64,000 bases of DNA from Anaerocolumna sp. GTDB lineage: Bacteria; Bacillota; Clostridia; Lachnospirales; Lachnospiraceae. Position 1 is the stretch's first letter. Every line of letters starts with the position of its first letter. The notes under the pieces are model-generated. The model ran no database searches, was not told the DNA's origin, and saw only the letters and a list, made by a program, of their open reading frames with translations. Position numbers and translations under genes: made by a program. Location of the stretch: NCBI GenBank assembly GCA_029256725.1, contig JAQSXJ010000005.1:62001-126000 (forward strand), given 5' to 3'. Of the stretch, positions 1 through 64,000 are shown one piece after another.

Positions 1-946
1 GAGACTTGTAAATTCAGGAACAGAAGCAGTTATGAGTGCCCTCAGGCTTGCCAGAGGTTATACAGGACGTAAAAAGATTATTAAATTCACCGGTTGTTAT
101 CACGGACATTCAGACGGACTTTTGGCTAAAGCAGGTTCCGGCTTATTAACCCAGGCTCTGCCGGATAGTCTTGGAGTGCCAAAAGCATTTACAAAGCATA
201 CTCTCCTGGCTGATTATAACGATGCAGAAGGTGTCAAAGAATTATTCCATAAATATAAAGGTGAGATTGCCGCAGTAATTGTTGAGCCGGTAGCAGCCAA
301 TATGGGTGTTGTGCTTCCGGAACAGGACTTCCTCTCCTTCCTGCGGAAAATAACTGAAGATAACGGAACTCTTCTGGTATTTGACGAGGTTATCACCGGT
401 TTTAGACTGGCTTTAGGTGGTGCTCAGGAATATTTCCATATCAAACCTGACCTTACGACCTTGGGTAAGATTGTGGGAGGCGGAATGCCCATAGGTGCAT
501 ATGGGGGAAGACGAGAAATCATGGAGAAAATAGCTCCCTTAGGACCGGTTTATCAGGCAGGTACCCTTGCTGGCAACCCTCTGTCAACAGCTGCGGGTAT
601 TAAGACCCTTGAGCTGTTAAAGAACTCTCAGGGCTTCTATGAGGAACTGGCAGCGAAAGGAGAGCTGTTAAAGGGCAGAATTCAAACTGCCGGTAAGGGA
701 AGAGTCAAAGTGAATTCTATCGGTTCTTTGTTATGCATTTATTTTGCAGATGAAGAAATTAGAGATTACAACAGTGCCATAACTGCCAGAGTAAAAGATT
801 ATGCGGTGTTTTTTGAGTATCTGTTAGAGAATGGAATTTATGCAGCTCCTTCTCAATTTGAAGCGATGTTCTTATCAGGAGCTCATACAGCAGAGGATGT
901 TGAGTATACGGCACAGACTATTGAAAAGTATTTTGATTCTATATAA
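1..946 (+). CDS. hemL: Glutamate-1-semialdehyde 2,1-aminomutase, 5'-truncated by window edge
   Basis: This is the C-terminal three quarters of a PLP-dependent class III aminotransferase that converts glutamate-1-semialdehyde to 5-aminolevulinate in the C5 route to tetrapyrroles. The reading frame is open from base 2, and the residues before the first visible Met (NSGTEAV) belong to the conserved family core, so the true start lies upstream. Seen motifs are the CYHGHSD segment, the VFDEVITGFR segment that binds PLP, and LGKIVGGGMPIG, whose Lys (codon 467-469) should form the Schiff base. The spacing to the next gene is 21 bases. Cobalamin or heme genes may lie upstream, but that is not visible. 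Confidence 0.95.
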   Translation, partial: RLVNSGTEAVMSALRLARGYTGRKKIIKFTGCYHGHSDGLLAKAGSGLLTQALPDSLGVPKAFTKHTLLADYNDAEGVKELFHKYKGEIAAVIVEPVAANMGVVLPEQDFLSFLRKITEDNGTLLVFDEVITGFRLALGGAQEYFHIKPDLTTLGKIVGGGMPIGAYGGRREIMEKIAPLGPVYQAGTLAGNPLSTAAGIKTLELLKNSQGFYEELAAKGELLKGRIQTAGKGRVKVNSIGSLLCIYFADEEIRDYNSAITARVKDYAVFFEYLLENGIYAAPSQFEAMFLSGAHTAEDVEYTAQTIEKYFDSI

Positions 947-967
947 GAAAAACAGGAGGCATGGCCA

Positions 968-2170
968 ATGAGTGGAATATATATAGTCGGAGGAGGAGCC
1001 TCAGGGCTTTTTGCAGCAATATGTGCAGCAAGAAGAAACAAAAAGGTTACGATACTGGAACACAAGGACAAGCCTGGGAAGAAAATTCTTGCAACAGGTA
1101 ATGGAAAATGCAATTATACCAATCTGATTCAAAAGGAAGATTGCTACCGCAGCAGTAATCCGTTTTTTGCAAGGGAAGTTATTAATGCATTTGATGTTAA
1201 TGCTACCGTTGATTTTTTTAAGGAGATTGGTATTTATCCATTGGATAGAAATGGATACCTGTATCCTAATTCAGGACAGGCTTCTTCTGTATTAGAGGTG
1301 TTATTACTGGAGGCGGAGCGAACCGGTGTTACCATTGAATGCAATGCTCATGTGCAGAAAATTGATAAGAATCTTTCTATTTATACTGCTGATAGAAAAT
1401 ACCAGGCAGACGGTATTATCCTGGCAGCAGGCGGTAAGGCAGCACCTGCCCATGGTTCGGATGGAAGCGGCCTTTCTATCGCCCGTGAATTAGGGCATAA
1501 CATCCTCACACCTTTACCGGCACTTGTACAGCTAAAATCGGGAGCGAAATACTTTAAGACTCTCTCAGGCGTTAGAACAGAAGCGGAAGTCAGACTGTAT
1601 GTTGATCATCAGATGAAAGTATTTGAAAAAGGTGAGGTCTTACTTGCTGAATATGGATTGTCCGGAATTCCGGTAATGCAGATAAGCCGTTATGCAGCAG
1701 AAGCTCTTAGCAGAGGCAGTAAAGTAACAGCAGTACTTGATTTTCTTCCATTTCTCACGAAAGAAGAATTAAAAGAAATGCTGTATATCAGATTAAAGCG
1801 CAATGTGAAAGGGACTCTCGAAGAGGCTTTTCTGGGACTTCTAAATAAGAAACTTGCTTATGTGGCAATAATGGAGAGCAAATTAGATCCCTATAATAGA
1901 ATAAAGGATATAAAAGATTCTCAGCTGATACAACTTGTGAAGCAGTTAAAAGAATGGAAGGTGCCCATAACAGACACACATTCCTTTGAACATGCCCAAG
2001 TAATGGCAGGGGGAATTGACACAAAGGAAATTAATCCTGTAACGATGGAGTCAAAGCTTATAAAAGGACTTTACTTTGCCGGAGAGATTATAGATGTTGA
2101 CGGTACCTGCGGCGGGTATAACCTGCAATGGGCATGGTCCAGCGGTTATGCGGCTGGTACGCATATCTAA
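968..2170 (+). CDS. HI0933/YhiN-family NAD(P)/FAD-dependent oxidoreductase
   Basis: A 400-residue flavoprotein. The N-terminus carries a Rossmann dinucleotide-binding motif (YIVGGGASGLFAA, residues 4-16), followed by PGKKILATGNGKCNYTN, the signature of the HI0933/YhiN (BaiN-like) family. The C-terminus has a second FAD-contacting stretch (LYFAGEIIDVDGTCGGYN) typical of the family. The start at 968 is chosen because AGGAGG (954-959) sits 8 bases upstream; the nearer ATG at 961 is out of frame. The physiological substrate is not known for most members, so no pathway is assigned. Confidence 0.9.
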   Translation: MSGIYIVGGGASGLFAAICAARRNKKVTILEHKDKPGKKILATGNGKCNYTNLIQKEDCYRSSNPFFAREVINAFDVNATVDFFKEIGIYPLDRNGYLYPNSGQASSVLEVLLLEAERTGVTIECNAHVQKIDKNLSIYTADRKYQADGIILAAGGKAAPAHGSDGSGLSIARELGHNILTPLPALVQLKSGAKYFKTLSGVRTEAEVRLYVDHQMKVFEKGEVLLAEYGLSGIPVMQISRYAAEALSRGSKVTAVLDFLPFLTKEELKEMLYIRLKRNVKGTLEEAFLGLLNKKLAYVAIMESKLDPYNRIKDIKDSQLIQLVKQLKEWKVPITDTHSFEHAQVMAGGIDTKEINPVTMESKLIKGLYFAGEIIDVDGTCGGYNLQWAWSSGYAAGTHI

Positions 2171-2323
2171 GCAGGCTGAAATGTGTTTAAATCTGCTATG
2201 ATATCTATTTTAAATTATGTGTATACTAAAACCTTTTACAATTGAAAGGTAACAACTAAAATTCAGCGTATAGAATTAAAAGTAGTTGTTAATTTGCTCT
2301 ATGGGCAGAAAAAGAGGTAAATA

Positions 2324-3964
2324 ATGTTACAAATATCCCAGTTAAAATTAAGAGTTGGTCATAGTTCAGGGGATTTATATAAACTGGCAGCAAAGACTTT
2401 AAAAATAACAGAGCAGGAAATACAAAAGCTTGTTATAACAAAGAAATCCATTGATGCCAGAAAAGAAGATATATTTTATGTCTATCAGGTAGAGGTACAG
2501 ATAGCAGCAGAAGAGAAAAAACTTACAAAGCTGAAGGCACCAAATGTAACAGCTGCACAAGCAGCTGGTTATGATTTTAAACCATCAGGTTTAAATAAGC
2601 TTTCTTCACGGCCTGTTATAGCCGGCTTTGGTCCTGCCGGATTATTCTGCGGATTAATGCTTGCCAGAAGCGGCTATCGCCCTATTATTCTGGAACGAGG
2701 AGAAGAGGTTGACAGGCGTGTAAAATCAGTAGAGGAATTCTGGAAAGGTGAGAAGCTCAAGGTAGAGTCCAATGTTCAATTTGGGGAAGGAGGAGCAGGA
2801 ACTTTTTCTGATGGTAAGCTTAATACCCTTGTTAAGGACAAATGGGGAAGAAATCATGAAGTTCTAAAGATTCTTGCCGAGCATGGAGCACCGGAGGAAA
2901 TCTTATACCTTAACAAACCTCATATTGGTACAGATAAGTTAAGAGATGTGGTAAAAGCCATGAGAGAGGAAATAAAAAGCCTTGGCGGTGAAGTCAGATT
3001 CGACACCTGTCTTACGGATATACAGACTGAAAAGGGAACAATAACAGGAATAGAACTTAACCATAAGGAATTTCTTCCCTGCGATTGTCTCGTGCTGGCG
3101 TTAGGACACAGTGCAAGGGATACCTTTAAGCTTCTCTGGGAGAAGAAAATGAAACTGACACCAAAATCCTTTGCTATTGGACTTCGTATGGAACACCCGC
3201 AGATTCTTATCAGCCGGAATCAGTATGGTGACAGGTACACAGAACTTCCACCGGCAGATTACAAACTGACTCACAATGCTGTGAATGGCAGAGGAATTTA
3301 CTCCTTTTGCATGTGTCCCGGAGGGTTTGTTGTAAATGCTTCTTCGGAAGAAGGACGTCTTGCAGTAAATGGTATGAGTAATCATGCCAGAGATGAAAGG
3401 AATGCAAACAGTGCGTTGATCGTAACAGTTACCCCGGAAGATTTTAAGGGAACTGTTCTAAAAGACGGACAGGCGTTTCAAGAGATGTATGGAGGGACTC
3501 CTTTAGAGGAGAATCCTATGATAGGTGTTGAGTTTCAGAGGATTTGGGAAGCGAAAGCTTATGAAGCAGGAAAAGGTCGTATACCGGTGCAGCTCTATGG
3601 CGATTTCAAACATAACAGGGCAAGCAGCGGCTTTGGCAGTATAACGCCTAACACCAAAGGTGATTATAACCTGGCAAACTTAAGGGATTGCCTGCCGGAA
3701 TACGTATCAACTGCACTGATAGACGGAATCCAGGCTTTTGAGAGAAGAATAGAAGGCTTTTCTAACGAAGAGGCGGTTTTAGCCGGAGTAGAGACAAGAA
3801 CCTCTTCACCCCTTCGTATGGAAAGAGATGAGTTCTTTGAATCCAGTATAAAAGGGATGTATCCCTGTGGTGAAGGTGCTGGCTATGCCGGTGGTATCAC
3901 TTCTGCAGCAATTGATGGAATCAAGGTATTTGAAGCTATTGCTTCCAAATATAAGGCAGATTAA
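2324..3964 (+). CDS. FAD-dependent dehydrogenase (COG2509-type)
   Basis: A 546-residue flavoprotein. Residues 1-80 form a small N-terminal domain with the sequence pattern LKITEQEIQKLVITKKSIDARK, here cited by its ends LKITEQ and SIDARK, which is usual in this uncharacterised family. A Rossmann motif follows (VIAGFGPAGLFCGL, about residue 98) and then the ERG(E)EVDRR segment. GAGTFSDGKLNT and a C-terminal GEGAGYAGGITSAAIDG are family hallmarks. A 153-base AT-rich gap separates it from the preceding flavoprotein. Function is unknown for the family; it is often described as a predicted dehydrogenase. Confidence 0.88.
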   Translation: MLQISQLKLRVGHSSGDLYKLAAKTLKITEQEIQKLVITKKSIDARKEDIFYVYQVEVQIAAEEKKLTKLKAPNVTAAQAAGYDFKPSGLNKLSSRPVIAGFGPAGLFCGLMLARSGYRPIILERGEEVDRRVKSVEEFWKGEKLKVESNVQFGEGGAGTFSDGKLNTLVKDKWGRNHEVLKILAEHGAPEEILYLNKPHIGTDKLRDVVKAMREEIKSLGGEVRFDTCLTDIQTEKGTITGIELNHKEFLPCDCLVLALGHSARDTFKLLWEKKMKLTPKSFAIGLRMEHPQILISRNQYGDRYTELPPADYKLTHNAVNGRGIYSFCMCPGGFVVNASSEEGRLAVNGMSNHARDERNANSALIVTVTPEDFKGTVLKDGQAFQEMYGGTPLEENPMIGVEFQRIWEAKAYEAGKGRIPVQLYGDFKHNRASSGFGSITPNTKGDYNLANLRDCLPEYVSTALIDGIQAFERRIEGFSNEEAVLAGVETRTSSPLRMERDEFFESSIKGMYPCGEGAGYAGGITSAAIDGIKVFEAIASKYKAD

Positions 3965-4084
3965 GCATATAATTAGAATGAAGTGGAATTATATGTATAC
4001 CAATAGAGTAACATGGTAAAGGAATACAGTATTTTTATCAAAAATACAAAGCGGATATTTACACCGCATGGAAATTAATGTACA

Positions 4085-4101
4085 ATAACAATAATTGTTA
4101 T
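4085..4101. repeat. Small palindrome upstream of proB
   Basis: ATAACAAT and ATTGTTAT flank a single A, giving a 17-base dyad 62 bases before the proB start. It could be an operator or chance in AT-rich DNA. A second small inverted repeat (GTATTTTT/AAAAATAC) lies at about 4028-4046. Confidence 0.3.
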
Positions 4102-4162
4102 GAATATTAAGAGGGCTGTCATCATAGAGAGGGAATAAGCCTCAGGGAAGGATGAATCATAA

Positions 4163-5014
4163 GTGTCTTGCAGAGAACTGTTAAAGGATAAGAAAAGGAT
4201 TGTTATTAAGATTGGATCATCTTCATTGACTCATGAAGAAACAGGACGTATCAACCTTTCTAAAATGGAGAAATTAGTACGTATACTAACGGATATCAGA
4301 AATCAGGGGAAAGATATTATATTGGTATCTTCCGGTGCCATTGCAGTAGGCAAGGAAACCCTGGGGCTGCAAAAAAGGCCTGCTGAGAAGGCTGAGAAGC
4401 AGGCTTGTGCGGCAGTTGGCCAGGCCAGACTGATGATGGTATATCAGAAGTTATTTGCGGAATACAATCAGATTCCGGCACAGATATTAATGACCAAATA
4501 TACAATGATTAATGATATCAGCAGAGAAAATGCTTCTAACACCTTTGAAGAACTGTTCCGAAAAGGAGTTATCCCAATTGTAAATGAAAATGATACCGTT
4601 TCTACCGATGAGATTGAGTTCGGTGATAATGATACGCTGTCAGCCATTGTTACTGCACTGATACAAGCTGACCTCTTAATACTGCTGTCTGATATAGACG
4701 GACTCTATACGGATGATCCAAAGAAAAATCCCGAAGCTGAGTTTATAGATTATGTTGAGCAAATTGATGCTGATCTTAATAATATGGCGAAGGATTCAGC
4801 ATCTTTAGTAGGTACAGGCGGAATGGCAACAAAGATCAGTGCTGCTAAGATTGCTACAGCTTCTGGTGCAGACATGGTAATAGCCAATGGCGAGGATGTC
4901 AGTGTAATCAGTGCTATTGTAAGCGGAGAGAAGAAAGGTACATTCTTTAAGGCTCATAGAGATGAACAGTTTAAATTATTGGACTATATCAGTACAAAAC
5001 AATACTCCAAATAA
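4163..5014 (+). CDS. proB: Glutamate 5-kinase
   Basis: ProB phosphorylates L-glutamate with ATP, the first step of proline synthesis in the cytoplasm. The 283-residue amino acid kinase domain shows VIKIGSSSLT (residues 13-22), LVSSGAIAVG, VPIVNENDTV-like VIPIVNENDTVS, and the metal/nucleotide segment LLSDIDGLYTDDP, followed by GTGGMATKISAA. There is no PUA domain, so this is the short form seen in many Firmicutes. Translation is read from GTG at 4163, with an AGGGAAGGA ribosome site at 4144-4152. ProA lies 1 kb downstream, separated by two unrelated genes. Confidence 0.96.
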   Translation: MSCRELLKDKKRIVIKIGSSSLTHEETGRINLSKMEKLVRILTDIRNQGKDIILVSSGAIAVGKETLGLQKRPAEKAEKQACAAVGQARLMMVYQKLFAEYNQIPAQILMTKYTMINDISRENASNTFEELFRKGVIPIVNENDTVSTDEIEFGDNDTLSAIVTALIQADLLILLSDIDGLYTDDPKKNPEAEFIDYVEQIDADLNNMAKDSASLVGTGGMATKISAAKIATASGADMVIANGEDVSVISAIVSGEKKGTFFKAHRDEQFKLLDYISTKQYSK

Positions 5015-5078
5015 GAAAATAGAGTGTATTAGTAAACTGTAATAAGTTTATAAACACACATTAAGAAGAGGAATACAA

Positions 5079-5288
5079 ATGGAAGATTCAAAATTGACAA
5101 GAATAAATGAATTATATAAAAAATCTCAGGAAACAGGTCTAACAGCGGAAGAAAAAGAAGAACAGGTGAAACTTCGCAGCGAGTACATCCAATCTGTGAG
5201 AAATAATTTAAGAGGTACGCTTAATCAGATAAGTATCTTAAATCCTGACGGGACTGTAACTGAGCTTTCAAAGAAGGATAAACACTAA
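5079..5288 (+). CDS. DUF896 (YnzC/UPF0291) small protein
   Basis: A 69-residue soluble helical protein. It matches the DUF896 family by its pattern LTRINELYKKSQETGLTAEE, then KLRSEYIQSVRNNLRGTL and the acidic C-terminal tail. The B. subtilis member YnzC is a short helix-loop-helix protein of unknown function. GAAGAGGA at 5065-5072 is the ribosome site. The stop codon overlaps the start of the next gene by one base (TAATG), so the two are probably translationally coupled. Confidence 0.88.
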   Translation: MEDSKLTRINELYKKSQETGLTAEEKEEQVKLRSEYIQSVRNNLRGTLNQISILNPDGTVTELSKKDKH

Positions 5289-5845
5289 TGATAAAGGAAG
5301 AAATCAGGCAGGTAATCAGAAGGCAGAAAGCATCACTCTCAAAGGATGTAATAGACCTGCAGAGCAGTTTGATTAGAGAGCAATTCCTGGCATTAAAAGA
5401 ATATAAGGAGAGCAGTCAGATAATACTCTATGCTGCATTTAACCAAGAGGTAAATACGCTGCCTTTAATCAGGCAGGCTCTCCTTGATGGCAAGAAGGTA
5501 GCACTTCCACGCGTGATGAAAGATAATATCGAATTTTACTATATCAGCTCTCTTACTGATCTGGCAGAAAGTTCTTTTGGAATTCCTGAGCCGGAGCCTG
5601 TAGATAAACTTGAATGGGAGAAGGGCAGCAATTTGATTTTAGTACCGGGTCTGGCCTTTGATAAACAGGGAAATCGCATAGGCTACGGAAAGAGCTATTA
5701 TGACAGGTATTTTGGGGCTCACCGGGAATCATTTCTAAAGATTTGTTTTGCATATGGTTTTCAGGTTTATGAGGAAATACCTTTTGAAACTCACGATGTT
5801 AAAATAGATATTCTTATAACAGAAGATGGTGTATTAAGAATATAA
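5288..5845 (+). CDS. 5-formyltetrahydrofolate cyclo-ligase
   Basis: A 185-residue member of the 5-FTHF cyclo-ligase family (MTHFS, YqgN-like), which converts 5-formyl-THF to 5,10-methenyl-THF with ATP. The N-terminus has the Arg/Lys-rich helix (IRQVIRRQKASL), and the C-terminal half has the characteristic LILVPGLAFDKQGNRIGYGKG-like signature, here LVPGLAFDKQGNRIGYG followed by KSYYDRYF. It overlaps the DUF896 stop by one base. Its placement between proB and proA is unusual for a folate gene and suggests a mixed transcript. Confidence 0.93.
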   Translation: MIKEEIRQVIRRQKASLSKDVIDLQSSLIREQFLALKEYKESSQIILYAAFNQEVNTLPLIRQALLDGKKVALPRVMKDNIEFYYISSLTDLAESSFGIPEPEPVDKLEWEKGSNLILVPGLAFDKQGNRIGYGKSYYDRYFGAHRESFLKICFAYGFQVYEEIPFETHDVKIDILITEDGVLRI

Positions 5846-6052
5846 AACTGGTGTCTTAACTTCAGAATTTGTTTAGTTGTTTGCGTTAATATAAGCTCAG
5901 ATAAAAAAAGACAAACAGGCTACTACAAACCGGAACGCCTATCCCGGCATAAAGAAATTATCAAACACGCCCAGGACATGTAATCGATTGTTCAATTAAA
6001 TCAATGTTTATGATATTTTATAAAGATAAGAATTAACAGAAAGGGTGATTTC

Positions 6053-7297
6053 ATGGAATTAGTAGAAATAGGACAAAAGGCAAAAAAAGCAGCAACCAGT
6101 TTAAATACTCTCAGTCAGGAAAAGAAAATTGCCGGATTGAAAGCAGCAGCCCAAGCATTAAAAGGTCACACGGATAAAATACTTCAAGCTAATTCTTTAG
6201 ATGTGGAAAATGCCAAAGAAAACGATATGACGGATGCGCTTATTGACAGACTGCGGTTAACAGAAGCCAGGATTGAGGCAATGGCGGAAGGTCTTATTGA
6301 TATTGCAGGTTTAGAGGATCCTATCGGTGAAGTCTTATCCATGAAAGAAAGACCAAATGGACTGTTGATTGGACAGAAAAGGGTTCCAATGGGAGTTATC
6401 GGTATTATTTATGAATCCAGACCAAATGTAACAGCAGATGCTTTCGGTTTATGTTTTAAAACTGGTAATGCAGTGATATTAAGAGGTGGTAGCGATGCAA
6501 TTCATTCCAACACTGCCATAGTTGATGTTATAAGAGAAGCACTTGATCGTACTGGCATAACAGAAGATGCCATACAATTGGTTATGGACACCAGCAGAGA
6601 AACTGCAAAACAGTTAATGTGCCTGAATAAGTATATTGATCTTTTAATACCCAGAGGTGGTGCGGGACTTATTAAAACAGTAGTAGAAAACAGTACCATT
6701 CCGGTAATAGAGACAGGCACCGGCAACTGCCACATATTTGTGGATGAAACCGCTGATTTTGAGATGGCTCTAAATATTATACACAATGCCAAGACCCAGC
6801 GTCTGGGTGTCTGTAATGCTTGTGAGTCCTTGGTAGTGCATAGCAGAATAAAAGAAACATTTATTCCGGCTTTATATGAAATGCTTGAGGAGAATCAGGT
6901 TGTTATCAGAGGGGATGAAATTTCCAGAGAAATTTGCCCGAATATAGAAGCAGCAACTGAGGAAGATTATGCTACGGAATATCTGGATAAAATTATATCC
7001 TTAAAAGTAGTGGATTCCATTGAGGAAGCCATCGAGCATATTAATCAATATAATACCGGTCACTCAGAAGCAATTATTACAAAAGACTATAACAATTCCA
7101 TGAAATTTCATAACGAGATAGATGCAGCAGCAGTTTATGTTAATGCGTCAACCCGTTTTACCGATGGCGCAGAGTTTGGGTTTGGAGCAGAAATCGGAAT
7201 CAGTACTCAAAAACTTCATGCCAGAGGACCTATGGGACTACATGCATTAACTTCTACGAAATATATCATTTTCGGCAGTGGACAAACAAGACCCTAA
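6053..7297 (+). CDS. proA: Gamma-glutamyl phosphate reductase
   Basis: ProA reduces gamma-glutamyl phosphate to glutamate-5-semialdehyde with NADPH, the second step of proline synthesis. The 414-residue aldehyde dehydrogenase-fold protein has [38 protein letters not shown], and the active-site Cys in [33 protein letters not shown] is the C-terminal family signature. The ribosome site is AAAGGGTG at 6040-6047. The 207-base gap upstream shows no clear promoter or terminator, so co-transcription with proB remains possible. Confidence 0.96.
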
Positions 7298-7334
7298 GGA
7301 AAATGGTTACGTAAACTACAAAACGAATTTAAAC

Positions 7335-7419
7335 TGCCTATGGAATTTGATTTATCAAGGGCGTGTCAGAATATCTTTCTATGAAGTGACACATTCCGGT
7401 GAATCCTGTTGCATAGGCA
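7335..7419 (+). repeat. Inverted repeats downstream of proA
   Basis: TGCCTATG (7335-7342) pairs with CATAGGCA (7412-7419), and inside it GTGTCA (near 7364) pairs with TGACAC (near 7386). A short T run follows (TTTTAG). It may act as a weak terminator for proA. Confidence 0.4.
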
Positions 7420-7470
7420 TTTTAGCAGTCAGTGATAATTCAATTTAATTACATACAAAGAGGGGCAGAT

Positions 7471-7983
7471 ATGAATAAGCTGGAAAGACTGTTACATAAG
7501 GCAAAGAAATTACAGGAGCCAGAAGCAGGCACTGTTCAGGAGTATAATGATACACTGTGGGATTTAGGACGGCAGGTATTGACTCTTTATATTAAAGGTA
7601 AAATAAATATTGAAAAAAATAGCGTCTGTCAAGTTCGTGACGAGGATGAATTAAATCTCAGCAGTTTTGTGAAAGAGGCTGGGAAATATCCGCCTGCGGG
7701 AAAAGACCGTGAAGTTGATGAATGCAGATTTACAGAAGCCATAGCGTACTGTCATCTTGATTTGTCTAAGGTGACAGAAGAAGCAGCCGGTAACAGATAT
7801 CACGTTTCTTACAATTATTATCGCGGTGATAATAATCCTAGAGGAGTACCTGCAGCACTTGCAGATTTGATTTTAAGAGTATTTCGGATATGTAGTTATT
7901 ATGATATTGATATTGAAACTGTCATAAATGAAAAGCATGAACATTATAAAAAGAATTTAATCGAAAATAAGTATTTGCATTAA
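7471..7983 (+). CDS. MazG-like NTP pyrophosphohydrolase-type protein
   Basis: A 170-residue soluble protein. The C-terminal part (about residues 120-165) reads GVPAALADLILRVFRICSYY then DIDIETVINEKHEHYKKN, which resembles the last helices of MazG-like all-alpha NTP pyrophosphatases, where an Asp and an ExxxKxExN-type motif occur. The first half is not recognised. The start at 7471 is preferred over 7432 because GAGGGG lies 7457-7465 just upstream. It stands alone, between proA and a secreted protein gene. The assignment is by motif resemblance only. Confidence 0.55.
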   Translation: MNKLERLLHKAKKLQEPEAGTVQEYNDTLWDLGRQVLTLYIKGKINIEKNSVCQVRDEDELNLSSFVKEAGKYPPAGKDREVDECRFTEAIAYCHLDLSKVTEEAAGNRYHVSYNYYRGDNNPRGVPAALADLILRVFRICSYYDIDIETVINEKHEHYKKNLIENKYLH

Positions 7984-8142
7984 TAGGGGAGAATATAAAG
8001 TTGTATATTCATAATAATATTGGTTGCTTCTGATATTATAGACATGGATAATCGGCATTTATATAAATTAAATTATTAATATACAGTAGAAAAGATGCAT
8101 GTTATAATTTACCTGTATATAAAGTAATAGGGGGAAAGTAAG

Positions 8143-8760
8143 TTGAAAAAGTACAAAAGATATTTAGTTTTATTTACTGCCTTGGCAATATTTCTTAGCT
8201 GGAGCAGTCAAGCATTACATGTTAGTGCAGCGGCTAAAGTAACAAAAATTGTTCAATCCTATATCGAAGACTCAGAAAACAATAGGCAGAGGAGTGTATT
8301 AAAAGGCTATACCAAAGCAGGAAAGCTTGTGTGGACCTACAAAACAGGGTGGGCAGTTCAAACGGAGTTAGAAACCATATCTCCCTATTTTAAAAATAAT
8401 AATATAATCTATGTGGTTGTTGAAAGTAAAGTTATTGCATTAAACAATAACACAGGCAAAGTGCTTTGGAAAACCAAAAGTGTAGCTGGTGCTTCTGTAC
8501 ATTATGCATTTGATAAAAAAGGTGTTCTGTATATTGGCGGTTATTACGGACCCGATGTTGTAGCAATTGATAAAAAAGGTAAAGTCCTATGGCAAGTCGC
8601 TGATGCTTCAAATGGAAAAGCTTATTGGCCATATAAAATTAATTTGTTGTCTGATAAGATAGAAATCGTTTATGACAGTGATTCAGAATATGAAGGAAGA
8701 GCATATGTGGATTACAAAGGTAAGATATTGGAGTATAAAGAAGTAATAAGAAAAAATTAA
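8143..8760 (+). CDS. Secreted PQQ/WD-like repeat protein
   Basis: A 205-residue exported protein read from TTG at 8143, with AGGGGGAAAG just upstream. Residues 1-29 form a signal peptide (basic KKYKR, hydrophobic core, then VSAAA). The mature part has at least three short beta-propeller-like blades marked by GKLVWTYKTG, TGKVLWKTKS and KGKVLWQVAD, as in PQQ-binding-like repeats. That is too few for a closed propeller, so it may be a partial or open form. Its role is unknown. Confidence 0.6.
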   Translation: MKKYKRYLVLFTALAIFLSWSSQALHVSAAAKVTKIVQSYIEDSENNRQRSVLKGYTKAGKLVWTYKTGWAVQTELETISPYFKNNNIIYVVVESKVIALNNNTGKVLWKTKSVAGASVHYAFDKKGVLYIGGYYGPDVVAIDKKGKVLWQVADASNGKAYWPYKINLLSDKIEIVYDSDSEYEGRAYVDYKGKILEYKEVIRKN

Positions 8761-8853
8761 TATATTTATGCTGGGTATTAGTGCAATACCACCAGTTTTT
8801 ACTTAGTAATCATAGTTGTTTTTCTGATTTTGTTATGAGAGGATGAGAGCATT

Positions 8854-9012
8854 ATGTTAATATCGCTATTTCTGATATTTTTATATTTAACAGTTGGTTT
8901 TGTATTTTTTCGCTTGGCTGTGTATTTCGGAAAGAAATTATTTCGTTTCCATAACTTATTTATATATTTAAAGAGAACCATCTTAAAATTAAGATACAGA
9001 TATGTTAAATAG
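8854..9012 (+). CDS. Possible small membrane protein (52 aa)
   Basis: An open frame of 52 codons, in the 395-base gap between 8761 and 9155. The first 25 residues are strongly hydrophobic (MLISLFLIFLYLTVGFVFF), and the rest is basic (KKLF, LKRTILKLRYRYVK). A purine-rich GAGAGGATGAG lies 5-15 bases upstream. It looks like a single-pass small membrane protein but could be chance in AT-rich DNA. The rest of the gap shows nothing clear. Confidence 0.3.
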   Translation: MLISLFLIFLYLTVGFVFFRLAVYFGKKLFRFHNLFIYLKRTILKLRYRYVK

Positions 9013-9155
9013 TGCTGTTAGAGATTTTCTCTAAGCCTGTACATTGCTGTTAAGCCCTGCTTTGAGTTACTTGAGTATTGTATTTTCAGGCTACATAAGA
9101 TATAATTTTAGGATGCAGCACCAGATAAATGTATATTGAAAGTTGAGAATATGGA

Positions 9156-10607
9156 ATGAGCAGTGTACTTATGAATCTTGATGAATTTGATTTAAATAGC
9201 AAAGAACCTATAACCGAGCCTGAGCGTCAGTATTACTTTATGGCAAAATGCAGGGAATGGGTAAGAAATAAAGAGAATGAAATTAATCGTCCTCTGACAT
9301 TTTCTGTTGTTACCTTTGGATGTCAGATGAATGCCAAGGATTCAGAGAAGTTGGCAGGAATCCTGGAGCAGATAGGTTATCAGCAGATAGAAGGCGAAGA
9401 AGCTGATTTTGTAGTTTACAATACCTGTACGGTCAGAGAGAATGCCAATACCCGTGTATATGGAAGACTGGGACATTTGAACGGATTAAAGAGAAAGAAT
9501 CCCAATATGATGATTGCCCTCTGCGGCTGTATGATGCAGGAGGATGCAGTTGTAGATAAGATAAAGAAGAGCTATCGTTTTGTAGATATGATATTTGGTA
9601 CTCATAATATCTTTAAAATGGCGGAGCTTATGCATACCAGAATTCACAGTAAGACTATGATAATAGATATCTGGAAGGATACCAACTTAATTGTAGAGGA
9701 TCTGCCCAGCGAGAGAAAATACCGCTTTAAAGCAGGTGTAAATATCATGTATGGCTGCAACAATTTTTGCAGTTATTGTATTGTCCCTTATGTTAGAGGC
9801 AGGGAGAGAAGCAGAAATCCCGAGGATATTGTAAAGGAAGTAAAGGAACTGGTGGCTGATGGTGTAATTGAAATTATGCTTCTTGGTCAGAATGTCAATT
9901 CCTATGGTAAAAGCCTGGAGGAGAAGACCACCTTTGCAGGACTGCTTAAGATGCTGGAGGAAGTAGAGGGTCTTGTGAGAATTCGTTTTATGACTTCTCA
10001 TCCTAAAGATCTATCCGATGAATTAATTGAAGTCATGAAGAATTCAAAGAAGATATGTAAGCATCTTCATTTACCGGTGCAAGCCGGCAGTACCAATGTA
10101 TTAAAGAAGATGAACAGAAGTTATACCAAAGAAGATTACTTAAGCTTGGTTGACAGGATAAAGACAGCTATGCCTGATATATCACTTACGACAGATATCA
10201 TTATTGGTTTTCCGGGAGAGACTGAGGAGGATTTCTTAGAAACCCTTGAGGTAGTGGAAAAAGTGCGTTATGACAGCGCCTACACCTTCCTTTATTCCAA
10301 ACGCTCTGGTACTCCTGCTTCTGTTATGGAGAATCAGGTAGAAGAACTTGTTGCTAAGGATCGTTTTGACAGGTTGCTTAAAGTAGTACAGAAGATTTCT
10401 TCTCAAAGGACAGCAAGAGTAGCAGGAAATGTGGAAGAAGTACTGGTAGAAGAGATTAACGGACAGGATCCTACTCTTATGACCGGAAGGCTCAGCAATA
10501 ATATTCTTGTACATTTTAAAGGTTCGGAAGAACATATTGGAAAAATAGTAAAGGTTAAGCTGGCCGAGTGTAAAGGATTTTATTATCTGGGAGAACTATA
10601 TAATTGA
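9156..10607 (+). CDS. miaB: tRNA-2-methylthio-N6-dimethylallyladenosine synthase
   Basis: MiaB is a radical SAM methylthiotransferase that adds a methylthio group to i6A37 of tRNA. The 483 residues hold the UPF0004 domain (TFGCQMNAKDSE, about residue 53, with cluster Cys also in NTCTVRENA and LCGCMMQED), the radical SAM core with CNNFCSYCIVPYVRGRE (about residue 203) and a C-terminal TRAM domain. The start at 9156 has only a weak ribosome site (TTGAGAATATGGA), and the 45-residue N-terminal extension (FDLNSKEP, WVRNKENE) is common in clostridial MiaB. Confidence 0.95.
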   Translation: MSSVLMNLDEFDLNSKEPITEPERQYYFMAKCREWVRNKENEINRPLTFSVVTFGCQMNAKDSEKLAGILEQIGYQQIEGEEADFVVYNTCTVRENANTRVYGRLGHLNGLKRKNPNMMIALCGCMMQEDAVVDKIKKSYRFVDMIFGTHNIFKMAELMHTRIHSKTMIIDIWKDTNLIVEDLPSERKYRFKAGVNIMYGCNNFCSYCIVPYVRGRERSRNPEDIVKEVKELVADGVIEIMLLGQNVNSYGKSLEEKTTFAGLLKMLEEVEGLVRIRFMTSHPKDLSDELIEVMKNSKKICKHLHLPVQAGSTNVLKKMNRSYTKEDYLSLVDRIKTAMPDISLTTDIIIGFPGETEEDFLETLEVVEKVRYDSAYTFLYSKRSGTPASVMENQVEELVAKDRFDRLLKVVQKISSQRTARVAGNVEEVLVEEINGQDPTLMTGRLSNNILVHFKGSEEHIGKIVKVKLAECKGFYYLGELYN

Positions 10608-10974
10608 AATAAGTTATAATACCTGTAAAAGCATAAAAAACCAGGGAATCAAGTAGGAATATACTTAAGTAGGTAGAATGTGGAATTTGGCTTATATTTT
10701 GTAAACATAAAATAAGAAATACTATGTAAGTTGGATTATAGTTTTTACTTTTTCAGGCCATGAAACCTGAAAAGTTGATAAGCTTAATTCAACTTATTTA
10801 TCTTTCTGACAATACTTATATACAATTATAATAGCAGTTTTTCGAAAAACAGGAAAAATATAATTATTTCATATATCTGTTGGTAAAAATTAATGAAAGC
10901 TATGAAGGTTTTTAGGCTATTGTGTCTAATATCGGTGGAATTTGACATAATGCATAAAAATTTAATGGGGATAC
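10608..10974 (+). other. miaB-rny intergenic region with one hairpin
   Basis: This 367-base AT-rich stretch holds an inverted repeat TTTTCAGG/CCTGAAAA at 10750-10773 with an 8-base loop, and no convincing ORF. The hairpin lacks a clear T run. Confidence 0.4.
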
Positions 10975-11003
10975 TTGACATACTCATGAAAACAGTATAA
11001 AAT
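10975..11003 (+). promoter_or_regulatory. Sigma-A-type promoter of rny
   Basis: TTGACA (10975-10980), a 17-base spacer and TAAAAT (10998-11003) stand 50 bases before the rny start. This is a near-consensus vegetative promoter. Confidence 0.7.
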
Positions 11004-11052
11004 TTATATGTTGTATATTTGTACAATGAAAATTTAATAAGGAGGTGCTCCA

Positions 11053-12552
11053 GTGCCGGATTATATAATAGCTACAATTATATTATCTATTATCGCAACC
11101 TCGGCCATCGTTGTTCCTCTTGTCTGGAAACTTGCTATTTCCTACCATGTTAAGGTTGTAGAAGCCAAGATAGGTACCGCAGAAGAAAAAGCAAGGGAAA
11201 TCATAGATGAAGCTTTAAAAACAGCTGAAACTAAGAAAAGAGAAGCCTTACTTGAAGCAAAGGAAGAGTCCTTAAAGACTAAGAATGAGTTAGAGAAGGA
11301 AACGAAGGAAAGACGAGCAGAAGTTCAACGTTATGAAAAAAGGGTTCTGTCAAAGGAAGAAACCTTAGACAGGAAAATCGAAGCACTCGAGAAGAAAGAA
11401 TCCAGACTCTCTGCAAAAGAGGCTGAACTTGACAAAATCAAGGCAGAAGCTGAAGAGCTTCATGCAAGACAGCTGCAGGAATTGGAGAAGATTTCAGGAC
11501 TTACCTCCGAACAAGCGAAAGAATATCTTTTAAAGACAGTTGAAGACGAAGTTAAGCATGAAACTGCAATGTTAGTTAAGGAACTTGAAAGCAAAGCAAA
11601 AGAAGAAGCAGACAAAAAGGCAAAGGATTATGTTGTTACTGCAATACAGAAATGCGCAGCAGATCACGTGGCAGAAACTACCATATCCGTTGTACAGCTT
11701 CCAAATGATGAGATGAAAGGAAGAATTATCGGAAGGGAAGGAAGGAACATTCGTACCCTTGAAACCCTTACAGGTGTTGATCTTATAATAGATGATACCC
11801 CTGAAGCCGTTATTCTATCCGGATTCGACCCTATCAGAAGAGAAGTGGCAAGAATTGCCCTTGAAAAACTGATTGTGGACGGACGAATCCATCCTGCAAG
11901 AATTGAAGAGATGGTGGAGAAGGCTCAAAAAGAAGTTGAAGTCATGATTCGAGAAGAAGGTGAAGCAGCAACTTTAGAAGTTGGTGTTCATGGAATTCAT
12001 CCAGAGCTTGTCAGACTTCTCGGTAAGATGAAGTTTAGAACAAGTTATGGACAAAATGCTTTAAAACATTCTATAGAAGTTGCCCAATTATCCGGTTTAC
12101 TTGCCGGTGAGATAGGCGTTGATATCAGAATGGCAAAGAGAGCCGGATTACTGCATGATATTGGTAAATCTGTTGACCATGAAATGGAAGGCTCACATAT
12201 TCAAATCGGTGGTGATGTGGAACCTGAATCATTGATTGCATGCATCGTACAGGCTGCGGACACCATTTCGGCTGCGAGACCAGGTGCCAGAAGAGAAACA
12301 TTAGAAACATACACAAACAGATTGAAGCAATTAGAAGATATCTCCAATAGCTTTAAGGGAGTAGATAAGTCATTTGCGATACAAGCAGGCAGAGAAGTTC
12401 GTATTATGGTAGTGCCAGATCAGATATCTGATGCAGACATGATATTACTTGCCCGTGACATATCAAAGCAAATTGAATCTGAGTTGGAGTATCCAGGTCA
12501 GATTAAGGTTAATGTAATCAGAGAATCACGAGTGACAGATTACGCAAAATAA
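11053..12552 (+). CDS. rny: Ribonuclease Y
   Basis: RNase Y is a membrane-anchored endoribonuclease that initiates mRNA decay in many Firmicutes. The 499 residues show an N-terminal membrane segment ([20 protein letters not shown]), a long Lys/Glu-rich coiled coil (about 35-190), a KH domain ([15 protein letters not shown]) and an HD domain with [12 protein letters not shown] as catalytic metal site. It starts with GTG at 11053, 7 bases after GGAGG (11041-11045). A good promoter precedes it and a strong terminator follows, so it is likely monocistronic. Confidence 0.96.
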
Positions 12553-12564
12553 TGAATAGTTATT

Positions 12565-12609
12565 AAGATGGTCGAAATTCCTAATACAGGAATTTCGCCA
12601 TCTTTTTTT
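12565..12609 (+). terminator. Rho-independent terminator after rny
   Basis: AAGATGG-CGAAATTCC pairs with GGAATTTCG-CCATCTT around a 6-base loop, followed by seven T. The stem is about 16 bp with one bulge. Confidence 0.9.
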
Positions 12610-12840
12610 GAAAAGACATATTTTAATGCTTTAAATTGATGAAATGATGATTAGCAAAGTGTACCGATTACCGTATTAGGTAACCCGGATTGTATCATCT
12701 GGATTGTATCATGGAGATATTTTGGAGTACGAAGTCATACTACATCTCAAGATGAGGGGAAATACTTATATGTAAGAAGTTTTCAAATACAATCTAATTA
12801 AATAAGTTGTATATCAGGAATGGAACCAGGAGGATTACAG

Positions 12841-13641
12841 ATGGATAAAATAGGATTCATAGGGGTTGGAAATATGGGATTGCCTATGCTTATGGGAGCC
12901 GTAAGAGTGTTCGGCAAGGAATCACTTCTGTTTAACTGTGTGAGGGCTGAAAGAAAAGAATTTATAAATCAGAAAACCGGTGTTAATTTCGTAAATAACA
13001 ACAAGGAATTGGTCCAGTCCTGCAAATATATTGTATTAGCCGTAAAACCTCAGTTTTTTCATGAGGTTTATGCAGATATTAAGGACAGTATTACAAAGGA
13101 GCATGTTTTGATTTCTGCAGCAGCAGGTATTACGATTGCTGCCATGAAAGAGGCACTTGGTGATTCTGTCAGAGTGGTGCGCTCCATGCCGAATACTCCG
13201 GCACTTGTAGGAGAAGGAATGACAGCAGTCTGCTATTCCAGGGATGAGTATGCCAAGGTTGAGAAAGAACTGCTTCATATGTTCTTCCAATCCTTTGGTA
13301 AATATGAGGAATTTGATGAAAGTTTTATAAATGCTGTAATATGTGCCAGCGGCAGTTCGCCGGCATATGTATATATGTTTATTGAAGCGTTGGCAGACAG
13401 TGCAGTAAAGTATGGAATTCCAAGAGAGAAGGCATATAAACTGACGGCTCAGGCAGTAATGGGAGCAGCCAAGATGGTACTAGAGACAGGGGAGCATCCA
13501 GGAAAATTAAAGGATCAGGTGTGTTCGCCAGGTGGAACCACAATAGCTGCAGTGGAAGCTTTAGAGGAATTCGGATTCCGTAATGCGGTAATGAAAGCTA
13601 CAGATGCCTGCTATGAAAAAGCGGTATCATTTAGTAAATAA
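12841..13641 (+). CDS. proC: Pyrroline-5-carboxylate reductase (copy 1)
   Basis: ProC reduces 1-pyrroline-5-carboxylate to L-proline with NAD(P)H. The 266-residue protein has the Rossmann motif IGFIGVGNMG (residues 4-13), AVKPQFF, VRSMPNTPALVGEGM, and the C-terminal dimerisation signature with CSPGGTTIAAVEALEE. The start at 12841 is chosen because GGAGG (12829-12833) is 7 bases upstream; an ATG 21 bases earlier has no such site. It is a paralog of the copy at 55395-56189. Its position among housekeeping genes suggests the biosynthetic role with proB and proA. Confidence 0.94.
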   Translation: MDKIGFIGVGNMGLPMLMGAVRVFGKESLLFNCVRAERKEFINQKTGVNFVNNNKELVQSCKYIVLAVKPQFFHEVYADIKDSITKEHVLISAAAGITIAAMKEALGDSVRVVRSMPNTPALVGEGMTAVCYSRDEYAKVEKELLHMFFQSFGKYEEFDESFINAVICASGSSPAYVYMFIEALADSAVKYGIPREKAYKLTAQAVMGAAKMVLETGEHPGKLKDQVCSPGGTTIAAVEALEEFGFRNAVMKATDACYEKAVSFSK

Positions 13642-13759
13642 AAGAGCAAAAAGTGCTGGGACTAAAACAATGAAGGCGAGTTGGTGAAGAAAAAGCTAAA
13701 AGGCATTTTATCAATCTCCTGAGTGGTACGTGTGCCAAGACACACAGATAGGAGTTATT

Positions 13760-14296
13760 ATGGATAATGAATACAAACGTTTAAAGAGAACACCGGTGCA
13801 TAAAGGCCATATTATTGATGTATATACAGATACTATGGGACTGCCAAGCGGAAAGACAGCTGATTGGGATTTTATTAGCCATAAAGGGGCTGCGGCTATT
13901 GTGCCTGTAACAGAAGATGGCAGAATAATTATGGTCAGACAATATAGAAATGCAGTAGAGAAATATACCCTTGAAATTCCAGCCGGAGGTCTTAATCCCG
14001 GAGAAGATATGAAGACCTGTGCAGGCAGAGAGTTAGAGGAGGAGACTGGTTACCGGTCAGAACAAATAGAGCATTTATTTGATCTGTATACCACGGTTGC
14101 CTTCTGTAATGAGAAAATAGGTATCTATTATACAGAGCATTTAATTCCTTCAAAGCAGAACCCTGATGAAGATGAATTTGTATCAGTGGAAAGCTATACA
14201 ATAGAGGAACTGGTTGATTATATTTTTGCAGGGCAGATTGAAGATGCGAAAACAATTGCAGCTATTTTGGCTTATAAAACTAAAAGGAATAAATAA
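13760..14296 (+). CDS. ADP-ribose pyrophosphatase-type Nudix hydrolase
   Basis: A 178-residue Nudix enzyme that probably cleaves ADP-ribose to AMP and ribose-5-phosphate. The Nudix box is GGLNPGEDMKTCAGRELEEE then TGY, at about residues 76-98. Upstream, VRQYRNAVEKYTLEIPAG is typical of the ADP-ribose pyrophosphatase (NudF) subfamily. GGAGT lies 5 bases before the ATG at 13760, which is preferred over an in-frame Met ten codons upstream. A terminator follows directly. Confidence 0.9.
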   Translation: MDNEYKRLKRTPVHKGHIIDVYTDTMGLPSGKTADWDFISHKGAAAIVPVTEDGRIIMVRQYRNAVEKYTLEIPAGGLNPGEDMKTCAGRELEEETGYRSEQIEHLFDLYTTVAFCNEKIGIYYTEHLIPSKQNPDEDEFVSVESYTIEELVDYIFAGQIEDAKTIAAILAYKTKRNK

Positions 14297-14303
14297 CTTA
14301 TCT

Positions 14304-14332
14304 ATGCCGGCTTATATGCCGGCATTATTTTT
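14304..14332 (+). terminator. Terminator after the Nudix gene
   Basis: ATGCCGGC and GCCGGCAT form an 8-bp GC-rich stem around TTATAT, followed by TATTTTTG. Confidence 0.85.
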
Positions 14333-14379
14333 GTATAAGCTTCATATGTTATCTTATAGACGTTGGCACAGGTGTTAGT

Positions 14380-14985
14380 ATGAATTTTGTGAAGCAGCAA
14401 TTGCGAAGGCTGGGTGAAGTTAAGGCAGGTCTTTTGTTAATGGCAATAGGAGCTGTTCTTGGTATAGTATTCGCCAGAGTATTTAAGAGTTTTTATCAGG
14501 GAAATATAAATATATTGGATAAAGATTATTTATATCAGATAAGGACAGCCTCCATTGATTATAAACTTTTGTTAAAGTATGTATATTGGGATCTTTTTAA
14601 GAATTTTATTCTCTTTTGGATGGTATGTGTAACCTCACTTGGGATTCCATTTATATGCCTATGCCTTGTTTATATCGGATTTCAGAGCAGTTTTTTTGTC
14701 ACGGTAATACTTATGGAGTATCATTTTAAAGGACTATTATTGATATTTGGTTACACCTTTCCTCAGTATCTGATTTACATACCGGTTGCTTTGATTTCCA
14801 TTCGATGTGCATACTGGCTCTGCAAGAGTCTGCGATATGATATGACAAGCAAGAAAGGAAAGAGAGAAAAAATAGGAAAATATATGTTTCTGGTAATATT
14901 ACTGGGAATGGTTCTGGCACTGGGAGGGTTATCGGAAGCATACATTGGATCCTATATTATAAGAAAAATATTGTATTTCTTTTAA
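14380..14985 (+). CDS. spoIIM: Stage II sporulation protein M-like membrane protein
   Basis: A 201-residue membrane protein of the SpoIIM family. In endospore formers SpoIIM works with SpoIID and SpoIIP in septal peptidoglycan remodelling during engulfment. About five membrane segments are visible (around residues 18-35, 75-100, 103-120, 125-145 and 165-190), with a soluble stretch between the first two. It supports a spore-forming ancestry. The ribosome site is weak (ACAGGTGTT). It sits between two terminators and is probably a single-gene unit. Confidence 0.8.
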   Translation: MNFVKQQLRRLGEVKAGLLLMAIGAVLGIVFARVFKSFYQGNINILDKDYLYQIRTASIDYKLLLKYVYWDLFKNFILFWMVCVTSLGIPFICLCLVYIGFQSSFFVTVILMEYHFKGLLLIFGYTFPQYLIYIPVALISIRCAYWLCKSLRYDMTSKKGKREKIGKYMFLVILLGMVLALGGLSEAYIGSYIIRKILYFF

Positions 14986-14989
14986 AAAA

Positions 14990-15036
14990 CTGAGGCTATA
15001 GGCAATCAAAGCGTGTCTATAGCCTCAGCTTATTTT
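14990..15036 (+). terminator. Terminator after spoIIM
   Basis: CTGAGGCTATAG (14990-15001) pairs perfectly with CTATAGCCTCAG (15017-15028), followed by a T-rich tail (CTTATTTTATC). Confidence 0.85.
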
Positions 15037-15045
15037 ATCATTTTA

Positions 15046-15127
15046 GACAAATGTAAAAAACTTATTGACTTTTATTTTCGACAAATGTAAAAAACCTATT
15101 GACTTTTATTTTAGGCAAGTGTAAAAT
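15046..15127 (+). promoter_or_regulatory. Three BlaI-type operator boxes and promoter of the blaI operon
   Basis: Two near-identical 33-base units (15046-15078 and 15080-15112) and a third partial unit (from 15114) repeat with a strict 34-base period. Each begins with GACAAATGTAAA or GGCAAGTGTAAA. The core ACAAATGT is close to the ACA/TGT dyad bound by BlaI/MecI repressors. TTGACT (15099-15104), 17 bases and TAAAAT (15122-15127) form a promoter inside the array, and the third box overlaps its -10 region. Autorepression by the downstream BlaI homolog is inferred. Confidence 0.7.
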
Positions 15128-15199
15128 ATCATAAAGGAAATGTTAAAATAAGGATAATAAACATTGGGAAACAGTAAGAAATCGGAAGGAGAGGCAAGA

Positions 15200-15307
15200 G
15201 TGAAAGAAAATTATAAATTGAAAGGATGTCACGCCAGGATTCTTTCACTCCTTATTATTTGTGGCAGTATCGCAGGCCAGCCTGCGATATGCAATGGGTG
15301 TAAATAA
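15200..15307 (+). CDS. Leader peptide with four cysteines, coupled to blaI
   Basis: A 35-codon ORF starts at GTG 15200, 8 bases after a strong ribosome site (GGAAGGAG, 15183-15190). It encodes VKENYKLKGCH at the start, CGSIAG in the middle and ICNGCK at the end. Its stop overlaps the blaI start (TAATG). A homologous ORF lies before oppD at 48517-48645; the two keep the reading frame across a one-codon length difference and share four Cys. The 3' part also forms an 8-bp stem (ATCGCAGG/CCTGCGAT). It may be a true peptide, a coupling device or an RNA element. No known family was recognised. Confidence 0.55.
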   Translation: MKENYKLKGCHARILSLLIICGSIAGQPAICNGCK

Positions 15308-15684
15308 TGAAAGACATGAAGAAACTACCGGAGGCAGAATTTGAAATAATGAAGGTTATCTGGACAAACGAACCGCCTATTACAACCAATATAATAATGG
15401 AGCAGTTAGGTAATCTACGTGGCTGGAAAGCACCGACTATTATCTCTTTGATGCTTCGGTTAGTGGATAAAGGCTTTCTTAAGACCGAAAAGAATGGCAA
15501 AGAAAGAACATATTTTCCGCTAATCACACGGGAAGAATATTTAAAGCTCGAAACGGGGAATTTTATGAAAAACTATCATGAGAATTCTTTTCTTAGTCTC
15601 GTTAATACCCTTTATGATGATAAGAGGGTAAATGATAAGGACTTGGAAGAATTAATGGAATGGGTAAAGAGCAGGAGGAAATAG
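15307..15684 (+). CDS. BlaI/MecI/CopY-family repressor
   Basis: A 125-residue winged-helix repressor. The N-terminal half reads LPEAEFEIMKVIW, then IIMEQLGNLRGWKAPTIISL and LVDKGFLKTEKNGKERTYFP, which is the MecI/BlaI DNA-binding domain; the C-terminal third is the dimerisation helix region that BlaR1-type proteases cleave. It overlaps the leader peptide stop by one base, and its own ribosome site (GGGTG) is weak, so its translation is probably coupled. The M56 peptidase gene follows after one base. Confidence 0.92.
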   Translation: MKDMKKLPEAEFEIMKVIWTNEPPITTNIIMEQLGNLRGWKAPTIISLMLRLVDKGFLKTEKNGKERTYFPLITREEYLKLETGNFMKNYHENSFLSLVNTLYDDKRVNDKDLEELMEWVKSRRK

Positions 15685-15685
15685 G

Positions 15686-16756
15686 ATGGAGAAGCTTTTA
15701 TCATTGGTAGCCGTAAACACGGTTACTATGTCGCTGCTGATTATCTGCTTTCTTTTTATAACACCGAGATTGTCAAATAAATATCATTCTAAATGGATTT
15801 ATTATTCCTGGCTGTTGATTGTAATTGGGTTGATTGTACCCTTTCGAATCCAATTTAATATAATACTTGAACATTCCGTTAGCGATCCGGTATATGTTCA
15901 GGATTATTATTCAGGAGAAGAACAGGATATCTACCTTACTGAGGGAAATGAGCCGGAGAGTGTAAGTATCTCCTGGTATCAGATTGCAGGAGGAATATGG
16001 CTTAGTGGTTTAATTATTTATGTGATGTTCCAAAGCTGGAGGCATTACCGCTTTATAAAAATCTTGCATCGATGGGGAGAGGAGGATAAAAACACTTATG
16101 AATACATACTGCTCCAGAAGATAAGCTGGGAAATGGGAATATCGAAAACAGTCAGGTTATTGAATAATCCATGTATCACAAGCCCTATGCAGATTGGATT
16201 TGTTAAGCCTGTTATATTGCTTCCGTGCATGAATTTTACTGATCAAGAGCTTTCACTAATCTTAAGGCATGAGCTTATACATTATAAACGAAAAGATTTA
16301 TGGTATAAAGGACTGATACTAATAGCAACGGCAATACATTGGTTCAACCCGTTGGTATTCGTAATGGGAAAAGCAATTAAAGAGCAATGTGAAATGTCCT
16401 GTGACAACGAAGTGGTAAAGGGGGCTGATGCTGAGAAAAGATTGCAGTATTGTGAAACTATTATAGGTATGATGCAGCAGCAATCGAAGGCAGAAACGGT
16501 ATTTGCAGCCAATTTATCAAATGGAATCAGGGGATTAAAGAAAAGAATTCAATCCATTCTGGATGGGAGAGATAAGAAGACTGGTGCGGTAATCATGTGT
16601 CTGACCTTAATTGGAATACTGCTGACAGGAGCTAATCTGGTTACAGTTGCAGAAGGAAGAATAATTACCATAACCACTGACATAGCTGATACCATAGAAG
16701 ATGAAGAAACAAGTATCAGTACAGTATTTGAATATTATTACAAGGAGACAGAGTAA
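15686..16756 (+). CDS. M56-family BlaR1-type membrane metallopeptidase
   Basis: A 356-residue membrane protein with four likely membrane segments (residues 8-26, 36-54, 97-115 and 300-318). The zinc motif HELIHYKRKD (about residue 194) with downstream E in CEMSCDNEVV marks it as an M56 peptidase. In the BlaR/MecR systems this type of protease senses a cell-wall stress and causes cleavage of the paired repressor. There is no C-terminal penicillin-binding sensor domain, so the signal is probably not a beta-lactam bound there. Translation starts two bases after the blaI stop, with AGGAGG in the blaI tail. Confidence 0.88.
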   Translation: MEKLLSLVAVNTVTMSLLIICFLFITPRLSNKYHSKWIYYSWLLIVIGLIVPFRIQFNIILEHSVSDPVYVQDYYSGEEQDIYLTEGNEPESVSISWYQIAGGIWLSGLIIYVMFQSWRHYRFIKILHRWGEEDKNTYEYILLQKISWEMGISKTVRLLNNPCITSPMQIGFVKPVILLPCMNFTDQELSLILRHELIHYKRKDLWYKGLILIATAIHWFNPLVFVMGKAIKEQCEMSCDNEVVKGADAEKRLQYCETIIGMMQQQSKAETVFAANLSNGIRGLKKRIQSILDGRDKKTGAVIMCLTLIGILLTGANLVTVAEGRIITITTDIADTIEDEETSISTVFEYYYKETE

Positions 16757-16872
16757 GAAACCAGATGATGAGGATTAAGGTTATAATTAATTAATACAAC
16801 TATGAAAGTGAAATCTCTAAGGGGTGATTGAAAATAGCTTTCAAACACTACCTAGTATTGAAAGGAGTTATA

Positions 16873-17730
16873 ATGGATATCTCAATTAATCAAATCAATA
16901 AAATATATCAGGGAGGGAAGAAGGCTCTTAAGGATGTTTCCATAGAAATGAAGAGACCTGATCTTATTGGACTGGTTGGACCAAACGGTGCCGGTAAGTC
17001 AACCCTTATGAAGCTACTGGTAGCTGAATTACTGCCTACTGCCGGTGAGATAACAGTAGATGGTGAAGACTTGTTAAAAAATGAAATACAAATGAAAGCC
17101 TCCTTAGGCTATCTGCCGCAGACCTTTGGTTTATATGATGAGCTGACGGTATATCAGTTCTTGGACTATATGGCTGCTTTAAAAGGAATTAAAAACGGCA
17201 AAGAAGCTATTGATACAGTTATAAAAGAAACGAATCTGGAAGAGAAGAGAAAAGCAAAAATTAAAACTCTGTCAGGTGGTCAGCGACAGCGAGTAGGTAT
17301 CGCTCAGGCCTTTTTAGGCAATCCTGGTTTACTGATATTTGATGAGCCTACCGTAGGACTGGATCCGGAGGAGAGGATTAATTTCCGGAATTTATTTTCA
17401 AAGAAAGCGGAAGATAAGATCGTAATATTATCTACACATATAATCGAGGATGTTCAGTCAATCTGTAACCGCTTGATCGTACTGCATGAAGGAAGGATTC
17501 GATATGACGGCACTCCGGAGCAATTGATCGTAATGGCCCAGGAACACGTAGGTATCATGGAAGAAAATAAGAAAGAAAAAGCTTACCATATTACAGCCCG
17601 TATAAATACCGCAAATGGAGTAATGTGCCGTATTGTAGCAAATGAATTACCGACAGAGGCTAAACCGGCAGAGCCTACTTTAGAGGACGCATATATGTAT
17701 CTCATTACCAGAGAGGAAGTGAACGGATGA
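16873..17730 (+). CDS. ABC transporter ATP-binding protein
   Basis: A 285-residue ABC-2-type ATPase. Walker A is GPNGAGKST (about residues 37-45), the signature is LSGGQRQR and Walker B is LLIFDEPTVGLDPEE. The C-terminal 70 residues form an accessory domain as in exporter ATPases. The start at 16873 is preferred because AAAGGAG lies 9 bases upstream; a TTG 45 bases earlier is in frame but less likely. Its stop overlaps the next start by four bases (ATGA). It forms a transporter with the next two genes and probably belongs to the BlaI-controlled unit. Confidence 0.93.
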   Translation: MDISINQINKIYQGGKKALKDVSIEMKRPDLIGLVGPNGAGKSTLMKLLVAELLPTAGEITVDGEDLLKNEIQMKASLGYLPQTFGLYDELTVYQFLDYMAALKGIKNGKEAIDTVIKETNLEEKRKAKIKTLSGGQRQRVGIAQAFLGNPGLLIFDEPTVGLDPEERINFRNLFSKKAEDKIVILSTHIIEDVQSICNRLIVLHEGRIRYDGTPEQLIVMAQEHVGIMEENKKEKAYHITARINTANGVMCRIVANELPTEAKPAEPTLEDAYMYLITREEVNG

Positions 17731-19898
17731 ACTTTTTTTCCTATCTGAGAGTTGAAGCAGGGCGTATCTTTCGTGCCAGATTTACCTGGCTTATTCTTCT
17801 CCTAACGGTTCTTGCTCCATTGGCCGGATATTTTGTTTATAAACCTTCCAATACCCTAATGAGATCAGCCGCTTATATTGCGAACCCTGCGCTGGCAGGT
17901 GCCTTTGGAGGTGCTTTTCTATTTGCTGTACTGGCTCTTTATGAATTTGATATGATACATAGAAACAGAACAGCTGTTATTACAGACAGCATTGTATCAC
18001 CGGTTCAGCTAAATGTCGTAAGAATGACTTCTCTCATAATAGCTGCAATTGGCTGCGGATTTCTAATTACGGTCTTGTATTTGCCTTATACGTTTATAAC
18101 TCTTGGTTCTGTGTTCTCTCTGTCTTTATACTTAAAATGTTTCTGGGTCGTTACAGTTCCTGCATATATTATTGCTGTATTGTCAGTAACAGGAGTATAT
18201 CAAATTGTTAGACGGGTGGACGTAAGTTTCCTTATCTTTCTCATCTTTGCCTGCGTTAATTTTACGGGATTGATGAATAATAGCTTTATCTTACGCTGGA
18301 TCAATCCTGTTATACCAGTACTTTCAGATGACTTCGGCAACAACTATGTTCTGATGATGGTGCTTTATAACAGAATTTTTTGGTTTGTGTTACTTGGTGG
18401 AATTTGGATATTGTCATTGCTATGTGTCCGCAGATACGGAAAAAGTTTACTGGGTTCGCTGCTACATAATAGTAAAAAGATACTTTTGCCTTTTATGTCA
18501 ATAATTATGATAACAGGTTCAGCTTTCTTATATATCGGACAGCCATTTATAGACAACAGCCCCCTTGAGATAAATTATGATGCCTATAATAAATTGGTCT
18601 ATAACGAGAACATACAGCTGAAGAAATATTATGTTCAGATAACTCCAGATATCGTTACCGGAAAACAGTATGGGGTTCAGACGCTGCAGCTAATAAACAA
18701 TAGCGGTCAGGAACAGGTTGGGATGGTATCAATTAATCCCGGTTATAAAATCCTTACTATGACTGCAAATGCAAGTACTATTGATTATACGGATCTTAAA
18801 GATGATGAGCTAAATCAGAAACAAATCAAATTTACTCTGCCTAAGGACAAAGAAATAGAGCTGGTCATTGAATTTGGCGGTTTTCCTAAGTTATGGAGTA
18901 TTGAGGAGACATTTCCGGGGCAAACGGAGGTAAGCGGGGATTACATATTTCTTGTTAACCAGGATTTTGCCCCCGTTCCAGGGTTTTATGGAGCAGAGGA
19001 AACCATAGCGGATATTACATTACCCTCAAATCTTATACCGGTTACGGCAGCAGATACCATAGAAGTGCTTAAGGATAATAAAAATGGCACAACAACCTGG
19101 CGCAGCAGCGGTGGAGGCATTATTTGGCATCTATATGCAGCAGAGTATGATGTTAAACATATTGAAGCAGCCGGAGCAGACATTGATTTTTACTATAGTG
19201 CGAAACATAAAGCTGCCATGGAACGTGTTAAGATAAGTGATACCTTAAAAGAGGTTTTTGAATACTGCAATGAACATTACGGAGCCTTTCCCTTTATCTC
19301 AGCAGAACATCCCTTCAAACTAGTAGAGCTGACAGCTTATATGGGAGGCGGTTTCGCTATGGATGGATTGAGTGTTATGGATGAAAACTGTTTCAGCGAA
19401 GAAGGCCTGGGAGATCCTCTTAAGGGAGCCTCCGGTAATGAAGTTATGGCTCATGAGATTATACATCAGTGGTGGGGACTTGGAAAGATGTTTCCATGGG
19501 ATGAAGAAAGCGGATGGTCCAGCGAGGGATTGACCGTCTATACAACCTATCGGTTGATGAAAGAAAAGTATGGTGCTGAATATGCGAGGAAACATTATGT
19601 TGAGGTATGGGAAAAACAAGTTTCGGAGTATTATCTGAATTTCTATCACAGAAATCCTGAATATCTGAATAAACTGCCGGAAAACTATCAGGCGAGGATT
19701 CATAATTCTAAACTTACGGTAATGAATTACTGTGAAATTCCTCTTAAGATCCTTAAAGCAGAAGAGCTGGTAGGCGGTGAGGATAAAATGGATCAGATAC
19801 TGGCAGAAATATTTAAGAATTCAAGCCAGCCGGAACTGAGTTATCAGGAGTTTCTGGATGCCTGCGGTCTGACAAAGGAGGATCTAAACCTTGATTAA
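17727..19898 (+). CDS. ABC-2-type permease fused to an M1-family metallopeptidase
   Basis: A 723-residue fusion. Residues 1-270 carry six or more membrane segments of an ABC-2 permease (for example ARFTWLILLLTVLAPLAGYF and LFAVLALYEF). Residues 300-715 are extracytoplasmic and resemble M1 aminopeptidases, with GGGFAMDGLSVMD in place of the GAMEN loop, the zinc motif HEIIHQWWG (about residue 578) and the third ligand Glu in WSSEGLTVY. The domain order suggests a transporter with a surface peptidase. It overlaps the ATPase stop by 4 bases and the next gene by 8. The substrate is unknown. Confidence 0.85.
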   Translation: MNFFSYLRVEAGRIFRARFTWLILLLTVLAPLAGYFVYKPSNTLMRSAAYIANPALAGAFGGAFLFAVLALYEFDMIHRNRTAVITDSIVSPVQLNVVRMTSLIIAAIGCGFLITVLYLPYTFITLGSVFSLSLYLKCFWVVTVPAYIIAVLSVTGVYQIVRRVDVSFLIFLIFACVNFTGLMNNSFILRWINPVIPVLSDDFGNNYVLMMVLYNRIFWFVLLGGIWILSLLCVRRYGKSLLGSLLHNSKKILLPFMSIIMITGSAFLYIGQPFIDNSPLEINYDAYNKLVYNENIQLKKYYVQITPDIVTGKQYGVQTLQLINNSGQEQVGMVSINPGYKILTMTANASTIDYTDLKDDELNQKQIKFTLPKDKEIELVIEFGGFPKLWSIEETFPGQTEVSGDYIFLVNQDFAPVPGFYGAEETIADITLPSNLIPVTAADTIEVLKDNKNGTTTWRSSGGGIIWHLYAAEYDVKHIEAAGADIDFYYSAKHKAAMERVKISDTLKEVFEYCNEHYGAFPFISAEHPFKLVELTAYMGGGFAMDGLSVMDENCFSEEGLGDPLKGASGNEVMAHEIIHQWWGLGKMFPWDEESGWSSEGLTVYTTYRLMKEKYGAEYARKHYVEVWEKQVSEYYLNFYHRNPEYLNKLPENYQARIHNSKLTVMNYCEIPLKILKAEELVGGEDKMDQILAEIFKNSSQPELSYQEFLDACGLTKEDLNLD

Positions 19899-20607
19899 AA
19901 TATTTGGATATGAAGCAAAACGACTGTTGTGGAATAAATTCTATGTTATACTTTTTGCAATTACTTTAATATACGGATGGTACACCTTATTTGGTGAAGT
20001 AATAATGGGTATATCAAATACCGCACCTTTCTCACCCTGGAGTTTTGGTTATTATCTGGCACAGGTAATGCCTGTCCAGTTAGTATGTATCTTGTTTTTT
20101 ATTACATATATTTATTCTGCCAAAGAAAAGCGTGTCCAGCAATTGACACTGGCAACCTCAGTGGACACCGTTAAATATTTGCTAGTCCGCATTGCGGTTA
20201 TCGGGATTGGATATCTGCTGCTGTGTATAGGGATCCTTGCACTTAGCTTTGGTTATTATTCTGTGATGTTTCAATTAAAGGATTTTACTGCTTTACTGCT
20301 GCCGGCGCTTGTAATACTGATTCCCCCGGTAATATTTGTACTGGGCATTGGATTATTGGCAGGGAGGATACACAATAGTCTGGTTTATGGATTGATGGCA
20401 GTCATCTTTATCAGCAGTTACATTGGTTTACCTTATGCCATAGATTTAACAGGAGGCAGTGTATTTCTTCGTTATCCGGTCATTTTAGGTACACTGGATC
20501 CAGCTTTTACATTGCCAATCTCATTTATACTAGGCAGAATAGGTTATGTGGCAATTGGATTGCTTCTGATCTGTTACTGCTGTCTGGCTAAGGTAAAGAA
20601 AAAATAG
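19891..20607 (+). CDS. ABC transporter permease
   Basis: A 238-residue integral membrane protein with six predicted membrane segments (around residues 14-32, 52-74, 92-112, 125-150, 157-175 and 208-230). It starts at TTG 19891, inside the end of the fusion gene, so translation is coupled. It is likely the second half of the heterodimeric permease that works with the ATPase at 16873 and the permease-peptidase fusion. No enzymatic domain is present. Confidence 0.8.
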   Translation: MIKIFGYEAKRLLWNKFYVILFAITLIYGWYTLFGEVIMGISNTAPFSPWSFGYYLAQVMPVQLVCILFFITYIYSAKEKRVQQLTLATSVDTVKYLLVRIAVIGIGYLLLCIGILALSFGYYSVMFQLKDFTALLLPALVILIPPVIFVLGIGLLAGRIHNSLVYGLMAVIFISSYIGLPYAIDLTGGSVFLRYPVILGTLDPAFTLPISFILGRIGYVAIGLLLICYCCLAKVKKK

Positions 20608-20710
20608 TAAAAACAGTGATACACTACAAGATTAAGTAGGTATTATTTAATATCGTAATCCTTCAGGAAACATTCTAATGAGCTTTACCGTAAAGAACTG
20701 TAATTTTGAA

Positions 20711-20739
20711 TTGCAATTCCCAAAAATAGCAATTATAAT
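20711..20739 (+). promoter_or_regulatory. Promoter of the Xer-type recombinase gene
   Basis: TTGCAA (20711-20716), a 17-base spacer and TATAAT (20734-20739) lie 50 bases before the ORF. Confidence 0.65.
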
Positions 20740-20788
20740 GAGTATAATAGGACAACGTTATATCATTTAATTAAAGGAGAATTGCTGT

Positions 20789-21673
20789 ATGAAAGCTACC
20801 CTGCAGGAATTTATTACATATATGACAGAGGTTAAGAATGCAAGTGTAAACACATGTCTTTCTTATAAAAATGATTTGACCAAGCTGGTTAATTATATGT
20901 ATAAGCAAAATATTACGGAAGAAGATAAAATAAGTGAAACCAGTTTAAATTCCTATGTCCTGACACTGGAAAAGGAAGGCTTGTCGCCGGCTACGGTTTC
21001 TAGAAATATCGCTTCTATCAAAGCGTTTATTTTATATCTTATTAAGCACGGTAAAATGAAACATGACCCGACAGAGAGAATGAAGTCTCCGAAAATCGAG
21101 AAAAAACCTCATACTTCACTGTCAACAGAAGAAGTAAACGGACTTCTGGATCAGCCGAATATTAATACCATTAAAGGTATGAGGGATAAGGCGATGCTGG
21201 AGCTGTTATATGCTACAGGTATCAGGGTGACAGAGCTTATATCTATCAAAATGGAGGATTTGAACCTCAAGAACAGATTTCTAAAATGTGCCAATGCGAA
21301 AAAAGAAAGACTGATTCCCTTTGGCAATATGGCTATGCATGCTCTGGAGAATTATTTCAGCCTTGGTAGACCATCCTTAGTGGGGACTATAAATACGGAA
21401 TTTCTTTTTACAAACCTTTCCGGGGAACCTATGAGCAGACAGGGATTTTGGAAGATACTGAAAAGTTATGGAAAAAATGCCGGAATAACCATGGAAATTA
21501 CACCTCAGATTCTAAGGAATTCTTTTGCTGCTCATATGATTGAGAACGGAGCGGATTTAAGAAGTATTCAGGAATTTTTAGGTCATGCGGATATCTCCAC
21601 TACCCAATTTTATCTTCAAAGCGGTGAACGTAAGCTGACGAAGGTGTATACAGATACTCATCCAAGAGCCTAG
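20789..21673 (+). CDS. Tyrosine recombinase XerC/XerD-like, catalytic His replaced
   Basis: A 294-residue tyrosine recombinase of Xer length. Residues 1-85 form the SAM-like core-binding domain; the catalytic domain follows. Catalytic residues seen are Arg in YATGIRVTEL, Lys in NAKKERLIPFG, Arg in QILR (residue 243), His in LGHADISTTQ and Tyr in TTQFYL. The HxxR histidine is Gln here (Q240, codon CAG at 21506-21508), and the usual LRHSF is LRNSF. It has its own promoter and AAGGAG site. Whether it resolves chromosome dimers or is a degenerate paralog cannot be told from one window. Confidence 0.85.
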   Translation: MKATLQEFITYMTEVKNASVNTCLSYKNDLTKLVNYMYKQNITEEDKISETSLNSYVLTLEKEGLSPATVSRNIASIKAFILYLIKHGKMKHDPTERMKSPKIEKKPHTSLSTEEVNGLLDQPNINTIKGMRDKAMLELLYATGIRVTELISIKMEDLNLKNRFLKCANAKKERLIPFGNMAMHALENYFSLGRPSLVGTINTEFLFTNLSGEPMSRQGFWKILKSYGKNAGITMEITPQILRNSFAAHMIENGADLRSIQEFLGHADISTTQFYLQSGERKLTKVYTDTHPRA

Positions 21674-21727
21674 ATAACGAAATTATAGAGGAAATATAAA
21701 TACACTAACACATTGGTAGCAGAGGAA

Positions 21728-21874
21728 ATGAAATATATAGGAATAGTAAGAGAGACATTGTGGGCACTCTTCCATGAAGGACTAAATCTTAAGAGCGTGA
21801 ATCCTAGTATGGATTACAGGGGAGTTGCCGTATATGCTATTAACCGTTTGGAACAGGGATTTCTACATATGTAA
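21728..21874 (+). CDS. Possible 48-residue small ORF
   Basis: A 48-codon frame between the recombinase and its terminator, preceded by AGAGGA only two bases before the ATG. The product is not recognised; it has no membrane segment. The 366-base gap 21674-22039 holds nothing else except the terminator at 21909. It may be a gene remnant. Confidence 0.25.
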   Translation: MKYIGIVRETLWALFHEGLNLKSVNPSMDYRGVAVYAINRLEQGFLHM

Positions 21875-21908
21875 TTTTATCTAAAAATAAGGATGCGGTT
21901 TAAACGTA

Positions 21909-21944
21909 GCAGGAAGATTGTTAAGAATCTTCCTGCTTATTTCG
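21909..21944 (+). terminator. Terminator downstream of the recombinase unit
   Basis: GCAGGAAGATT and AATCTTCCTGC form an 11-bp stem with a 6-base loop, followed by TTATTTCG. Confidence 0.75.
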
Positions 21945-22039
21945 TTAGGACAGTAGCTTTGTGCATTATTATGCAGTCTCGCTATTATATAAATTAATTT
22001 CATTATTCATTTTAGTTTCAACTGATTATAAACTAAATA

Positions 22040-23068
22040 TTAGATATGATCGGCTATGGTGTAGATAAGCTTTTCAGATTCCGCCCAGCCTAAGCAGGCA
22101 TCTGTTATGGATTTTCCATATGTGTGTTCTGAAACCTTCTGGTTACCGGGTTCGATATAACTTTCAATCATAACACCTTTTACCAGCTTGGCAATATCCG
22201 GGTTCACTGATCTGCTGTGAAGGATCTCTTTTACGATTCGGGGCTGCTCAAAGTACAGCTTGTTAGAGTTGGCATGGTTGGCATCTATGATAGCAGCAGG
22301 ATAAGAGAGGTCTCTCTCGTTATACATTTCCAGAAGATTTATCAAATCTTCATAGTGGTAATTGGTGATAGCCTGTCCATGTTTGTTGACGGCACCTCTT
22401 AAAATGCAATGTGCCAGGGGATTTCCGGTGGTTTTTGCTTCATAGGCACGGTAAAGGAAGGTGTGAGAGGCTTGTGCTGCCACACAGGAATTTAACATTA
22501 CAGATAAATCTCCGCTGGTGGGATTCTTCATACCGGCAGGGCAGTCGATGCCGCTGATGGTAAGGCGGTGCTGTTGGTTCTCTACGGAACGGGCACCCAC
22601 AGCCACATAAGAGAGAATATCCTCTACATAAGGCCAGTTCTCCGGGTAGAGCATTTCATCGGCAGCAGTAAGCCCGGTTTCTTTAATAGCTCTTAAGTGG
22701 ATTTTTCTCATGGCTATAAGGCCTTCCTGCAGGTCGGGTTTCTTCTCGGGATCTGGCTGATGGGCGATACCCTTATAACCCTCACCGGTAGTACGGGGTT
22801 TATTGGTATAGATTCTTGGTATCAGAATTAATTTATCCTTAACCTTCTCCTGTACTTTGGCAAGTCGGTTAATGTAATCGCAGACAGAATCTTCATTATC
22901 AGCAGAGCAGGGTCCTATAATTACTACAAATTTATCGGATTTCTCCATAAAAACGTCTTTAATCTCTTTATCTCTTTCTGCTTTTGCCAGTCGTTCCTGT
23001 TCTGTCAGAGAATAAGTACTCAGTAGTTCGGCAGGAGATATAACTTCTTTTCGGTAATCGAAACTCAT
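22040..23068 (-). CDS. aroF: 3-deoxy-7-phosphoheptulonate synthase, class I
   Basis: DAHP synthase joins phosphoenolpyruvate and erythrose-4-phosphate, the first step of aromatic amino acid synthesis. The 342-residue protein is the AroFGH (class I alpha) type: VIIGPCSADNEDSV, IPRIYTNKPRTTGEGYKG, AADEMLYPENWPYVEDILSY, SYVAVGARSVENQQHR and IDANHANSNK are all visible. It has no chorismate mutase domain. It is the only gene on the minus strand in the first 29 kb and has its own promoter. Which aromatic amino acid inhibits it cannot be told here. Confidence 0.93.
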   Translation of the reverse strand: MSFDYRKEVISPAELLSTYSLTEQERLAKAERDKEIKDVFMEKSDKFVVIIGPCSADNEDSVCDYINRLAKVQEKVKDKLILIPRIYTNKPRTTGEGYKGIAHQPDPEKKPDLQEGLIAMRKIHLRAIKETGLTAADEMLYPENWPYVEDILSYVAVGARSVENQQHRLTISGIDCPAGMKNPTSGDLSVMLNSCVAAQASHTFLYRAYEAKTTGNPLAHCILRGAVNKHGQAITNYHYEDLINLLEMYNERDLSYPAAIIDANHANSNKLYFEQPRIVKEILHSRSVNPDIAKLVKGVMIESYIEPGNQKVSEHTYGKSITDACLGWAESEKLIYTIADHI

Positions 23069-23112
23069 AATAATGCTCCTTTGCGTATAGTAGTCAAAAC
23101 ATATTATAGAGC

Positions 23113-23141
23113 ATTGTATCTTTTTTTGAAAGCCAAGTCAA
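23113..23141 (-). promoter_or_regulatory. Promoter of the DAHP synthase gene
   Basis: On the minus strand TTGACT (complement of 23136-23141), 17 bases and TACAAT (complement of 23113-23118) stand 45 bases upstream of the start. Confidence 0.65.
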
Positions 23142-23294
23142 CAAAATTTATAAATATACACTTGGTTTGCTGTGTGTATTTTTAAGGTTTAAGTTGAATA
23201 ATAGCTCTTAAAAGAATATAATAAGAAGGAACCTTTTTAGTGATTAGACAAATAGAAATTAAAATAATAGATGGAACCCGATGGAGGAATTGTT

Positions 23295-24620
23295 ATGAAT
23301 ATGTACGACCTTATTACAAAAAAGAAAAATGGACATGTTTTGACGGAAGATGAAATTACATTTATTGTAGATGGTTTTACAAAAGGGATAATCCCGGATT
23401 ATCAGATGTCAGCATTTTTAATGGCAGTATGTTTAAAGGGGATGAATAAGGAAGAAACCATAGCTTTGACCATGGCTATGGCAGCCAGTGGTGACATGCT
23501 GGACCTTTCAGAAATTGAAGGGATCAAGGTAGATAAGCACAGTACCGGCGGTGTTGGTGACAAGACCTCCATGGTACTTTCTCCTATGGTTGCATCACTG
23601 GGTATTCCCGTTGCCAAAATGTCAGGCAGAGGACTGGGACATACTGGCGGAACGATTGACAAACTGGAGAGTTTTGATGGTTTTTCAACAGCTATTCCAA
23701 CAGAACAGTTTATCGCTAATGTTAATCGTATGAAGATGGCGATTGTTGGACAGACCGCTAATCTGGCACCGGCGGATAAGAAGATTTATGCATTAAGAGA
23801 TGTTACTGCAACAGTAGACAACATTTCATTGATCGCCAGCAGTATTATGAGTAAAAAGATAGCATCCGGCGCAGATGTAATTGTTCTTGACGTAAAAACC
23901 GGCAGTGGAGCATTTATGAAAACCCTTGACGAATCCATTGCATTAGCACAGGCTATGGTGGAAATCGGAAATGGTGTGGGAAGAGAGACTTTTGCTGTAA
24001 TAACAGATATGAATGAGCCTTTAGGAAACGCAGTTGGTAATTCCATTGAAGTAAAAGAAGCCATTGATACTTTAAACGGCAGGGGACCGAAAGATCTTCT
24101 GGAAGTTAGTTTAACCCTTGGCAGCTATATGGTTTACGGTGCCGGTAAAGCAGCAACGGTGGAAGACGCAAGAAAAGCATTGGAAGCTACCATTACTGAC
24201 CGTACTGCGCTTGATAAATTTGCAGAGTTTGTAAGGGCTCAAGGCGGAGATGACAGCTCTGTATATGATACAGACAAATTTCCTAAGGCTTCTATTATAG
24301 AAGAGGTTAAGGCTACAGCTGATGGTTATGTTACTTCTATTATAACCGATGAAATCGGAATGACTTCTCTTGTTTTAGGCGGCGGAAGAGAGACCAAGGA
24401 TAGTGAAATTGATTTAGCGGTAGGTATTGAAATCGTTAAGAAAATCGGGGATAAGATAAACAAAGGTGATACCCTTGCAGTGCTTTATGGCAATGTACCT
24501 GAGAAGGTTGAAGCAGCAAAGCTAAGACTTCTTGGTGCCTATGTTATCGGTTCACAGCAGGTAGAACCTGTTAAATATATTTACGGTATTGTTACCAGAG
24601 ACGGACTTAAACTGTTCTGA
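23295..24620 (+). CDS. pdp: Pyrimidine-nucleoside phosphorylase
   Basis: The enzyme splits uridine, thymidine and deoxyuridine with phosphate in nucleoside salvage. The 441-residue protein begins MNMYDLITKKKNG and shows the family signature KHSTGGVGDKTS, then KMSGRGLGHTGGTIDKLES and KKIASGADVIVLDVKTGSGAFMK (quoted in parts, KKIASGADVIVLDVK and TGSGAFMK). The C-terminal domain is the usual PYNP-C fold. The start at 23295 is preferred because GGAGG (23283-23287) lies 7 bases upstream. The next gene follows after 21 bases with AAAGGAGAG, so they may be co-transcribed. Confidence 0.93.
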   Translation: MNMYDLITKKKNGHVLTEDEITFIVDGFTKGIIPDYQMSAFLMAVCLKGMNKEETIALTMAMAASGDMLDLSEIEGIKVDKHSTGGVGDKTSMVLSPMVASLGIPVAKMSGRGLGHTGGTIDKLESFDGFSTAIPTEQFIANVNRMKMAIVGQTANLAPADKKIYALRDVTATVDNISLIASSIMSKKIASGADVIVLDVKTGSGAFMKTLDESIALAQAMVEIGNGVGRETFAVITDMNEPLGNAVGNSIEVKEAIDTLNGRGPKDLLEVSLTLGSYMVYGAGKAATVEDARKALEATITDRTALDKFAEFVRAQGGDDSSVYDTDKFPKASIIEEVKATADGYVTSIITDEIGMTSLVLGGGRETKDSEIDLAVGIEIVKKIGDKINKGDTLAVLYGNVPEKVEAAKLRLLGAYVIGSQQVEPVKYIYGIVTRDGLKLF

Positions 24621-24641
24621 TCGATTAAAGGAGAGTCATAA

Positions 24642-25214
24642 ATGGAGGACAAAAGGGTACCCACAGCCGGACAATTGTTTCTTAATAAAGAAAAGAAACT
24701 TCTTCAATTTATTTTGATTGCCGCTGATAAGGATAACCAAAAAGATATTGCGGTGTATCAGGAGTTATCGGGGGATTATAAAGTTTATGCCAAAGATTTA
24801 AGCAGCTTCCTTACGGAAATGCTTCCTTATACTACAGAAATGCCTGAAAAAGAACAGACGATTGAGATGGAACATTCACAGCCTGATGTCAAAGTCGAGG
24901 CAAAGCCGATCGTTAGACAAAATGAGGTTAAAGAAATAGAAGTGATCAAGGCAAAGCTTATGGAAACAACTAAGGTTTCTGATGATAACGAAACAGTCAG
25001 TCCGATACTTCTGGATTTCCTTGATGCGGATACCTATGAAGAGAAGCTGAATGTGCTTATTGGAGGTCGAAAAAACCTGACAGACAGGATTGTAAACCAT
25101 ATGGCTATCTCGATTGACTGTATTGTGGAAGATGGTGATATGGAAGATCGTGTCAACAGCCTCATTTACTGTTTAAAGACCCATGCCAGATTTGAAGACA
25201 AGAGGCTTAGGTGA
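24642..25214 (+). CDS. DUF1653-containing protein of unknown function
   Basis: A 190-residue soluble protein. Residues 5-60 (GQLFLNKEKKLLQFILIAAD, then VYQELSGDYKVYAKDLSSFL) match the DUF1653 pattern in which a short beta barrel carries YQxLxGDYxVxxRxLxxFL. The middle is acidic and variable; the C-terminal 75 residues (LDFLDADTYEEKLNVL, ISIDCIVEDGDMEDRV) form a separate, unrecognised domain. It follows pdp by 21 bases. No function is known. Confidence 0.6.
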   Translation: MEDKRVPTAGQLFLNKEKKLLQFILIAADKDNQKDIAVYQELSGDYKVYAKDLSSFLTEMLPYTTEMPEKEQTIEMEHSQPDVKVEAKPIVRQNEVKEIEVIKAKLMETTKVSDDNETVSPILLDFLDADTYEEKLNVLIGGRKNLTDRIVNHMAISIDCIVEDGDMEDRVNSLIYCLKTHARFEDKRLR

Positions 25215-25292
25215 CACCCTTTCTATACAATAAGCATATGATACTCTTAGGCACAAAATCATACAGGATGGTGTCTTAAGGAGTTGAACAGC

Positions 25293-25640
25293 TTGCATTA
25301 TATAAAAATTAAAATGAATAGCAATGACTCGCAATATAAGAATCATGTGCATGAAGTGCAGGGATATGTGAAGATTGATGAAGATAAGCATTATCACAAA
25401 TATTCTTTTGTAACCGGTGAAGCTGTGTTTACTGAGAACGGAGAGCATTATCATGAGATTACTTTTCATACCGATAATGCAGAAGGACATTTTCATACAT
25501 TTGAGGGAAAGACATACAGAGCTGTACCCATGGGCGACAGACATGTACATTACCTGGAAGGGTATACCTCACAAGAAAATGGGCACAAACATGGATTTCG
25601 TCTGGTTACATTAATGAATAATCCCACTGACATTTTATAG
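25293..25640 (+). CDS. YmaF-family His-rich protein
   Basis: A 115-residue small protein rich in HxH pairs: NHVHEVQG, KHYHKYSF, EHYHEITF, GHFHTFEG, RHVHYLEG and GHKHGF recur at regular intervals of about 15-20 residues, as in the YmaF family. Such spacing suggests metal binding, but no function is established. Translation is placed at TTG 25293 because AAGGAG (25278-25283) is 9 bases upstream; ATG 25314 is an alternative. Confidence 0.7.
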   Translation: MHYIKIKMNSNDSQYKNHVHEVQGYVKIDEDKHYHKYSFVTGEAVFTENGEHYHEITFHTDNAEGHFHTFEGKTYRAVPMGDRHVHYLEGYTSQENGHKHGFRLVTLMNNPTDIL

Positions 25641-25763
25641 GTACACATTTATTCGTAGTTATTTCTATAAGAATCGTGTTGCATGTACTCGGACATTTTA
25701 TATAGATTAGATTGCTATTTATTCTATGGCTTAACCAATTAAATGATATTTACTGAATTTATT

Positions 25764-25795
25764 ACCCGGAGTCTAATATTTGGCTCTGGGTTTTT
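25764..25795 (+). terminator. Terminator before the PTS remnant
   Basis: ACCCGGAGTC pairs with GGCTCTGGGT (10 bp with two G-U pairs), followed by five T. It lies 150 bases upstream of a beta-glucoside-type PTS gene, where LicT/BglG systems often place an attenuator. A convincing RAT site was not seen. Confidence 0.65.
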
Positions 25796-25946
25796 GATGG
25801 TAAAGTATATGCTGAGATTGAGATTTATTGTAATTCATCATGTAAGATAAACCGAAAGAATTAACTTCATTTGGATCTTTTTTTGTGCGTTTATTTCTCT
25901 AACCGGCCATTAGGGAAATAAGAATTTACCTATGAAAGGAAAACTT

Positions 25947-26534
25947 ATGGATTACAATAGAATAGCAAAAGATATTCTGGACAATGTCGGAGGCTCCTCC
26001 AATGTGAAGGACTTAACCCATTGCTTTACCAGATTAAGATTTGTATTAAAGGATTCTAAAAAGGCTAATAAAGAAATTATTGAACATCTGGAAGGTGTAA
26101 TATCCGTAGTAGAAAGCGGTGGACAATTTCAGGTGGTATTGGGAGCAAAAGTAACAAAGGTATTTGAGGCAATGACTCCTATGGTATCTATAGAGGAAGG
26201 CAGCAGTGATAATTCAGCTCAGCCTAAAGGAAATATCTGGAACAGACTGTTGATTGCAGTTTCTAATATGTTTACCCCTATGGTTCCCGCAATTGCGGCT
26301 TCCGGTTTGATGAAGGGATTTCTTACAATTGCTAAAATTAGTATTGCAAATAATGGCGGCGATATTACAACAAATCAGACTTATATACTGTTACTTGGTG
26401 CAACAGATGCTATCTTTTATTTTATGCCCTTAATCCTTGCTTACAGCTGTGCTAAAGTATTTAAGGCAAATGAGTTTGAGACTTTTTGCCCAGAGGCTGC
26501 TTACAGATTGCCAAATGCCGGAGGAATCAAATGA
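25947..26534 (+). pseudogene. Truncated beta-glucoside-type PTS EIIBC
   Basis: The N-terminal 175 residues are normal for a beta-glucoside PTS enzyme: an EIIB domain with the phosphorylatable Cys in LTHCFTRLRFVLKD (about residue 30) and the start of EIIC (PMVPAIAASGLMKGFL, LLLGATDAIFYFMPL). At about 26470, after AKVFKAN, similarity stops and the frame ends 20 codons later. Full family members have 450 or more further EIIC/EIIA residues. The deletion joins directly to a LicT-type antiterminator tail in another frame. AAAGGA lies 6 bases before ATG 25947. Confidence 0.8.
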
Positions 26535-26709
26535 TCTTTTGTATAATCAAATAATATCTAATTGCAAAAAGGAACACGCCTGTGTGAAGAAGATCGGAAA
26601 ATATATTCAAGCGGCATTGACGGCTACAGAAGAATTGTATCTTACAATCCATATTCATAGGGTATTGGGGGAGTATAATCAAAAAAGAGGCAGTACAGCA
26701 GAAACATAG
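26473..26709 (+). pseudogene. C-terminal remnant of a LicT/BglG antiterminator (PRD2)
   Basis: In the frame that starts near 26473, the sequence LRLFAQRLL, then NCKKEHACVKKIGKYIQAAL and ELYLTIHIHRVL, matches the second PTS regulation domain of LicT-type antiterminators up to their C-terminal end. The RNA-binding domain and PRD1 are missing. The remnant overlaps the end of the truncated PTS frame, which marks a single deletion that fused two neighbouring genes. Confidence 0.75.
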
Positions 26710-26799
26710 CCTGAAATGCGGACAAATAAAGGTTTATGTGATAGACTTTCAATAGCTTGAAATAAATGTTCGTTAAAGTGGACGGATGGGAGTTGTAAG

Positions 26800-27978
26800 T
26801 TGAAAAAAATCTCAAAGTATCAGGAAATAATATTCCTGGCAATTGTATCATTATTCTGGTTTGCACAGTATGTCTATATGCCGTATCAAACCATGTATTT
26901 AACAGCTTCTGGAGTTACAAGCAGTTTTGTGGGGGTGGTAATAGGTGCTTATGGAGTATCACAATTGTTACTTCGTTTTCCGGTAGGATTAATGGCTGAT
27001 TCAGTGGGACGGCATAAGGTGTTTATTGTGATTGGTGCATTGGCAGCAGGAATGGCTTCCCTTATAAGAATCTTTTGGCCTGGTGGCGCTGGATTTCTGG
27101 CGGCAAACCTTTTATCCGGTCTTGCTTCTTCTATGTGGATATCTTTTATGGTTTTTTACACCAATTGCTATATGGATAACCAGCAGCAGACTGCAACCAG
27201 CCGGATAATTCTCTTTAATAACGTTGGTATTCTTCTTGGATTTATCACCAGCACTTTGATTTATGACAGGCTGGGCATGAAAATGATCTGCATTTTAAGT
27301 TTTGTTTCAGGTGCCCTTGCATTTTGTCTGGGGCTGATGATAAAAGAACCAAAAGAAAAACATGAAACCATAGCTGTGGGAGAGTTGATAAAGGTATGTT
27401 TAAATAAAAGGATTTGGATGTTTGCATTTATTGCACTTATTCAGCAAGGAATCCAATTGTCAACGACGATGTCATTTACTTCCCAGATATTGAGAGATTT
27501 AGGAGCAACAGGAGCTAAAATAGGGCTGGCTTCTATTGTCTATATGATTTCTGCCGTATGTTTCTCAGGATTTGCCTCCTCCAAACTCTGTGTTAAGAGA
27601 GGGCCAAAGCTTTGGATCCCTTTGGAATTGATCATAATTGCACTGTACTGTATTCTGGTTCCAACGGTAAATTCTGTTCCTGTTATTTTTCTTTTGCAAA
27701 TATTACCTGGTATGTCTACGGGAATTCTCTTTTCCTTTGCTACCTCAGAGGCGATGAAAGAGGTACCAAAGGAAAAAAAATCAACAGCTATGGGATTCTT
27801 TCAGGCATTTTATGCTATAGGGATGACGCTGTTTCCTATTCTTACAGGGGATATAGCTTCCAGATTTAATATACGGACTGCTTATTTCGTATTGGCTGGA
27901 ATTGCAGTTATGGGCTGTTTTTTTGTATTATATTTTTACATATATCAAAATAAGTTAACCAAAAGGACTGTTACATAA
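26800..27978 (+). CDS. Major facilitator superfamily transporter
   Basis: A 392-residue membrane protein with twelve likely membrane segments and the MFS loop signature GLMADSVGRHKVFI (about residue 66). A central loop (KEPKEKHETIAVGE) separates the two six-helix halves. It starts at TTG 26800 with GGGAG upstream. The substrate cannot be assigned; neighbours are a PTS remnant and a GH43 enzyme, which hints at sugars, but multidrug types look alike. Confidence 0.85.
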   Translation: MKKISKYQEIIFLAIVSLFWFAQYVYMPYQTMYLTASGVTSSFVGVVIGAYGVSQLLLRFPVGLMADSVGRHKVFIVIGALAAGMASLIRIFWPGGAGFLAANLLSGLASSMWISFMVFYTNCYMDNQQQTATSRIILFNNVGILLGFITSTLIYDRLGMKMICILSFVSGALAFCLGLMIKEPKEKHETIAVGELIKVCLNKRIWMFAFIALIQQGIQLSTTMSFTSQILRDLGATGAKIGLASIVYMISAVCFSGFASSKLCVKRGPKLWIPLELIIIALYCILVPTVNSVPVIFLLQILPGMSTGILFSFATSEAMKEVPKEKKSTAMGFFQAFYAIGMTLFPILTGDIASRFNIRTAYFVLAGIAVMGCFFVLYFYIYQNKLTKRTVT

Positions 27979-28027
27979 TAAATGAAAGGCTGAATGAGAG
28001 CTATTGAAATCCGTGTAATGGTACTAC

Positions 28028-28114
28028 TTAAAAGACAGGTTGCTGATTTTGTGGCAGGTAGTGTACAATTTAATGTACATTTGCTGCATACAAAATCGGC
28101 AACCTGTCTTTTAA
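28028..28114. repeat. 87-base hairpin element downstream of the MFS gene
   Basis: The 25-base arms 28028-28052 and 28090-28114 are complementary with a single mismatch (TTAAAAGACAGGTTGC at the left end, GCAACCTGTCTTTTAA at the right). A second inner dyad (TGTACA twice) sits in the loop. It may be a bidirectional terminator or a small palindromic element. The rest of 27979-28366 holds only the promoter at 28237. Confidence 0.75.
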
Positions 28115-28236
28115 ACTGCGAATGGAGGAATTCAGAGGGTTTCTCTCGGCAGTTTAAATCAAATTGCAAGACCTTCCTTTCTGGAGGGCTCTTATATTCC
28201 TGAAAGCTATATGTCGGCCTGGATAATTAAAACCAG

Positions 28237-28266
28237 TTGACAATTAACATAGGTATAAGCTATTAT
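28237..28266 (+). promoter_or_regulatory. Putative promoter of the GH43 gene
   Basis: TTGACA (28237-28242), an 18-base spacer and TATTAT (28261-28266) lie 100 bases before the GH43 start. Confidence 0.55.
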
Positions 28267-28366
28267 TTTAATATGTTTAGAAATTTATAAAGTATTTTAA
28301 TATTATACGAAGTTTATGCAGAAGAAATATTGGAATTGTAATTTTGAAACAGAATGAGAGGAATTT

Positions 28367-29347
28367 ATGAACAGAGATAACTTTAAAGAAACCTATTATA
28401 ACAAACCCTTAATTACTGAGAGGGCTGATCCCTATGTATATCTGCATAGTGATGGTTATTATTACTTTACGGCATCTGTACCTGCCTATGATAAAATTAT
28501 ACTACGGAAAGCCAAGGAGCTGAAAGGGCTTACTACCGCTGAGGAGTATGTAATATGGAATAAACATGAGAGCGGCCTTATGAGCTATCACATATGGGCA
28601 CCGGAGCTTCATTACATAGATGGAAACTGGCATCTCTATTTCGCAGCCGGTGAGAAAGAGGATATTTGGCGTATCAGACCTTATGTATTGACCTGTAAAG
28701 ATACTGATCCTACTACTGGCAGATGGGATGAACTTGGTCCGATGCAGTGTGCCGATGAGGATGAGTTCTCCTTCCGTTCTTTTTCTCTTGATGCGACGGT
28801 ATTTGAAAATAACGGTAAGAATTATTATGTCTGGGCAGAAAAAGTAGGTGTCGGTAAGATGATATCCAATCTATATATAGCAGAATTGGAAACACCCTGG
28901 AAATTAAAAACGGTTCAGGTACTTTTAACTACCCCGGATTACAGTTGGGAAAGAGTAGGCTTCTGGGTTGATGAAGGACCGGCGGTGTTAAAACGGGATA
29001 ACCGGATATATCTAACCTTTTCTTCCAGTGCTACAGGTGAATGTTATTGTGTGGGAATGCTTTATGCGGATGTAGATTCTGACTTGTTAGACCCTATATC
29101 TTGGAGGAAGCTGAATAAACCCGTACTGACTTCTGATAGAGAAAAAGGGGTATTTGGTCCTGGGCATAACAGCTTTACGAAATCAGAGGATGGTACAAAA
29201 GATATTATGGTATTCCATGCAAGACAGTATGATGAGATAATCGGTGACAGTTTAAGAGATCCGGGAAGGCACGCCATGCTGCTGGAAGTAGAATGGGATG
29301 AAAATAATATGCCGGTATTTTCCTTAGAGAATAAGTTAAATCCTTAG
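28367..29347 (+). CDS. Glycoside hydrolase family 43 enzyme
   Basis: A 326-residue cytoplasmic five-blade beta-propeller glycosidase; no signal peptide is present. The three catalytic carboxylates expected for GH43 are visible: Asp21 in RADPYVYL, Asp142 in SLDATVF and Glu203 in DEGPAVL. GPGHNSF near residue 267 is also typical. The family covers alpha-L-arabinofuranosidases and beta-xylosidases; the WAPELH motif fits the arabinofuranosidase-like groups, but the specificity is open. It probably acts on oligosaccharides imported by a nearby transporter. Confidence 0.88.
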   Translation: MNRDNFKETYYNKPLITERADPYVYLHSDGYYYFTASVPAYDKIILRKAKELKGLTTAEEYVIWNKHESGLMSYHIWAPELHYIDGNWHLYFAAGEKEDIWRIRPYVLTCKDTDPTTGRWDELGPMQCADEDEFSFRSFSLDATVFENNGKNYYVWAEKVGVGKMISNLYIAELETPWKLKTVQVLLTTPDYSWERVGFWVDEGPAVLKRDNRIYLTFSSSATGECYCVGMLYADVDSDLLDPISWRKLNKPVLTSDREKGVFGPGHNSFTKSEDGTKDIMVFHARQYDEIIGDSLRDPGRHAMLLEVEWDENNMPVFSLENKLNP

Positions 29348-29547
29348 GGCATAGTATTAAACAGTTTTATTTTGTATGTAGCAATTGAACTGGCAGCACT
29401 ATTGCATCAATTGGATTGTCAGGCATTACTGCAACAATGAACTAAGAGGTGCTATTGCCATAAGTGAATTAAAGCTGCTAGTGAAAGCTACAAAAACCTG
29501 GTAATTAGAATGGGCTGCAGCAATTGATATGTTACCGGAAGAAATTC

Positions 29548-29572
29548 CATGACTTAAGTCAAGGCATTTTTT
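29548..29572 (+). terminator. Possible terminator after GH43
   Basis: CCATGACTT and AAGTCAAGG nearly form a stem, followed by CATTTTTTTT. The stem has no proper loop, so support is weak. Confidence 0.4.
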
Positions 29573-29629
29573 TTGTTTTCATATCATTTGCAGAAGCCCT
29601 TCTAATTAGATGAAATTAGCCGAATTAGA

Positions 29630-30574
29630 TTATAAGTTGGTTGTTAAAGGAACGGCATCTTCCTGTGGACTGAAGTGGATTCGTACATTCATATTCTGAT
29701 TATAATTACCGAAGTTTCTGCCGAATATGGTCAACCCACCGACGTGTTCAGAGTCCTCCTTAACGGATAAGCGGAATTTAATGGTACTCTTGTAGTCAAA
29801 ATTAAATTCCTTCAAAGAGATATTTGATATCTGAATTCCGTCAAGATATGTGCCGGTATTATTTATTGTAATATTCTTTAACATACCATATTGATTCCAG
29901 TTGTTATACCACCAGTCAGGTGTGAATATTCCCTTAACATCTCCGAAATCTCCGGGACTTGTCCACATACCGATTGTTGTACCGTTTAAGGAAAAATAGA
30001 TATCAGAAGGCCAGACATTGTTAATGCCGGGAGCCTCTGAACTAAGTTCAGCAGATATGGAAATCTGGTCGATTTTCTGATAAGCAGGAACAAAATTAGG
30101 AATCACATATTCTACATAACCCTTCGTAAACCATAAAATATCTGAGTCCACTCTGCCAGGATGAGCAAAGTATCTTGGATCATCTACTTCACCAATAAGC
30201 TGGGAAGCAGTCGCCAGTCCGCAGGTGGGAAAAATCTGAAAATCAGTATAATGACCTACACGTATCTCGGTTTCATAAATATTCTTTCTATATTCTTCGG
30301 TCTCAAATTCAATAAGAATCTTATCCAGGTACACCATACATTTCTTTTGATTACCATGACCGGCGGATTCGTTGACGATGGAGACGATTCCGCAATCCTC
30401 CAGCTTTTTGATATGGCTTGTCAATGCTCCGTTGGTGATGTTTAAGCTGGTAGCCAGCTCATTCATATTCATTCCTTTGTTTTTCAGTAACAATTTAATA
30501 ATGGTGATTCTCACATCGGAACCAAGTGCTTTAAAAACATCCAGGCCTTCATCCAGGGTTTTAATATGCAGCAT
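29630..30574 (-). CDS. ArsR-type winged-helix regulator with a large C-terminal domain
   Basis: A 314-residue regulator. Residues 1-85 are an ArsR/HTH_20-type winged helix (VFKALGSDVRITIIKLL, MNELATSLNITNGALTSHIK, KLEDCGIVSIV). Residues 90-314 form an extra domain rich in aromatic residues and beta strands, ending FGRNFGNYNQNMNVRIHFSP; this is probably ligand-binding, but the family is not recognised. A tandem paralog lies upstream at 30973-31874. AGGAGG (minus strand) precedes the start. It stands between GH43 and a sugar uptake operon, which suggests control of carbohydrate genes. Confidence 0.82.
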   Translation of the reverse strand: MLHIKTLDEGLDVFKALGSDVRITIIKLLLKNKGMNMNELATSLNITNGALTSHIKKLEDCGIVSIVNESAGHGNQKKCMVYLDKILIEFETEEYRKNIYETEIRVGHYTDFQIFPTCGLATASQLIGEVDDPRYFAHPGRVDSDILWFTKGYVEYVIPNFVPAYQKIDQISISAELSSEAPGINNVWPSDIYFSLNGTTIGMWTSPGDFGDVKGIFTPDWWYNNWNQYGMLKNITINNTGTYLDGIQISNISLKEFNFDYKSTIKFRLSVKEDSEHVGGLTIFGRNFGNYNQNMNVRIHFSPQEDAVPLTTNL

Positions 30575-30740
30575 ATAATTTTTATCCTCCTTTGGTTATC
30601 TGCCTATAACCTTTTCTATATTTGTGAGAACATAATGGTCTTGCAAACATAGAAAAGACTACAATACTTTACATATACTGGATCCGATTCGTAAACAATA
30701 AAAACTCACGTTATCCGCAATGATTAAGTAAATTATATTG

Positions 30741-30760
30741 TAAAATCTAAAATAAATCAA
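30741..30760 (-). promoter_or_regulatory. Repeat shared by both ArsR upstream regions (copy 1)
   Basis: A 20-base word, TAAAATCTAAAATAAATCAA on the plus strand, occurs here about 170 bases upstream of the first ArsR gene and again identically 43 bases upstream of the second (31917-31936). Its core CTAAAATA also recurs as palindromes before the sugar operon. It is a candidate ArsR operator. Confidence 0.5.
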
Positions 30761-30782
30761 GTTATCCTATTCGGAGTTCTAA

Positions 30783-30884
30783 ATGAAGCTGAAAGTAGAG
30801 GGATGAACCATTGAGCTTGTAATTGATAACGACAGATATAAAGGTGTAGTAAGCATTCAGTGGGATGAACCGGGAAAGAAATAA
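30783..30884 (+). pseudogene. 33-codon ORF interrupted by TGA
   Basis: ATG 30783 has GGAG 5-8 bases upstream and reads MKLKVEG, then TGA (30804-30806), then TIELVIDNDRYKGVVSIQW and DEPGKK before TAA. The frame is continuous on both sides, so it looks like a small gene with a nonsense mutation (TGG to TGA would restore it). No selenocysteine element was sought or seen. A GC-rich hairpin follows directly. The product family is not recognised. Confidence 0.4.
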
Positions 30885-30911
30885 CGCGCTGTCACTATAG
30901 GGACAGCGCGT
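30885..30911. terminator. GC-rich hairpin
   Basis: CGCGCTGTC and GACAGCGCG form a perfect 9-bp stem with an 8-base loop. The plus-strand tail is TCATTGC, without a T run; on the minus strand the tail is TTATTTCTTT, so it may serve as terminator for the broken ArsR gene coming from the right. Confidence 0.5.
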
Positions 30912-30972
30912 CATTGCTAGGGTCTGTTAAGCCAGACTCTTTGTGCTATATGTAAATGCTTTATGAATTGAT

Positions 30973-31874
30973 TTAAACCTGCAGTAAGCTCTGAAGAGCA
31001 GCCTTATGGGAACTTACAGACTGGCTGCTGTCATCCAGAGGGCTGTAGTGAATTCGCACCTTTATGTCTTGGTTATAATTACCGAAGTTTCGGCCGAAAA
31101 TTGTTAATCCGCCTACATGTTCTGCCTCGTCCGGAATTGCAAGTTTGAATTTGATGTTACTTCCAAAATTTAAGCTCAGATCCTTCAAACAGATATCGGA
31201 AATCTGAAGACCATCAATAAAAGTTCCGCTTTCATTAATGACGATCAGCTTTCGGGGCTGGTCCACGTACCAAGACATATGTCATTAATGTAAAAATGTA
31301 TATCAGAAGGCCATGCATCATTAATACCAGGGGCTTCTGAACTTAATTCTGCTGAAATTGTAATTTGGTCTATTTTTTGTGAAATCGGTATGAAATTTGG
31401 TATTACGTATTCCACGAATCCTCTTGTAAACCATAAAATATCACTGTCTACGCGGCTTGGATGTGCAAAATATCTGGCATCATCTACTTCACCAATAAGT
31501 TGGGCAGAAGTAGCCAGTCCGCAGGTGGGAAATACCTGATAACCGGAATAATGACCGATCTTAATTTCTGTTTCGTAAATGTTTTTCTTGCTTTCTTCGC
31601 TTTCTAATTCTACTAAAATCTTGTCCAGGTGGACCATACATTTCTTTTGATTACCGTGGCCTGCTGATTCGCTGACAATTGAGACAATTCCGCAGTCCTC
31701 CAATTTCTTAATATGGCTGGTCAAAGCACCATTGGTAATATTTAAGCCGGCGGCTAGTTCGTTCATATTCATACCTTTATTTTTAATTAAAAGTTTTATG
31801 ATTGAAATTCTGACTTCGGAGCCGAGAGCTTTAAACACATCCAGACCTTCATCCAGTGTTTTAATATGCAGCAT
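30973..31874 (-). pseudogene. ArsR-type regulator paralog broken by an internal deletion
   Basis: The first 205 residues closely follow the paralog at 29630-30574 (same start, the same winged helix, LGTWTSP). After WTSP the frame stops two codons later (PES, stop at 31245-31247). The rest of the domain continues in another frame from about 31262 (RKLIVINESGTFIDG to the end at 30973). Compared with the intact copy, about 24 codons (GDFGDVKGIF to NQYGM) are missing and the frame is shifted. The DNA-binding half is intact, so a truncated 209-residue protein may still be made and bind DNA. Confidence 0.8.
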
Positions 31875-31916
31875 GCATGATGCCTCCCTTTTATCAAATA
31901 TTAAAATATTATAAGG

Positions 31917-31936
31917 TAAAATCTAAAATAAATCAA
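31917..31936 (-). promoter_or_regulatory. Repeat shared by both ArsR upstream regions (copy 2)
   Basis: The same 20-base word as at 30741-30760, here 43 bases before the start of the broken ArsR paralog. The close position to the start fits an autoregulatory operator. Confidence 0.55.
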
Positions 31937-32043
31937 TAGTAAAGTAAAAAGTAAAGCAATCATAGAAAATATGTAATCCTATAGAATAAAATAAATAATA
32001 ACAAGTAAGTTGTAAAATGTGCACAAAAAATATAATTTAAATA

Positions 32044-32145
32044 TTGACATATAGGGATTATGTATATATAATTAAAAACAAGTTTATATAAATCTAAAAT
32101 ATTTTAGAACAAAAGTAAAATAAAGCAAAAACTAAAATAATTTAG
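32044..32145 (+). promoter_or_regulatory. Consensus promoter and palindromic operators of the sugar uptake operon
   Basis: TTGACA (32044-32049), 17 bases and TATAAT (32067-32072) form a perfect sigma-A promoter. About 20 bases downstream lies the perfect 16-base palindrome TCTAAAATATTTTAGA (32093-32108), then a second near-palindrome CTAAAATAATTTAG (32132-32145). Both share CTAAAAT with the words next to the two ArsR genes. Binding there would block the initiating or early elongating polymerase. The remainder of 31875-32206 is AT-rich without ORFs. Confidence 0.65.
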
Positions 32146-32206
32146 AAGAAGTCTTTGGGTGTCAAATTTCCATGAGCAAAAACTAAAATGTATGGAGGGA
32201 CTAGGA

Positions 32207-35173
32207 ATGAGGCGCAAGAAGTTAAGCCGTTTTATTGCTTTGACAGTTATGACTGCCGTCATGTCCGGCAGTATAACCGGCTTTGCAGAAAAGGAAAACA
32301 GTCAGAAGACAGCAGGTACTTCCGCAAATGCAGAATACACCAATGATATGATTGGAAGAAATTATACGGTTGTCAGTAAGAAATACACCTATAGCGCGTA
32401 TATGGGAGAAAAGCAGGAATATTCCTTAGAAGAAGCCTATGTAGAAGGTTCAGGCGGCAGTCTGGTGACGGATACATATCAATACAGGAATAAGGTGCTT
32501 AACCTATCGATTGGTGAGACCGGCTCTTTTATGATTGATGCACCGGAGGATGCAGTTTATTGTATCAGCTTTGATTATTTGAATGATTCAGATTCCATTC
32601 TGCCTGTTCAGATGACTCTTTCCGTGAATGGAGAAGTGCCTTTTTATGAAGCAAGCCGTCTGGTGTTTGAAAATACCTGGGTGGATAAAGGAGAGATCAG
32701 TTATGACAGGTATGGCAATGAGATTGTATCAGTTCCGGATAAATTAGTCCGTTGGGAAAATAAATACATAATGGATGCCAGTTACCGTTATTCCACACCT
32801 TTGGCAGTAGAACTTAAAAAAGGTGAAAACCAGTTGGATTTGACCGTATCAGAGGGAAGCATCCTTCTTGGAAATATCTATCTGGAAGCAGAACCCAAAG
32901 TTCCTGAGACGGTACAAACGGAATCAGCTGAGGGAGATAATCTGATTGTCGTAGAAGCAGAAGATGCTGTTTACCGTAATGATTCCTCCATCCGACCCAG
33001 TTCTGAATTCGATACAGCCCTGACTCCCTATAAGACTTCCAATAAGGTTCTGAATATTTTAGACGGTGCTTCCTTTAAAGATGCAGGGCAGTCGGTAACC
33101 TATGAATTTAACACAGGGCAAACGGGCTGGTATAATATCGGCTTTGCATATAAACAATCGGATAAAGCAGACTTTCCGGTGTTTGTGGACATACAGATTG
33201 ACGAAAAACTTCCGGAGACGTTATTTAAGGCATATCCTTTTGCTTACACCAGAAGCTATAAGAATATGGCGGTAAAGGATGAGAATAAGGACAATGCTTC
33301 TGTTTATCTGGAAGCAGGAACCCATACTCTAACCCTGACCATAAACGGGGATAATACAAGAAATGTATTAGAAACTGTTGACCGTATTATGAGTGAGATT
33401 AACGATCTTGCACTTGAAATTACCAAAGTAGCCGGTAAGAACAAAGACAAGTACAGGGATCTTAATTTGGAAAAATACATACCTGATGTTCAGGACAGAC
33501 TGATAAACTGGGCAGAGGAACTGGAAGAATTACATGACAGTGTAAAAGTATATAATCCGAAGGTTAAGAAAATTGCCACTTTTTCACCTCTAAGTGTTGC
33601 CTCCAGCCGCTTAAGAAGTCTTGCCAAAGAACCGAACAACATTCCATATCGAATCAATGAACTGGCACAGAGTACCAACTCCGTTACACAGTATCTGGCG
33701 AATCTTATCGATACAGTGAATCGTAATTCCTTAAGCCTTGATAAAATTTATATTTTTCAGGAAGATGCGAAACTTCCGAAAGGGGCAGGCTTCTTTGAAA
33801 GCATGTATTTGAATGTTTCAAGATTTTTCTCCTCTTTTACCAATCAGGCTTACTCTTCTGCAAGTGTGGATCAGGAACATCTGCAGGTTTGGGTAAACCG
33901 CTCCAGACAGCATGTGGAAATCCTGCAAAAGATGATTGATGAAGAGTTTACACCAAAGACAGGGATCAAAGTGGATGTTTCCCTTATGCCGGATCAGAAC
34001 AAGTTGGTACTTGCCAATGCTTCCGGTGAGGCACCTGATGTTGCAGCCTCCATAAATTATTCCATACCCTTTGAACTTGGTATCAGAGGTGCCATAAAGG
34101 ATCTGACGGAATTTGAGGATTACCGGGAAGTGTTATCGAGAAGTACGGAAGGACTTTTAATCCCTTCTGTCATAGGAGATGGCATCTATGCAGTGCCGGA
34201 GACCATAAACTTCTGGGTTTTATATTACAGAACAGATATTTTAAATAAATTAGGGCTGGAGGTACCAAATACCATTCAGGATGTGAAGGAAATGTTACCG
34301 GAACTTCAGATGAGGGGATTAAATTTTTATTATCCCACTGCCGGAATGGTAGCCTTAAAGACCTTTCATGGAACTACACCCTTATTATTTCAATACGGTG
34401 CTTCCCTTTACGGTAAGACTGCCGGTGATACCACGGTCAACAGCGATAAGGCAATGAAAGGACTTACAGAGCTGACAGAGCTATTTACCATCTATAATCT
34501 GCCCATAGATGTTCCAAGCTTCTATCAGCATTTCAGAAACGGAGATATGCCAATCGGAATTGCGGAATATAACATGTATAACCTCCTTACCAATGCTGCA
34601 CCGGAAATAGCAAATTCCTGGGATATCGCCTTGATACCCGGTGTAGAAGATGAGAACGGAGAAATCAAGCGTTATGCTTCCGGTGGTGCTGAGAGCTGTG
34701 TAATCTTTAACAGCACAAAAGAGCGGGAAGAAATGGCCTGGGAGTATCTGAAATGGTGGACGGATAAAGAGACACAGGTACAGTTCGGTCAGACCTTACA
34801 GATTACCTATGGTGATGAATATATCTGGAATACAGCCAATATAGAAGCATTTGCAGAACTTCCCTGGAAATCGGAAGACAAGAAAGTCATCATGGAGCAG
34901 ACAGAATGGATGTTAGAAGCTCCGAGAATTCTGGGAACTTATATGGTAGAGCGAGAACTGAGTAATTCCTATAATAAAGTAGTAGTAGACGGTAAAGATC
35001 TGAGAACTACCATTGATTCTTCCGTAAAAAGGATTAACCGGGAAACAGAACGAAAGCTGATGGAATTCGGGTACCTGTCGGAAGACGGTACAGTTCTTAA
35101 GGAATATTCGGTGCCGGACATCGAAACTGTCAGACAGATATTGTTAGGACAGGACAGCGGGACACAAGAATAA
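32207..35173 (+). CDS. Large extracellular solute-binding protein with N-terminal carbohydrate-binding-like domains
   Basis: A 988-residue exported protein. Residues 1-28 are a signal peptide without a lipobox. Two beta-sandwich domains follow (about 60-235 and 245-400); the second starts IVVEAEDAVYRNDSSIRP and resembles CBM-like modules. A helical linker (400-560) leads to a family 1-type sugar-binding domain (about 570-940: LQVWVNRSRQHVEILQKMI, GEAPDVAAS, YASGGAESCVIFN). GGAGGG lies 7 bases before ATG 32207. It heads an eight-gene operon and probably captures a polysaccharide fragment. Confidence 0.83.
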   Translation: MRRKKLSRFIALTVMTAVMSGSITGFAEKENSQKTAGTSANAEYTNDMIGRNYTVVSKKYTYSAYMGEKQEYSLEEAYVEGSGGSLVTDTYQYRNKVLNLSIGETGSFMIDAPEDAVYCISFDYLNDSDSILPVQMTLSVNGEVPFYEASRLVFENTWVDKGEISYDRYGNEIVSVPDKLVRWENKYIMDASYRYSTPLAVELKKGENQLDLTVSEGSILLGNIYLEAEPKVPETVQTESAEGDNLIVVEAEDAVYRNDSSIRPSSEFDTALTPYKTSNKVLNILDGASFKDAGQSVTYEFNTGQTGWYNIGFAYKQSDKADFPVFVDIQIDEKLPETLFKAYPFAYTRSYKNMAVKDENKDNASVYLEAGTHTLTLTINGDNTRNVLETVDRIMSEINDLALEITKVAGKNKDKYRDLNLEKYIPDVQDRLINWAEELEELHDSVKVYNPKVKKIATFSPLSVASSRLRSLAKEPNNIPYRINELAQSTNSVTQYLANLIDTVNRNSLSLDKIYIFQEDAKLPKGAGFFESMYLNVSRFFSSFTNQAYSSASVDQEHLQVWVNRSRQHVEILQKMIDEEFTPKTGIKVDVSLMPDQNKLVLANASGEAPDVAASINYSIPFELGIRGAIKDLTEFEDYREVLSRSTEGLLIPSVIGDGIYAVPETINFWVLYYRTDILNKLGLEVPNTIQDVKEMLPELQMRGLNFYYPTAGMVALKTFHGTTPLLFQYGASLYGKTAGDTTVNSDKAMKGLTELTELFTIYNLPIDVPSFYQHFRNGDMPIGIAEYNMYNLLTNAAPEIANSWDIALIPGVEDENGEIKRYASGGAESCVIFNSTKEREEMAWEYLKWWTDKETQVQFGQTLQITYGDEYIWNTANIEAFAELPWKSEDKKVIMEQTEWMLEAPRILGTYMVERELSNSYNKVVVDGKDLRTTIDSSVKRINRETERKLMEFGYLSEDGTVLKEYSVPDIETVRQILLGQDSGTQE

Positions 35174-35197
35174 AAGAAAGGCATTAATGGTATAGAG

Positions 35198-36106
35198 ATG
35201 AAAAAAAGAAGTAAAATTGCCAGAAAAGAATATGGTAACAAGCAGGCCTATGTATTTTTAGGACCATACCTGATACTGTTTATAATATTTATCGTCGTTC
35301 CCATCGCCATCGCCATTGGATTATCCTTTACCAATTTTAATACATTGGAAAAGCCGAATTTCGTCGGTTTCATGAATTACATAACCCTTTTGACCAAAGA
35401 TGAGATCTTTATGCAATATGTATTGCCCAATACTGTGACCTATGCCTTAATCGTTGGCCCCGGAGGATATGCTCTGTCCTTCTTGCTGGCCTGGGCATTG
35501 GCACAGCTCTCACCGGTACCAAGAACCATACTGGCATTGATTTTATATTCCCCTTCTATAACTGCCGGTGTTGCCATGACCTCTCTTTGGAAGATATTAT
35601 TCAGCGGGGATCAGACAGGTTATATTAATGCCTGGCTGATCAATGCCGGTATTCTTACGGAACCCATCCGCTGGCTTATAGATGTCCGCTACTTACTTCC
35701 TATTATAATTCTTATTGGTTTATGGAGCAGTATGGGTGTTGGCTTCCTGGCAATACTTGCCGGTATTTTAAATTCAGACGAAAGCTTGTATGAAGCAGCT
35801 GCAATAGACGGTGTTAAGAATCGTTTTCAGGAAATGATTTATATTACTATTCCTACTATGAAACCTCAGATGCTCTTTGCAGCGGTTATGACAATTGTAG
35901 GAGCTTTTCAAAACGGTGCAATCGGTGTGCAGCTGGCAGGCGCCAATCCAACGCCGGGGTATGCAGGACAGCTCATTGTAAACCACATCGAAGATTATGG
36001 CTTTATCCGTTATGAAATGGGATATGCTGCGGCTGTATCCGTAGTGCTGTTAGGAATCGTTTATCTATTCTCTACAGTTTCCAAGCGGTTATTTCAGTCA
36101 GAGTAG
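35198..36106 (+). CDS. Sugar ABC transporter permease, MalF/UgpA type
   Basis: A 302-residue inner membrane permease with six membrane segments. The EAA loop [20 protein letters not shown] (about residue 199) contacts the ATPase. It follows the large binding protein by 24 bases and precedes a MalG-type partner by 15. No ATPase gene lies in the operon, so a shared MsmK-like ATPase elsewhere is expected. Confidence 0.92.
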
Positions 36107-36121
36107 AGAGGAGGAGTAAGA

Positions 36122-37000
36122 ATGGCCAGATACAAAGGCAGCAGGATAAATCCGAAGAAATTTGAAAGAGGACAGATCAAGATCATACTTATGGTTTTAC
36201 CCCTTGCTCTGTTTATGTTATTTCCCATTATATTTATATTTTGTCACGCCTTCAAACCCATGGATGAATTGTTTGCTTATCCTCCCAGATTTTTTGTATC
36301 AAGACCCAGTCTTGATAATTTCGAAAATCTGTTTCGTACAGCCAGGACATCGGGCATCCCTTTAAGCCGGTATGTATTTAATACAGTGTTTGTTACCATA
36401 CTGGTAGTACTGGGGTCGGTGGTTCTATCCACCATGGCGGGTTTTGCCTTATCAAAACTCCGCTTTAAGGGAAAATACGCAATTATGGAACTTAACAATG
36501 CAGCGCTGATGTTCGTTCCCATTGCAGTTATGATTCCAAGATATTTGACCATCAATACACTTGGCATTACAAATACCTATCTTGCACACATCTTGCCTCT
36601 GATTTCCATGCCGGTATGTCTGTTCCTTATCAAACAGTTCATTGACCAGGTTCCGGATGCCTTAATTGAAGCTGCATATATTGACGGAGCCAGTGATTTC
36701 AGAGTATATAGAAAAATTATTCTTCCGCTGATCAGACCTGCAATTGCAACCGGAGCTCTCTTAGCTTTCCAGCAGGTATGGGGAGATCTCCAGAGTTCAA
36801 CTTATTATATCAGCAATGACGGACTGCGGACTTTGGCTTTTTATATGAGCACCTTAACCAGCGCAACAAGCAGTAATACCATTGCAGGCCAGGGTATGGC
36901 AGCAGCAGCCTCACTGATTATGTTTATTCCGAATCTTATTCTGTTTATCATACTGCAGCGTAACGTAATGAACACAATGGCACATTCGGGTATTAAATAG
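36122..37000 (+). CDS. Sugar ABC transporter permease, MalG/UgpE type
   Basis: A 292-residue permease, partner of the previous gene. Membrane segments begin near residues 22, 85, 120, 155, 198 and 258, with the EAA loop EAAYIDGASDFRVYRKIILP (about residue 180). AGAGGAGG stands just before the start. Confidence 0.92.
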   Translation: MARYKGSRINPKKFERGQIKIILMVLPLALFMLFPIIFIFCHAFKPMDELFAYPPRFFVSRPSLDNFENLFRTARTSGIPLSRYVFNTVFVTILVVLGSVVLSTMAGFALSKLRFKGKYAIMELNNAALMFVPIAVMIPRYLTINTLGITNTYLAHILPLISMPVCLFLIKQFIDQVPDALIEAAYIDGASDFRVYRKIILPLIRPAIATGALLAFQQVWGDLQSSTYYISNDGLRTLAFYMSTLTSATSSNTIAGQGMAAAASLIMFIPNLILFIILQRNVMNTMAHSGIK

Positions 37001-37029
37001 AGAGGATAAGAAGTGGAGGAGATTGTATT

Positions 37030-39087
37030 ATGTGTAATAAATTGCTGCGAAGAGACCTGAAACAAAGATTAGCACTTCTTTTCCTATGCGTGATTACATG
37101 CATTTTGCTGCCTGGGGTAACGGTGCTTGCTGAAACACCTTATAAGACCTTTACCCAGGACGGCTATGGCAGAATCGTGGAAACCCAGACCGCCTATGTA
37201 CCATTAACATCCATCACTAAAGTCGGAGATCTGTCCTTTAAAGGGGCAACGGATATGAAGATAGTGGGGGATGAGATATACATAGCTGACACGGAGGGTA
37301 AACGAGTGCTGGTATCCGATATGGAGGGGAATTTCCTTCGTGTATACGGAGAAGGTATCTTGAAAAATCCTACGGGTATCTTTGTTACAGCTGACAAGAC
37401 GTTGTATGTAGCTGACAAAGAAGCGGGAAAAGTTGTTATTTTTAACAAGGCCGGTGAGGTTATTAATGAGTATACGAAACCGGATCATCCTCTGTATGGT
37501 GAAGAAATGGCCTTCAAACCACAGAAGATTGCAGTAGATTCCAAGGGCATTATGTATATCATCTGCGAAGGTAATACCAACGGTATCGTGCAGATAAGCC
37601 CAACAGAAGGCGGAACCTTCTTAGGGTACTTTGGTACCAATATGACTTCCACCAGTTTACTGGATATCTTCCGAAGAATCGTGCTTACCGATGAACAGCT
37701 GGCCAAGCTGCCGAAGAATCTGCCGCCTACTCCTAACAATCTGATGATTGATAAGAAGGGGATGGTTTATACCACAACTCAGGGAGTCGGTACTTATTCT
37801 TTAAAGAAACTGAATGTAGCCGGTAAGAATCTGTTGGAACCGGATAGTTATGATTTACTTCCTACGGCAGTAGCAGTTGGGAATTATGAAAATATCTACA
37901 TGCTGTCAGAAGACGGTTATGTATACGAATATAACAAGAACGGCAGTACCCTGTTTATTTTCGGAGGAAAGGATTCCGGTCGTCTTAGAATCGGACTTTT
38001 CCAAAAAGCAGCAGCTATCGGAGTAGATAAAAATAATCGTCTCTATGTACTGGATCAGGAGAAGAATGAGATTCAGGTATTTAAGACCACTGAATTTACT
38101 GACCTTGTTCATGAAGCCCTTTATCTGTATCAGAACGGTGAATATACCAAAAGCAAGGAGCCATTAAGCCGTATCCTGGATATGAACAGCCTCTTCGATT
38201 ATGCAAACATGGCTATGGGGCAGGCTTATCTGCAGGAAGAAAATTATACACTGGCTTTGAAATATTTTAGAATGGCAAAGGATTTTCAGGGATATTCCGA
38301 TGCATTTTGGGAAGTTAGAAATGTATGGCTGAATAAGAATCTGATTCCCGGAGCTGGAATTCTGCTTGGACTCTTTTTCCTGATGAAGGGAGTTAAGTAC
38401 CTGCAAAAGAAGCGGAAGACCTTTTCCTCTGTTCTTGCCGTAAAAGATAAGCTATTGCACAAGCCGCTCATAAGCAGATTGAATTATACTATGTATTTTA
38501 TGAAACATCCAATAGACGGCTGTTACGGTGTAAGAAGAGAATTTAAAGCTTCCTATGCCAGCGCAAATCTCCTGCTGGCAGTGTTTATGGTAGTTTATCT
38601 GGTAAATAAGTATGCTACCGGTTTTATACTGAAAACGGTAATGGACGGCAGATTTGATATATTTACCGATGTGCTGTATTTACTTGGGATTTTTCTTCTT
38701 ATGACAGCTTGTACCTATCTGATCAGTACCATAAATGACGGCGAAGGTACCTTTAAACAGCTATATACGGCATTTGTATATGCACTTGGACCTTACATGA
38801 TAATAAAACCTCTGGTTATAATCATCAGTAATGTCATTACTTACAATGAAGTATTCCTGGTGAAGTTTTCTAACTTCTGTATGTATACCTGGGTGGTTAT
38901 ACTGTTGTTCTTAGCGGTAAAGGAGATTAATAATTACACAGTAAAAGAAACCGTTAAGGTTATTCTTCTTACCTTTTTCTGTGCACTGATTGCAGCTTTA
39001 TTGTTATTTATTCTGTATGTATTAGTGTCTCAGGTGAAAGATTTCGCGCAGGCAATTTACGGAGAGGTGGTGTATCGGCTTGAATAG
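37030..39087 (+). CDS. NHL-repeat, TPR and Yip1-type membrane protein
   Basis: A 685-residue protein. A signal or anchor segment (LALLFLCVITCILLPGV) is followed by an extracytoplasmic beta-propeller of NHL-like repeats (residues 55-350, with IYIADTEGKRVLV, LYVADKEAGKVVIF and LYVLDQEKNEIQVF), a short TPR-like helical part (365-430), one membrane segment (about 440) and a C-terminal Yip1-type domain with four or five membrane helices (490-680). Proteins of this layout are seen next to oligosaccharide ABC transporters; their role is not established. AGTGGAGG-type site upstream, 30 bases after the permease. Confidence 0.78.
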   Translation: MCNKLLRRDLKQRLALLFLCVITCILLPGVTVLAETPYKTFTQDGYGRIVETQTAYVPLTSITKVGDLSFKGATDMKIVGDEIYIADTEGKRVLVSDMEGNFLRVYGEGILKNPTGIFVTADKTLYVADKEAGKVVIFNKAGEVINEYTKPDHPLYGEEMAFKPQKIAVDSKGIMYIICEGNTNGIVQISPTEGGTFLGYFGTNMTSTSLLDIFRRIVLTDEQLAKLPKNLPPTPNNLMIDKKGMVYTTTQGVGTYSLKKLNVAGKNLLEPDSYDLLPTAVAVGNYENIYMLSEDGYVYEYNKNGSTLFIFGGKDSGRLRIGLFQKAAAIGVDKNNRLYVLDQEKNEIQVFKTTEFTDLVHEALYLYQNGEYTKSKEPLSRILDMNSLFDYANMAMGQAYLQEENYTLALKYFRMAKDFQGYSDAFWEVRNVWLNKNLIPGAGILLGLFFLMKGVKYLQKKRKTFSSVLAVKDKLLHKPLISRLNYTMYFMKHPIDGCYGVRREFKASYASANLLLAVFMVVYLVNKYATGFILKTVMDGRFDIFTDVLYLLGIFLLMTACTYLISTINDGEGTFKQLYTAFVYALGPYMIIKPLVIIISNVITYNEVFLVKFSNFCMYTWVVILLFLAVKEINNYTVKETVKVILLTFFCALIAALLLFILYVLVSQVKDFAQAIYGEVVYRLE

Positions 39088-41413
39088 AAAAATAATAAAG
39101 AATAAGAAGCAGGCGGTTGTCTTAGCTGCTTGTGCGCTGGTTGCAGTATGCTCTGTCAGTGCACTGCTTTCAAAGCAAATAAAAGCAGTATCAGGGAGTT
39201 CAGACAGTACTTTGCAAACTACCTCCTATACTGTCGGTGAGACGCTTAAGCTTTCTGATAACAGTAAGGTGAAATCAGATTATTCCGGCTCAGAACAGGT
39301 AGCAGATGGAGCGATAGTGAGTAATCCCGGTAATACCTTAAACGGACATCAGCTGATAGCAGAAAATAATAATTATCAGATGTATTTTAAAGAAGAAGCA
39401 CTGTCAATTATTATCCGTGATAAAAATACCGGTGCTATTATGGAATCCATTGTGGAGGAGGATGATGGCAAAAGTAATGCTGCCTGGCAGTCCTTTATGA
39501 AATCCGGTGTAGTACTTCAAGTGTTAAAAGGAATAAATATTGTTCCTACTACTGTGGATATACGAAACGCCGAGAAAGAGATCACTCTCAAAGAGGACGG
39601 TTTTCTAGCTAAAGTATCCTTAAAAGAGTACGGTATTGGGTTCCAGCTGGAAGTAACTCTTACAGAGGATGGTTATACCGCAGAAATTCCCTCTGACTCC
39701 ATTGAAGAAACCTCTGAGGAGTATAAAATCGGTGAAATCTATGTTTACCCTTTCTTAGGCAATACCTATTTAGGGGAGCGAAATGGTTATATGTTCATCC
39801 CTGATGGAAACGGGGCCTTAATCTATCTGGAGGATAACGAAGGAAGATTCTCCTCCAACTTCTCCCAGTATGTTTACGGTATGAATGCAGGTCTTGATGA
39901 AGCCTATACCTTATCCCTTCTGTGGGGAGAATATCAAAGTGTAAATGAAGCAGAAAAGATTATGGCACCGGTGTTTGGTATGGTACATACGGATTCTCAG
40001 ATGGGGTATCTGGGAATTATCGAGAGCGGAGATTATAGTGCCAAGATAGAAGCCTATCCAAACGGTGCTTACACCGATTATAACTGGATCTGTTCTAAGT
40101 TTGTACTGCGGCAGATCTATACACAGCCTACCGGTAATAAAGAAGGTTCTGTGGTTACAAGACAGGCAAAACGTAATGAGTTTGACATACGTATCCATTA
40201 CCGTTTTGTATCCGGTGAGAATGCTGATTATACAGGTCTGGCTTTAAGCTACAGAGATTATCTGCTGAATGCCGGAGAGCTTGTTAAAAAAGAGGATGAT
40301 TTTAAGATTAGACTTGATTTCTTAGGAATAGACAAAGAGAACTGGTTGATCTTCAAACGAAATGTCACCATGACAACCGTTGATAATATCCGTACTATGT
40401 ATCAGGATTTAAGAAGAGAGGGAGTTACCGATATCTTTTCTGTCTATAAAGGCTGGCAGAAAGGCGGAATCAATGCAGTGCCGATTACTTCCTATAAAGC
40501 CGACGGAGATATCGGAGGTACGAAAGAACTGACGAAGCTTATTAAGGAATCTGGGGAGCAAGGAATTGATATCTATCTTGCACAGGATGCACTTAGAATT
40601 AATCCATCCCTGCGAAATGCCAACTTTAACATTATGAAACAGATTACCAAACGGGTATATAAGGAGTATTCCTATAAGGATGTTTTTAACAGCTTTCGTT
40701 ATTTGACACCTTCACGTACAGCAGAGACTCTTAATACATCCTCTGCTTCTTATAAGAAGAGTGATATTAAGAATCTTATGTTAAGCGGTATCAGTAATAT
40801 CCTGTTTACTTATTCGGATAAAGGAACGGTATACTCCAGAGTGAATACTGCAAGCAGCTACGAAGATGCAGTAAAGGATCTGGATACGGACTTCAGCCTG
40901 GTGCTTGAAAAACCTTTCGAGTTCTTATGGAAGTATTCAGACGGTGTCAATGAGATGCCGGCAGCCTCCTCTAATTATATTTTTATGGATGAAGAGGTTC
41001 CCTTTCTATCCATTGTATTTAAGGGAGTGCTGCCTATGTATTCTGAATACATTAACTTTGAAGCAAATAAGCAGGAATTTTTCTTAAAGCTTGCAGAGAT
41101 GGGAATCAATCCCTCCTTCTATATAACCTACGAGGATCCGGCAGGTTTACAATATACCAATTCCTCCGACTTATACAGCTCCAAGTACAGTGTATACAAG
41201 GAATACATCCGCTCCTATTACAAAGAGCTGAAAGAGGTACATGATAAGACTGAGGGAGCTATGATAACGGATCACAAGCAATATTCAAATGGCCTGACAG
41301 TTGTTACCTATGATAATGGCATAAAGGTGTATGTAAATTATAGTACAACCGCCGAGGTTGAGGCAGATGGCTATCAGATAGATCCTATGTCCTTTAAGGT
41401 AGGTGAGCCATAA
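39080..41413 (+). CDS. DUF5696-type membrane-anchored protein
   Basis: A 777-residue protein read from TTG 39080, overlapping the previous stop by 8 bases, with GGAGAGG upstream. Residues 11-32 are an N-terminal anchor (AVVLAACALVAVCSVSALL); the rest is extracytoplasmic. The region from residue 400 on (DDFKIRLDFLGIDKENWLIF, YKGWQKGGINAVP, MYSEYINFEANKQEF) resembles DUF5696, which has a TIM-barrel glycosidase-like appearance. Function is unknown; co-occurrence with sugar transporters suggests handling of a carbohydrate at the surface. Confidence 0.72.
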   Translation: MNRKIIKNKKQAVVLAACALVAVCSVSALLSKQIKAVSGSSDSTLQTTSYTVGETLKLSDNSKVKSDYSGSEQVADGAIVSNPGNTLNGHQLIAENNNYQMYFKEEALSIIIRDKNTGAIMESIVEEDDGKSNAAWQSFMKSGVVLQVLKGINIVPTTVDIRNAEKEITLKEDGFLAKVSLKEYGIGFQLEVTLTEDGYTAEIPSDSIEETSEEYKIGEIYVYPFLGNTYLGERNGYMFIPDGNGALIYLEDNEGRFSSNFSQYVYGMNAGLDEAYTLSLLWGEYQSVNEAEKIMAPVFGMVHTDSQMGYLGIIESGDYSAKIEAYPNGAYTDYNWICSKFVLRQIYTQPTGNKEGSVVTRQAKRNEFDIRIHYRFVSGENADYTGLALSYRDYLLNAGELVKKEDDFKIRLDFLGIDKENWLIFKRNVTMTTVDNIRTMYQDLRREGVTDIFSVYKGWQKGGINAVPITSYKADGDIGGTKELTKLIKESGEQGIDIYLAQDALRINPSLRNANFNIMKQITKRVYKEYSYKDVFNSFRYLTPSRTAETLNTSSASYKKSDIKNLMLSGISNILFTYSDKGTVYSRVNTASSYEDAVKDLDTDFSLVLEKPFEFLWKYSDGVNEMPAASSNYIFMDEEVPFLSIVFKGVLPMYSEYINFEANKQEFFLKLAEMGINPSFYITYEDPAGLQYTNSSDLYSSKYSVYKEYIRSYYKELKEVHDKTEGAMITDHKQYSNGLTVVTYDNGIKVYVNYSTTAEVEADGYQIDPMSFKVGEP

Positions 41414-42396
41414 TGAAGAAGAACAGAAAAAGCAAGTTAAAAAGAAGAGAATCCCTAATGGGGTATGTATTTGTAGCACCATGGATGTTAGGAGCATTGA
41501 TCTTTTTGATTGTTCCTTTGATACAGTCCTTCTACTACAGTTTGCAAAACGTCAAAATTACACCAAAGGGCAGAGTTTTTCAATTTATACAGTTTCAAAA
41601 TTATACGGATATCTTTCGATTGGATCCCTTATTTATAGAAGATCTTACGGGATATCTGCTGGATACCTTATTATCTGTACCGGTTATCGTGGTATTCTCA
41701 CTGATTATAGCCATGCTGTTAAATGGAAAGATGAAAGGTAAGGGTATCTTTCGAACGATTTATTTCCTGCCGGTTATTGTAGTAAGCGGACCGGTTATGG
41801 CGCAGCTTGCCGATCAGGGAGCAGCCAGTATCCCTGCGATGAATGTTTCTGCCATTACCTCCATATTGGATGACGTGCTGCCGTATTTTCTGATTGATCC
41901 CATAGTGGGACTGTTTAACAACATGATTATGGTACTCTGGTATTCCGGCGTTCAGATACTTATATTCCTGGCAGCTATTCAAAAGATTGACACTACCCTT
42001 TATGAAGCGGCTAAGATAGATGGTGGTTCCGGCTGGGAATGCTTCTGGAAAATAACCCTGCCGACAATTAAACCAATGATTCTGCTCAATGCAGTTTATA
42101 CCGTAATCTTTCTGTCCAACAACGAACAAAATGTTATTATTACCTCAATTTACAACGATATGTTCGCTATAAACAGAGGTTATGGATTTGCTTCTGCTAA
42201 AGCCTGGATCTATTCCCTGGTAGTATGCCTTCTGGTAATTTTCATTGCATTGTTATTAAGAAATAAAAAAGATAATTACATAACAGAAGTGAAAAAGGAA
42301 AAGAAACGAATTCAGAAGCTCGAGAAAGAAAGACGCCAGTTAAGGAACAGACAGGCAAGACGTAGAAAAGGTTTAAAAAGGGAGGGAAGCAATTGA
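41413..42396 (+). CDS. Sugar ABC transporter permease (second pair, first member)
   Basis: A 327-residue permease with six membrane segments and an EAA loop EAAKIDGGSGWECFWKITLP (about residue 199). It overlaps the DUF5696 stop by one base (TAATG). The C-terminus has an unusual basic tail of about 50 residues (KKEKKRIQKLEKERRQLRNR). It forms a pair with the next gene. Confidence 0.9.
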   Translation: MKKNRKSKLKRRESLMGYVFVAPWMLGALIFLIVPLIQSFYYSLQNVKITPKGRVFQFIQFQNYTDIFRLDPLFIEDLTGYLLDTLLSVPVIVVFSLIIAMLLNGKMKGKGIFRTIYFLPVIVVSGPVMAQLADQGAASIPAMNVSAITSILDDVLPYFLIDPIVGLFNNMIMVLWYSGVQILIFLAAIQKIDTTLYEAAKIDGGSGWECFWKITLPTIKPMILLNAVYTVIFLSNNEQNVIITSIYNDMFAINRGYGFASAKAWIYSLVVCLLVIFIALLLRNKKDNYITEVKKEKKRIQKLEKERRQLRNRQARRRKGLKREGSN

Positions 42397-43385
42397 AAAC
42401 GAATAAGATTAAACTAAATGATAAAGTTAACTTTGTGCCTCCCAAACTAAATAAGGATAAATTGAAAAAGTATATGATGGGTTCCAAGGACAGACAGGGT
42501 TTCCTTCCCACACTGATTAAGTATATTCTGTTAATCGGTATCGGTTTTGTATATCTTTATCCTTTGCTTTATATGATCAGCACCAGTTTTATGTCTCTGG
42601 ATGATTTGCTGGATGCTTCTATCAAATGGATTCCTTCACAATTTTATTCAGGGAATTATAAGAATGCCTTTAAGGTTATGAATTTCTGGAATTCTCTAAA
42701 GGACAGTATAATCCTAGCCGGACTACCGACATTGCTGCAGGTGACTGCCTGTGCGGTTATTGGTTACGGTTTTGCAAGATTTGAATTCAGGGGTAAGAAA
42801 ATCATGCTGGCAATACTGATTTTTTCCTTTATATTGCCGACACAGGTTACCATGATGCCTACCTATGTACTGTTTACCAATCTTAAACTGATTGGCACGC
42901 TCCATGCCTTTAATCTTCCGGCCTTATTGGGACAGGGAATTAAAGCGCAGATTTTTATCCTGATTTTTTATCAGTTCTTTAAACAAGTGCCCCAGGCATT
43001 AATAGAAGCTGCACATATCGACGGCGCCGGTTATTTCAGATCCTTTTTCAAAATCTCCCTGCCGTCGGCAGCACCGGCTATCCTGGTAGTATTTTTATTT
43101 TCTATTGTATGGTACTGGAATGAATCCTATTTAACAACACTGTTTATATCCGGAAAGGGAACCAGCAGTGCCAACGCCTGGACCTCTCTTGTCGTAGAAC
43201 TTAAGAACTTTGAAAGTATCTATGAACAATATAATCAGGGTAGTCAGCAACAATTGGGGAATATCAACGAATCCATAAAAATGGCGGGCACCATGTTAAG
43301 CATTCTGCCGCTGTTACTGATGTACGTGTTCCTGCAAAAGTATTTTGTAGAGAGTATCGACCGTACAGGAATTACAGGAGAATAA
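42393..43385 (+). CDS. Sugar ABC transporter permease (second pair, second member)
   Basis: A 330-residue permease read from TTG 42393, overlapping the previous gene by four bases, with GGGAGG upstream. Residues 1-40 are a hydrophilic extension; six membrane segments follow. The EAA loop is EAAHIDGAGYFRSFFKISLP (about residue 203). Confidence 0.9.
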   Translation: MKTNKIKLNDKVNFVPPKLNKDKLKKYMMGSKDRQGFLPTLIKYILLIGIGFVYLYPLLYMISTSFMSLDDLLDASIKWIPSQFYSGNYKNAFKVMNFWNSLKDSIILAGLPTLLQVTACAVIGYGFARFEFRGKKIMLAILIFSFILPTQVTMMPTYVLFTNLKLIGTLHAFNLPALLGQGIKAQIFILIFYQFFKQVPQALIEAAHIDGAGYFRSFFKISLPSAAPAILVVFLFSIVWYWNESYLTTLFISGKGTSSANAWTSLVVELKNFESIYEQYNQGSQQQLGNINESIKMAGTMLSILPLLLMYVFLQKYFVESIDRTGITGE

Positions 43386-43441
43386 TGAAGCTTAAGCTTC
43401 TATTCTAATAAATGGATAAACAAAAAAGGAGGATGTTTTAA

Positions 43442-44947
43442 ATGCGAAACATGAAAAAGGTATTAAGTCTTTTACTTGTACTTACTATGGTTATTTCAAT
43501 GGCTGCCTGCAGTTCAGGTAACAAAAATAAGACGAACGGAAACAGTGCAGAAGTAAGTACAAACAATGGGGGAAATGAAGCAGAAACTACACCGGCAGAA
43601 GGGGATAGTGATACTGCAGCTGCTGAAAAATCCTTACCGCCAATGTCAACAGATGAGATTACATTAACTTACGTATCCTGGGAGAATGAAGTTCTGACAA
43701 AATACCTGGCAGAACAGTTTATGAAGAAGTATCCCAATATTAAGGTAGAAGTAGTTACTCTTGCCTTAGACGGTTACAATGATTCCTTGTTAAATCTGGT
43801 AGCTACCGGTCAGATGCCTGATGCTTTCTGGATTTTAGGTGAGTGTGATTTTGCTATTAACAATCAGCTTTTAGGAGATATGACAGAGTATTGGGAGAAT
43901 GATCCGGAAGCAGATAATGTTCTGACAACAATAAATGATGGAAAGTTTGGCTATTACGGAACAGATAAGAAATGGGCTACTCCCGTTAAATTCTTCCCTG
44001 AAGTAGTATATGCCAACAAGACTGTATTTGATAAATTAAATGTAGAAATGCCTGCCACTGACTGGACATGGGAAGATATGGTTGAATCCATCAAGAAGAT
44101 GACAGTTCCCGAGCAGGGAATATACGGCTTTAACCAGTACAGAACAATTGTAACCTGGTATCCTGTTGCATCTGATGATAATGTATGGGGCGAGTTCGGA
44201 TGGGATGGTACTAAGTTTGATATGACAAACTGGGCTGACGGACTTAATATGCAGGCTGAGCTTGTAAATGGAAAATATCATGCACCTGCTTATGATTCCG
44301 ATGAAGCAGAAGCAGCTTTTGGCGACAGAACTATGTGGGCAGGATATTCTGGTAAGGTTGCATATCAGTTCGATGCCTGGTGGACCTTTAATAATTTATT
44401 TGCTACACAGGAATACTTAGATCTTGGTCTTGTATATGTTCCCTACAATGTACCCAGAGCAAAAGGAACTACAAGCAGCCACTCCATGGGAACTCTGGAT
44501 TTTGGCGGAATTTCATCTGCTACCGAACATCCAAGAGAAGCCTATGAGTTATTAAAATTCATGAACTGGAACGAAGAAGGCTGGATGGCAAAGCTGGATG
44601 CTTACAGCACACTGACCAATGCAGACGGCACAAAGCTTTCCATGGATGCACTTCCTATTACTTTAAGTACTACAGTTTGGGATAAAGTGAGAACCTTCTT
44701 CCCCGGAGCAGACGATGCTTACGGAAGAGGACCTTATTTTGATGCTTTCCTTGCAAATTGCAAAGAACCCATACCTTATGGCGGAACAATTATTCCGGGA
44801 TTTGGTACCTTTATTGCAGAAGGTTATGCAGGAGCTGAGAATGAGGTATTAACCAATGGTGTTAATGCACATGACCTTGCACCGGATCTGACAGAGAAAG
44901 CAAATGCAGCAAATGCAGCAGCAATGGAAGTTCTTAAGGCACAATAA
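43442..44947 (+). CDS. Sugar-binding lipoprotein of ABC transporter
   Basis: A 501-residue lipoprotein: signal peptide with lipobox SMAAC (Cys about residue 23), then a Ser/Asn/Glu-rich linker and a family 1-type binding domain (EITLTYVSWENEVLTKYLAE, QMPDAFWILGE, SHSMGTLDFGGIS). GGAGGATG is the ribosome site. It is the last gene of the eight-gene operon and probably serves the second permease pair. Confidence 0.9.
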   Translation: MRNMKKVLSLLLVLTMVISMAACSSGNKNKTNGNSAEVSTNNGGNEAETTPAEGDSDTAAAEKSLPPMSTDEITLTYVSWENEVLTKYLAEQFMKKYPNIKVEVVTLALDGYNDSLLNLVATGQMPDAFWILGECDFAINNQLLGDMTEYWENDPEADNVLTTINDGKFGYYGTDKKWATPVKFFPEVVYANKTVFDKLNVEMPATDWTWEDMVESIKKMTVPEQGIYGFNQYRTIVTWYPVASDDNVWGEFGWDGTKFDMTNWADGLNMQAELVNGKYHAPAYDSDEAEAAFGDRTMWAGYSGKVAYQFDAWWTFNNLFATQEYLDLGLVYVPYNVPRAKGTTSSHSMGTLDFGGISSATEHPREAYELLKFMNWNEEGWMAKLDAYSTLTNADGTKLSMDALPITLSTTVWDKVRTFFPGADDAYGRGPYFDAFLANCKEPIPYGGTIIPGFGTFIAEGYAGAENEVLTNGVNAHDLAPDLTEKANAANAAAMEVLKAQ

Positions 44948-45055
44948 ACAGAAATGACTTAGATTTACACGGATTTTGTAAGGTGCAGTAGTTGGAAATA
45001 AATACGTCTGTAGATTATGATTGAATGTCAAAGAGGCAGTTTTTCACAAGGGGAC

Positions 45056-45287
45056 GGCGAGTTGCACAAAACAGAAAGAACTCATGCTTCGATTCAAAGG
45101 TATAAGAAGTCCTAATTCTCTGAATATTTTGTGCTTGCAATAATGTAAAACAGATAACTCGCTACGCATGAGTACACTATGTGTACTCAAACAATCTGTT
45201 TGACATTATAGCACAAAATATCCAGAGAAAAGGACTTCTAATACCTTTTCATAGGCGCTTTCGTTCTTTCTGTTTTGTACAATCGCC
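45056..45287. repeat. 232-bp imperfect palindrome, MITE-like
   Basis: The left arm from GGCGAGTTGCACAAAACAG and the right arm ending CTGTTTTGTACAATCGCC are complementary over about 105 bases each, with small mismatches and a few gaps. Further matching blocks are GAAGTCCT...TCTCTG, ATATTTTGTGC and ATGT-AAACAGAT. An inner dyad GAGTACAC/GTGTACTC marks the centre (about 45170-45187). No transposase is encoded. It could be a non-autonomous mobile element or a very large RNA hairpin. No target duplication was recognised. It lies in the 644-base gap after the sugar operon. Confidence 0.75.
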
Positions 45288-45346
45288 TGAAACTATGGGG
45301 AAGTAAGGTTAAGTCTTTTATATCCAGAAGAGAACTAATATTCAAC

Positions 45347-45392
45347 CTATAGAAAAACTAAATTTAAATCTATAGAAAAACTAAATTTAAAC
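45347..45392. repeat. 23-bp tandem direct repeat
   Basis: Two adjacent units (45347-45369 and 45370-45392) differ only in the last base; each starts CTATAGAAAAACTAAATTTA. Confidence 0.85.
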
Positions 45393-45420
45393 ATATACAA
45401 AGAAAATTGCCCTAGGGCGT

Positions 45421-45490
45421 GTCTGAAAACTCATTGCACCGTTCTGAATGCTCCACTTTGCGTTATTCTGCGTTGCAATTTAAGGAACGT
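45421..45490. repeat. Dispersed repeat family, copy 1
   Basis: The block starts GTGTCTGAAAACTC, contains GTTCTGAATGCTCCACTTTG and ends GGAACGT. A related block of the same internal length (42 bases from GTGTYTGAAAA to CTCCACTTTG) lies at 60241, and its first 30 bases recur at 63034. It has no ORF. Confidence 0.55.
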
Positions 45491-45513
45491 AACACCACTA
45501 CGTCCCCAAACCC

Positions 45514-45554
45514 TAGCAGATGATTTAATAAATCCTGCTATGGCAATTTTTTTG
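45514..45554 (+). terminator. Hairpin followed by a T run
   Basis: TAGCAG and CTGCTA enclose a second inner stem (GATTT/AAATC); seven T follow after ATGGCAA. No plus-strand gene lies directly upstream, so its role is uncertain. Confidence 0.4.
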
Positions 45555-45591
45555 CATAGGAAAGGAATAGTTTATGCAAGGTGCTGACTCA

Positions 45592-45969
45592 TTATAGTAG
45601 TTTGTTACCGCATTTCGGACAGTAAGTAAAATCGGAACTGCATTGATAACCACAGCGCGAACAATGCAAAGCTCCACCATAGTTATTCTGATGTACAGGG
45701 TTTATCAGGTCTTCTTCTGTTAAGTCAAGAACTTCTCCTCTGGCTATTCTCTTTCCTAAATCATTATCCAGCAAGTATACTGGACCACAGCAGGAAGCAG
45801 TGGCATAGTATTTGACATTCCAGCGGAATAAGGGAAGAAAGAAAAAAGTGAAACAAGTATAAGTCATTAAGACCTCCAGCCTGCCAAACTTACCGCAGAC
45901 CTTACAAATCATGGTTTGCTGAAATGACAGTCTCTTTTCCTTTTGTGATATACCTATAATAAAAAACAT
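45592..45969 (-). CDS. Zinc-ribbon protein
   Basis: A 125-residue protein. It contains two zinc-binding pairs: CKVCGKFG (about residue 22-25) and, at the C-terminus, CSRCGYQCSSDFTYCPKCG, a zinc-ribbon domain. The middle has a hydrophobic aromatic stretch (YTCFTFFFLPLF) that may touch the membrane, and SCCGPVY. AAAGGG lies upstream on the minus strand. The function is not known. It stands alone among repeats. Confidence 0.7.
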   Translation of the reverse strand: MFFIIGISQKEKRLSFQQTMICKVCGKFGRLEVLMTYTCFTFFFLPLFRWNVKYYATASCCGPVYLLDNDLGKRIARGEVLDLTEEDLINPVHQNNYGGALHCSRCGYQCSSDFTYCPKCGNKLL

Positions 45970-46257
45970 ATTAGTGTTAACCCTTTCAGTGCAATTGTTT
46001 CAGTATAGACAGGTACTAAGCTTGATGTAACTTAAAAAATTTCCCATAAAGTATTTTTAGTATAGCATAATCATATGTAAAAAGCTATATTAGTTGAATC
46101 TTAGGTCCACAGCAAACGTATGAAACTAAATAATGGGAATATACAGATAATTAAAGGTTTTGTTCTGAAACTTTGTATCAAGAGGTTATTAAAACAATGT
46201 ATTTATATATCCTTATTTATCCCTGAGTAAAAAATATAAAAATTTCATGTTAAAATA

Positions 46258-46315
46258 TTGACAAGATAAAAGTATATGATATAATCTACGTTATAGACTA
46301 CGGTCTATAACGTAG
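46258..46315 (+). promoter_or_regulatory. Promoter and perfect 13-bp-arm operator of the opp operon
   Basis: TTGACA (46258-46263), 16 bases and TATAAT (46280-46285) are directly followed by the palindrome CTACGTTATAGAC-TACG-GTCTATAACGTAG (46286-46315), perfect over 13 bp per arm. A bound repressor would cover the start site. Related dyads precede pepP, hypE, prdF and prdC. Confidence 0.8.
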
Positions 46316-46366
46316 TATAAGAGCTTGCTAATGATATTTTCAAAGAATACAAAACGAATCAGGACA

Positions 46367-46395
46367 AGGGCGTTCCTTTATGGGAGCGCTCTTTT
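46367..46395 (+). terminator. Terminator-like hairpin in the opp leader
   Basis: AGGGCGTTCC pairs with GGGAGCGCTCT (10 bp with two G-U), followed by TTTTG. It lies between the opp promoter and oppB, so it may act as an attenuator. Confidence 0.6.
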
Positions 46396-46457
46396 GTGTC
46401 TTTGAAAGTATTATTAAGGGATGAACAACCTGTTGGTAAACAGGGAGGGAGGAAAAT

Positions 46458-47384
46458 ATGATCAGGTACATAATAAAACGTTTTTTATTAGCCATTGCAG
46501 TTATTTTTCTGATTGCTACCTTTACGTTCTGGCTGTCCAGGGCGATACCGGGGGGACCTTTTACGAAAGACCGAGCTTTACCGCAGACGGTAATTGAGAA
46601 TCTGGAGAAGAGATACAATTTGGATATGCCGGTCTTTCAACAGTATATAAAATATATCGGAAACATAGCCAGACTTGATTTCGGCCTATCCTATTACTAC
46701 AAGACAGAAACCGTTAATGATATCATCAAAAGAACATTCCCGGTATCCTGTCTGTTAGGGGTTATGGCTATGATAACCGCAACAGGTCTTGGAATACCAC
46801 TTGGAGTTATTAGTGCCTTAAAGGAAAACAAATGGCAGGATAATATCCTGAAGATAATGACCACCATATTTATATCCGTACCCAGTTTTGTACTGGCAAG
46901 TCTGCTTATGTATTATATCGGATACAAGCTCGGAATTCTGCCGGTAGCTATGTGGGGAACCTGGAAGCATGCAGTCCTGCCGGTACTTGCCCTATCAGCT
47001 GCGCCGCTGGCTACGGTTACCAAATATATGCGATCCAGCATGCTGGAGGTTTTGGGAGCTGATTATATCAGAACAGCCAAAGCCAAAGGGGCAGGACATT
47101 TTACCGTTACTTATATTCATGCCTTAAGAAATGCCATACTTCCGGTACTGACCATACTGGGACCGATGTTTGCAGGTATTGTGTGCGGAAGTTTTGTGAT
47201 TGAGCAGATATTTGCAGTACCTGGTCTTGGACAGTCCTTTACGGAATCCATTTTCAACAGAGATTATTCCATGATTATGGGATTAACTATTTTTTATTCC
47301 ATTATACTGGTAACCGTTATTTTAATTATTGATATATTGTACACCCTGATTGACCCAAGAATTAAAGTTGCAAGAGGTAAATAA
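46458..47384 (+). CDS. oppB: Oligopeptide ABC transporter permease OppB/DppB type
   Basis: A 308-residue permease: an N-terminal membrane helix, a periplasmic-type loop (PGGPFTKDRALP, KRYNLDMPVFQQYIKYIG, quoted in parts), then five helices and the cytoplasmic loop GADYIRTAKAKGA (about residue 198). GGAGGGAGGAAAA is the ribosome site. First gene of the opp operon that feeds peptides to the proline pathway downstream. Confidence 0.93.
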   Translation: MIRYIIKRFLLAIAVIFLIATFTFWLSRAIPGGPFTKDRALPQTVIENLEKRYNLDMPVFQQYIKYIGNIARLDFGLSYYYKTETVNDIIKRTFPVSCLLGVMAMITATGLGIPLGVISALKENKWQDNILKIMTTIFISVPSFVLASLLMYYIGYKLGILPVAMWGTWKHAVLPVLALSAAPLATVTKYMRSSMLEVLGADYIRTAKAKGAGHFTVTYIHALRNAILPVLTILGPMFAGIVCGSFVIEQIFAVPGLGQSFTESIFNRDYSMIMGLTIFYSIILVTVILIIDILYTLIDPRIKVARGK

Positions 47385-47442
47385 GGACATTACGAGAAGA
47401 AATTTATGCCTGGGAGCAAAGTATTCAGGCAGAGAGAAAGGT

Positions 47443-48345
47443 ATGGTTATTGGAATGGATAATACACTGATATCATTTAAAAGGATACCCTGCGAAGAAA
47501 AACAGGCGGATGTCATCTTAAGACCGCCATCCACCTTTGCTAAGGATGCCTGGTACCGATTCAGCCGCAATAAGCTGGGACTTATAGGAGCTGCCTTCAT
47601 ACTGTTTATGGTTTTTCTTGCAGTTTTCGGACCTCAGCTCAGTAAATGGGATTATCAGTATCAGAATCTTTCAGAGGCTTTTCAGACACCGTCAAAAGAG
47701 CATTTAATGGGAACGGATAATCTGGGAAGGGATTTGATGATACGAATTATATATGGTGCCAGAATCTCTCTGATAGTCGGCTTTTCAGCAAGTATTATTT
47801 CTGTTGTTATCGGTGTTTTTTATGGTGCCATATCCGGTTATGCTGGAGGAATTACGGATACTGTTATGATGCGTTTTGTTGAAATTGTAGACTCAGTTCC
47901 TTCCACTCTCTATATCATATTGCTGGCACAGGTGGTGCAAAAGGGAGGAATTATAAATATTATTGCTGTTATTGGTTTTACCAGTTGGCTTGGGATGGCA
48001 AGGTTAGTTCGAGGAGAAGTGTTGAGTCTTAAATCCAGAGAGTTCGTACTTGCGGCAAAAGTCAGCAATATCAGTAATTTACGAATACTTACCAGACATT
48101 TGATACCAAATTGTCTGGGACCTATTATTGTATCTCTGACACTTAGCATCCCCAGTGCCATCTTTGTAGAAGCAGCACTTCGTTTTCTTGGAATTATGAG
48201 TCTTGCTACTCCCAGTTGGGGAAGCCTTGCATCAGATGGTATTAAAGTTATGAGAGCTTGTCCCCATATGATTATATTTCCTTCTATATTTATCAGCCTT
48301 ACCATGCTGGCATTTAATTTCTTGGGGGACTGGATCCTAAAATGA
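47443..48345 (+). CDS. oppC: Oligopeptide ABC transporter permease OppC/DppC type, 3' end frameshifted
   Basis: A permease of about 301 residues: residues 30-50 hold the WYRFSRNKLGLIG segment, then LMGTDNLGRDLMIRIIYGAR and the loop SREFVLAAKVSNIS. The family normally ends LGDGLRDALDPKMR or similar. Here the frame ends LGDWILK and stops at 48343, while LDPKMR followed by a stop is encoded in another frame (48330-48350). A deletion of about 13-14 bases near 48329 explains this. The start is uncertain: 47443 (GAGAAAGG adjacent) or 47455; upstream codons also stay open into oppB. Confidence 0.85.
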   Translation: MVIGMDNTLISFKRIPCEEKQADVILRPPSTFAKDAWYRFSRNKLGLIGAAFILFMVFLAVFGPQLSKWDYQYQNLSEAFQTPSKEHLMGTDNLGRDLMIRIIYGARISLIVGFSASIISVVIGVFYGAISGYAGGITDTVMMRFVEIVDSVPSTLYIILLAQVVQKGGIINIIAVIGFTSWLGMARLVRGEVLSLKSREFVLAAKVSNISNLRILTRHLIPNCLGPIIVSLTLSIPSAIFVEAALRFLGIMSLATPSWGSLASDGIKVMRACPHMIIFPSIFISLTMLAFNFLGDWILK

Positions 48346-48403
48346 GATAGTACAGAATGTGGGTTTTGCGAAATATTAAAAAGCATTATTCACACTCTGA
48401 GTT

Positions 48404-48445
48404 ATGGTAGTGTCACATCTGCAAGCAGATGCGGCATGCAATGGG
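48404..48445 (+). other. Possible degenerate third copy of the leader element
   Basis: GTGTCAC, a perfect ATCTGC/GCAGAT hairpin and GCATGCAATGGGAG echo the 3' part of the leader elements before blaI and oppD (GTGGCAGT, hairpin, ATATGCAATGGGTG). The match is partial and it has no coupled gene. Confidence 0.3.
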
Positions 48446-48516
48446 AGCTGGGGGCTATTGCATTTTAAACAATGTTGCTGTATTTGGACAGTACTGCAGG
48501 TTTGCTGAGGGGATAG

Positions 48517-48645
48517 ATGAAAATTAGAGTAAAAGAAAATTTATTATTGAAAGGGTGCCACATTAATATTCCTTCGTTTAAATTGTATTTGTGTGGCAGT
48601 ATCTCAGGCTGGCTTGAGATATGCAATAGGTGTAAATATGGATAA
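48517..48645 (+). CDS. Leader peptide with four cysteines, overlapping oppD
   Basis: A 42-codon ORF starts at ATG 48517, four bases after GAGGGG. It reads MKIRVKENLLLKGCH, CGSISGWLE, ICNRCKYG. It is homologous to the ORF before blaI (15200-15307): KEN, LKGCH, CGSI, ICN and CK are shared. Its stop lies inside oppD (8-base overlap). The 3' part forms the stem ATCTCAGG/CTTGAGAT; versus the other copy a G-C pair is replaced by T-A. Either a conserved peptide, an RNA element or both. Confidence 0.55.
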   Translation: MKIRVKENLLLKGCHINIPSFKLYLCGSISGWLEICNRCKYG

Positions 48646-49618
48646 ATTATTGGAAGTAAAGAACTTAAAAACAACCTTTAAAACTAAATTCGGAGATGTG
48701 CAGGCTGTAAATGATGTATCCTTTCAGCTGGATTCCGGTGAGATTATGGCAATTGTAGGTGAATCTGGTTCCGGTAAGAGTGTTACGGCTATGTCTATTA
48801 TGAAGCTGGTTGCGGCAGGAGGACGAATCGAAGAAGGAGAGATTAATTTTCAGGGTAAAGACTTAGCCAGATATAGTGATAAGGAAATGAAAAATATCAG
48901 AGGCGCTGAGATCAGCATGATATTTCAGGATCCCATGTCCTGTATCAATCCAGTTTACACCATTGGGTATCAGATGGATGAAGTTCTTCGTTTTCATCAT
49001 AAAGAACTGGATAAGCAGGCTAGAAAAGAAAGACTTATTGAAATGCTTCATAAAGTCGGAATGTCTAATCCTGAACACCGGTTAAAGCAATATCCCCATG
49101 AATTATCCGGTGGTATGAGACAGAGGATTATGATTGCAATGTCGTTACTGTGTAATCCGAAACTTCTTATTGCAGATGAACCTACCACTGCCTTGGATGT
49201 TACCATACAAGCACAGATAATGGACCTGATAAAGGAATTGAGTCAGGAATTTAAGACCTCAGTTATATTAATTACCCATGATTTGGGAGTGGTGGCCAGT
49301 GTTGCTCATAAGGTTATGGTTATGTATGCCGGTGAAGTAGTGGAATTGGCAGATATCAGAAATCTTTATTATAATCCGAAACACCCGTATACCTGGGGGC
49401 TATTAAAGGCACTGCCCAGGCTTAACATGCCAAAGAATTCTCTTATGCCAATACCGGGTTCTACACCGGATCTGCTGCTTAAAAGGCAGGGATGTCCTTT
49501 CTTTGACCGGTGCAGTTATGCAATGGAGTGCTGCCAAAACATGAATTCGCCTTTCTTTGAAGTTGAGCCGAACCACCTGGTTAAATGCTTTAGGTACCAT
49601 TCTGAATTCCGGGAGTAA
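48638..49618 (+). CDS. oppD: Oligopeptide ABC transporter ATP-binding protein OppD/DppD type
   Basis: A 326-residue ATPase. Walker A GESGSGKS (about residue 39), signature LSGGMRQR, Walker B LLIADEPTTALD, and the C-terminal oligopeptide-transporter domain with the Cys-rich CPFFDRCSYAMECC. The start is taken at ATG 48638, which overlaps the leader peptide; an in-frame GTG 45 bases upstream is within the leader hairpin. Its own ribosome site (AGGTG) is weak, so coupling to the leader is likely. Confidence 0.93.
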   Translation: MDKLLEVKNLKTTFKTKFGDVQAVNDVSFQLDSGEIMAIVGESGSGKSVTAMSIMKLVAAGGRIEEGEINFQGKDLARYSDKEMKNIRGAEISMIFQDPMSCINPVYTIGYQMDEVLRFHHKELDKQARKERLIEMLHKVGMSNPEHRLKQYPHELSGGMRQRIMIAMSLLCNPKLLIADEPTTALDVTIQAQIMDLIKELSQEFKTSVILITHDLGVVASVAHKVMVMYAGEVVELADIRNLYYNPKHPYTWGLLKALPRLNMPKNSLMPIPGSTPDLLLKRQGCPFFDRCSYAMECCQNMNSPFFEVEPNHLVKCFRYHSEFRE

Positions 49619-49819
49619 TATCAATTAAAAAGGAATAATTTTATTGATTTATATACAGATAAGTCCAAAATGAACACAGAAGGTGTACATTCCGGATTTT
49701 GTCAAAAATTTTTATTGCTGGAAGTTCAGTATCATGTCAGAAAGTGTGAAACAAAAATAATTTCAACTGTAAATATGTGCCTACAAAGTTTGCAGGCTGA
49801 GAAAGGCTTGGATATTAAT

Positions 49820-50791
49820 ATGACCCGTGAGAAAAAGGTATTGCTGGAAATAAAGAACTTAAAAAAGTATTTTCCCATTAAACAAAACCTGCTAAAGGCT
49901 GTCGATGATGTAAGTTTTTCTTTGTATGAAAATGAAACCTTAGGATTGGTAGGTGAGAGTGGTTGCGGAAAGACTACACTTGGAAGAACTGTCATGAAAC
50001 TCTATGAGCCTACTGAAGGGAAGATAATCTTTAACGGAACAGATATCGCAGGGCTTAAAAATAAGCAGCTGGCTCCCTATAGAAAAGATATGCATATGAT
50101 TTTTCAGGACCCCTATGCCTCCTTAAATCCCAGAATGAATGTCTCGGAGATTATTATGGAAGCCATGGAAAATGACAGAGACATTCCCAAAGCAGCCAGA
50201 AGAGATAGGGTATTGGAATTGTTAAAAATGGTGGGGTTAAACAGTGACCATGCTAATCGTTTTCCTCATGAATTCTCCGGAGGACAGAGACAAAGAGTAG
50301 GAATAGCCAGATCTCTGGCAGCTAACCCTAAATTTATTGTTTGTGATGAACCTATTTCTGCGCTGGATGTATCCATACAGGCACAAGTAGTGAATCTACT
50401 GAAAGAACTGCAGGAAGAACTTAACCTTACTTATTTGTTTATTGCCCATGATCTATCCATGGTTCAATATATTTCGGATCGCGTTGGTGTAATGTATCTT
50501 GGAAAGCTGGTGGAGTTAACCACCTCAGAAGAACTATATGAGAAACCCCTGCATCCCTATACCACCGCCTTAATTAGTACAATACCGTTTCCTGATCCGG
50601 AGATAGAGGAAAAGAAGGAGCGTATATTGTTAGAAGGTGAGATTCCGAGTCCCATTAACCCGCCAAGTGGTTGTGCATTTCGTACCAGATGTCGTAAGGT
50701 AACAGAAAAGTGTGCAATGGAATGCCCCTCTTTACAGGAGGTACAACCCGGTCATTATGTGGCATGCCATCAATATGGTACGGCAAAATAA
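49820..50791 (+). CDS. oppF: Oligopeptide ABC transporter ATP-binding protein OppF/DppF type
   Basis: A 323-residue ATPase with Walker A GESGCGKTTLGR, signature FSGGQRQR, Walker B FIVCDEPISALD and C-terminal CAFRTRCRKVTEKCAMECP. The open frame extends 150 bases upstream, but those residues are not family-like (CQKFLLLEVQYH), so translation from ATG 49820 is preferred; its ribosome site is weak. The 201-base gap to oppD is longer than usual inside an opp operon. Confidence 0.92.
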   Translation: MTREKKVLLEIKNLKKYFPIKQNLLKAVDDVSFSLYENETLGLVGESGCGKTTLGRTVMKLYEPTEGKIIFNGTDIAGLKNKQLAPYRKDMHMIFQDPYASLNPRMNVSEIIMEAMENDRDIPKAARRDRVLELLKMVGLNSDHANRFPHEFSGGQRQRVGIARSLAANPKFIVCDEPISALDVSIQAQVVNLLKELQEELNLTYLFIAHDLSMVQYISDRVGVMYLGKLVELTTSEELYEKPLHPYTTALISTIPFPDPEIEEKKERILLEGEIPSPINPPSGCAFRTRCRKVTEKCAMECPSLQEVQPGHYVACHQYGTAK

Positions 50792-50809
50792 CAGAAAGGA
50801 AACGAAATT

Positions 50810-52519
50810 ATGAAGAAACGAATGGCACTCATACTTGCAATGGTTATGGCTTTATCCCTGGCAGGCTGTTCCGGTAATTCAGGCAATGGGGGACAGAAAA
50901 CATCTGCTGTAAATGGTTCCCAAGGGGCTGATACAGGCTCTTCTTCCCAGGAAAACACCGGCTCAGGAGGAGAAAAAACGGTAGTATATAATGTTGGAAA
51001 TGAACCGGATTCCTATGATCCGGGGCTGAGTATTAATACTTCTACCGTTATACTATTCCAGCAGGGATATGATTTCTTATATCGTCTGGATTCCTCCGGA
51101 ACCTATCAGCCATCCCTGGCTGAGAGTTATGAGATGAGCGAGGACGGTCTGGAATACACCTTTCATTTGAGAGAAGGGCTTAAGTTCTCAGACGGCAGTG
51201 ATCTAACAGCAGAAGATGTGGCTTATTCCTGGACAAGAGTATTAGATCCAAACACTGCTTCGGAATATGCTTTTATCATGTATTATATAAAAGGTGCAGA
51301 AGCCTTTAACACCTGCTTAAATGAAGGCTCTGGCATCAGCTATGAGGATGCCAAGGCAGCCCTTGGAATAGAAGTTGTGGATCCCTTAACCGTAAAGATT
51401 ACCCTGGAAGCTCCTACGGCATATTTTCTTTCCTTGACTGGATTTATCACCTATGCAGTACTGGATAAAGAATTCCTGGAGAAAACAGCCACCTATGGTG
51501 CTGCGGTAGACTCTGTCTCCAGCAGCGGACCCTTTAAACTTACCGAGTGGAAAAAGGGAGAATACATGTTGTTTGAAAAGAATGAAAATTACTGGGATAA
51601 AGACAGTGTCACTCTTGATAAAATCAAAATGACCATGGTAGATGCCTCCTCAACGGAACTTACCCTATTTGATACCGGAGAAATCCAAGCGACTAACGTA
51701 GATATGTCAACAGCCGATATACTTGCCTATCAGGCAAAAGGAAATCTACAGCAGATGACCCAGTTAAATACCGGTTGGATAGCCTTTAATACTGTAAAAT
51801 CTCCTCTGGATGATGTTAGAGTCAGAAAAGCTTTGGTCTATGCACTTGATTTAAATGCAATCAATCAGAGTGTAATTGGTGGAGGTTCAATTGCAGCAGA
51901 TGGAATTATTCCTGGCAGTATGCCCTCACCCGAGGATCCTTCTAATCCTTTTCGAACAACTTCCTATATTAATACTGCCGGCGACATAGAAAAAGCCAAA
52001 ACGCTTCTGGCAGAAGCCGGCTACCCGGAAGGAAAAGGATTCCCTAGTTTAAAGCTGCAATACGGTGCCTCTAATGACTTAAACCGAATGATATCTGAAG
52101 CCATGTGTGCAATGTGGCAACAGAACCTTGGTATTACCATAACTCCCGATGGCATGGAAGCAAAAGCCAGAAACACTGCCAGACAGGAAGGGGATTTCGA
52201 TTTGTGCTTCCAAGGCTGGGGAGCAGATTATGCCGACCCCTACACCTTCTTAGAGTGCTTAAAGTCCTCCCACTATTACAACTATGGTAAATACAACAGT
52301 GCAGAGTTCGATTCCTATATGAATGCCGCAGCTACTTCCCTGTCAGCAACAGAAAGAACAGAAGCAATGACGAAGGCTGAGGCGTTGCTCTTTGAGGATA
52401 TGCCTATACTGTGCTACAATTTTGCTACGAAATGTTACCTTCAATCTGATAAACTGGTAAATGTAGTTAGAAATCCGACTGGGCCTGTGGATTTGAAGTG
52501 GGCTGATTTGATTGAGTAA
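50810..52519 (+). CDS. oppA: Oligopeptide-binding lipoprotein OppA type
   Basis: A 569-residue SBP family 5 lipoprotein. Signal peptide with lipobox LAGC (Cys about residue 20), a Ser/Gly-rich linker, then the binding domain: VYNVGNEPDSYDPG, SLAESYEMSEDGLEYTFHLR (residue 105 region), SGPFKLTEWKKGEYM, ARNTARQEGDFDLCFQGWG. AAAGGA precedes the ATG. The final gene of the opp operon; peptides bound are presumably proline- or hydroxyproline-containing, which is inference from context. Confidence 0.93.
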   Translation: MKKRMALILAMVMALSLAGCSGNSGNGGQKTSAVNGSQGADTGSSSQENTGSGGEKTVVYNVGNEPDSYDPGLSINTSTVILFQQGYDFLYRLDSSGTYQPSLAESYEMSEDGLEYTFHLREGLKFSDGSDLTAEDVAYSWTRVLDPNTASEYAFIMYYIKGAEAFNTCLNEGSGISYEDAKAALGIEVVDPLTVKITLEAPTAYFLSLTGFITYAVLDKEFLEKTATYGAAVDSVSSSGPFKLTEWKKGEYMLFEKNENYWDKDSVTLDKIKMTMVDASSTELTLFDTGEIQATNVDMSTADILAYQAKGNLQQMTQLNTGWIAFNTVKSPLDDVRVRKALVYALDLNAINQSVIGGGSIAADGIIPGSMPSPEDPSNPFRTTSYINTAGDIEKAKTLLAEAGYPEGKGFPSLKLQYGASNDLNRMISEAMCAMWQQNLGITITPDGMEAKARNTARQEGDFDLCFQGWGADYADPYTFLECLKSSHYYNYGKYNSAEFDSYMNAAATSLSATERTEAMTKAEALLFEDMPILCYNFATKCYLQSDKLVNVVRNPTGPVDLKWADLIE

Positions 52520-52560
52520 ATTGATTGAGATTGATGGATGAGTTTTAGTTTTTGGAAGTG

Positions 52561-52734
52561 GACGAAAACCCGGCTTGCTCTTTGTCCGTTTTTGTTCGGA
52601 GAAGAACCCTTATTCCACTAAAACTGCAGAAATTGCTTAAAGCAGTCCAGAATAAACCAAACTCGCGTATAGATAGTTGTGACAGCGGGAGCGTGTTGCA
52701 CGCTCAGACAGTGGTTTATTCTCCGGGTTTTCTG
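52561..52734. repeat. Nested inverted repeats after oppA
   Basis: AGAATAAACCA (52649-52659) pairs with TGGTTTATTCT (52712-52722), and ACGAAAACCCGG near 52562 pairs with CCGGGTTTTCTG (52723-52734). Inside, GAGCGTG and CACGCTC form a third stem. It may be a terminator region or a MITE-like remnant. The rest of 52520-52971 holds only the TetR promoter region (TTGTGA, 17 bases, TACAAT near 52905-52933). Confidence 0.5.
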
Positions 52735-52971
52735 TATTAATAAAGATATATACTTAAATATGTTTTACTTGAGGAAAGTAAGTTATATAATTATGAAATT
52801 GACAACATAACGGATAAACAGAACTCCAAATCATCGTTCGCAGCCACAACCTAACCCTTAGAACCCTTAGATAATTCATGACAACGTTTTCCAAACCTTT
52901 TGTGTTGTGATAAATTTAATTTTATGATACAATATTTATCAGTATACGATTGGACATGTATTGCCATATAT

Positions 52972-53520
52972 ATGTCAGAATGCGAGGAAATCATTCATAT
53001 AAAAGGTTATGAGGATACAACAGTAGAGGATATTATTGCAGCTGCCGGAACTTCTAAGGGAACCTTTTATTATTATTTTGAACGGAAAGATTCCTTACTG
53101 GATACGCTGGCTACCATTTTCGACCGCCGATATGAGCAGTTAGAGAAGGAAATGTCTACAGCTCTTAGCAGTTACGAAAAACTGCTGTTTATGAATTATG
53201 AGATGCATCAGTTTATTGAAAAAAATATTGATGTGGATTTACTTTCTTCTTTGTATTCCACGCAGCTTATCTCAAAGGGGCAGTCAAACTTACTGGATCA
53301 GAACAGAATTTATTATAAATTGGTAACTGATATTATTGAAGAAGGGCAGAAACTTGGACAGATTACGAAAGATAAATCTGTCAGGGAACTGACGAAATAT
53401 TATTCTCTTTGTGAACGTGCTTTAATATCTGACTGGTGCCTTAGTAAAGGGAATTATTCTTTGAGCCAGTACAGTAAGGACTTTTTACCTTTTATGCTGG
53501 AAGCAATTAAGGCAGAATAA
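52972..53520 (+). CDS. TetR/AcrR-family transcriptional regulator
   Basis: A 182-residue regulator. The HTH is clear (GYEDTTVEDIIAAAGTSKGT, then FYYYFERKDSLLDTLA), and the C-terminal helical ligand domain has normal length. The first helix is divergent and short (MSECEEIIHIK), so the N-terminus may be eroded or the start may lie further upstream; the frame is open to TTG 52900. A promoter-like TTGTGA-TACAAT pair near 52905-52933 argues for a start at 52972. It is the only regulator in the opp-pep-hyp-prd region and thus the best candidate for the shared dyad. Confidence 0.75.
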   Translation: MSECEEIIHIKGYEDTTVEDIIAAAGTSKGTFYYYFERKDSLLDTLATIFDRRYEQLEKEMSTALSSYEKLLFMNYEMHQFIEKNIDVDLLSSLYSTQLISKGQSNLLDQNRIYYKLVTDIIEEGQKLGQITKDKSVRELTKYYSLCERALISDWCLSKGNYSLSQYSKDFLPFMLEAIKAE

Positions 53521-53598
53521 GTAGATGCAAATAAATAGATGTAAATAAGTAAATACAAATAAGTAGTTGCATATAAGTAAATACAAATAAATAAAAAC
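53515..53598. repeat. Six-unit 14-bp tandem repeat
   Basis: Six adjacent copies of a 14-base unit close to AAATAAGTARATRC. The first copy includes the TetR stop codon. In-frame extension of TetR does not occur. Confidence 0.8.
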
Positions 53599-53643
53599 GG
53601 TAAGCAACAGATACTTTATAGATATTCTTATGGTTAGAGTTAA

Positions 53644-53707
53644 TGCAGGTTCTGTATGTTGTATTCTTTGGGTTCATATACAACATAAAAGCAACCTGCA
53701 TTTTTTT
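53644..53707 (+). terminator. Terminator between TetR and pepP
   Basis: TGCAGGTT..TGTATGTTGTA pairs with TACAACATA..AACCTGCA, followed by seven T (53701-53707). It serves the TetR transcript and lies at the convergent end of pepP. Confidence 0.8.
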
Positions 53708-53715
53708 ATATGCAA

Positions 53716-54969
53716 TTATCTTTTACCCATTATAGCTTCTATTTCTTCCATACTGCGAGGGGTTAGGGCTGAGAGATTTTCGCAGCCGGTTTCGGTTATG
53801 AGACAATTGTCCTCCAATCTAAAGCCGATTCCCCATTCTTCACAATATATTCCGATGTCCACGCAGAATACCATACCGGGAGCGGTGAGCATTGTATCTG
53901 CCGGTGCTACCAAATCGTGAACATCGTAACCTACATGATGGGCGCCTCCATGCCACATATATTTACCCACATCTTCATATTTATCGCAAAGTCCTATTTC
54001 TTTTAATCGTTCATAGTTATATTTTCTGGCGGTTAAGTCTACCTCTGTCATTGGAATCCCTGGTTTTAAGATATCAAACATATAATTTGAGGTTTCATAA
54101 GCACATTGGTATAACAGCCTTTGTTTTTCATTAAATTTACCGTTACAGGGCCAGCCTCTGGAAACATCAGTTATCATATTGTCATAGCAGGCGCCTACAT
54201 CATTCAGTATCATATCCCCGTCACTAGCTCGTCCTTTGTAGGAGTAGTAGTGAATACAGAAATTGTTGTCACCGGCGGATATGATAGAGGGGAATCCGGG
54301 GACCAGAACGCCGTGTTGTGCCAGAGCATAATCGAATTCAGCTTTGTACTGGTATTCATACATACCGGGTTTTGAAGCTTTCATCATGGCTATGATGCCT
54401 TCTTTTGTAATCTGTTCAGCGGTTCTCATTGCCTCGATTTCACAGGATTTTTTGATGGTTCGCTGTTTTCTGATTTGAGGATTCAGATTCTTGATAGTGA
54501 CAAAGGGATAACGGCTTTTTATATAAGCAGCCAGTTTATAAGCTTCATTATCCGGTTCATCTTCTTTTAGCTTATCAAAATCCAGATATAATCTTTCTAA
54601 GCTGCCAGATTGGATTTTCTTATCCAGATAGGTGGTAAATTCCTGTATGTATTTAATCTGTGCAGCACCGGAGATATCCTGCGCTTGATTTTCCGTTAAG
54701 CGTCTGCCAGTCCAACGTTCCTCCAAAAGGTTTGGTGGCAGCAGATACAGTGCTTCTTCTACACTGTCAGCACCATATTTAAGAGCGGCCAGAATACTTT
54801 GTTCCTGATCAATGCCAGTCATATAGACGAAACTTCTGTCTGCAAAGAAAGGATAATATTCATCACCGGTTTTTCTTTTAGATTGACCGCTGAATAAAAT
54901 TGCAAGTGAACCGGGTTCCAGGCTGTTATAAAGTGACTGTCTGTTTTCCATGTGAAATTCTTTTATCAT
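53716..54969 (-). CDS. pepP: Xaa-Pro aminopeptidase (M24B)
   Basis: A 417-residue peptidase that removes an N-terminal residue preceding proline. Domain order is an N-terminal creatinase-like domain (AMP_N, with SLYNSLEPGSLAILFSG and DEYYPFFADRSFVYMTG) and a pita-bread catalytic domain. The dimetal ligands are visible: Asp pair in ILNDVGACYDNMITDVSRG, His in WHGGAHHVGYDVHD, Glu in FCVDIGIYCEEWG and RLEDNCLI. GGAAGGAG lies 6 bases before the ATG whose complement is 54967-54969; the frame is open 90 bases further but that part carries the promoter and operator. It should yield free proline from imported peptides. Confidence 0.92.
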   Translation of the reverse strand: MIKEFHMENRQSLYNSLEPGSLAILFSGQSKRKTGDEYYPFFADRSFVYMTGIDQEQSILAALKYGADSVEEALYLLPPNLLEERWTGRRLTENQAQDISGAAQIKYIQEFTTYLDKKIQSGSLERLYLDFDKLKEDEPDNEAYKLAAYIKSRYPFVTIKNLNPQIRKQRTIKKSCEIEAMRTAEQITKEGIIAMMKASKPGMYEYQYKAEFDYALAQHGVLVPGFPSIISAGDNNFCIHYYSYKGRASDGDMILNDVGACYDNMITDVSRGWPCNGKFNEKQRLLYQCAYETSNYMFDILKPGIPMTEVDLTARKYNYERLKEIGLCDKYEDVGKYMWHGGAHHVGYDVHDLVAPADTMLTAPGMVFCVDIGIYCEEWGIGFRLEDNCLITETGCENLSALTPRSMEEIEAIMGKR

Positions 54970-55025
54970 TGTGGCTCCTTCCGTGAAAACTAAATGATTG
55001 ACAAAAAATAAATGAGAATTTATAA

Positions 55026-55055
55026 TATAGACTACGGTATAGAACACAGTATAAT
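55026..55055 (-). promoter_or_regulatory. Regulon dyad upstream of pepP
   Basis: TATAGACTACGGTATAGAAC followed by ACAGTATAAT aligns base for base in length with the opp and hypE sites (TATAGAC, four bases, GT-TATA, then GTATAA). It lies 57 bases before the pepP start. The remainder of 54970-55394 holds nothing clear, apart from an AT-rich proC2 upstream region. Confidence 0.65.
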
Positions 55056-55394
55056 ACAACTGTTATATTTATGCAATATAGCAAATATTTTTTTGGTGGC
55101 AAGGCAGTCATATAGACCTGACATCACTTTTTTGTGAAATCACAGAAGTTTTTATTGTGGAAAGCTTTGGTTAATGATACTGTAACATTAATAATTTACA
55201 TAAAGGCGGCACACAGTGACCTTTGCTAAGCAGGAGAATTGTAAGTAAATAATAATTAAAAGATTAAAAGATTTTATATAAAAGGCAGAGCTTTTTAATT
55301 AATAGTTATATTCTAATGAAATAACCCTGTAACAACGGGTGAAATAGTATATTATTCTTAAGTACAAGGTATTAAAGTACAGAAAGGAAATGGT

Positions 55395-56189
55395 ATGAAA
55401 TTAGGATTTATCGGTTGCGGTAATATGGCAACAGCTATGATAGGAGGCATAACGGCTAATAAGATCTGCAATGCAGAAGATATCATAGCTTCGGATGCTT
55501 ATGCTCCGGCACTGGAAAAAGCCAGGGAACAATTACAGATTCGGGTCAGCAGTGATAACAAAACCGTAGTAAGTGAAGCAGATATCCTGTTTTTGGCGGT
55601 AAAACCTCAGTATTATGAAACTGTAATTAAGGAAATCAAGGATTACATACAGGATAACCAGATTATTGTAACAATAGCACCTGGTAAAACTCTTGCCTGG
55701 CTGTCAGAGACCTTTGGAAAATCATTGAAAGTTGTTCGCTGTATGCCCAATACCCCTGCCTTGGTATGTGAAGGTATAACCGGAGTCTGCAGCAATGACC
55801 TGGTAACGGAGGAAGACCTGGAGCTGGTGTGCAGGATGCTAAGAGGTTTTGGCAAGGTTGAAGTATTGACAGAGAAACTGATGGATGTTGTAGTATCCGT
55901 AAGCGGAAGTTCACCGGCTTATGTATTTATGTTTATTGAAGCAATGGCAGATGCGGCTGTAGCCGATGGAATGCCAAGAGCACAGGCATATCAGTTTGCT
56001 GCACAGGCAGTGTATGGAAGTGCCAAAATGGTTCTTGAAACCGGCAAACATCCAGGTGAATTAAAAGATATGGTATGCTCTCCTGGCGGTACAACCATAG
56101 AGGCTGTCAGAGTACTGGAGCAAAAAGGTTTTCGCAGTGCCGTAATGGAAGCGATGAAAGCCTGTACAACAAAATCGAAAGGATTATAG
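55395..56189 (+). CDS. proC: Pyrroline-5-carboxylate reductase (copy 2)
   Basis: A 264-residue P5C reductase with LGFIGCGNMATAMIGG (residues 2-17), AVKPQYY, VRCMPNTPALVCEGI, and VCSPGGTTIEAVRVLE. It is a clear paralog of the copy at 12841-13641. HypD-type dehydratases yield P5C, and P5C reductase genes are often next to them; here hypE and hypD follow after ppnP. A catabolic role in converting hydroxyproline to proline is therefore inferred. AAAGGA precedes the ATG. Confidence 0.93.
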   Translation: MKLGFIGCGNMATAMIGGITANKICNAEDIIASDAYAPALEKAREQLQIRVSSDNKTVVSEADILFLAVKPQYYETVIKEIKDYIQDNQIIVTIAPGKTLAWLSETFGKSLKVVRCMPNTPALVCEGITGVCSNDLVTEEDLELVCRMLRGFGKVEVLTEKLMDVVVSVSGSSPAYVFMFIEAMADAAVADGMPRAQAYQFAAQAVYGSAKMVLETGKHPGELKDMVCSPGGTTIEAVRVLEQKGFRSAVMEAMKACTTKSKGL

Positions 56190-56192
56190 AAT

Positions 56193-56513
56193 ATGAAATT
56201 TGAAAATGTAGATGTAGTAAAAGAGGCAAATGTATACTTTGACGGAAAGGTTACCAGCCGGACAATTTATTTTAAGAACGGCGAAAGAAAAACTCTGGGA
56301 TTTATGCTGGCAGGTGACTACGAATTTGGTACCGGTGCAGAGGAACTGATGGAAGTCTTGGGAGGAGAAATGGATATCTGCCTGCCAGGAGAAACTTCCT
56401 ACAGCACTTATAAAACAGGGGATAGTTTTATAGTTCCGGCTGACTCCAAATTTAAAATTATTGTGAAAACCTACGGTGATTACTGTTGTTCTTACAAAGA
56501 AATTTCTAAATAG
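56193..56513 (+). CDS. ppnP: Pyrimidine/purine nucleoside phosphorylase PpnP-like cupin
   Basis: A 106-residue cupin of the DUF1255 (YaiE/PpnP) family, known to phosphorolyse many nucleosides. [48 protein letters not shown] and the length fit the family. It follows proC2 by three bases, with AAAGGAT in the proC tail. Its link to the amino acid pathway is unclear. A terminator follows. Confidence 0.88.
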
Positions 56514-56554
56514 TATCATATTGCTTTATTCATTAAGTAGAATAAGAAAAATCC

Positions 56555-56603
56555 AATCAAGGTATTTTTGCCGGAAACGGCAGAAGATGCCTTGATTTTT
56601 TTA
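56555..56603 (+). terminator. Terminator after ppnP
   Basis: AATCAAGG and CCTTGATT form the outer stem and GCCG/CGGC with a GAAA tetraloop the inner one, followed by seven T. Confidence 0.85.
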
Positions 56604-56617
56604 GGTATAAATAAATA

Positions 56618-56680
56618 TTGACAAATGCATATAACAAAGTTAAAATTTTTATAGACCAAAGTATAAACCAAGGTATAAAA
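56618..56680 (+). promoter_or_regulatory. Promoter and regulon dyad of hypE-hypD
   Basis: TTGACA (56618-56623), 17 bases and TAAAAT (56641-56646) form a promoter. Right after it TATAGACCAAAGTATAAACC (56650-56669) followed by AAGGTATAA aligns with the opp and pepP sites. It also contains a 12-base direct repeat ACCAARGTATAA. Confidence 0.7.
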
Positions 56681-56691
56681 GGAGCAATAAA

Positions 56692-57606
56692 GTGAAGAAG
56701 CCTTTCATTACAGATATTCAGAAATATTCTCTTCATGACGGAGAGGGAATTCGAACTACGGTATTTTTCAAAGGTTGTCCGTTGTCTTGTGTCTGGTGCC
56801 ATAATCCTGAAACAAAACAGTATCAGAAGCAGTTAATGTTTATGGCTGACAGCTGCACCGGCTGCGGCTGTTGTTTGAAAGCATGCCCCAAGAAGGCCAT
56901 ATCGATAAAAGAAGGAATCGCTGTAACAGATAAGGGCACTTGTAATGCATGCGGTATTTGCAGGGATTACTGTTTGCAAAATATCAGGGAATTATCCGGT
57001 AAATATTATACCGTCCAGGAATTGGTGAAGGAGATAGAGAAGGATAAGATCTTCTATGAAAATTCCCAGGGAGGAGTTACTCTTTCCGGCGGAGAAGTAT
57101 TAACACAGGAGCTTGTTTTTCTGGAGGAACTGCTTTGTACGCTTCATGGAAAAGGGTACCGCATTAATATTGATACATCCGGCTATGCACCTTATCAGGT
57201 ATTTGAAAGAATCCTGCCATATGTGCATACCTTTCTATATGATTTAAAATTGCTGGATCCAGAAGTACATAAGAAATATACAGGAACAGACAATTTATTA
57301 ATAAAAGAGAATCTTAAAAAACTCAGTGCTGAGAAAGCGTCTATCTGGATACGCATTCCGGTTATAGGCGGGGTGAATGCCTCTGATTACAGCTTAAGAC
57401 AGATAGCTGAGTTTCTGGCAGCAGAGAATATATCTTTTCAGCAGATTAATCTGCTGCCCTATCATAATACAGGCAGCAGTAAATACAAAAGATTGCAGAA
57501 AAATTATGAAGGGGAAGAATTTTTTACTCCTTCTGAAGAAGAAATGAAGAGCTATAAGAGTATTTTTAAACAATATGGTTTTCAGAAGGTAATAATTGGA
57601 GGATAA
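56692..57606 (+). CDS. hypE: Glycyl radical enzyme activase for 4-hydroxyproline dehydratase
   Basis: A 304-residue radical SAM protein that installs the glycyl radical on its partner. The SAM cluster motif is CPLSCVWC (about residue 29), followed by two ferredoxin-like clusters (CTGCGCCLKACP and CNACGICRDYC) as in activases of dehydratase-type GREs. GGVTLSGGEVLTQ is the SAM-binding part. It starts with GTG 56692 behind AAAGGAG. The GRE gene follows by 21 bases. Confidence 0.9.
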   Translation: MKKPFITDIQKYSLHDGEGIRTTVFFKGCPLSCVWCHNPETKQYQKQLMFMADSCTGCGCCLKACPKKAISIKEGIAVTDKGTCNACGICRDYCLQNIRELSGKYYTVQELVKEIEKDKIFYENSQGGVTLSGGEVLTQELVFLEELLCTLHGKGYRINIDTSGYAPYQVFERILPYVHTFLYDLKLLDPEVHKKYTGTDNLLIKENLKKLSAEKASIWIRIPVIGGVNASDYSLRQIAEFLAAENISFQQINLLPYHNTGSSKYKRLQKNYEGEEFFTPSEEEMKSYKSIFKQYGFQKVIIGG

Positions 57607-57627
57607 GTAAAAGGGAGGTTAAAGCTT

Positions 57628-59988
57628 ATGAATGACAGGATTTATAATTTGAGGAAAAAAAGTCTGGATACACCTGCTCACATAGACATGGAGAGGGCTA
57701 AGCTTTTCACAGAATGTTATAAGCTGTATGAAGGCAGTGTTTCAATACCGGAACTAAGAGCCTTAGCCCTTAAGCATTACTTTGCGAATAAGACTCTCTA
57801 TATCGGACAAGGTGAATTGATAGTAGGTGAGAAAGGGGACGGACCTCAGGCTTCGCCAACTTTCCCGGAATTATGCTGTCATACTGTACAGGACCTTAAG
57901 GTTATGAATGATCGTGATCTGATAAGCTTTCAGGTGAAGGAAGAAGCTTATGAATTACAGGAGAAGGTTATGATACCTTATTGGGAGACACGCTCAATCC
58001 GGCATAAAATTCTTGATCATATGACAGCGGAATGGAAATTAGCCTATAACAGTGGTATTTTCACGGAATTTATGGAACAGAGGGGACCCGGACATACTGT
58101 TGGCTCAGAAAATATTTATAACAAAGGATTTCTTGATTATAAAGAAGAGATAGAAAAGGCAAGGAAAGAGCTGGATTATTTAAAGGATAAGGAAGCTCTT
58201 GAGAAAGAACACCAGTTAAAAGCCATGGATATAGCCTGTGATGCAATTATTATTTTGGGGCAAAGGTATCACGAGTATGCTCTTAAACTTGCAGGAGAAG
58301 AGAAAAATAATGATCGCAGGCGCGAACTGCTAATGATAGCAGAAAACTGCAAGGTAGTACCTGCCCATAAGCCAGAAACTTATTGGCAGGCTATCCAGAT
58401 GTACTGGTTCGTACATCTGGGCGTGACTTCAGAAATCAATCCCTGGGATGCTTACAGTCCTGGCAGGCTGGATCAGCATCTGATCAGATTCTATAAAAAA
58501 GATATGGAAGAGAATAGCATAAATCGAGAGTTCGCCAAAGAATTACTGGAATGCCTTTGGGTAAAGTTCAATAATCAGCCAGCACCGCCAAAGGTTGGTA
58601 TAACCTTGAAGGAAAGCAGTACTTATACGGATTTTGCCAACATTAACACAGGTGGTATCACACCGGAGGGACAGGATGGAGTGAATGAGGTAAGTTATCT
58701 GATTTTGGAATGTATGGATGAAATGAAACTGCTGCAGCCAAGTTCTAATGTACAAATCAGTAAGAAAACACCCAGAGACTTCTTGTTAAAAGCCTGTGAA
58801 ATATCCAGAAAAGGCTGGGGACAGCCGGCCTTTTACAATACAGAGGCAATCGTACAGGAACTGTTAAATGCCGGAAAGACCATAACTGATGCCAGAAAAG
58901 GAGGCACCAGCGGTTGTGTGGAGACCGGTGCCTTCGGTAATGAAGCTTATATCCTGACGGGTTATTTTAACCTGCCTAAGATCTTAGAACTTACCCTATA
59001 TAACGGTTATGACCACATGAGTGGGCAGCAGGTTGGCCTTAAGACCGGTGAAACTGTGGATTATCATACTTATGAGGAGTTATTTGAAGCTTATAAAAAG
59101 CAGGTAACATATTTCCTTACTATTAAATTACGCGGAAATAATATAATTGAAAAGATATACGCGGATTCTATGCCGGTACCTTTTCTGTCAGTAGTCACAA
59201 ATGACTGCATTTTAAAAGGAAAGGACTATAATGCCGGCGGAGCCAGATATAATACCAACTATATACAGGGAGTGGGTATCGGTACTATTACAGATTCCCT
59301 GGCCGCAGTTAAATACAATGTCTTTGATGAGAAGAAATTTACCATGGAAGAGTTATTGCAGGCTATGAAGGATAACTTTACAGGACATGAGAGAATCCTG
59401 AATCTGGTTCGCAACCGTACGCCGAAATATGGTAATGACAACGATTACGCTGATGCCATAATGCAGGAGGTATTTCATTTCTATTGCAGCAGCGTTACAG
59501 GAAGACCTAACGTAAAAGGTGGCTTCTACGGTGTAAATATGCTCCCCACTACCTGTCATGTTTATTTTGGTGATGTTATGATAGCCAGTCCCAATGGAAG
59601 ACTGAGTCATAAGCCTGTTTCTGAAGGGATTTCCCCAGAAAAAGGAGCTGATATATTAGGTCCGACAGCAGTGCTTAAATCCGCCTCCAAAATGGATCAC
59701 TTAAGGACCGGAGGAACCTTGTTGAATCAGAAATTTACTTCCTCTGTGGTTGCGGGAGAGACGGGACTTGAGCAAATGGCGAACCTGGTCAGGGCTTATT
59801 TCGATATGGATGGGCATCATATCCAGTTTAATGTAATTGATAGGAAGACACTAATAAAAGCGCAGGAAAATCCCCAGGAGTATAAGGATTTAATAGTAAG
59901 AGTCGCAGGTTACAGCGATCATTTCAGAAACTTAAGCAAGGCACTGCAGGATGAGATAATTGAGAGGACAGAACAGGCCTTTCACTGA
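57628..59988 (+). CDS. hypD: Glycyl radical enzyme, trans-4-hydroxy-L-proline dehydratase type
   Basis: A 786-residue glycyl radical enzyme. The thiyl Cys is Cys430 with Glu432 in TSGCVETGAFG, and the glycyl radical is Gly761 in VRVAGYSDHF. Length, the GCVE motif and its spacing to the radical Gly fit HypD, which dehydrates hydroxyproline to P5C. The neighbouring P5C reductase, proline racemase and PrdA strengthen the call. Other GRE dehydratases (glycerol, propanediol, choline lyase) share GCVE, but usually have GCVEP and other neighbours. Active only anaerobically in the cytoplasm. Confidence 0.85.
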   Translation: MNDRIYNLRKKSLDTPAHIDMERAKLFTECYKLYEGSVSIPELRALALKHYFANKTLYIGQGELIVGEKGDGPQASPTFPELCCHTVQDLKVMNDRDLISFQVKEEAYELQEKVMIPYWETRSIRHKILDHMTAEWKLAYNSGIFTEFMEQRGPGHTVGSENIYNKGFLDYKEEIEKARKELDYLKDKEALEKEHQLKAMDIACDAIIILGQRYHEYALKLAGEEKNNDRRRELLMIAENCKVVPAHKPETYWQAIQMYWFVHLGVTSEINPWDAYSPGRLDQHLIRFYKKDMEENSINREFAKELLECLWVKFNNQPAPPKVGITLKESSTYTDFANINTGGITPEGQDGVNEVSYLILECMDEMKLLQPSSNVQISKKTPRDFLLKACEISRKGWGQPAFYNTEAIVQELLNAGKTITDARKGGTSGCVETGAFGNEAYILTGYFNLPKILELTLYNGYDHMSGQQVGLKTGETVDYHTYEELFEAYKKQVTYFLTIKLRGNNIIEKIYADSMPVPFLSVVTNDCILKGKDYNAGGARYNTNYIQGVGIGTITDSLAAVKYNVFDEKKFTMEELLQAMKDNFTGHERILNLVRNRTPKYGNDNDYADAIMQEVFHFYCSSVTGRPNVKGGFYGVNMLPTTCHVYFGDVMIASPNGRLSHKPVSEGISPEKGADILGPTAVLKSASKMDHLRTGGTLLNQKFTSSVVAGETGLEQMANLVRAYFDMDGHHIQFNVIDRKTLIKAQENPQEYKDLIVRVAGYSDHFRNLSKALQDEIIERTEQAFH

Positions 59989-60013
59989 CTATAAAATAAT
60001 TGGAAAAAAGTAC

Positions 60014-60043
60014 TTGACAAAATACTAGAACGTAGTCTAGAAT
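60014..60043 (+). promoter_or_regulatory. Promoter with embedded regulon dyad upstream of prdF
   Basis: TTGACA (60014-60019), 18 bases and TAGAAT (60038-60043). The spacer holds CTAGAACGTAGTCTAG (60025-60040), a near-palindrome matching the opp dyad core in reverse orientation. Repressor binding would exclude polymerase. Confidence 0.65.
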
Positions 60044-60109
60044 TAAGTACAAGAAATACAGCAGTGAAATTTGCAGCAATTAATAATATTAATACAAGAG
60101 TTATGACAA

Positions 60110-60141
60110 AGGTGTCGCATTAATTTGTGACACCCTTTTTT
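60110..60141 (+). terminator. Strong terminator between hypD/prdF promoter and prdF
   Basis: GGTGTCGCA and TGTGACACC form a 9-bp stem (one G-U) with a 6-base loop, followed by CTTTTTTT. It ends hypD transcripts, but also lies about 65 bases downstream of the promoter at 60014, so it may be an attenuator or end a small RNA. Confidence 0.85.
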
Positions 60142-60239
60142 TACGCAATAAAATAATAGTTTCTATAGCATTAAAAGTCCTTCGGCGAGGGCAAGGCTGC
60201 GGAGTTAGAGTTTATATTACATGTACATTTGCACTAGTA

Positions 60240-60390
60240 TGTGTTTGAAAAATGCTTGTGCAAGGCGTGGCACTCCACTTTGGGGAGACAAGGTGCGATT
60301 TCGGGGACGTTGTGGTGCTGCATTTCCAAAATAACAACAAAGGATACTACAAAATAGGGGGGCGAACGGTGCAAGGATTATTCGAACACA
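60240..60390. repeat. 151-bp inverted-repeat element, dispersed family copy 2
   Basis: TGTGTTTGAAAAATGCTTGT (60240-60259) and its imperfect complement GTGCAAGGATTATTCGAACA (60369-60388) bound the element. Internal CTCCACTTTG and GGGGACGT blocks relate it to 45421-45490. It makes up most of the 327 bases between the terminator and prdF. Confidence 0.55.
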
Positions 60391-60468
60391 CTCTAACGAA
60401 GTATCAACATAAGTCAAGTTTCTTTATTTTGGTGATTAGTAATCTTACGGAATGAAAAGGGAGGTTGT

Positions 60469-61548
60469 ATGGAATTAAAGCCTGAGCAGAAATGCAATTA
60501 TAAGGTTTTTGAAACAATCGATTCACATACTATGGGGGAACCTACAAGGATTATTGTGGAAGGATTTCCGAAACTAATGGGAAGTACCATGATAGAGCGC
60601 AAGAAATATCTGGAGGATAATTATGACCACTACCGAAAAGCGCTGATGTTAGAACCCAGAGGCCATAAGGATATGTTTGGAGCATTATTAACAGAACCTT
60701 TAAGCAGTGAGGCTGATTTAGGAGTCATTTTTATGGATACCGGCGGTTATCTGAATATGTGCGGACATGGAAGCATTGGTTCGTCTACTGTAGCAGTAGA
60801 AACAGGATTGGTCCAGGTAACAGAACCCTATACCAAGGTTGTACTGGAAGCACCGGCAGGTCTTATATATGCAAGAGTGAAGGTGGAAAAGGGTAAGGCA
60901 ATTGAAGCCAGTATATTGAATGTACCTTCCTTTTTATATAGAGAGGATGTTGAGATAGAGGTTGATGACTTTGGGAAAATAACATTGGATATTTCCTTTG
61001 GGGGAAGCTTCTTTGCATTGATTAATGCTGAAAAAATAGGCTTATCAATTGATACTGCAAATATAGACCGCATTACTGAACTTGGTATGAAGATTATTAA
61101 GAAACTCAATGCTACCATTCGTGTCAAACACCCTACCCTTGATATTACAACTGTGGATCTTGCGGAGTTTTACTGCAGTCCAACCAACAGTGCTGCCCAT
61201 AAGAAGAATGTAGTGATATTCGGAGACAGTCAGGTAGACCGTTCACCTTGCGGAACGGGAACCAGTGCCAAACTAGCTTTGATGCATGCCAGAGGTGAGC
61301 TGGCAGAAGGAGAAGAATTTGTGTATGAGAGCATAACCGGCTCCATGTTCAAAGGAATAATAACCGGTGAAACCTTGGTCGGTGAATATAAAGCTGTGAT
61401 ACCTCAGATTACCGGCAGCGCTTATATAACAGGATTTAACAGGTGGGTTATAGATGATGAGGATCCTTTAAAGAATGGTTTCATATTCGGCAAACGCGAT
61501 GAACTGCAGGCGAATCTTGAATCAACACAAGTATCAGCTAACATCTGA
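60469..61548 (+). CDS. prdF: Proline racemase
   Basis: A 359-residue enzyme that interconverts L- and D-proline with a two-cysteine mechanism. Cys98 in NMCGHGSIG and Cys261 in DRSPCGTGTSAKLALMHARG are the catalytic pair. A hydroxyproline epimerase has the same fold, so residue-level specificity is not certain, but the neighbouring prdC and prdA argue for proline racemase (PrdF). GGGAGG is the ribosome site. Confidence 0.9.
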   Translation: MELKPEQKCNYKVFETIDSHTMGEPTRIIVEGFPKLMGSTMIERKKYLEDNYDHYRKALMLEPRGHKDMFGALLTEPLSSEADLGVIFMDTGGYLNMCGHGSIGSSTVAVETGLVQVTEPYTKVVLEAPAGLIYARVKVEKGKAIEASILNVPSFLYREDVEIEVDDFGKITLDISFGGSFFALINAEKIGLSIDTANIDRITELGMKIIKKLNATIRVKHPTLDITTVDLAEFYCSPTNSAAHKKNVVIFGDSQVDRSPCGTGTSAKLALMHARGELAEGEEFVYESITGSMFKGIITGETLVGEYKAVIPQITGSAYITGFNRWVIDDEDPLKNGFIFGKRDELQANLESTQVSANI

Positions 61549-61675
61549 TACTTAGAAGAAGTGCTATAACAAATAGTGTAAGACTGTAAACCAAACACTG
61601 TACAGGGTTAATTATATAAGTACTTTGTTTGCCGGAAGAAATTAATATTACATAAAAGCATTAAATTTTTTTAAA

Positions 61676-61698
61676 GTAAACCGACCGTAGTTTAATAC
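61676..61698 (+). promoter_or_regulatory. Weak regulon dyad upstream of prdC
   Basis: AAACCGACCGTAGTTTAAT matches the opp dyad core in reverse complement (AAACTACGGTC), 46-68 bases before prdC. No clear -35/-10 pair is assigned. Confidence 0.45.
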
Positions 61699-61743
61699 TT
61701 GGTCATATAGATTTCAAAATAAGAGGATGAGGAAGTGGAGGAC

Positions 61744-63039
61744 ATGGAACAGGAAATTTACCGGATATATTTTAAACAACATATTGGAAATCCAGCACTT
61801 TCCTGTGTATTAGCAGGAGAAAAGGTTTGTGCAGGGCAGTTGATTGGCAGAGCCGGGGAAGGTTTAAGCCTTAATGTACATTCCAGTGTAACTGGTGAGG
61901 TTATACAGGTTACGGAAGGTTTTGCAGATATCAGGAAGTGTTCCTCAAAGGAGGGGGACTATCTGCCGCTCACAGAGAACAGCCCACTGGAGTTGATAAA
62001 AGAAGCAGGTATCTGCGGAATGGGTGGAGCTGGTTTTCCTGCTTATGCAAAGCTTGATACTGATTTAAGCCAAGGTGGTATGGTAATCATAAATGCTGCG
62101 GAATGTGAACCGATTCTTAATCACAACCTTAAACGGATTGCAGCAAGTCCTAAAGAAATAGTAGAAGGTCTGTTAATAGTCCAAAAGATTACAGGTGCGG
62201 CAAAAGGCATTATAGCTTTGAAAGAAAAACATTCAAATGAAGTGAAAATATTGAAAGAGCATTTAAAAGAAAATATGGAGTTGGCCCTGCTGCCGGATAT
62301 CTATCCTATGGGGGAAGAAAGAGCGATTGTCAGAGAAGTTACAGGTAAGTTATTAGATGCAAATTCCCTGCCTTTGGCAGCTGGTGCCGTAGTAATCAAT
62401 CTGGAAACCCTGTACCGAATCTATGAAGCTGTGATTCTCAAAAAACCAGCAATAACAAAAGATCTTACGGTCGGCGGAGCAGTAGAAAAGGGAATCACAG
62501 TACTGCTTGATGTGCCGGTTGGCACCCAAGTGGAAAGTCTGCTGCAAGAAGCCGGAGGGTTAAAACCGGATGTAGGAGAACTTATATTAGGAGGACCTTT
62601 TACAGGTAAGAGGACTATAAAAGAGGAATATATCAGTAAAACCACAGGAGGAATTATAGCCGCTATGCCCTTCTTACAGGATAAAAGAAATATGGGATTA
62701 TTGGTGTGTGCCTGTGGTGCAGGTGAAGAAAGACTTCGCCAGATAGCTGCTTCCATGGGTGCCAAGGTTGTGGGTGTCGAGTTTTGCAAGCAGGCCCATG
62801 AAGTAAAAGGTAATCTAAAATGTGATAACCCCGGCAAATGTCCCGGTCAGTCAGCCAAAGTGCTAAAACTGCGAAGTCAAGGTGCCGAGACTTTATTAAT
62901 CAGCAATTGTACAGATTGCAGCAACACGGTAATGTCCATTGCTCCGGGACTTAAAATGCCGGTATATCATTGTACCGACGGTGCGCTCAGAGCTGCAGGT
63001 TTACGGTTAGTAAGGAAAGTCCGGTTAGGTGGAGTCTGA
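61744..63039 (+). CDS. prdC: PrdC-like electron transfer protein (RnfC-like) of D-proline reductase
   Basis: A 431-residue protein resembling RnfC: an N-terminal barrel-like domain (IYRIYFKQHIGNPA, SVTGEVIQVTEG), GICGMGGAGFPAYAKL as nucleotide/flavin-binding part, then NAAECEPILNHNL, and a C-terminal part with several Cys (CACGAGEERL, CDNPGKCPGQ, SNCTDCSN). PrdC passes electrons from NADH to the reductase. There is no in-frame TGA, so this copy has no selenocysteine. Start at ATG 61744 with AGGATGAGG upstream; GTG 61735 is possible. Confidence 0.85.
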   Translation: MEQEIYRIYFKQHIGNPALSCVLAGEKVCAGQLIGRAGEGLSLNVHSSVTGEVIQVTEGFADIRKCSSKEGDYLPLTENSPLELIKEAGICGMGGAGFPAYAKLDTDLSQGGMVIINAAECEPILNHNLKRIAASPKEIVEGLLIVQKITGAAKGIIALKEKHSNEVKILKEHLKENMELALLPDIYPMGEERAIVREVTGKLLDANSLPLAAGAVVINLETLYRIYEAVILKKPAITKDLTVGGAVEKGITVLLDVPVGTQVESLLQEAGGLKPDVGELILGGPFTGKRTIKEEYISKTTGGIIAAMPFLQDKRNMGLLVCACGAGEERLRQIAASMGAKVVGVEFCKQAHEVKGNLKCDNPGKCPGQSAKVLKLRSQGAETLLISNCTDCSNTVMSIAPGLKMPVYHCTDGALRAAGLRLVRKVRLGGV

Positions 63040-63075
63040 AATCTCATTGTGTCGTTCTGAACACACTATGAAGTA
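63034..63075. repeat. Dispersed repeat family, copy 3 (partial)
   Basis: GTCTGAAATCTCATTG and GTTCTGAA match the start of the element at 45421 with only a few differences. It overlaps the prdC stop codon, so the last prdC codons may derive from it. Confidence 0.45.
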
Positions 63076-63197
63076 TTCCAGATCACAAAATGGAACCCTT
63101 AGCTTAGCATAAGCAGCTTTTAAATATGCCTAAAAACAATTGATAATTTATAGATTGATAATTTAAAGAATACATTAAATTCAAAGGAGAGTAGCGT

Positions 63198-64000
63198 ATG
63201 TCAATTTCAAAAGAAACATTACAGAAACATCTGAAAGACCCTGCAATATTTTGCTGCCAGAGACAAAAGGGGCTGTTAATCAGCGAGGCGGATCTAGAGG
63301 ATCCCGTTATATTTCCTGATCTTGAGGATTCCGGACTATTAACCCTATCCAAAGAAGGACTAACCATTGAAGCTGTTATCGGAAAAACCTTAAAGAAGAA
63401 TGTAGAAGCACTTACCCCCATAACCGGTGAGATGCTGGTGGAAGGAAACTCTATTGCTAAGGTTTCTGATGAAGCGAATGAGGTTAGTGAAGAAGTAAAT
63501 ACAAGTAAAATAACATTTAACGGAGGAGACGGAATGATTCATCTATCTATTGAAGAACTAAAAGGACTAACCCTTGATATTCCATTAAACAGCCTGACTT
63601 TGCCCTTAGCCGGTATCACCGGAACAACCTTAGTCGGATCTAAGGAGCTCCAAACCACTATGGATATCGTAAATAAGGATAACAAATCTTCTTCTAATAC
63701 TGTAATTCCTGCTAATGCCGTAATTCCTGCTGATAAAATACTACCTACTGATAGAGTGCTCCCTGCTCACAAAGTACTGCGTACATTAGTGAAGAAAGAA
63801 TATAAGGTAAAAGAAGTTATCCTTGGAGATACTACTTCCTTTGACAGCGGAATTCTTACCATTGATAAAGGACTGGTTCAAAAAGCCAAAGACTGTAATC
63901 CGCTGGTGAAAGCCGTAGAACTTGACATTATCACAGTAGAGAACAGGCACATATTTACCAATACCATTATGGATATTATCCCTGTTGCTGCTAAGATAAG
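63198..64000 (+). CDS. prdA: D-proline reductase proprotein PrdA, 3' end beyond the window
   Basis: 267 codons of PrdA, which in characterised clostridia is cleaved at an internal Cys to give a pyruvoyl group; the cleavage site should lie beyond the window end. The N-terminus (LQKHLKDPAIFCCQRQKGLL, EDPVIFPDLEDSGLLTL) is typical. Residues 169-192 carry four tandem hexapeptides of the form V/I-I/L-P-A/T-x-x that appear to be an insertion. KEYKVKEVILGDTTSFDSGI follows. AAGGAGAG precedes ATG 63198. PrdB, the selenocysteine subunit, would be expected downstream. Confidence 0.88.
   Translation, partial: MSISKETLQKHLKDPAIFCCQRQKGLLISEADLEDPVIFPDLEDSGLLTLSKEGLTIEAVIGKTLKKNVEALTPITGEMLVEGNSIAKVSDEANEVSEEVNTSKITFNGGDGMIHLSIEELKGLTLDIPLNSLTLPLAGITGTTLVGSKELQTTMDIVNKDNKSSSNTVIPANAVIPADKILPTDRVLPAHKVLRTLVKKEYKVKEVILGDTTSFDSGILTIDKGLVQKAKDCNPLVKAVELDIITVENRHIFTNTIMDIIPVAAKI

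Follow-up and report, generated by a model that had tools for sequence, protein, structure and literature searches.

A 64,000-nucleotide stretch of an Anaerocolumna genome (contig JAQSXJ010000005.1; hereafter the window) carries genes for oligopeptide transport and for hydroxyproline and proline fermentation, and a preliminary description made from the letters alone had placed copies of one dyad motif before opp, pepP, hypE-hypD, prdF and prdC. This raises the question of whether these sites are operators of a common regulon and, if so, which regulator binds them.

Paired palindromes on sigma-70 promoters

The motif is present before all five units (Table 1), and in its strong form it is a pair of 14-bp palindromes like TAGACTATAGTCTA, spaced 12 bp apart and lying on a sigma-70 promoter. 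This form is seen at opp, pepP/proC and hypE, prdF has a strong variant, and the prdC site is as weak as had been claimed. When the 14-base core alone was searched with up to three mismatches, there were 7 matches against 3.5 expected; as the core was not significant by itself, this search was dropped for a two-unit model. The resulting 28-bp model, with 23 training sites that include the three strong sites of the window, makes the motif significant: it scores highest at hypE, followed by opp (26.3 bits), pepP and prdF (13.1 bits), and one Markov-shuffled copy of 1.5 Mb contained no match of at least 13 bits. For a 14-bp unit model trained solely on 20 sites of other genomes, the best window units are those of opp, hypE, pepP, prdF and prdC, in descending order of score.

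The strict pattern with no more than one mismatch occurs three times in the 5.53-Mb genome, every time in the window; with three mismatches, its matches in the genome are no more numerous than those of a reversed-pattern control. The prdF-type pattern, allowing up to two mismatches, occurs once in the whole genome, at prdF. Spacing between neighbouring units, measured at 48 anchors, peaks at 12 bp (19/48) and 24 bp (8/48), with 7 bp seen in 5. The letters GTATAA had been described as a third element common to the first three sites; they are the tail of the second palindrome.

At opp, the dyad at 46286-46315 has the perfect 13-bp arms that had been noticed, placed around TACG directly after TATAAT, and a partial unit in front is visible only as a 14.6-bit 28-mer at 46281, not exceeding 4.5 bits as a unit. 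The site at 55026-55055 had been assigned to pepP; it lies between the divergent pepP (left; start codon near 54969 behind a ribosome site, read by eye) and proC (right), and its position directly behind a perfect promoter that points at proC makes it a probable operator of both genes. The prdF site does fall between -35 and -10, and its 28-bp operator covers the -10 box too; it reaches 25.5 bits with a prd-type matrix whose training set includes it, versus 13.1 with the hyp-type one.

Table 1. Promoters, operators and genes in the window (unit scores from the 14-bp model, 28-mer scores from the 28-bp model).
Feature	Position	Strand	Description
opp promoter	46258-46285	+	Sigma-70, TTGACA-16-TATAAT, 12/12 consensus
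opp operator	46282-46320	.	Units at 46294 (17.1 bits) and 46306 (6.6 bits), partial unit at 46282
oppB, oppC, oppD, oppF, oppA	46458-52519	+	Oligopeptide ABC transporter
TetR R1	52900-53520	+	Degenerate helix 1 beside an intact recognition helix, SKGTFYYYF
pepP	53716-55059	-	Xaa-Pro aminopeptidase; open frame as listed
proC promoter	54998-55026	+	TTGACA-17-TATAAT, 12/12 consensus; likewise 12/12 in L175 and L176
pepP/proC operator	55027-55054	.	Two units 12 bp apart, 15.2 and 8.4 bits; 28-mer 24.7 bits
proC	55395-56189	+	Pyrroline-5-carboxylate reductase; TIGR00112 above cut-off
hypED promoter	56618-56646	+	TTGACA-17-TAAAAT, 11/12 consensus
hypE operator	56651-56678	.	Units of 15.9 and 13.0 bits, 12 bp apart; 28-mer 28.0 bits
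hypE	56692-57606	+	Activase of hydroxyproline dehydratase; NF043069 427.7 bits, cut-off 425
hypD	57628-59988	+	Trans-4-hydroxy-L-proline dehydratase; NF043068 1481.6 bits, cut-off 1100
prdF promoter	60014-60043	+	TTGACA-18-TAGAAT, 11/12 consensus
prdF operator	60025-60052	.	Prd-type variant; between -35 and -10, over -10; units of 10.2 and 8.0 bits
prdF	60469-61548	+	Proline racemase family (Pfam Pro_racemase); 530.3 bits to NCBIfam proline racemase, below its cut-off of 556
prdC site	61681-61694	.	Weak, one unit CCGACCGTAGTTTA; 9.6 bits as unit, 2.7 and 3.4 bits as 28-mer
prdC	61735-63039	+	Proline-reductase electron-transfer protein; TIGR04481 above cut-off

Recurrence of the site in related genomes

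The preliminary description had proposed a search for such sites in related genomes, and they recur there before hypE, pepP, prdF and prdC. We collected 80 hypD loci and counted 76, excluding four in which hypD is cut or incomplete (L077, L078, L080 and L081; L078 does have a related TetR). A site precedes hypE in 20 of the 76, with a bimodal score distribution, and TTGAC lies within 50 bp upstream of the operator in 19 of these 20. A relative of the window TetR is encoded in 18 of the 20 loci with the site versus 2 of the 56 without it (Fisher 2.7e-13, not corrected for relatedness). Linkage was recounted by tblastn, some TetR genes being hidden beneath longer overlapping frames (an ORF-based count gave 16/20). 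Two loci have a site and no TetR (L012 and L053), and their genomes encode a TetR relative elsewhere; the two site-negative loci with a TetR relative encode proline racemase-TetR fusions without the SKGxFYxYF recognition helix. The 56 site-negative loci include two that are too short upstream to reveal a site (L043, L054) and four with less than 600 bp behind hypD (L029, L049, L065, L066).

Before pepP the site recurs in L175 and L176. We also scanned another 40 TetR loci (361.5 kb) with the prd-type matrix, obtaining 23 matches of at least 19 bits, which fall in 17 of 21 prdF/prdC loci and 4 of 19 other loci; 19 of the 40 have no match at this score, and ten shuffles yielded none. Eight putP loci are among those without a 19-bit match, five of them with a site of at least 14 bits and three (L195, L197, L200) with none at that level. 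The weak prdC site has better versions in both Anaerocolumna relatives, with units lying in the interval from prdF to prdC (14.6 bits in L003, three units 12 bp apart in L002), and no opp site was found in either at one mismatch or fewer. Weaker sites stand in relatives before Opp-type operons and before POT transporter, aminopeptidase P and putP genes, which are likely further targets.

Two TetR paralogues and two operator types

The genome of the window encodes two paralogous TetRs, R1 and R2. R1 groups with hypD-linked TetRs of Lachnospiraceae on a longer branch (0.47 vs 0.06 and 0.10), in a tree built without L213, where the 498-aa frame combines a TetR with an unrelated stretch. R2, an intact TetR, follows prdB, 2.2 kb beyond the window end. 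Against Pfam TetR_N (cut-off 24), R2 scores 62.5 bits and R1 46.9, with the R1 match starting only at profile position 9; R1 is perhaps damaged. AlphaFold2 models of the window R1 and of the Anaerocolumna R2 from L002 (mean pLDDT 82.6 and 88.8, respectively) are both all-helical, with a ligand domain at the C-terminal end, the latter model matches TetR structures in the PDB (Foldseek), and the palindromic operators overlap their target promoters in the manner of TetR operators. The TetR at 52972-53520 had been put forward as the regulator; its family does go with the hypE site, but its helix 1 is degenerate and a second paralogue lies outside the window. In the stretches scanned beside R2 (L088) and R1 (L089, L099) there is no site of at least 11 bits and hence no hint of simple autoregulation; at 52705, upstream of R1, a single unit scores 10.5 bits.

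Across genomes, with 397 of the family sampled, paralogous TetRs adjoin prdF, hypED or putP, with variant operators, and the operator type tracks the TetR recognition helix in a comparison that partly involves training sites. Where hypE is accompanied by an FYY TetR the operator is hyp-type (14/14), where it is accompanied by a divergent FYH TetR the operator is prd-type (2/2), and prdF/prdC with an FYH TetR have prd-type operators throughout (21/21). Outside the 14/14 count are four hypE loci with no TetR listed (L010, L012, L053, L057) and two paired with R2, L002 and L003, whose R1 is elsewhere (L175, L176); all six are hyp-type. Since prdF has the variant operator, the sites may be divided between R1 and R2.

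A regulator of another class (MerR, GntR, LysR or response-regulator type) might bind the sites and the TetR be a mere neighbour, and direct 12-bp repeats would fit those families as well; by eye, the hypE locus of Emergencia (L174) even has two adjoining GntR-like ORFs. We consider this improbable, given that the TetR family accompanies the site across genomes in hyp, prd and some putP contexts and that operator type follows its recognition helix.

A predicted repressor regulon

Were the dyads instead to work in RNA, as 5' leader hairpins of an attenuator or riboswitch, the perfect arms at opp, partly paired in the folded leader, would be accounted for, as would the terminator-like hairpins further on in the opp and prdF leaders. 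This is very improbable: the prdF site covers the -10 box and the DNA before it, leaving most of the site outside the transcript of the prdF promoter, elsewhere the arms are imperfect yet sequence and spacing are conserved, and nothing within 45900-64000 matches Rfam at gathering score, for which reason an RNA element was set aside. Full enhancer-binding proteins score much higher on the Sigma54_activat profile than the five weak partial matches (22-34.5 bits) in the window genome, where no sigma54 enhancer-binding protein was recognised. Least probable of all is control of the prd genes by sigma54 and PrdR as in Clostridioides, with the sites incidental: PrdR is described as activating the C. 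difficile prd operon, and sigma54 control as predicted in nine Clostridiales species (PMC6615313), but here sigma-70 promoters matching 11-12 of 12 consensus positions stand at the opp, proC, hypE and prdF sites.

The sites are very probably operators of a TetR-type repressor family for peptide, hydroxyproline and proline fermentation, as judged from sequence comparison. They are conserved, lie on promoters and co-occur with the TetR family, and this recurrence supports the repressor regulon of one peptide-to-5-aminovalerate pathway that had been proposed, with binding itself predicted. In the simplest view, two or more TetR dimers would sit side by side on each operator, which is 28 bp long, is placed behind or over the -10 box and at opp extends to part of a third palindrome; the 28-bp sites, with two 14-bp palindromes 12 bp apart, fall within the approximately 22-32 bp of dimer-of-dimers operators. 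Bound TetR would block RNA polymerase, and it would be released by a compound of the pathway, whether proline, hydroxyproline, pyrroline-5-carboxylate or a peptide with proline, so that opp, pepP/proC, hypED and the prd genes would be switched on together upon substrate arrival. R1 is the candidate for hyp-type sites and R2 for prdF/prdC, perhaps for all.

Published induction is mixed, which would count against this reading: hydroxyproline is reported to raise hypD in C. hylemonae, whereas in C. scindens it raised prd genes and left hypD without a rise (PMC9044972). The TetR family is apparently undescribed; our literature search, which covered sources available in part, found no description of such TetR repressors of proline or hydroxyproline fermentation.

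Racemase-TetR fusions and significance

The racemase-TetR fusions suggest that the ligand is proline or a compound close to it. A more speculative and rather doubtful extension is that a single TetR family sensing proline gave rise, by duplication, to repressors re-tuned to the individual steps of the route (FYY at hypED, FYH at prdF and at putP) and was in some lineages fused to PrdF, where, the recognition helix having been lost, its ligand domain might now sense proline on the enzyme in an allosteric or scaffolding role instead of controlling genes.

Reduction of hydroxyproline and proline is described as part of amino-acid fermentation by gut anaerobes and of nutrient contest with Clostridioides difficile (PMC9044972), and our analysis offers a concrete predicted regulator and operator for this fermentation in Lachnospiraceae. 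The sites also suggest pathway membership for peptide transporters, Xaa-Pro peptidases and PutP, and the paralogues provide a natural case of repressors with near-identical recognition helices and two operator variants.

Comparison with known systems

By sequence, the closest characterised family is FadR of Bacillus subtilis and relatives, which is also among the best by fold: the profile of the present TetR family matches PDB 3whb (E 1.4e-19), and the R2 model matches YvdT and FadR structures (Foldseek). The 53.3 bits of R1 to NCBIfam FadR are far under the NF053878 cut-off of 200, however, so R1 is not assigned to FadR, and FadR targets fatty-acid genes whereas the genes here concern proline and hydroxyproline. 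In TetR regulators of the QacR/CprB type, two dimers are described as occupying an operator of 22-32 bp (PMC4150764), which resembles the 28-bp operators with two palindromes found here; in our case the palindromes are 12 bp apart, a third unit is possible and the dimer number is a prediction.

Hydroxyproline use in Streptomyces coelicolor is reported to be controlled by HypR (PMC6608401), but that is a GntR-like protein from another phylum. PrdR, reported to control prdABDEF and prdC (PMC6615313), is an enhancer-binding activator of a sigma54 promoter, unlike the TetR class here, and it has another site, in which 10-12 bp separate TGT from ACA. Our best reading of the genomes is that TetR repressors would act here where other Clostridiales use sigma54 and PrdR.

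A probable palindromic operator before peptide and proline genes

The preliminary description had placed one dyad motif before several peptide and proline units of the window and had identified the genes there as oppBCDFA, TetR, pepP, proC, hypE, hypD, prdF and prdC. These gene identities hold, and the motif was confirmed as real by a 28-bp matrix, a shuffle control, and units scored with an outside-trained matrix. The consensus operator comprises two palindromes, TAGACTATAGTCTA, placed 12 bp apart with a TA between them that is common to both, giving a 28-bp dyad overall. A supposed third element at a fixed distance, GTATAA, is the end of the second palindromic unit rather than a separate element. 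At opp (46286-46315) the dyad has exact 13-bp arms directly behind TTGACA-16-TATAAT, and a third unit is partial there; three units occur in L167, L181, L199, and L201. In loci L161-L220, all but one (L174) outside the training of the matrix used, strong units had neighbours of at least 4 bits at 12 bp in 19 of 48 anchors and at 24 bp in eight; five lay at 7 bp, probably because the palindrome overlaps itself, and the remaining distances gave 0-2.

The 14-base core alone, with up to three mismatches, was found seven times against 3.5 expected, which is chance level. A first matrix, built by hand from eight sites (three from the window) and scanned over 1500 bp upstream of hypD in hypD loci, gave sharply bimodal scores, the high-scoring sites lying immediately ahead of hypE, at ~970-1090 bp upstream of hypD. 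A symmetrised 28-bp matrix, trained on 20 hypE-upstream sites and three window sites, recovered 31 places of at least 13 bits in 1.5 Mb and none in one Markov-shuffled copy; these lie before hypE, pepP, opp, and prdF, and in L003 (an Anaerocolumna relative) also before prdC, with L001 repeating the window's pepP site and opp counted twice. Using a 14-bp unit matrix trained only on 20 sites outside the window, the window sites scored 17.1, 15.2, 15.9, 10.2, and 9.6. Across relatives, sites recur before hypE, pepP, prdF, and prdC; the two Anaerocolumna genomes showed no opp site at up to one mismatch.

Eight secondary matches with 1-3 mismatches, chosen by eye from a 24-genome search, were inspected in context, and seven precede peptide or proline genes (Table), with L168 the exception. 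Identities rest on Pfam for proteins of L163, L165, L166, and L167 and on likeness for the rest. Because 3-mismatch matches overall were at control level in this search, each secondary target is weaker evidence than hypE.

Table. Genes of the putative regulon, its candidate regulators, and secondary targets
Feature	Location	Remark
oppBCDFA	46458-52519	
TetR R1	52900-53520	
pepP		minus strand
TetR R2, intact	L098:7187-7768	2.2 kb after window end
Aminopeptidase P	L164, L165	POT transporter gene upstream
POT transporter	L161	
M24 peptidase	L166	
Operon of TauE-like membrane protein and Opp-type transporter	L162, L163	
putP	L167	
Racemase-TetR fusion	L009:16960-18618	from alignment
Racemase-TetR fusion	L048:6132-7733 (second copy L180:4038-5639)	Pfam Pro_racemase and TetR_N, read from L180 copy
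Racemase-TetR fusions, PrdF-type	L211; L212	

A TetR family accompanies the hypE site

The site was present in 20 of 76 hypD loci (four of 80 omitted; among those counted, L016 and L023 are near copies and a few loci are cut short), and a relative of R1 was encoded within the locus in 18 of these 20 compared to 2 of the 56 site-negative loci (Fisher 2.7e-13, uncorrected for kinship). The view that these units form a repressor-controlled regulon is supported by this association, with the corrections described here. In L002 and L003, from Anaerocolumna relatives, the in-locus relative is R2 and R1 lies just outside; the site-positive loci without an in-locus TetR, L012 and L053, have a relative elsewhere in the genome. 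Whole-genome searches of 18 site-positive genomes found a match of at least 49% identity in all 18, while L023 and L030, outside that search, both have in-locus relatives. Among six site-negative genomes searched, a relative was absent from two (L014, L028) and the other four held members at 34-48% identity, fusions included, so that identity alone gives no clean separation of the groups. Of 397 genomes of the family, 61 hold a member whose E value is at most 1e-20.

A probable prd-type operator and paralogous candidate regulators

The window, positions 62001-126000 of its contig, belongs to a 5.53-Mb genome; the closest HypD found is from Anaerocolumna (84%). Past the window end (L098), the prd cluster continues with a PrdA-like protein (without a match in a Pfam scan), a 170-aa protein, PrdB, R2, a class-III aminotransferase, and an iron-type alcohol dehydrogenase-like gene, of which PrdA, PrdB, and the dehydrogenase were named by eye. 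The last two genes adjoin R2 downstream (L098:8074-10450) and could convert 5-aminovalerate to 5-hydroxyvalerate; no site of at least 11 bits was found upstream of them with the hyp-type matrix.

Further TetR-family members occur near prdF, and the prdF-prdC interval holds a TAGACCGCGTTCTAGTATGAAGTTCA-like variant. A prd-type matrix was constructed from eight sites (window, L002, L003, L170, L171, L172, and two from L177) and applied to 40 TetR loci outside training (361.5 kb, kinship between test and training loci left in), giving 23 matches of at least 19 bits compared to none in ten shuffles. Nineteen of them fall in 17 of the 21 prdF/prdC loci; two separate hypE from a divergent TetR (L184, L218), one lies before a putP-like gene (L216), and one upstream of a TetR (L193), the matches in L193 and L208 lying inside a frame retained by the ORF picker. 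On ten of the loci, column-permuted matrices averaged 0.03 matches vs 7 for the real matrix. The four prdF/prdC misses are L196 (17.2 bits), L204 (where the contig ends), and the fusion loci L211 and L212; fifteen other test loci had no match of 19 bits. Nine transporters adjoining third-branch TetRs narrowly miss the PutP model's cut-off of 515.5, with scores of 485-514 bits, and five of the eight such loci in the test set have a site of at least 14 bits (none in L195, L197, and L200).

Operator type followed the TetR recognition-helix class. The hyp-type matrix was preferred at all 14 hypE sites with an in-locus FYY TetR (13 FYYYF, one FYYHF), all of them training sites, and the prd-type matrix at all 21 sites of prdF and prdC accompanied by an FYH TetR, four of them training sites, as well as at the L193 site (1/1) and at both hypE sites paired with a divergent FYH TetR (L184 and L218, not training sites). 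Five putP sites were intermediate. Of the window's sites, those at opp, pepP, and hypE are hyp-type and the one at prdF is prd-type. In the tree, hypD-linked TetRs including R1 form one group (94/78 support), R2 clusters with the R2s of Anaerocolumna as well as L181_10 and one Terrisporobacter protein (100/99), a third group comprises the remaining prd-linked TetRs, and the four fusions cluster together (100/96).

A selenocysteine tRNA gene lies between prdF and prdC in all ten such loci scanned (L169, L170, L171, L172, L177, L186, L190, L198, L201, L205); none was found in L098. Thiamine-salvage-like genes, judged by eye, adjoin R1 in one Anaerocolumna (L176:2771-5830) and an R2-like TetR in Terrisporobacter (L173:5289-8843).

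Fused TetR-like domains and the state of R1

In L009 and L048, as in L211 and L212, a PrdF-type proline racemase carries a TetR-like domain at its C-terminus. The recognition-helix stretch SKGxFYxYF is lost from the fused domains, and before hypE of L009 and L048 no site was found in the 1500 bp scanned upstream of hypD. As a natural control, this joint lack of helix and site fits a DNA-binding role of the intact TetRs and a proline-related ligand.

The recognition helix of R1 is intact, and the stretch that reads AAWxLF (or near it) in intact relatives is SECEEII, still a helix in the predicted structure. DNA homology of R1 to the Anaerocolumna loci L175 and L176 fades there, beginning only at ~52990; relative to these orthologues the 5′ part of the gene (52900-53000) is degenerate, and its protein branch is several times longer, 0.47 vs 0.06 and 0.10. 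R2 shows no such irregularity. R1 may be decaying, in which case the opp, pepP/proC, and hypE sites are now read by R2 or by no protein at all; alternatively, it functions with an unusual helix 1.

Promoters and leaders

Promoter-like matches in the region were not enriched (57 vs 51.7 in shuffles); what counts is therefore where the few promoters described here lie and how well they match. Matches to sigma-70 consensus bases were 12/12 at opp, 11/12 at hypE, and 11/12 at prdF; the operator lies just behind the -10 at opp and hypE, and between -35 and -10, also covering the -10, at prdF. In 19 of the 20 site-positive loci (all but L008), TTGAC is found no more than 50 bp before the hypE operator. 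The site at 55026-55055 had been assigned to pepP, which is indeed the left-hand gene in the window, L175, and L176, but a 12-of-12 promoter at this site (55027) is directed rightwards to proC, with the same quality in both Anaerocolumna relatives, where the right-hand gene is M24 peptidase-like (L175) or OppA-like (L176). Given this divergent arrangement, the site probably serves both sides.

Between operator and prdF, the window has a terminator-like hairpin with a T run behind it (60111-60141); similar hairpins were judged by eye in the prdF leaders of L002 and L003, and the opp leader contains another (46366-46393). These hairpins suggest a second, RNA-level control; an Rfam scan of 45900-64000 gave no match that reached its gathering score.

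Relation to known control of proline pathways

In the portions available of PMC6615313, PMC12285225, and PMC6867894, prd genes are controlled by PrdR with sigma54. Hydroxyproline is described in the available part of PMC9044972 as raising hypD in C. hylemonae and, in C. scindens, the prd genes and not hypD. A word search of the accessible text of PMC7077986, on HypD, found neither TetR nor regulator, and among the matches listed, from literature without subscription papers and preprints, none concerned a TetR regulator of the hydroxyproline/proline pathway. As far as the literature searched reaches, the regulon appears to be undescribed, as do its operator and its regulators; a TetR repressor regulon as such is a known kind of system.
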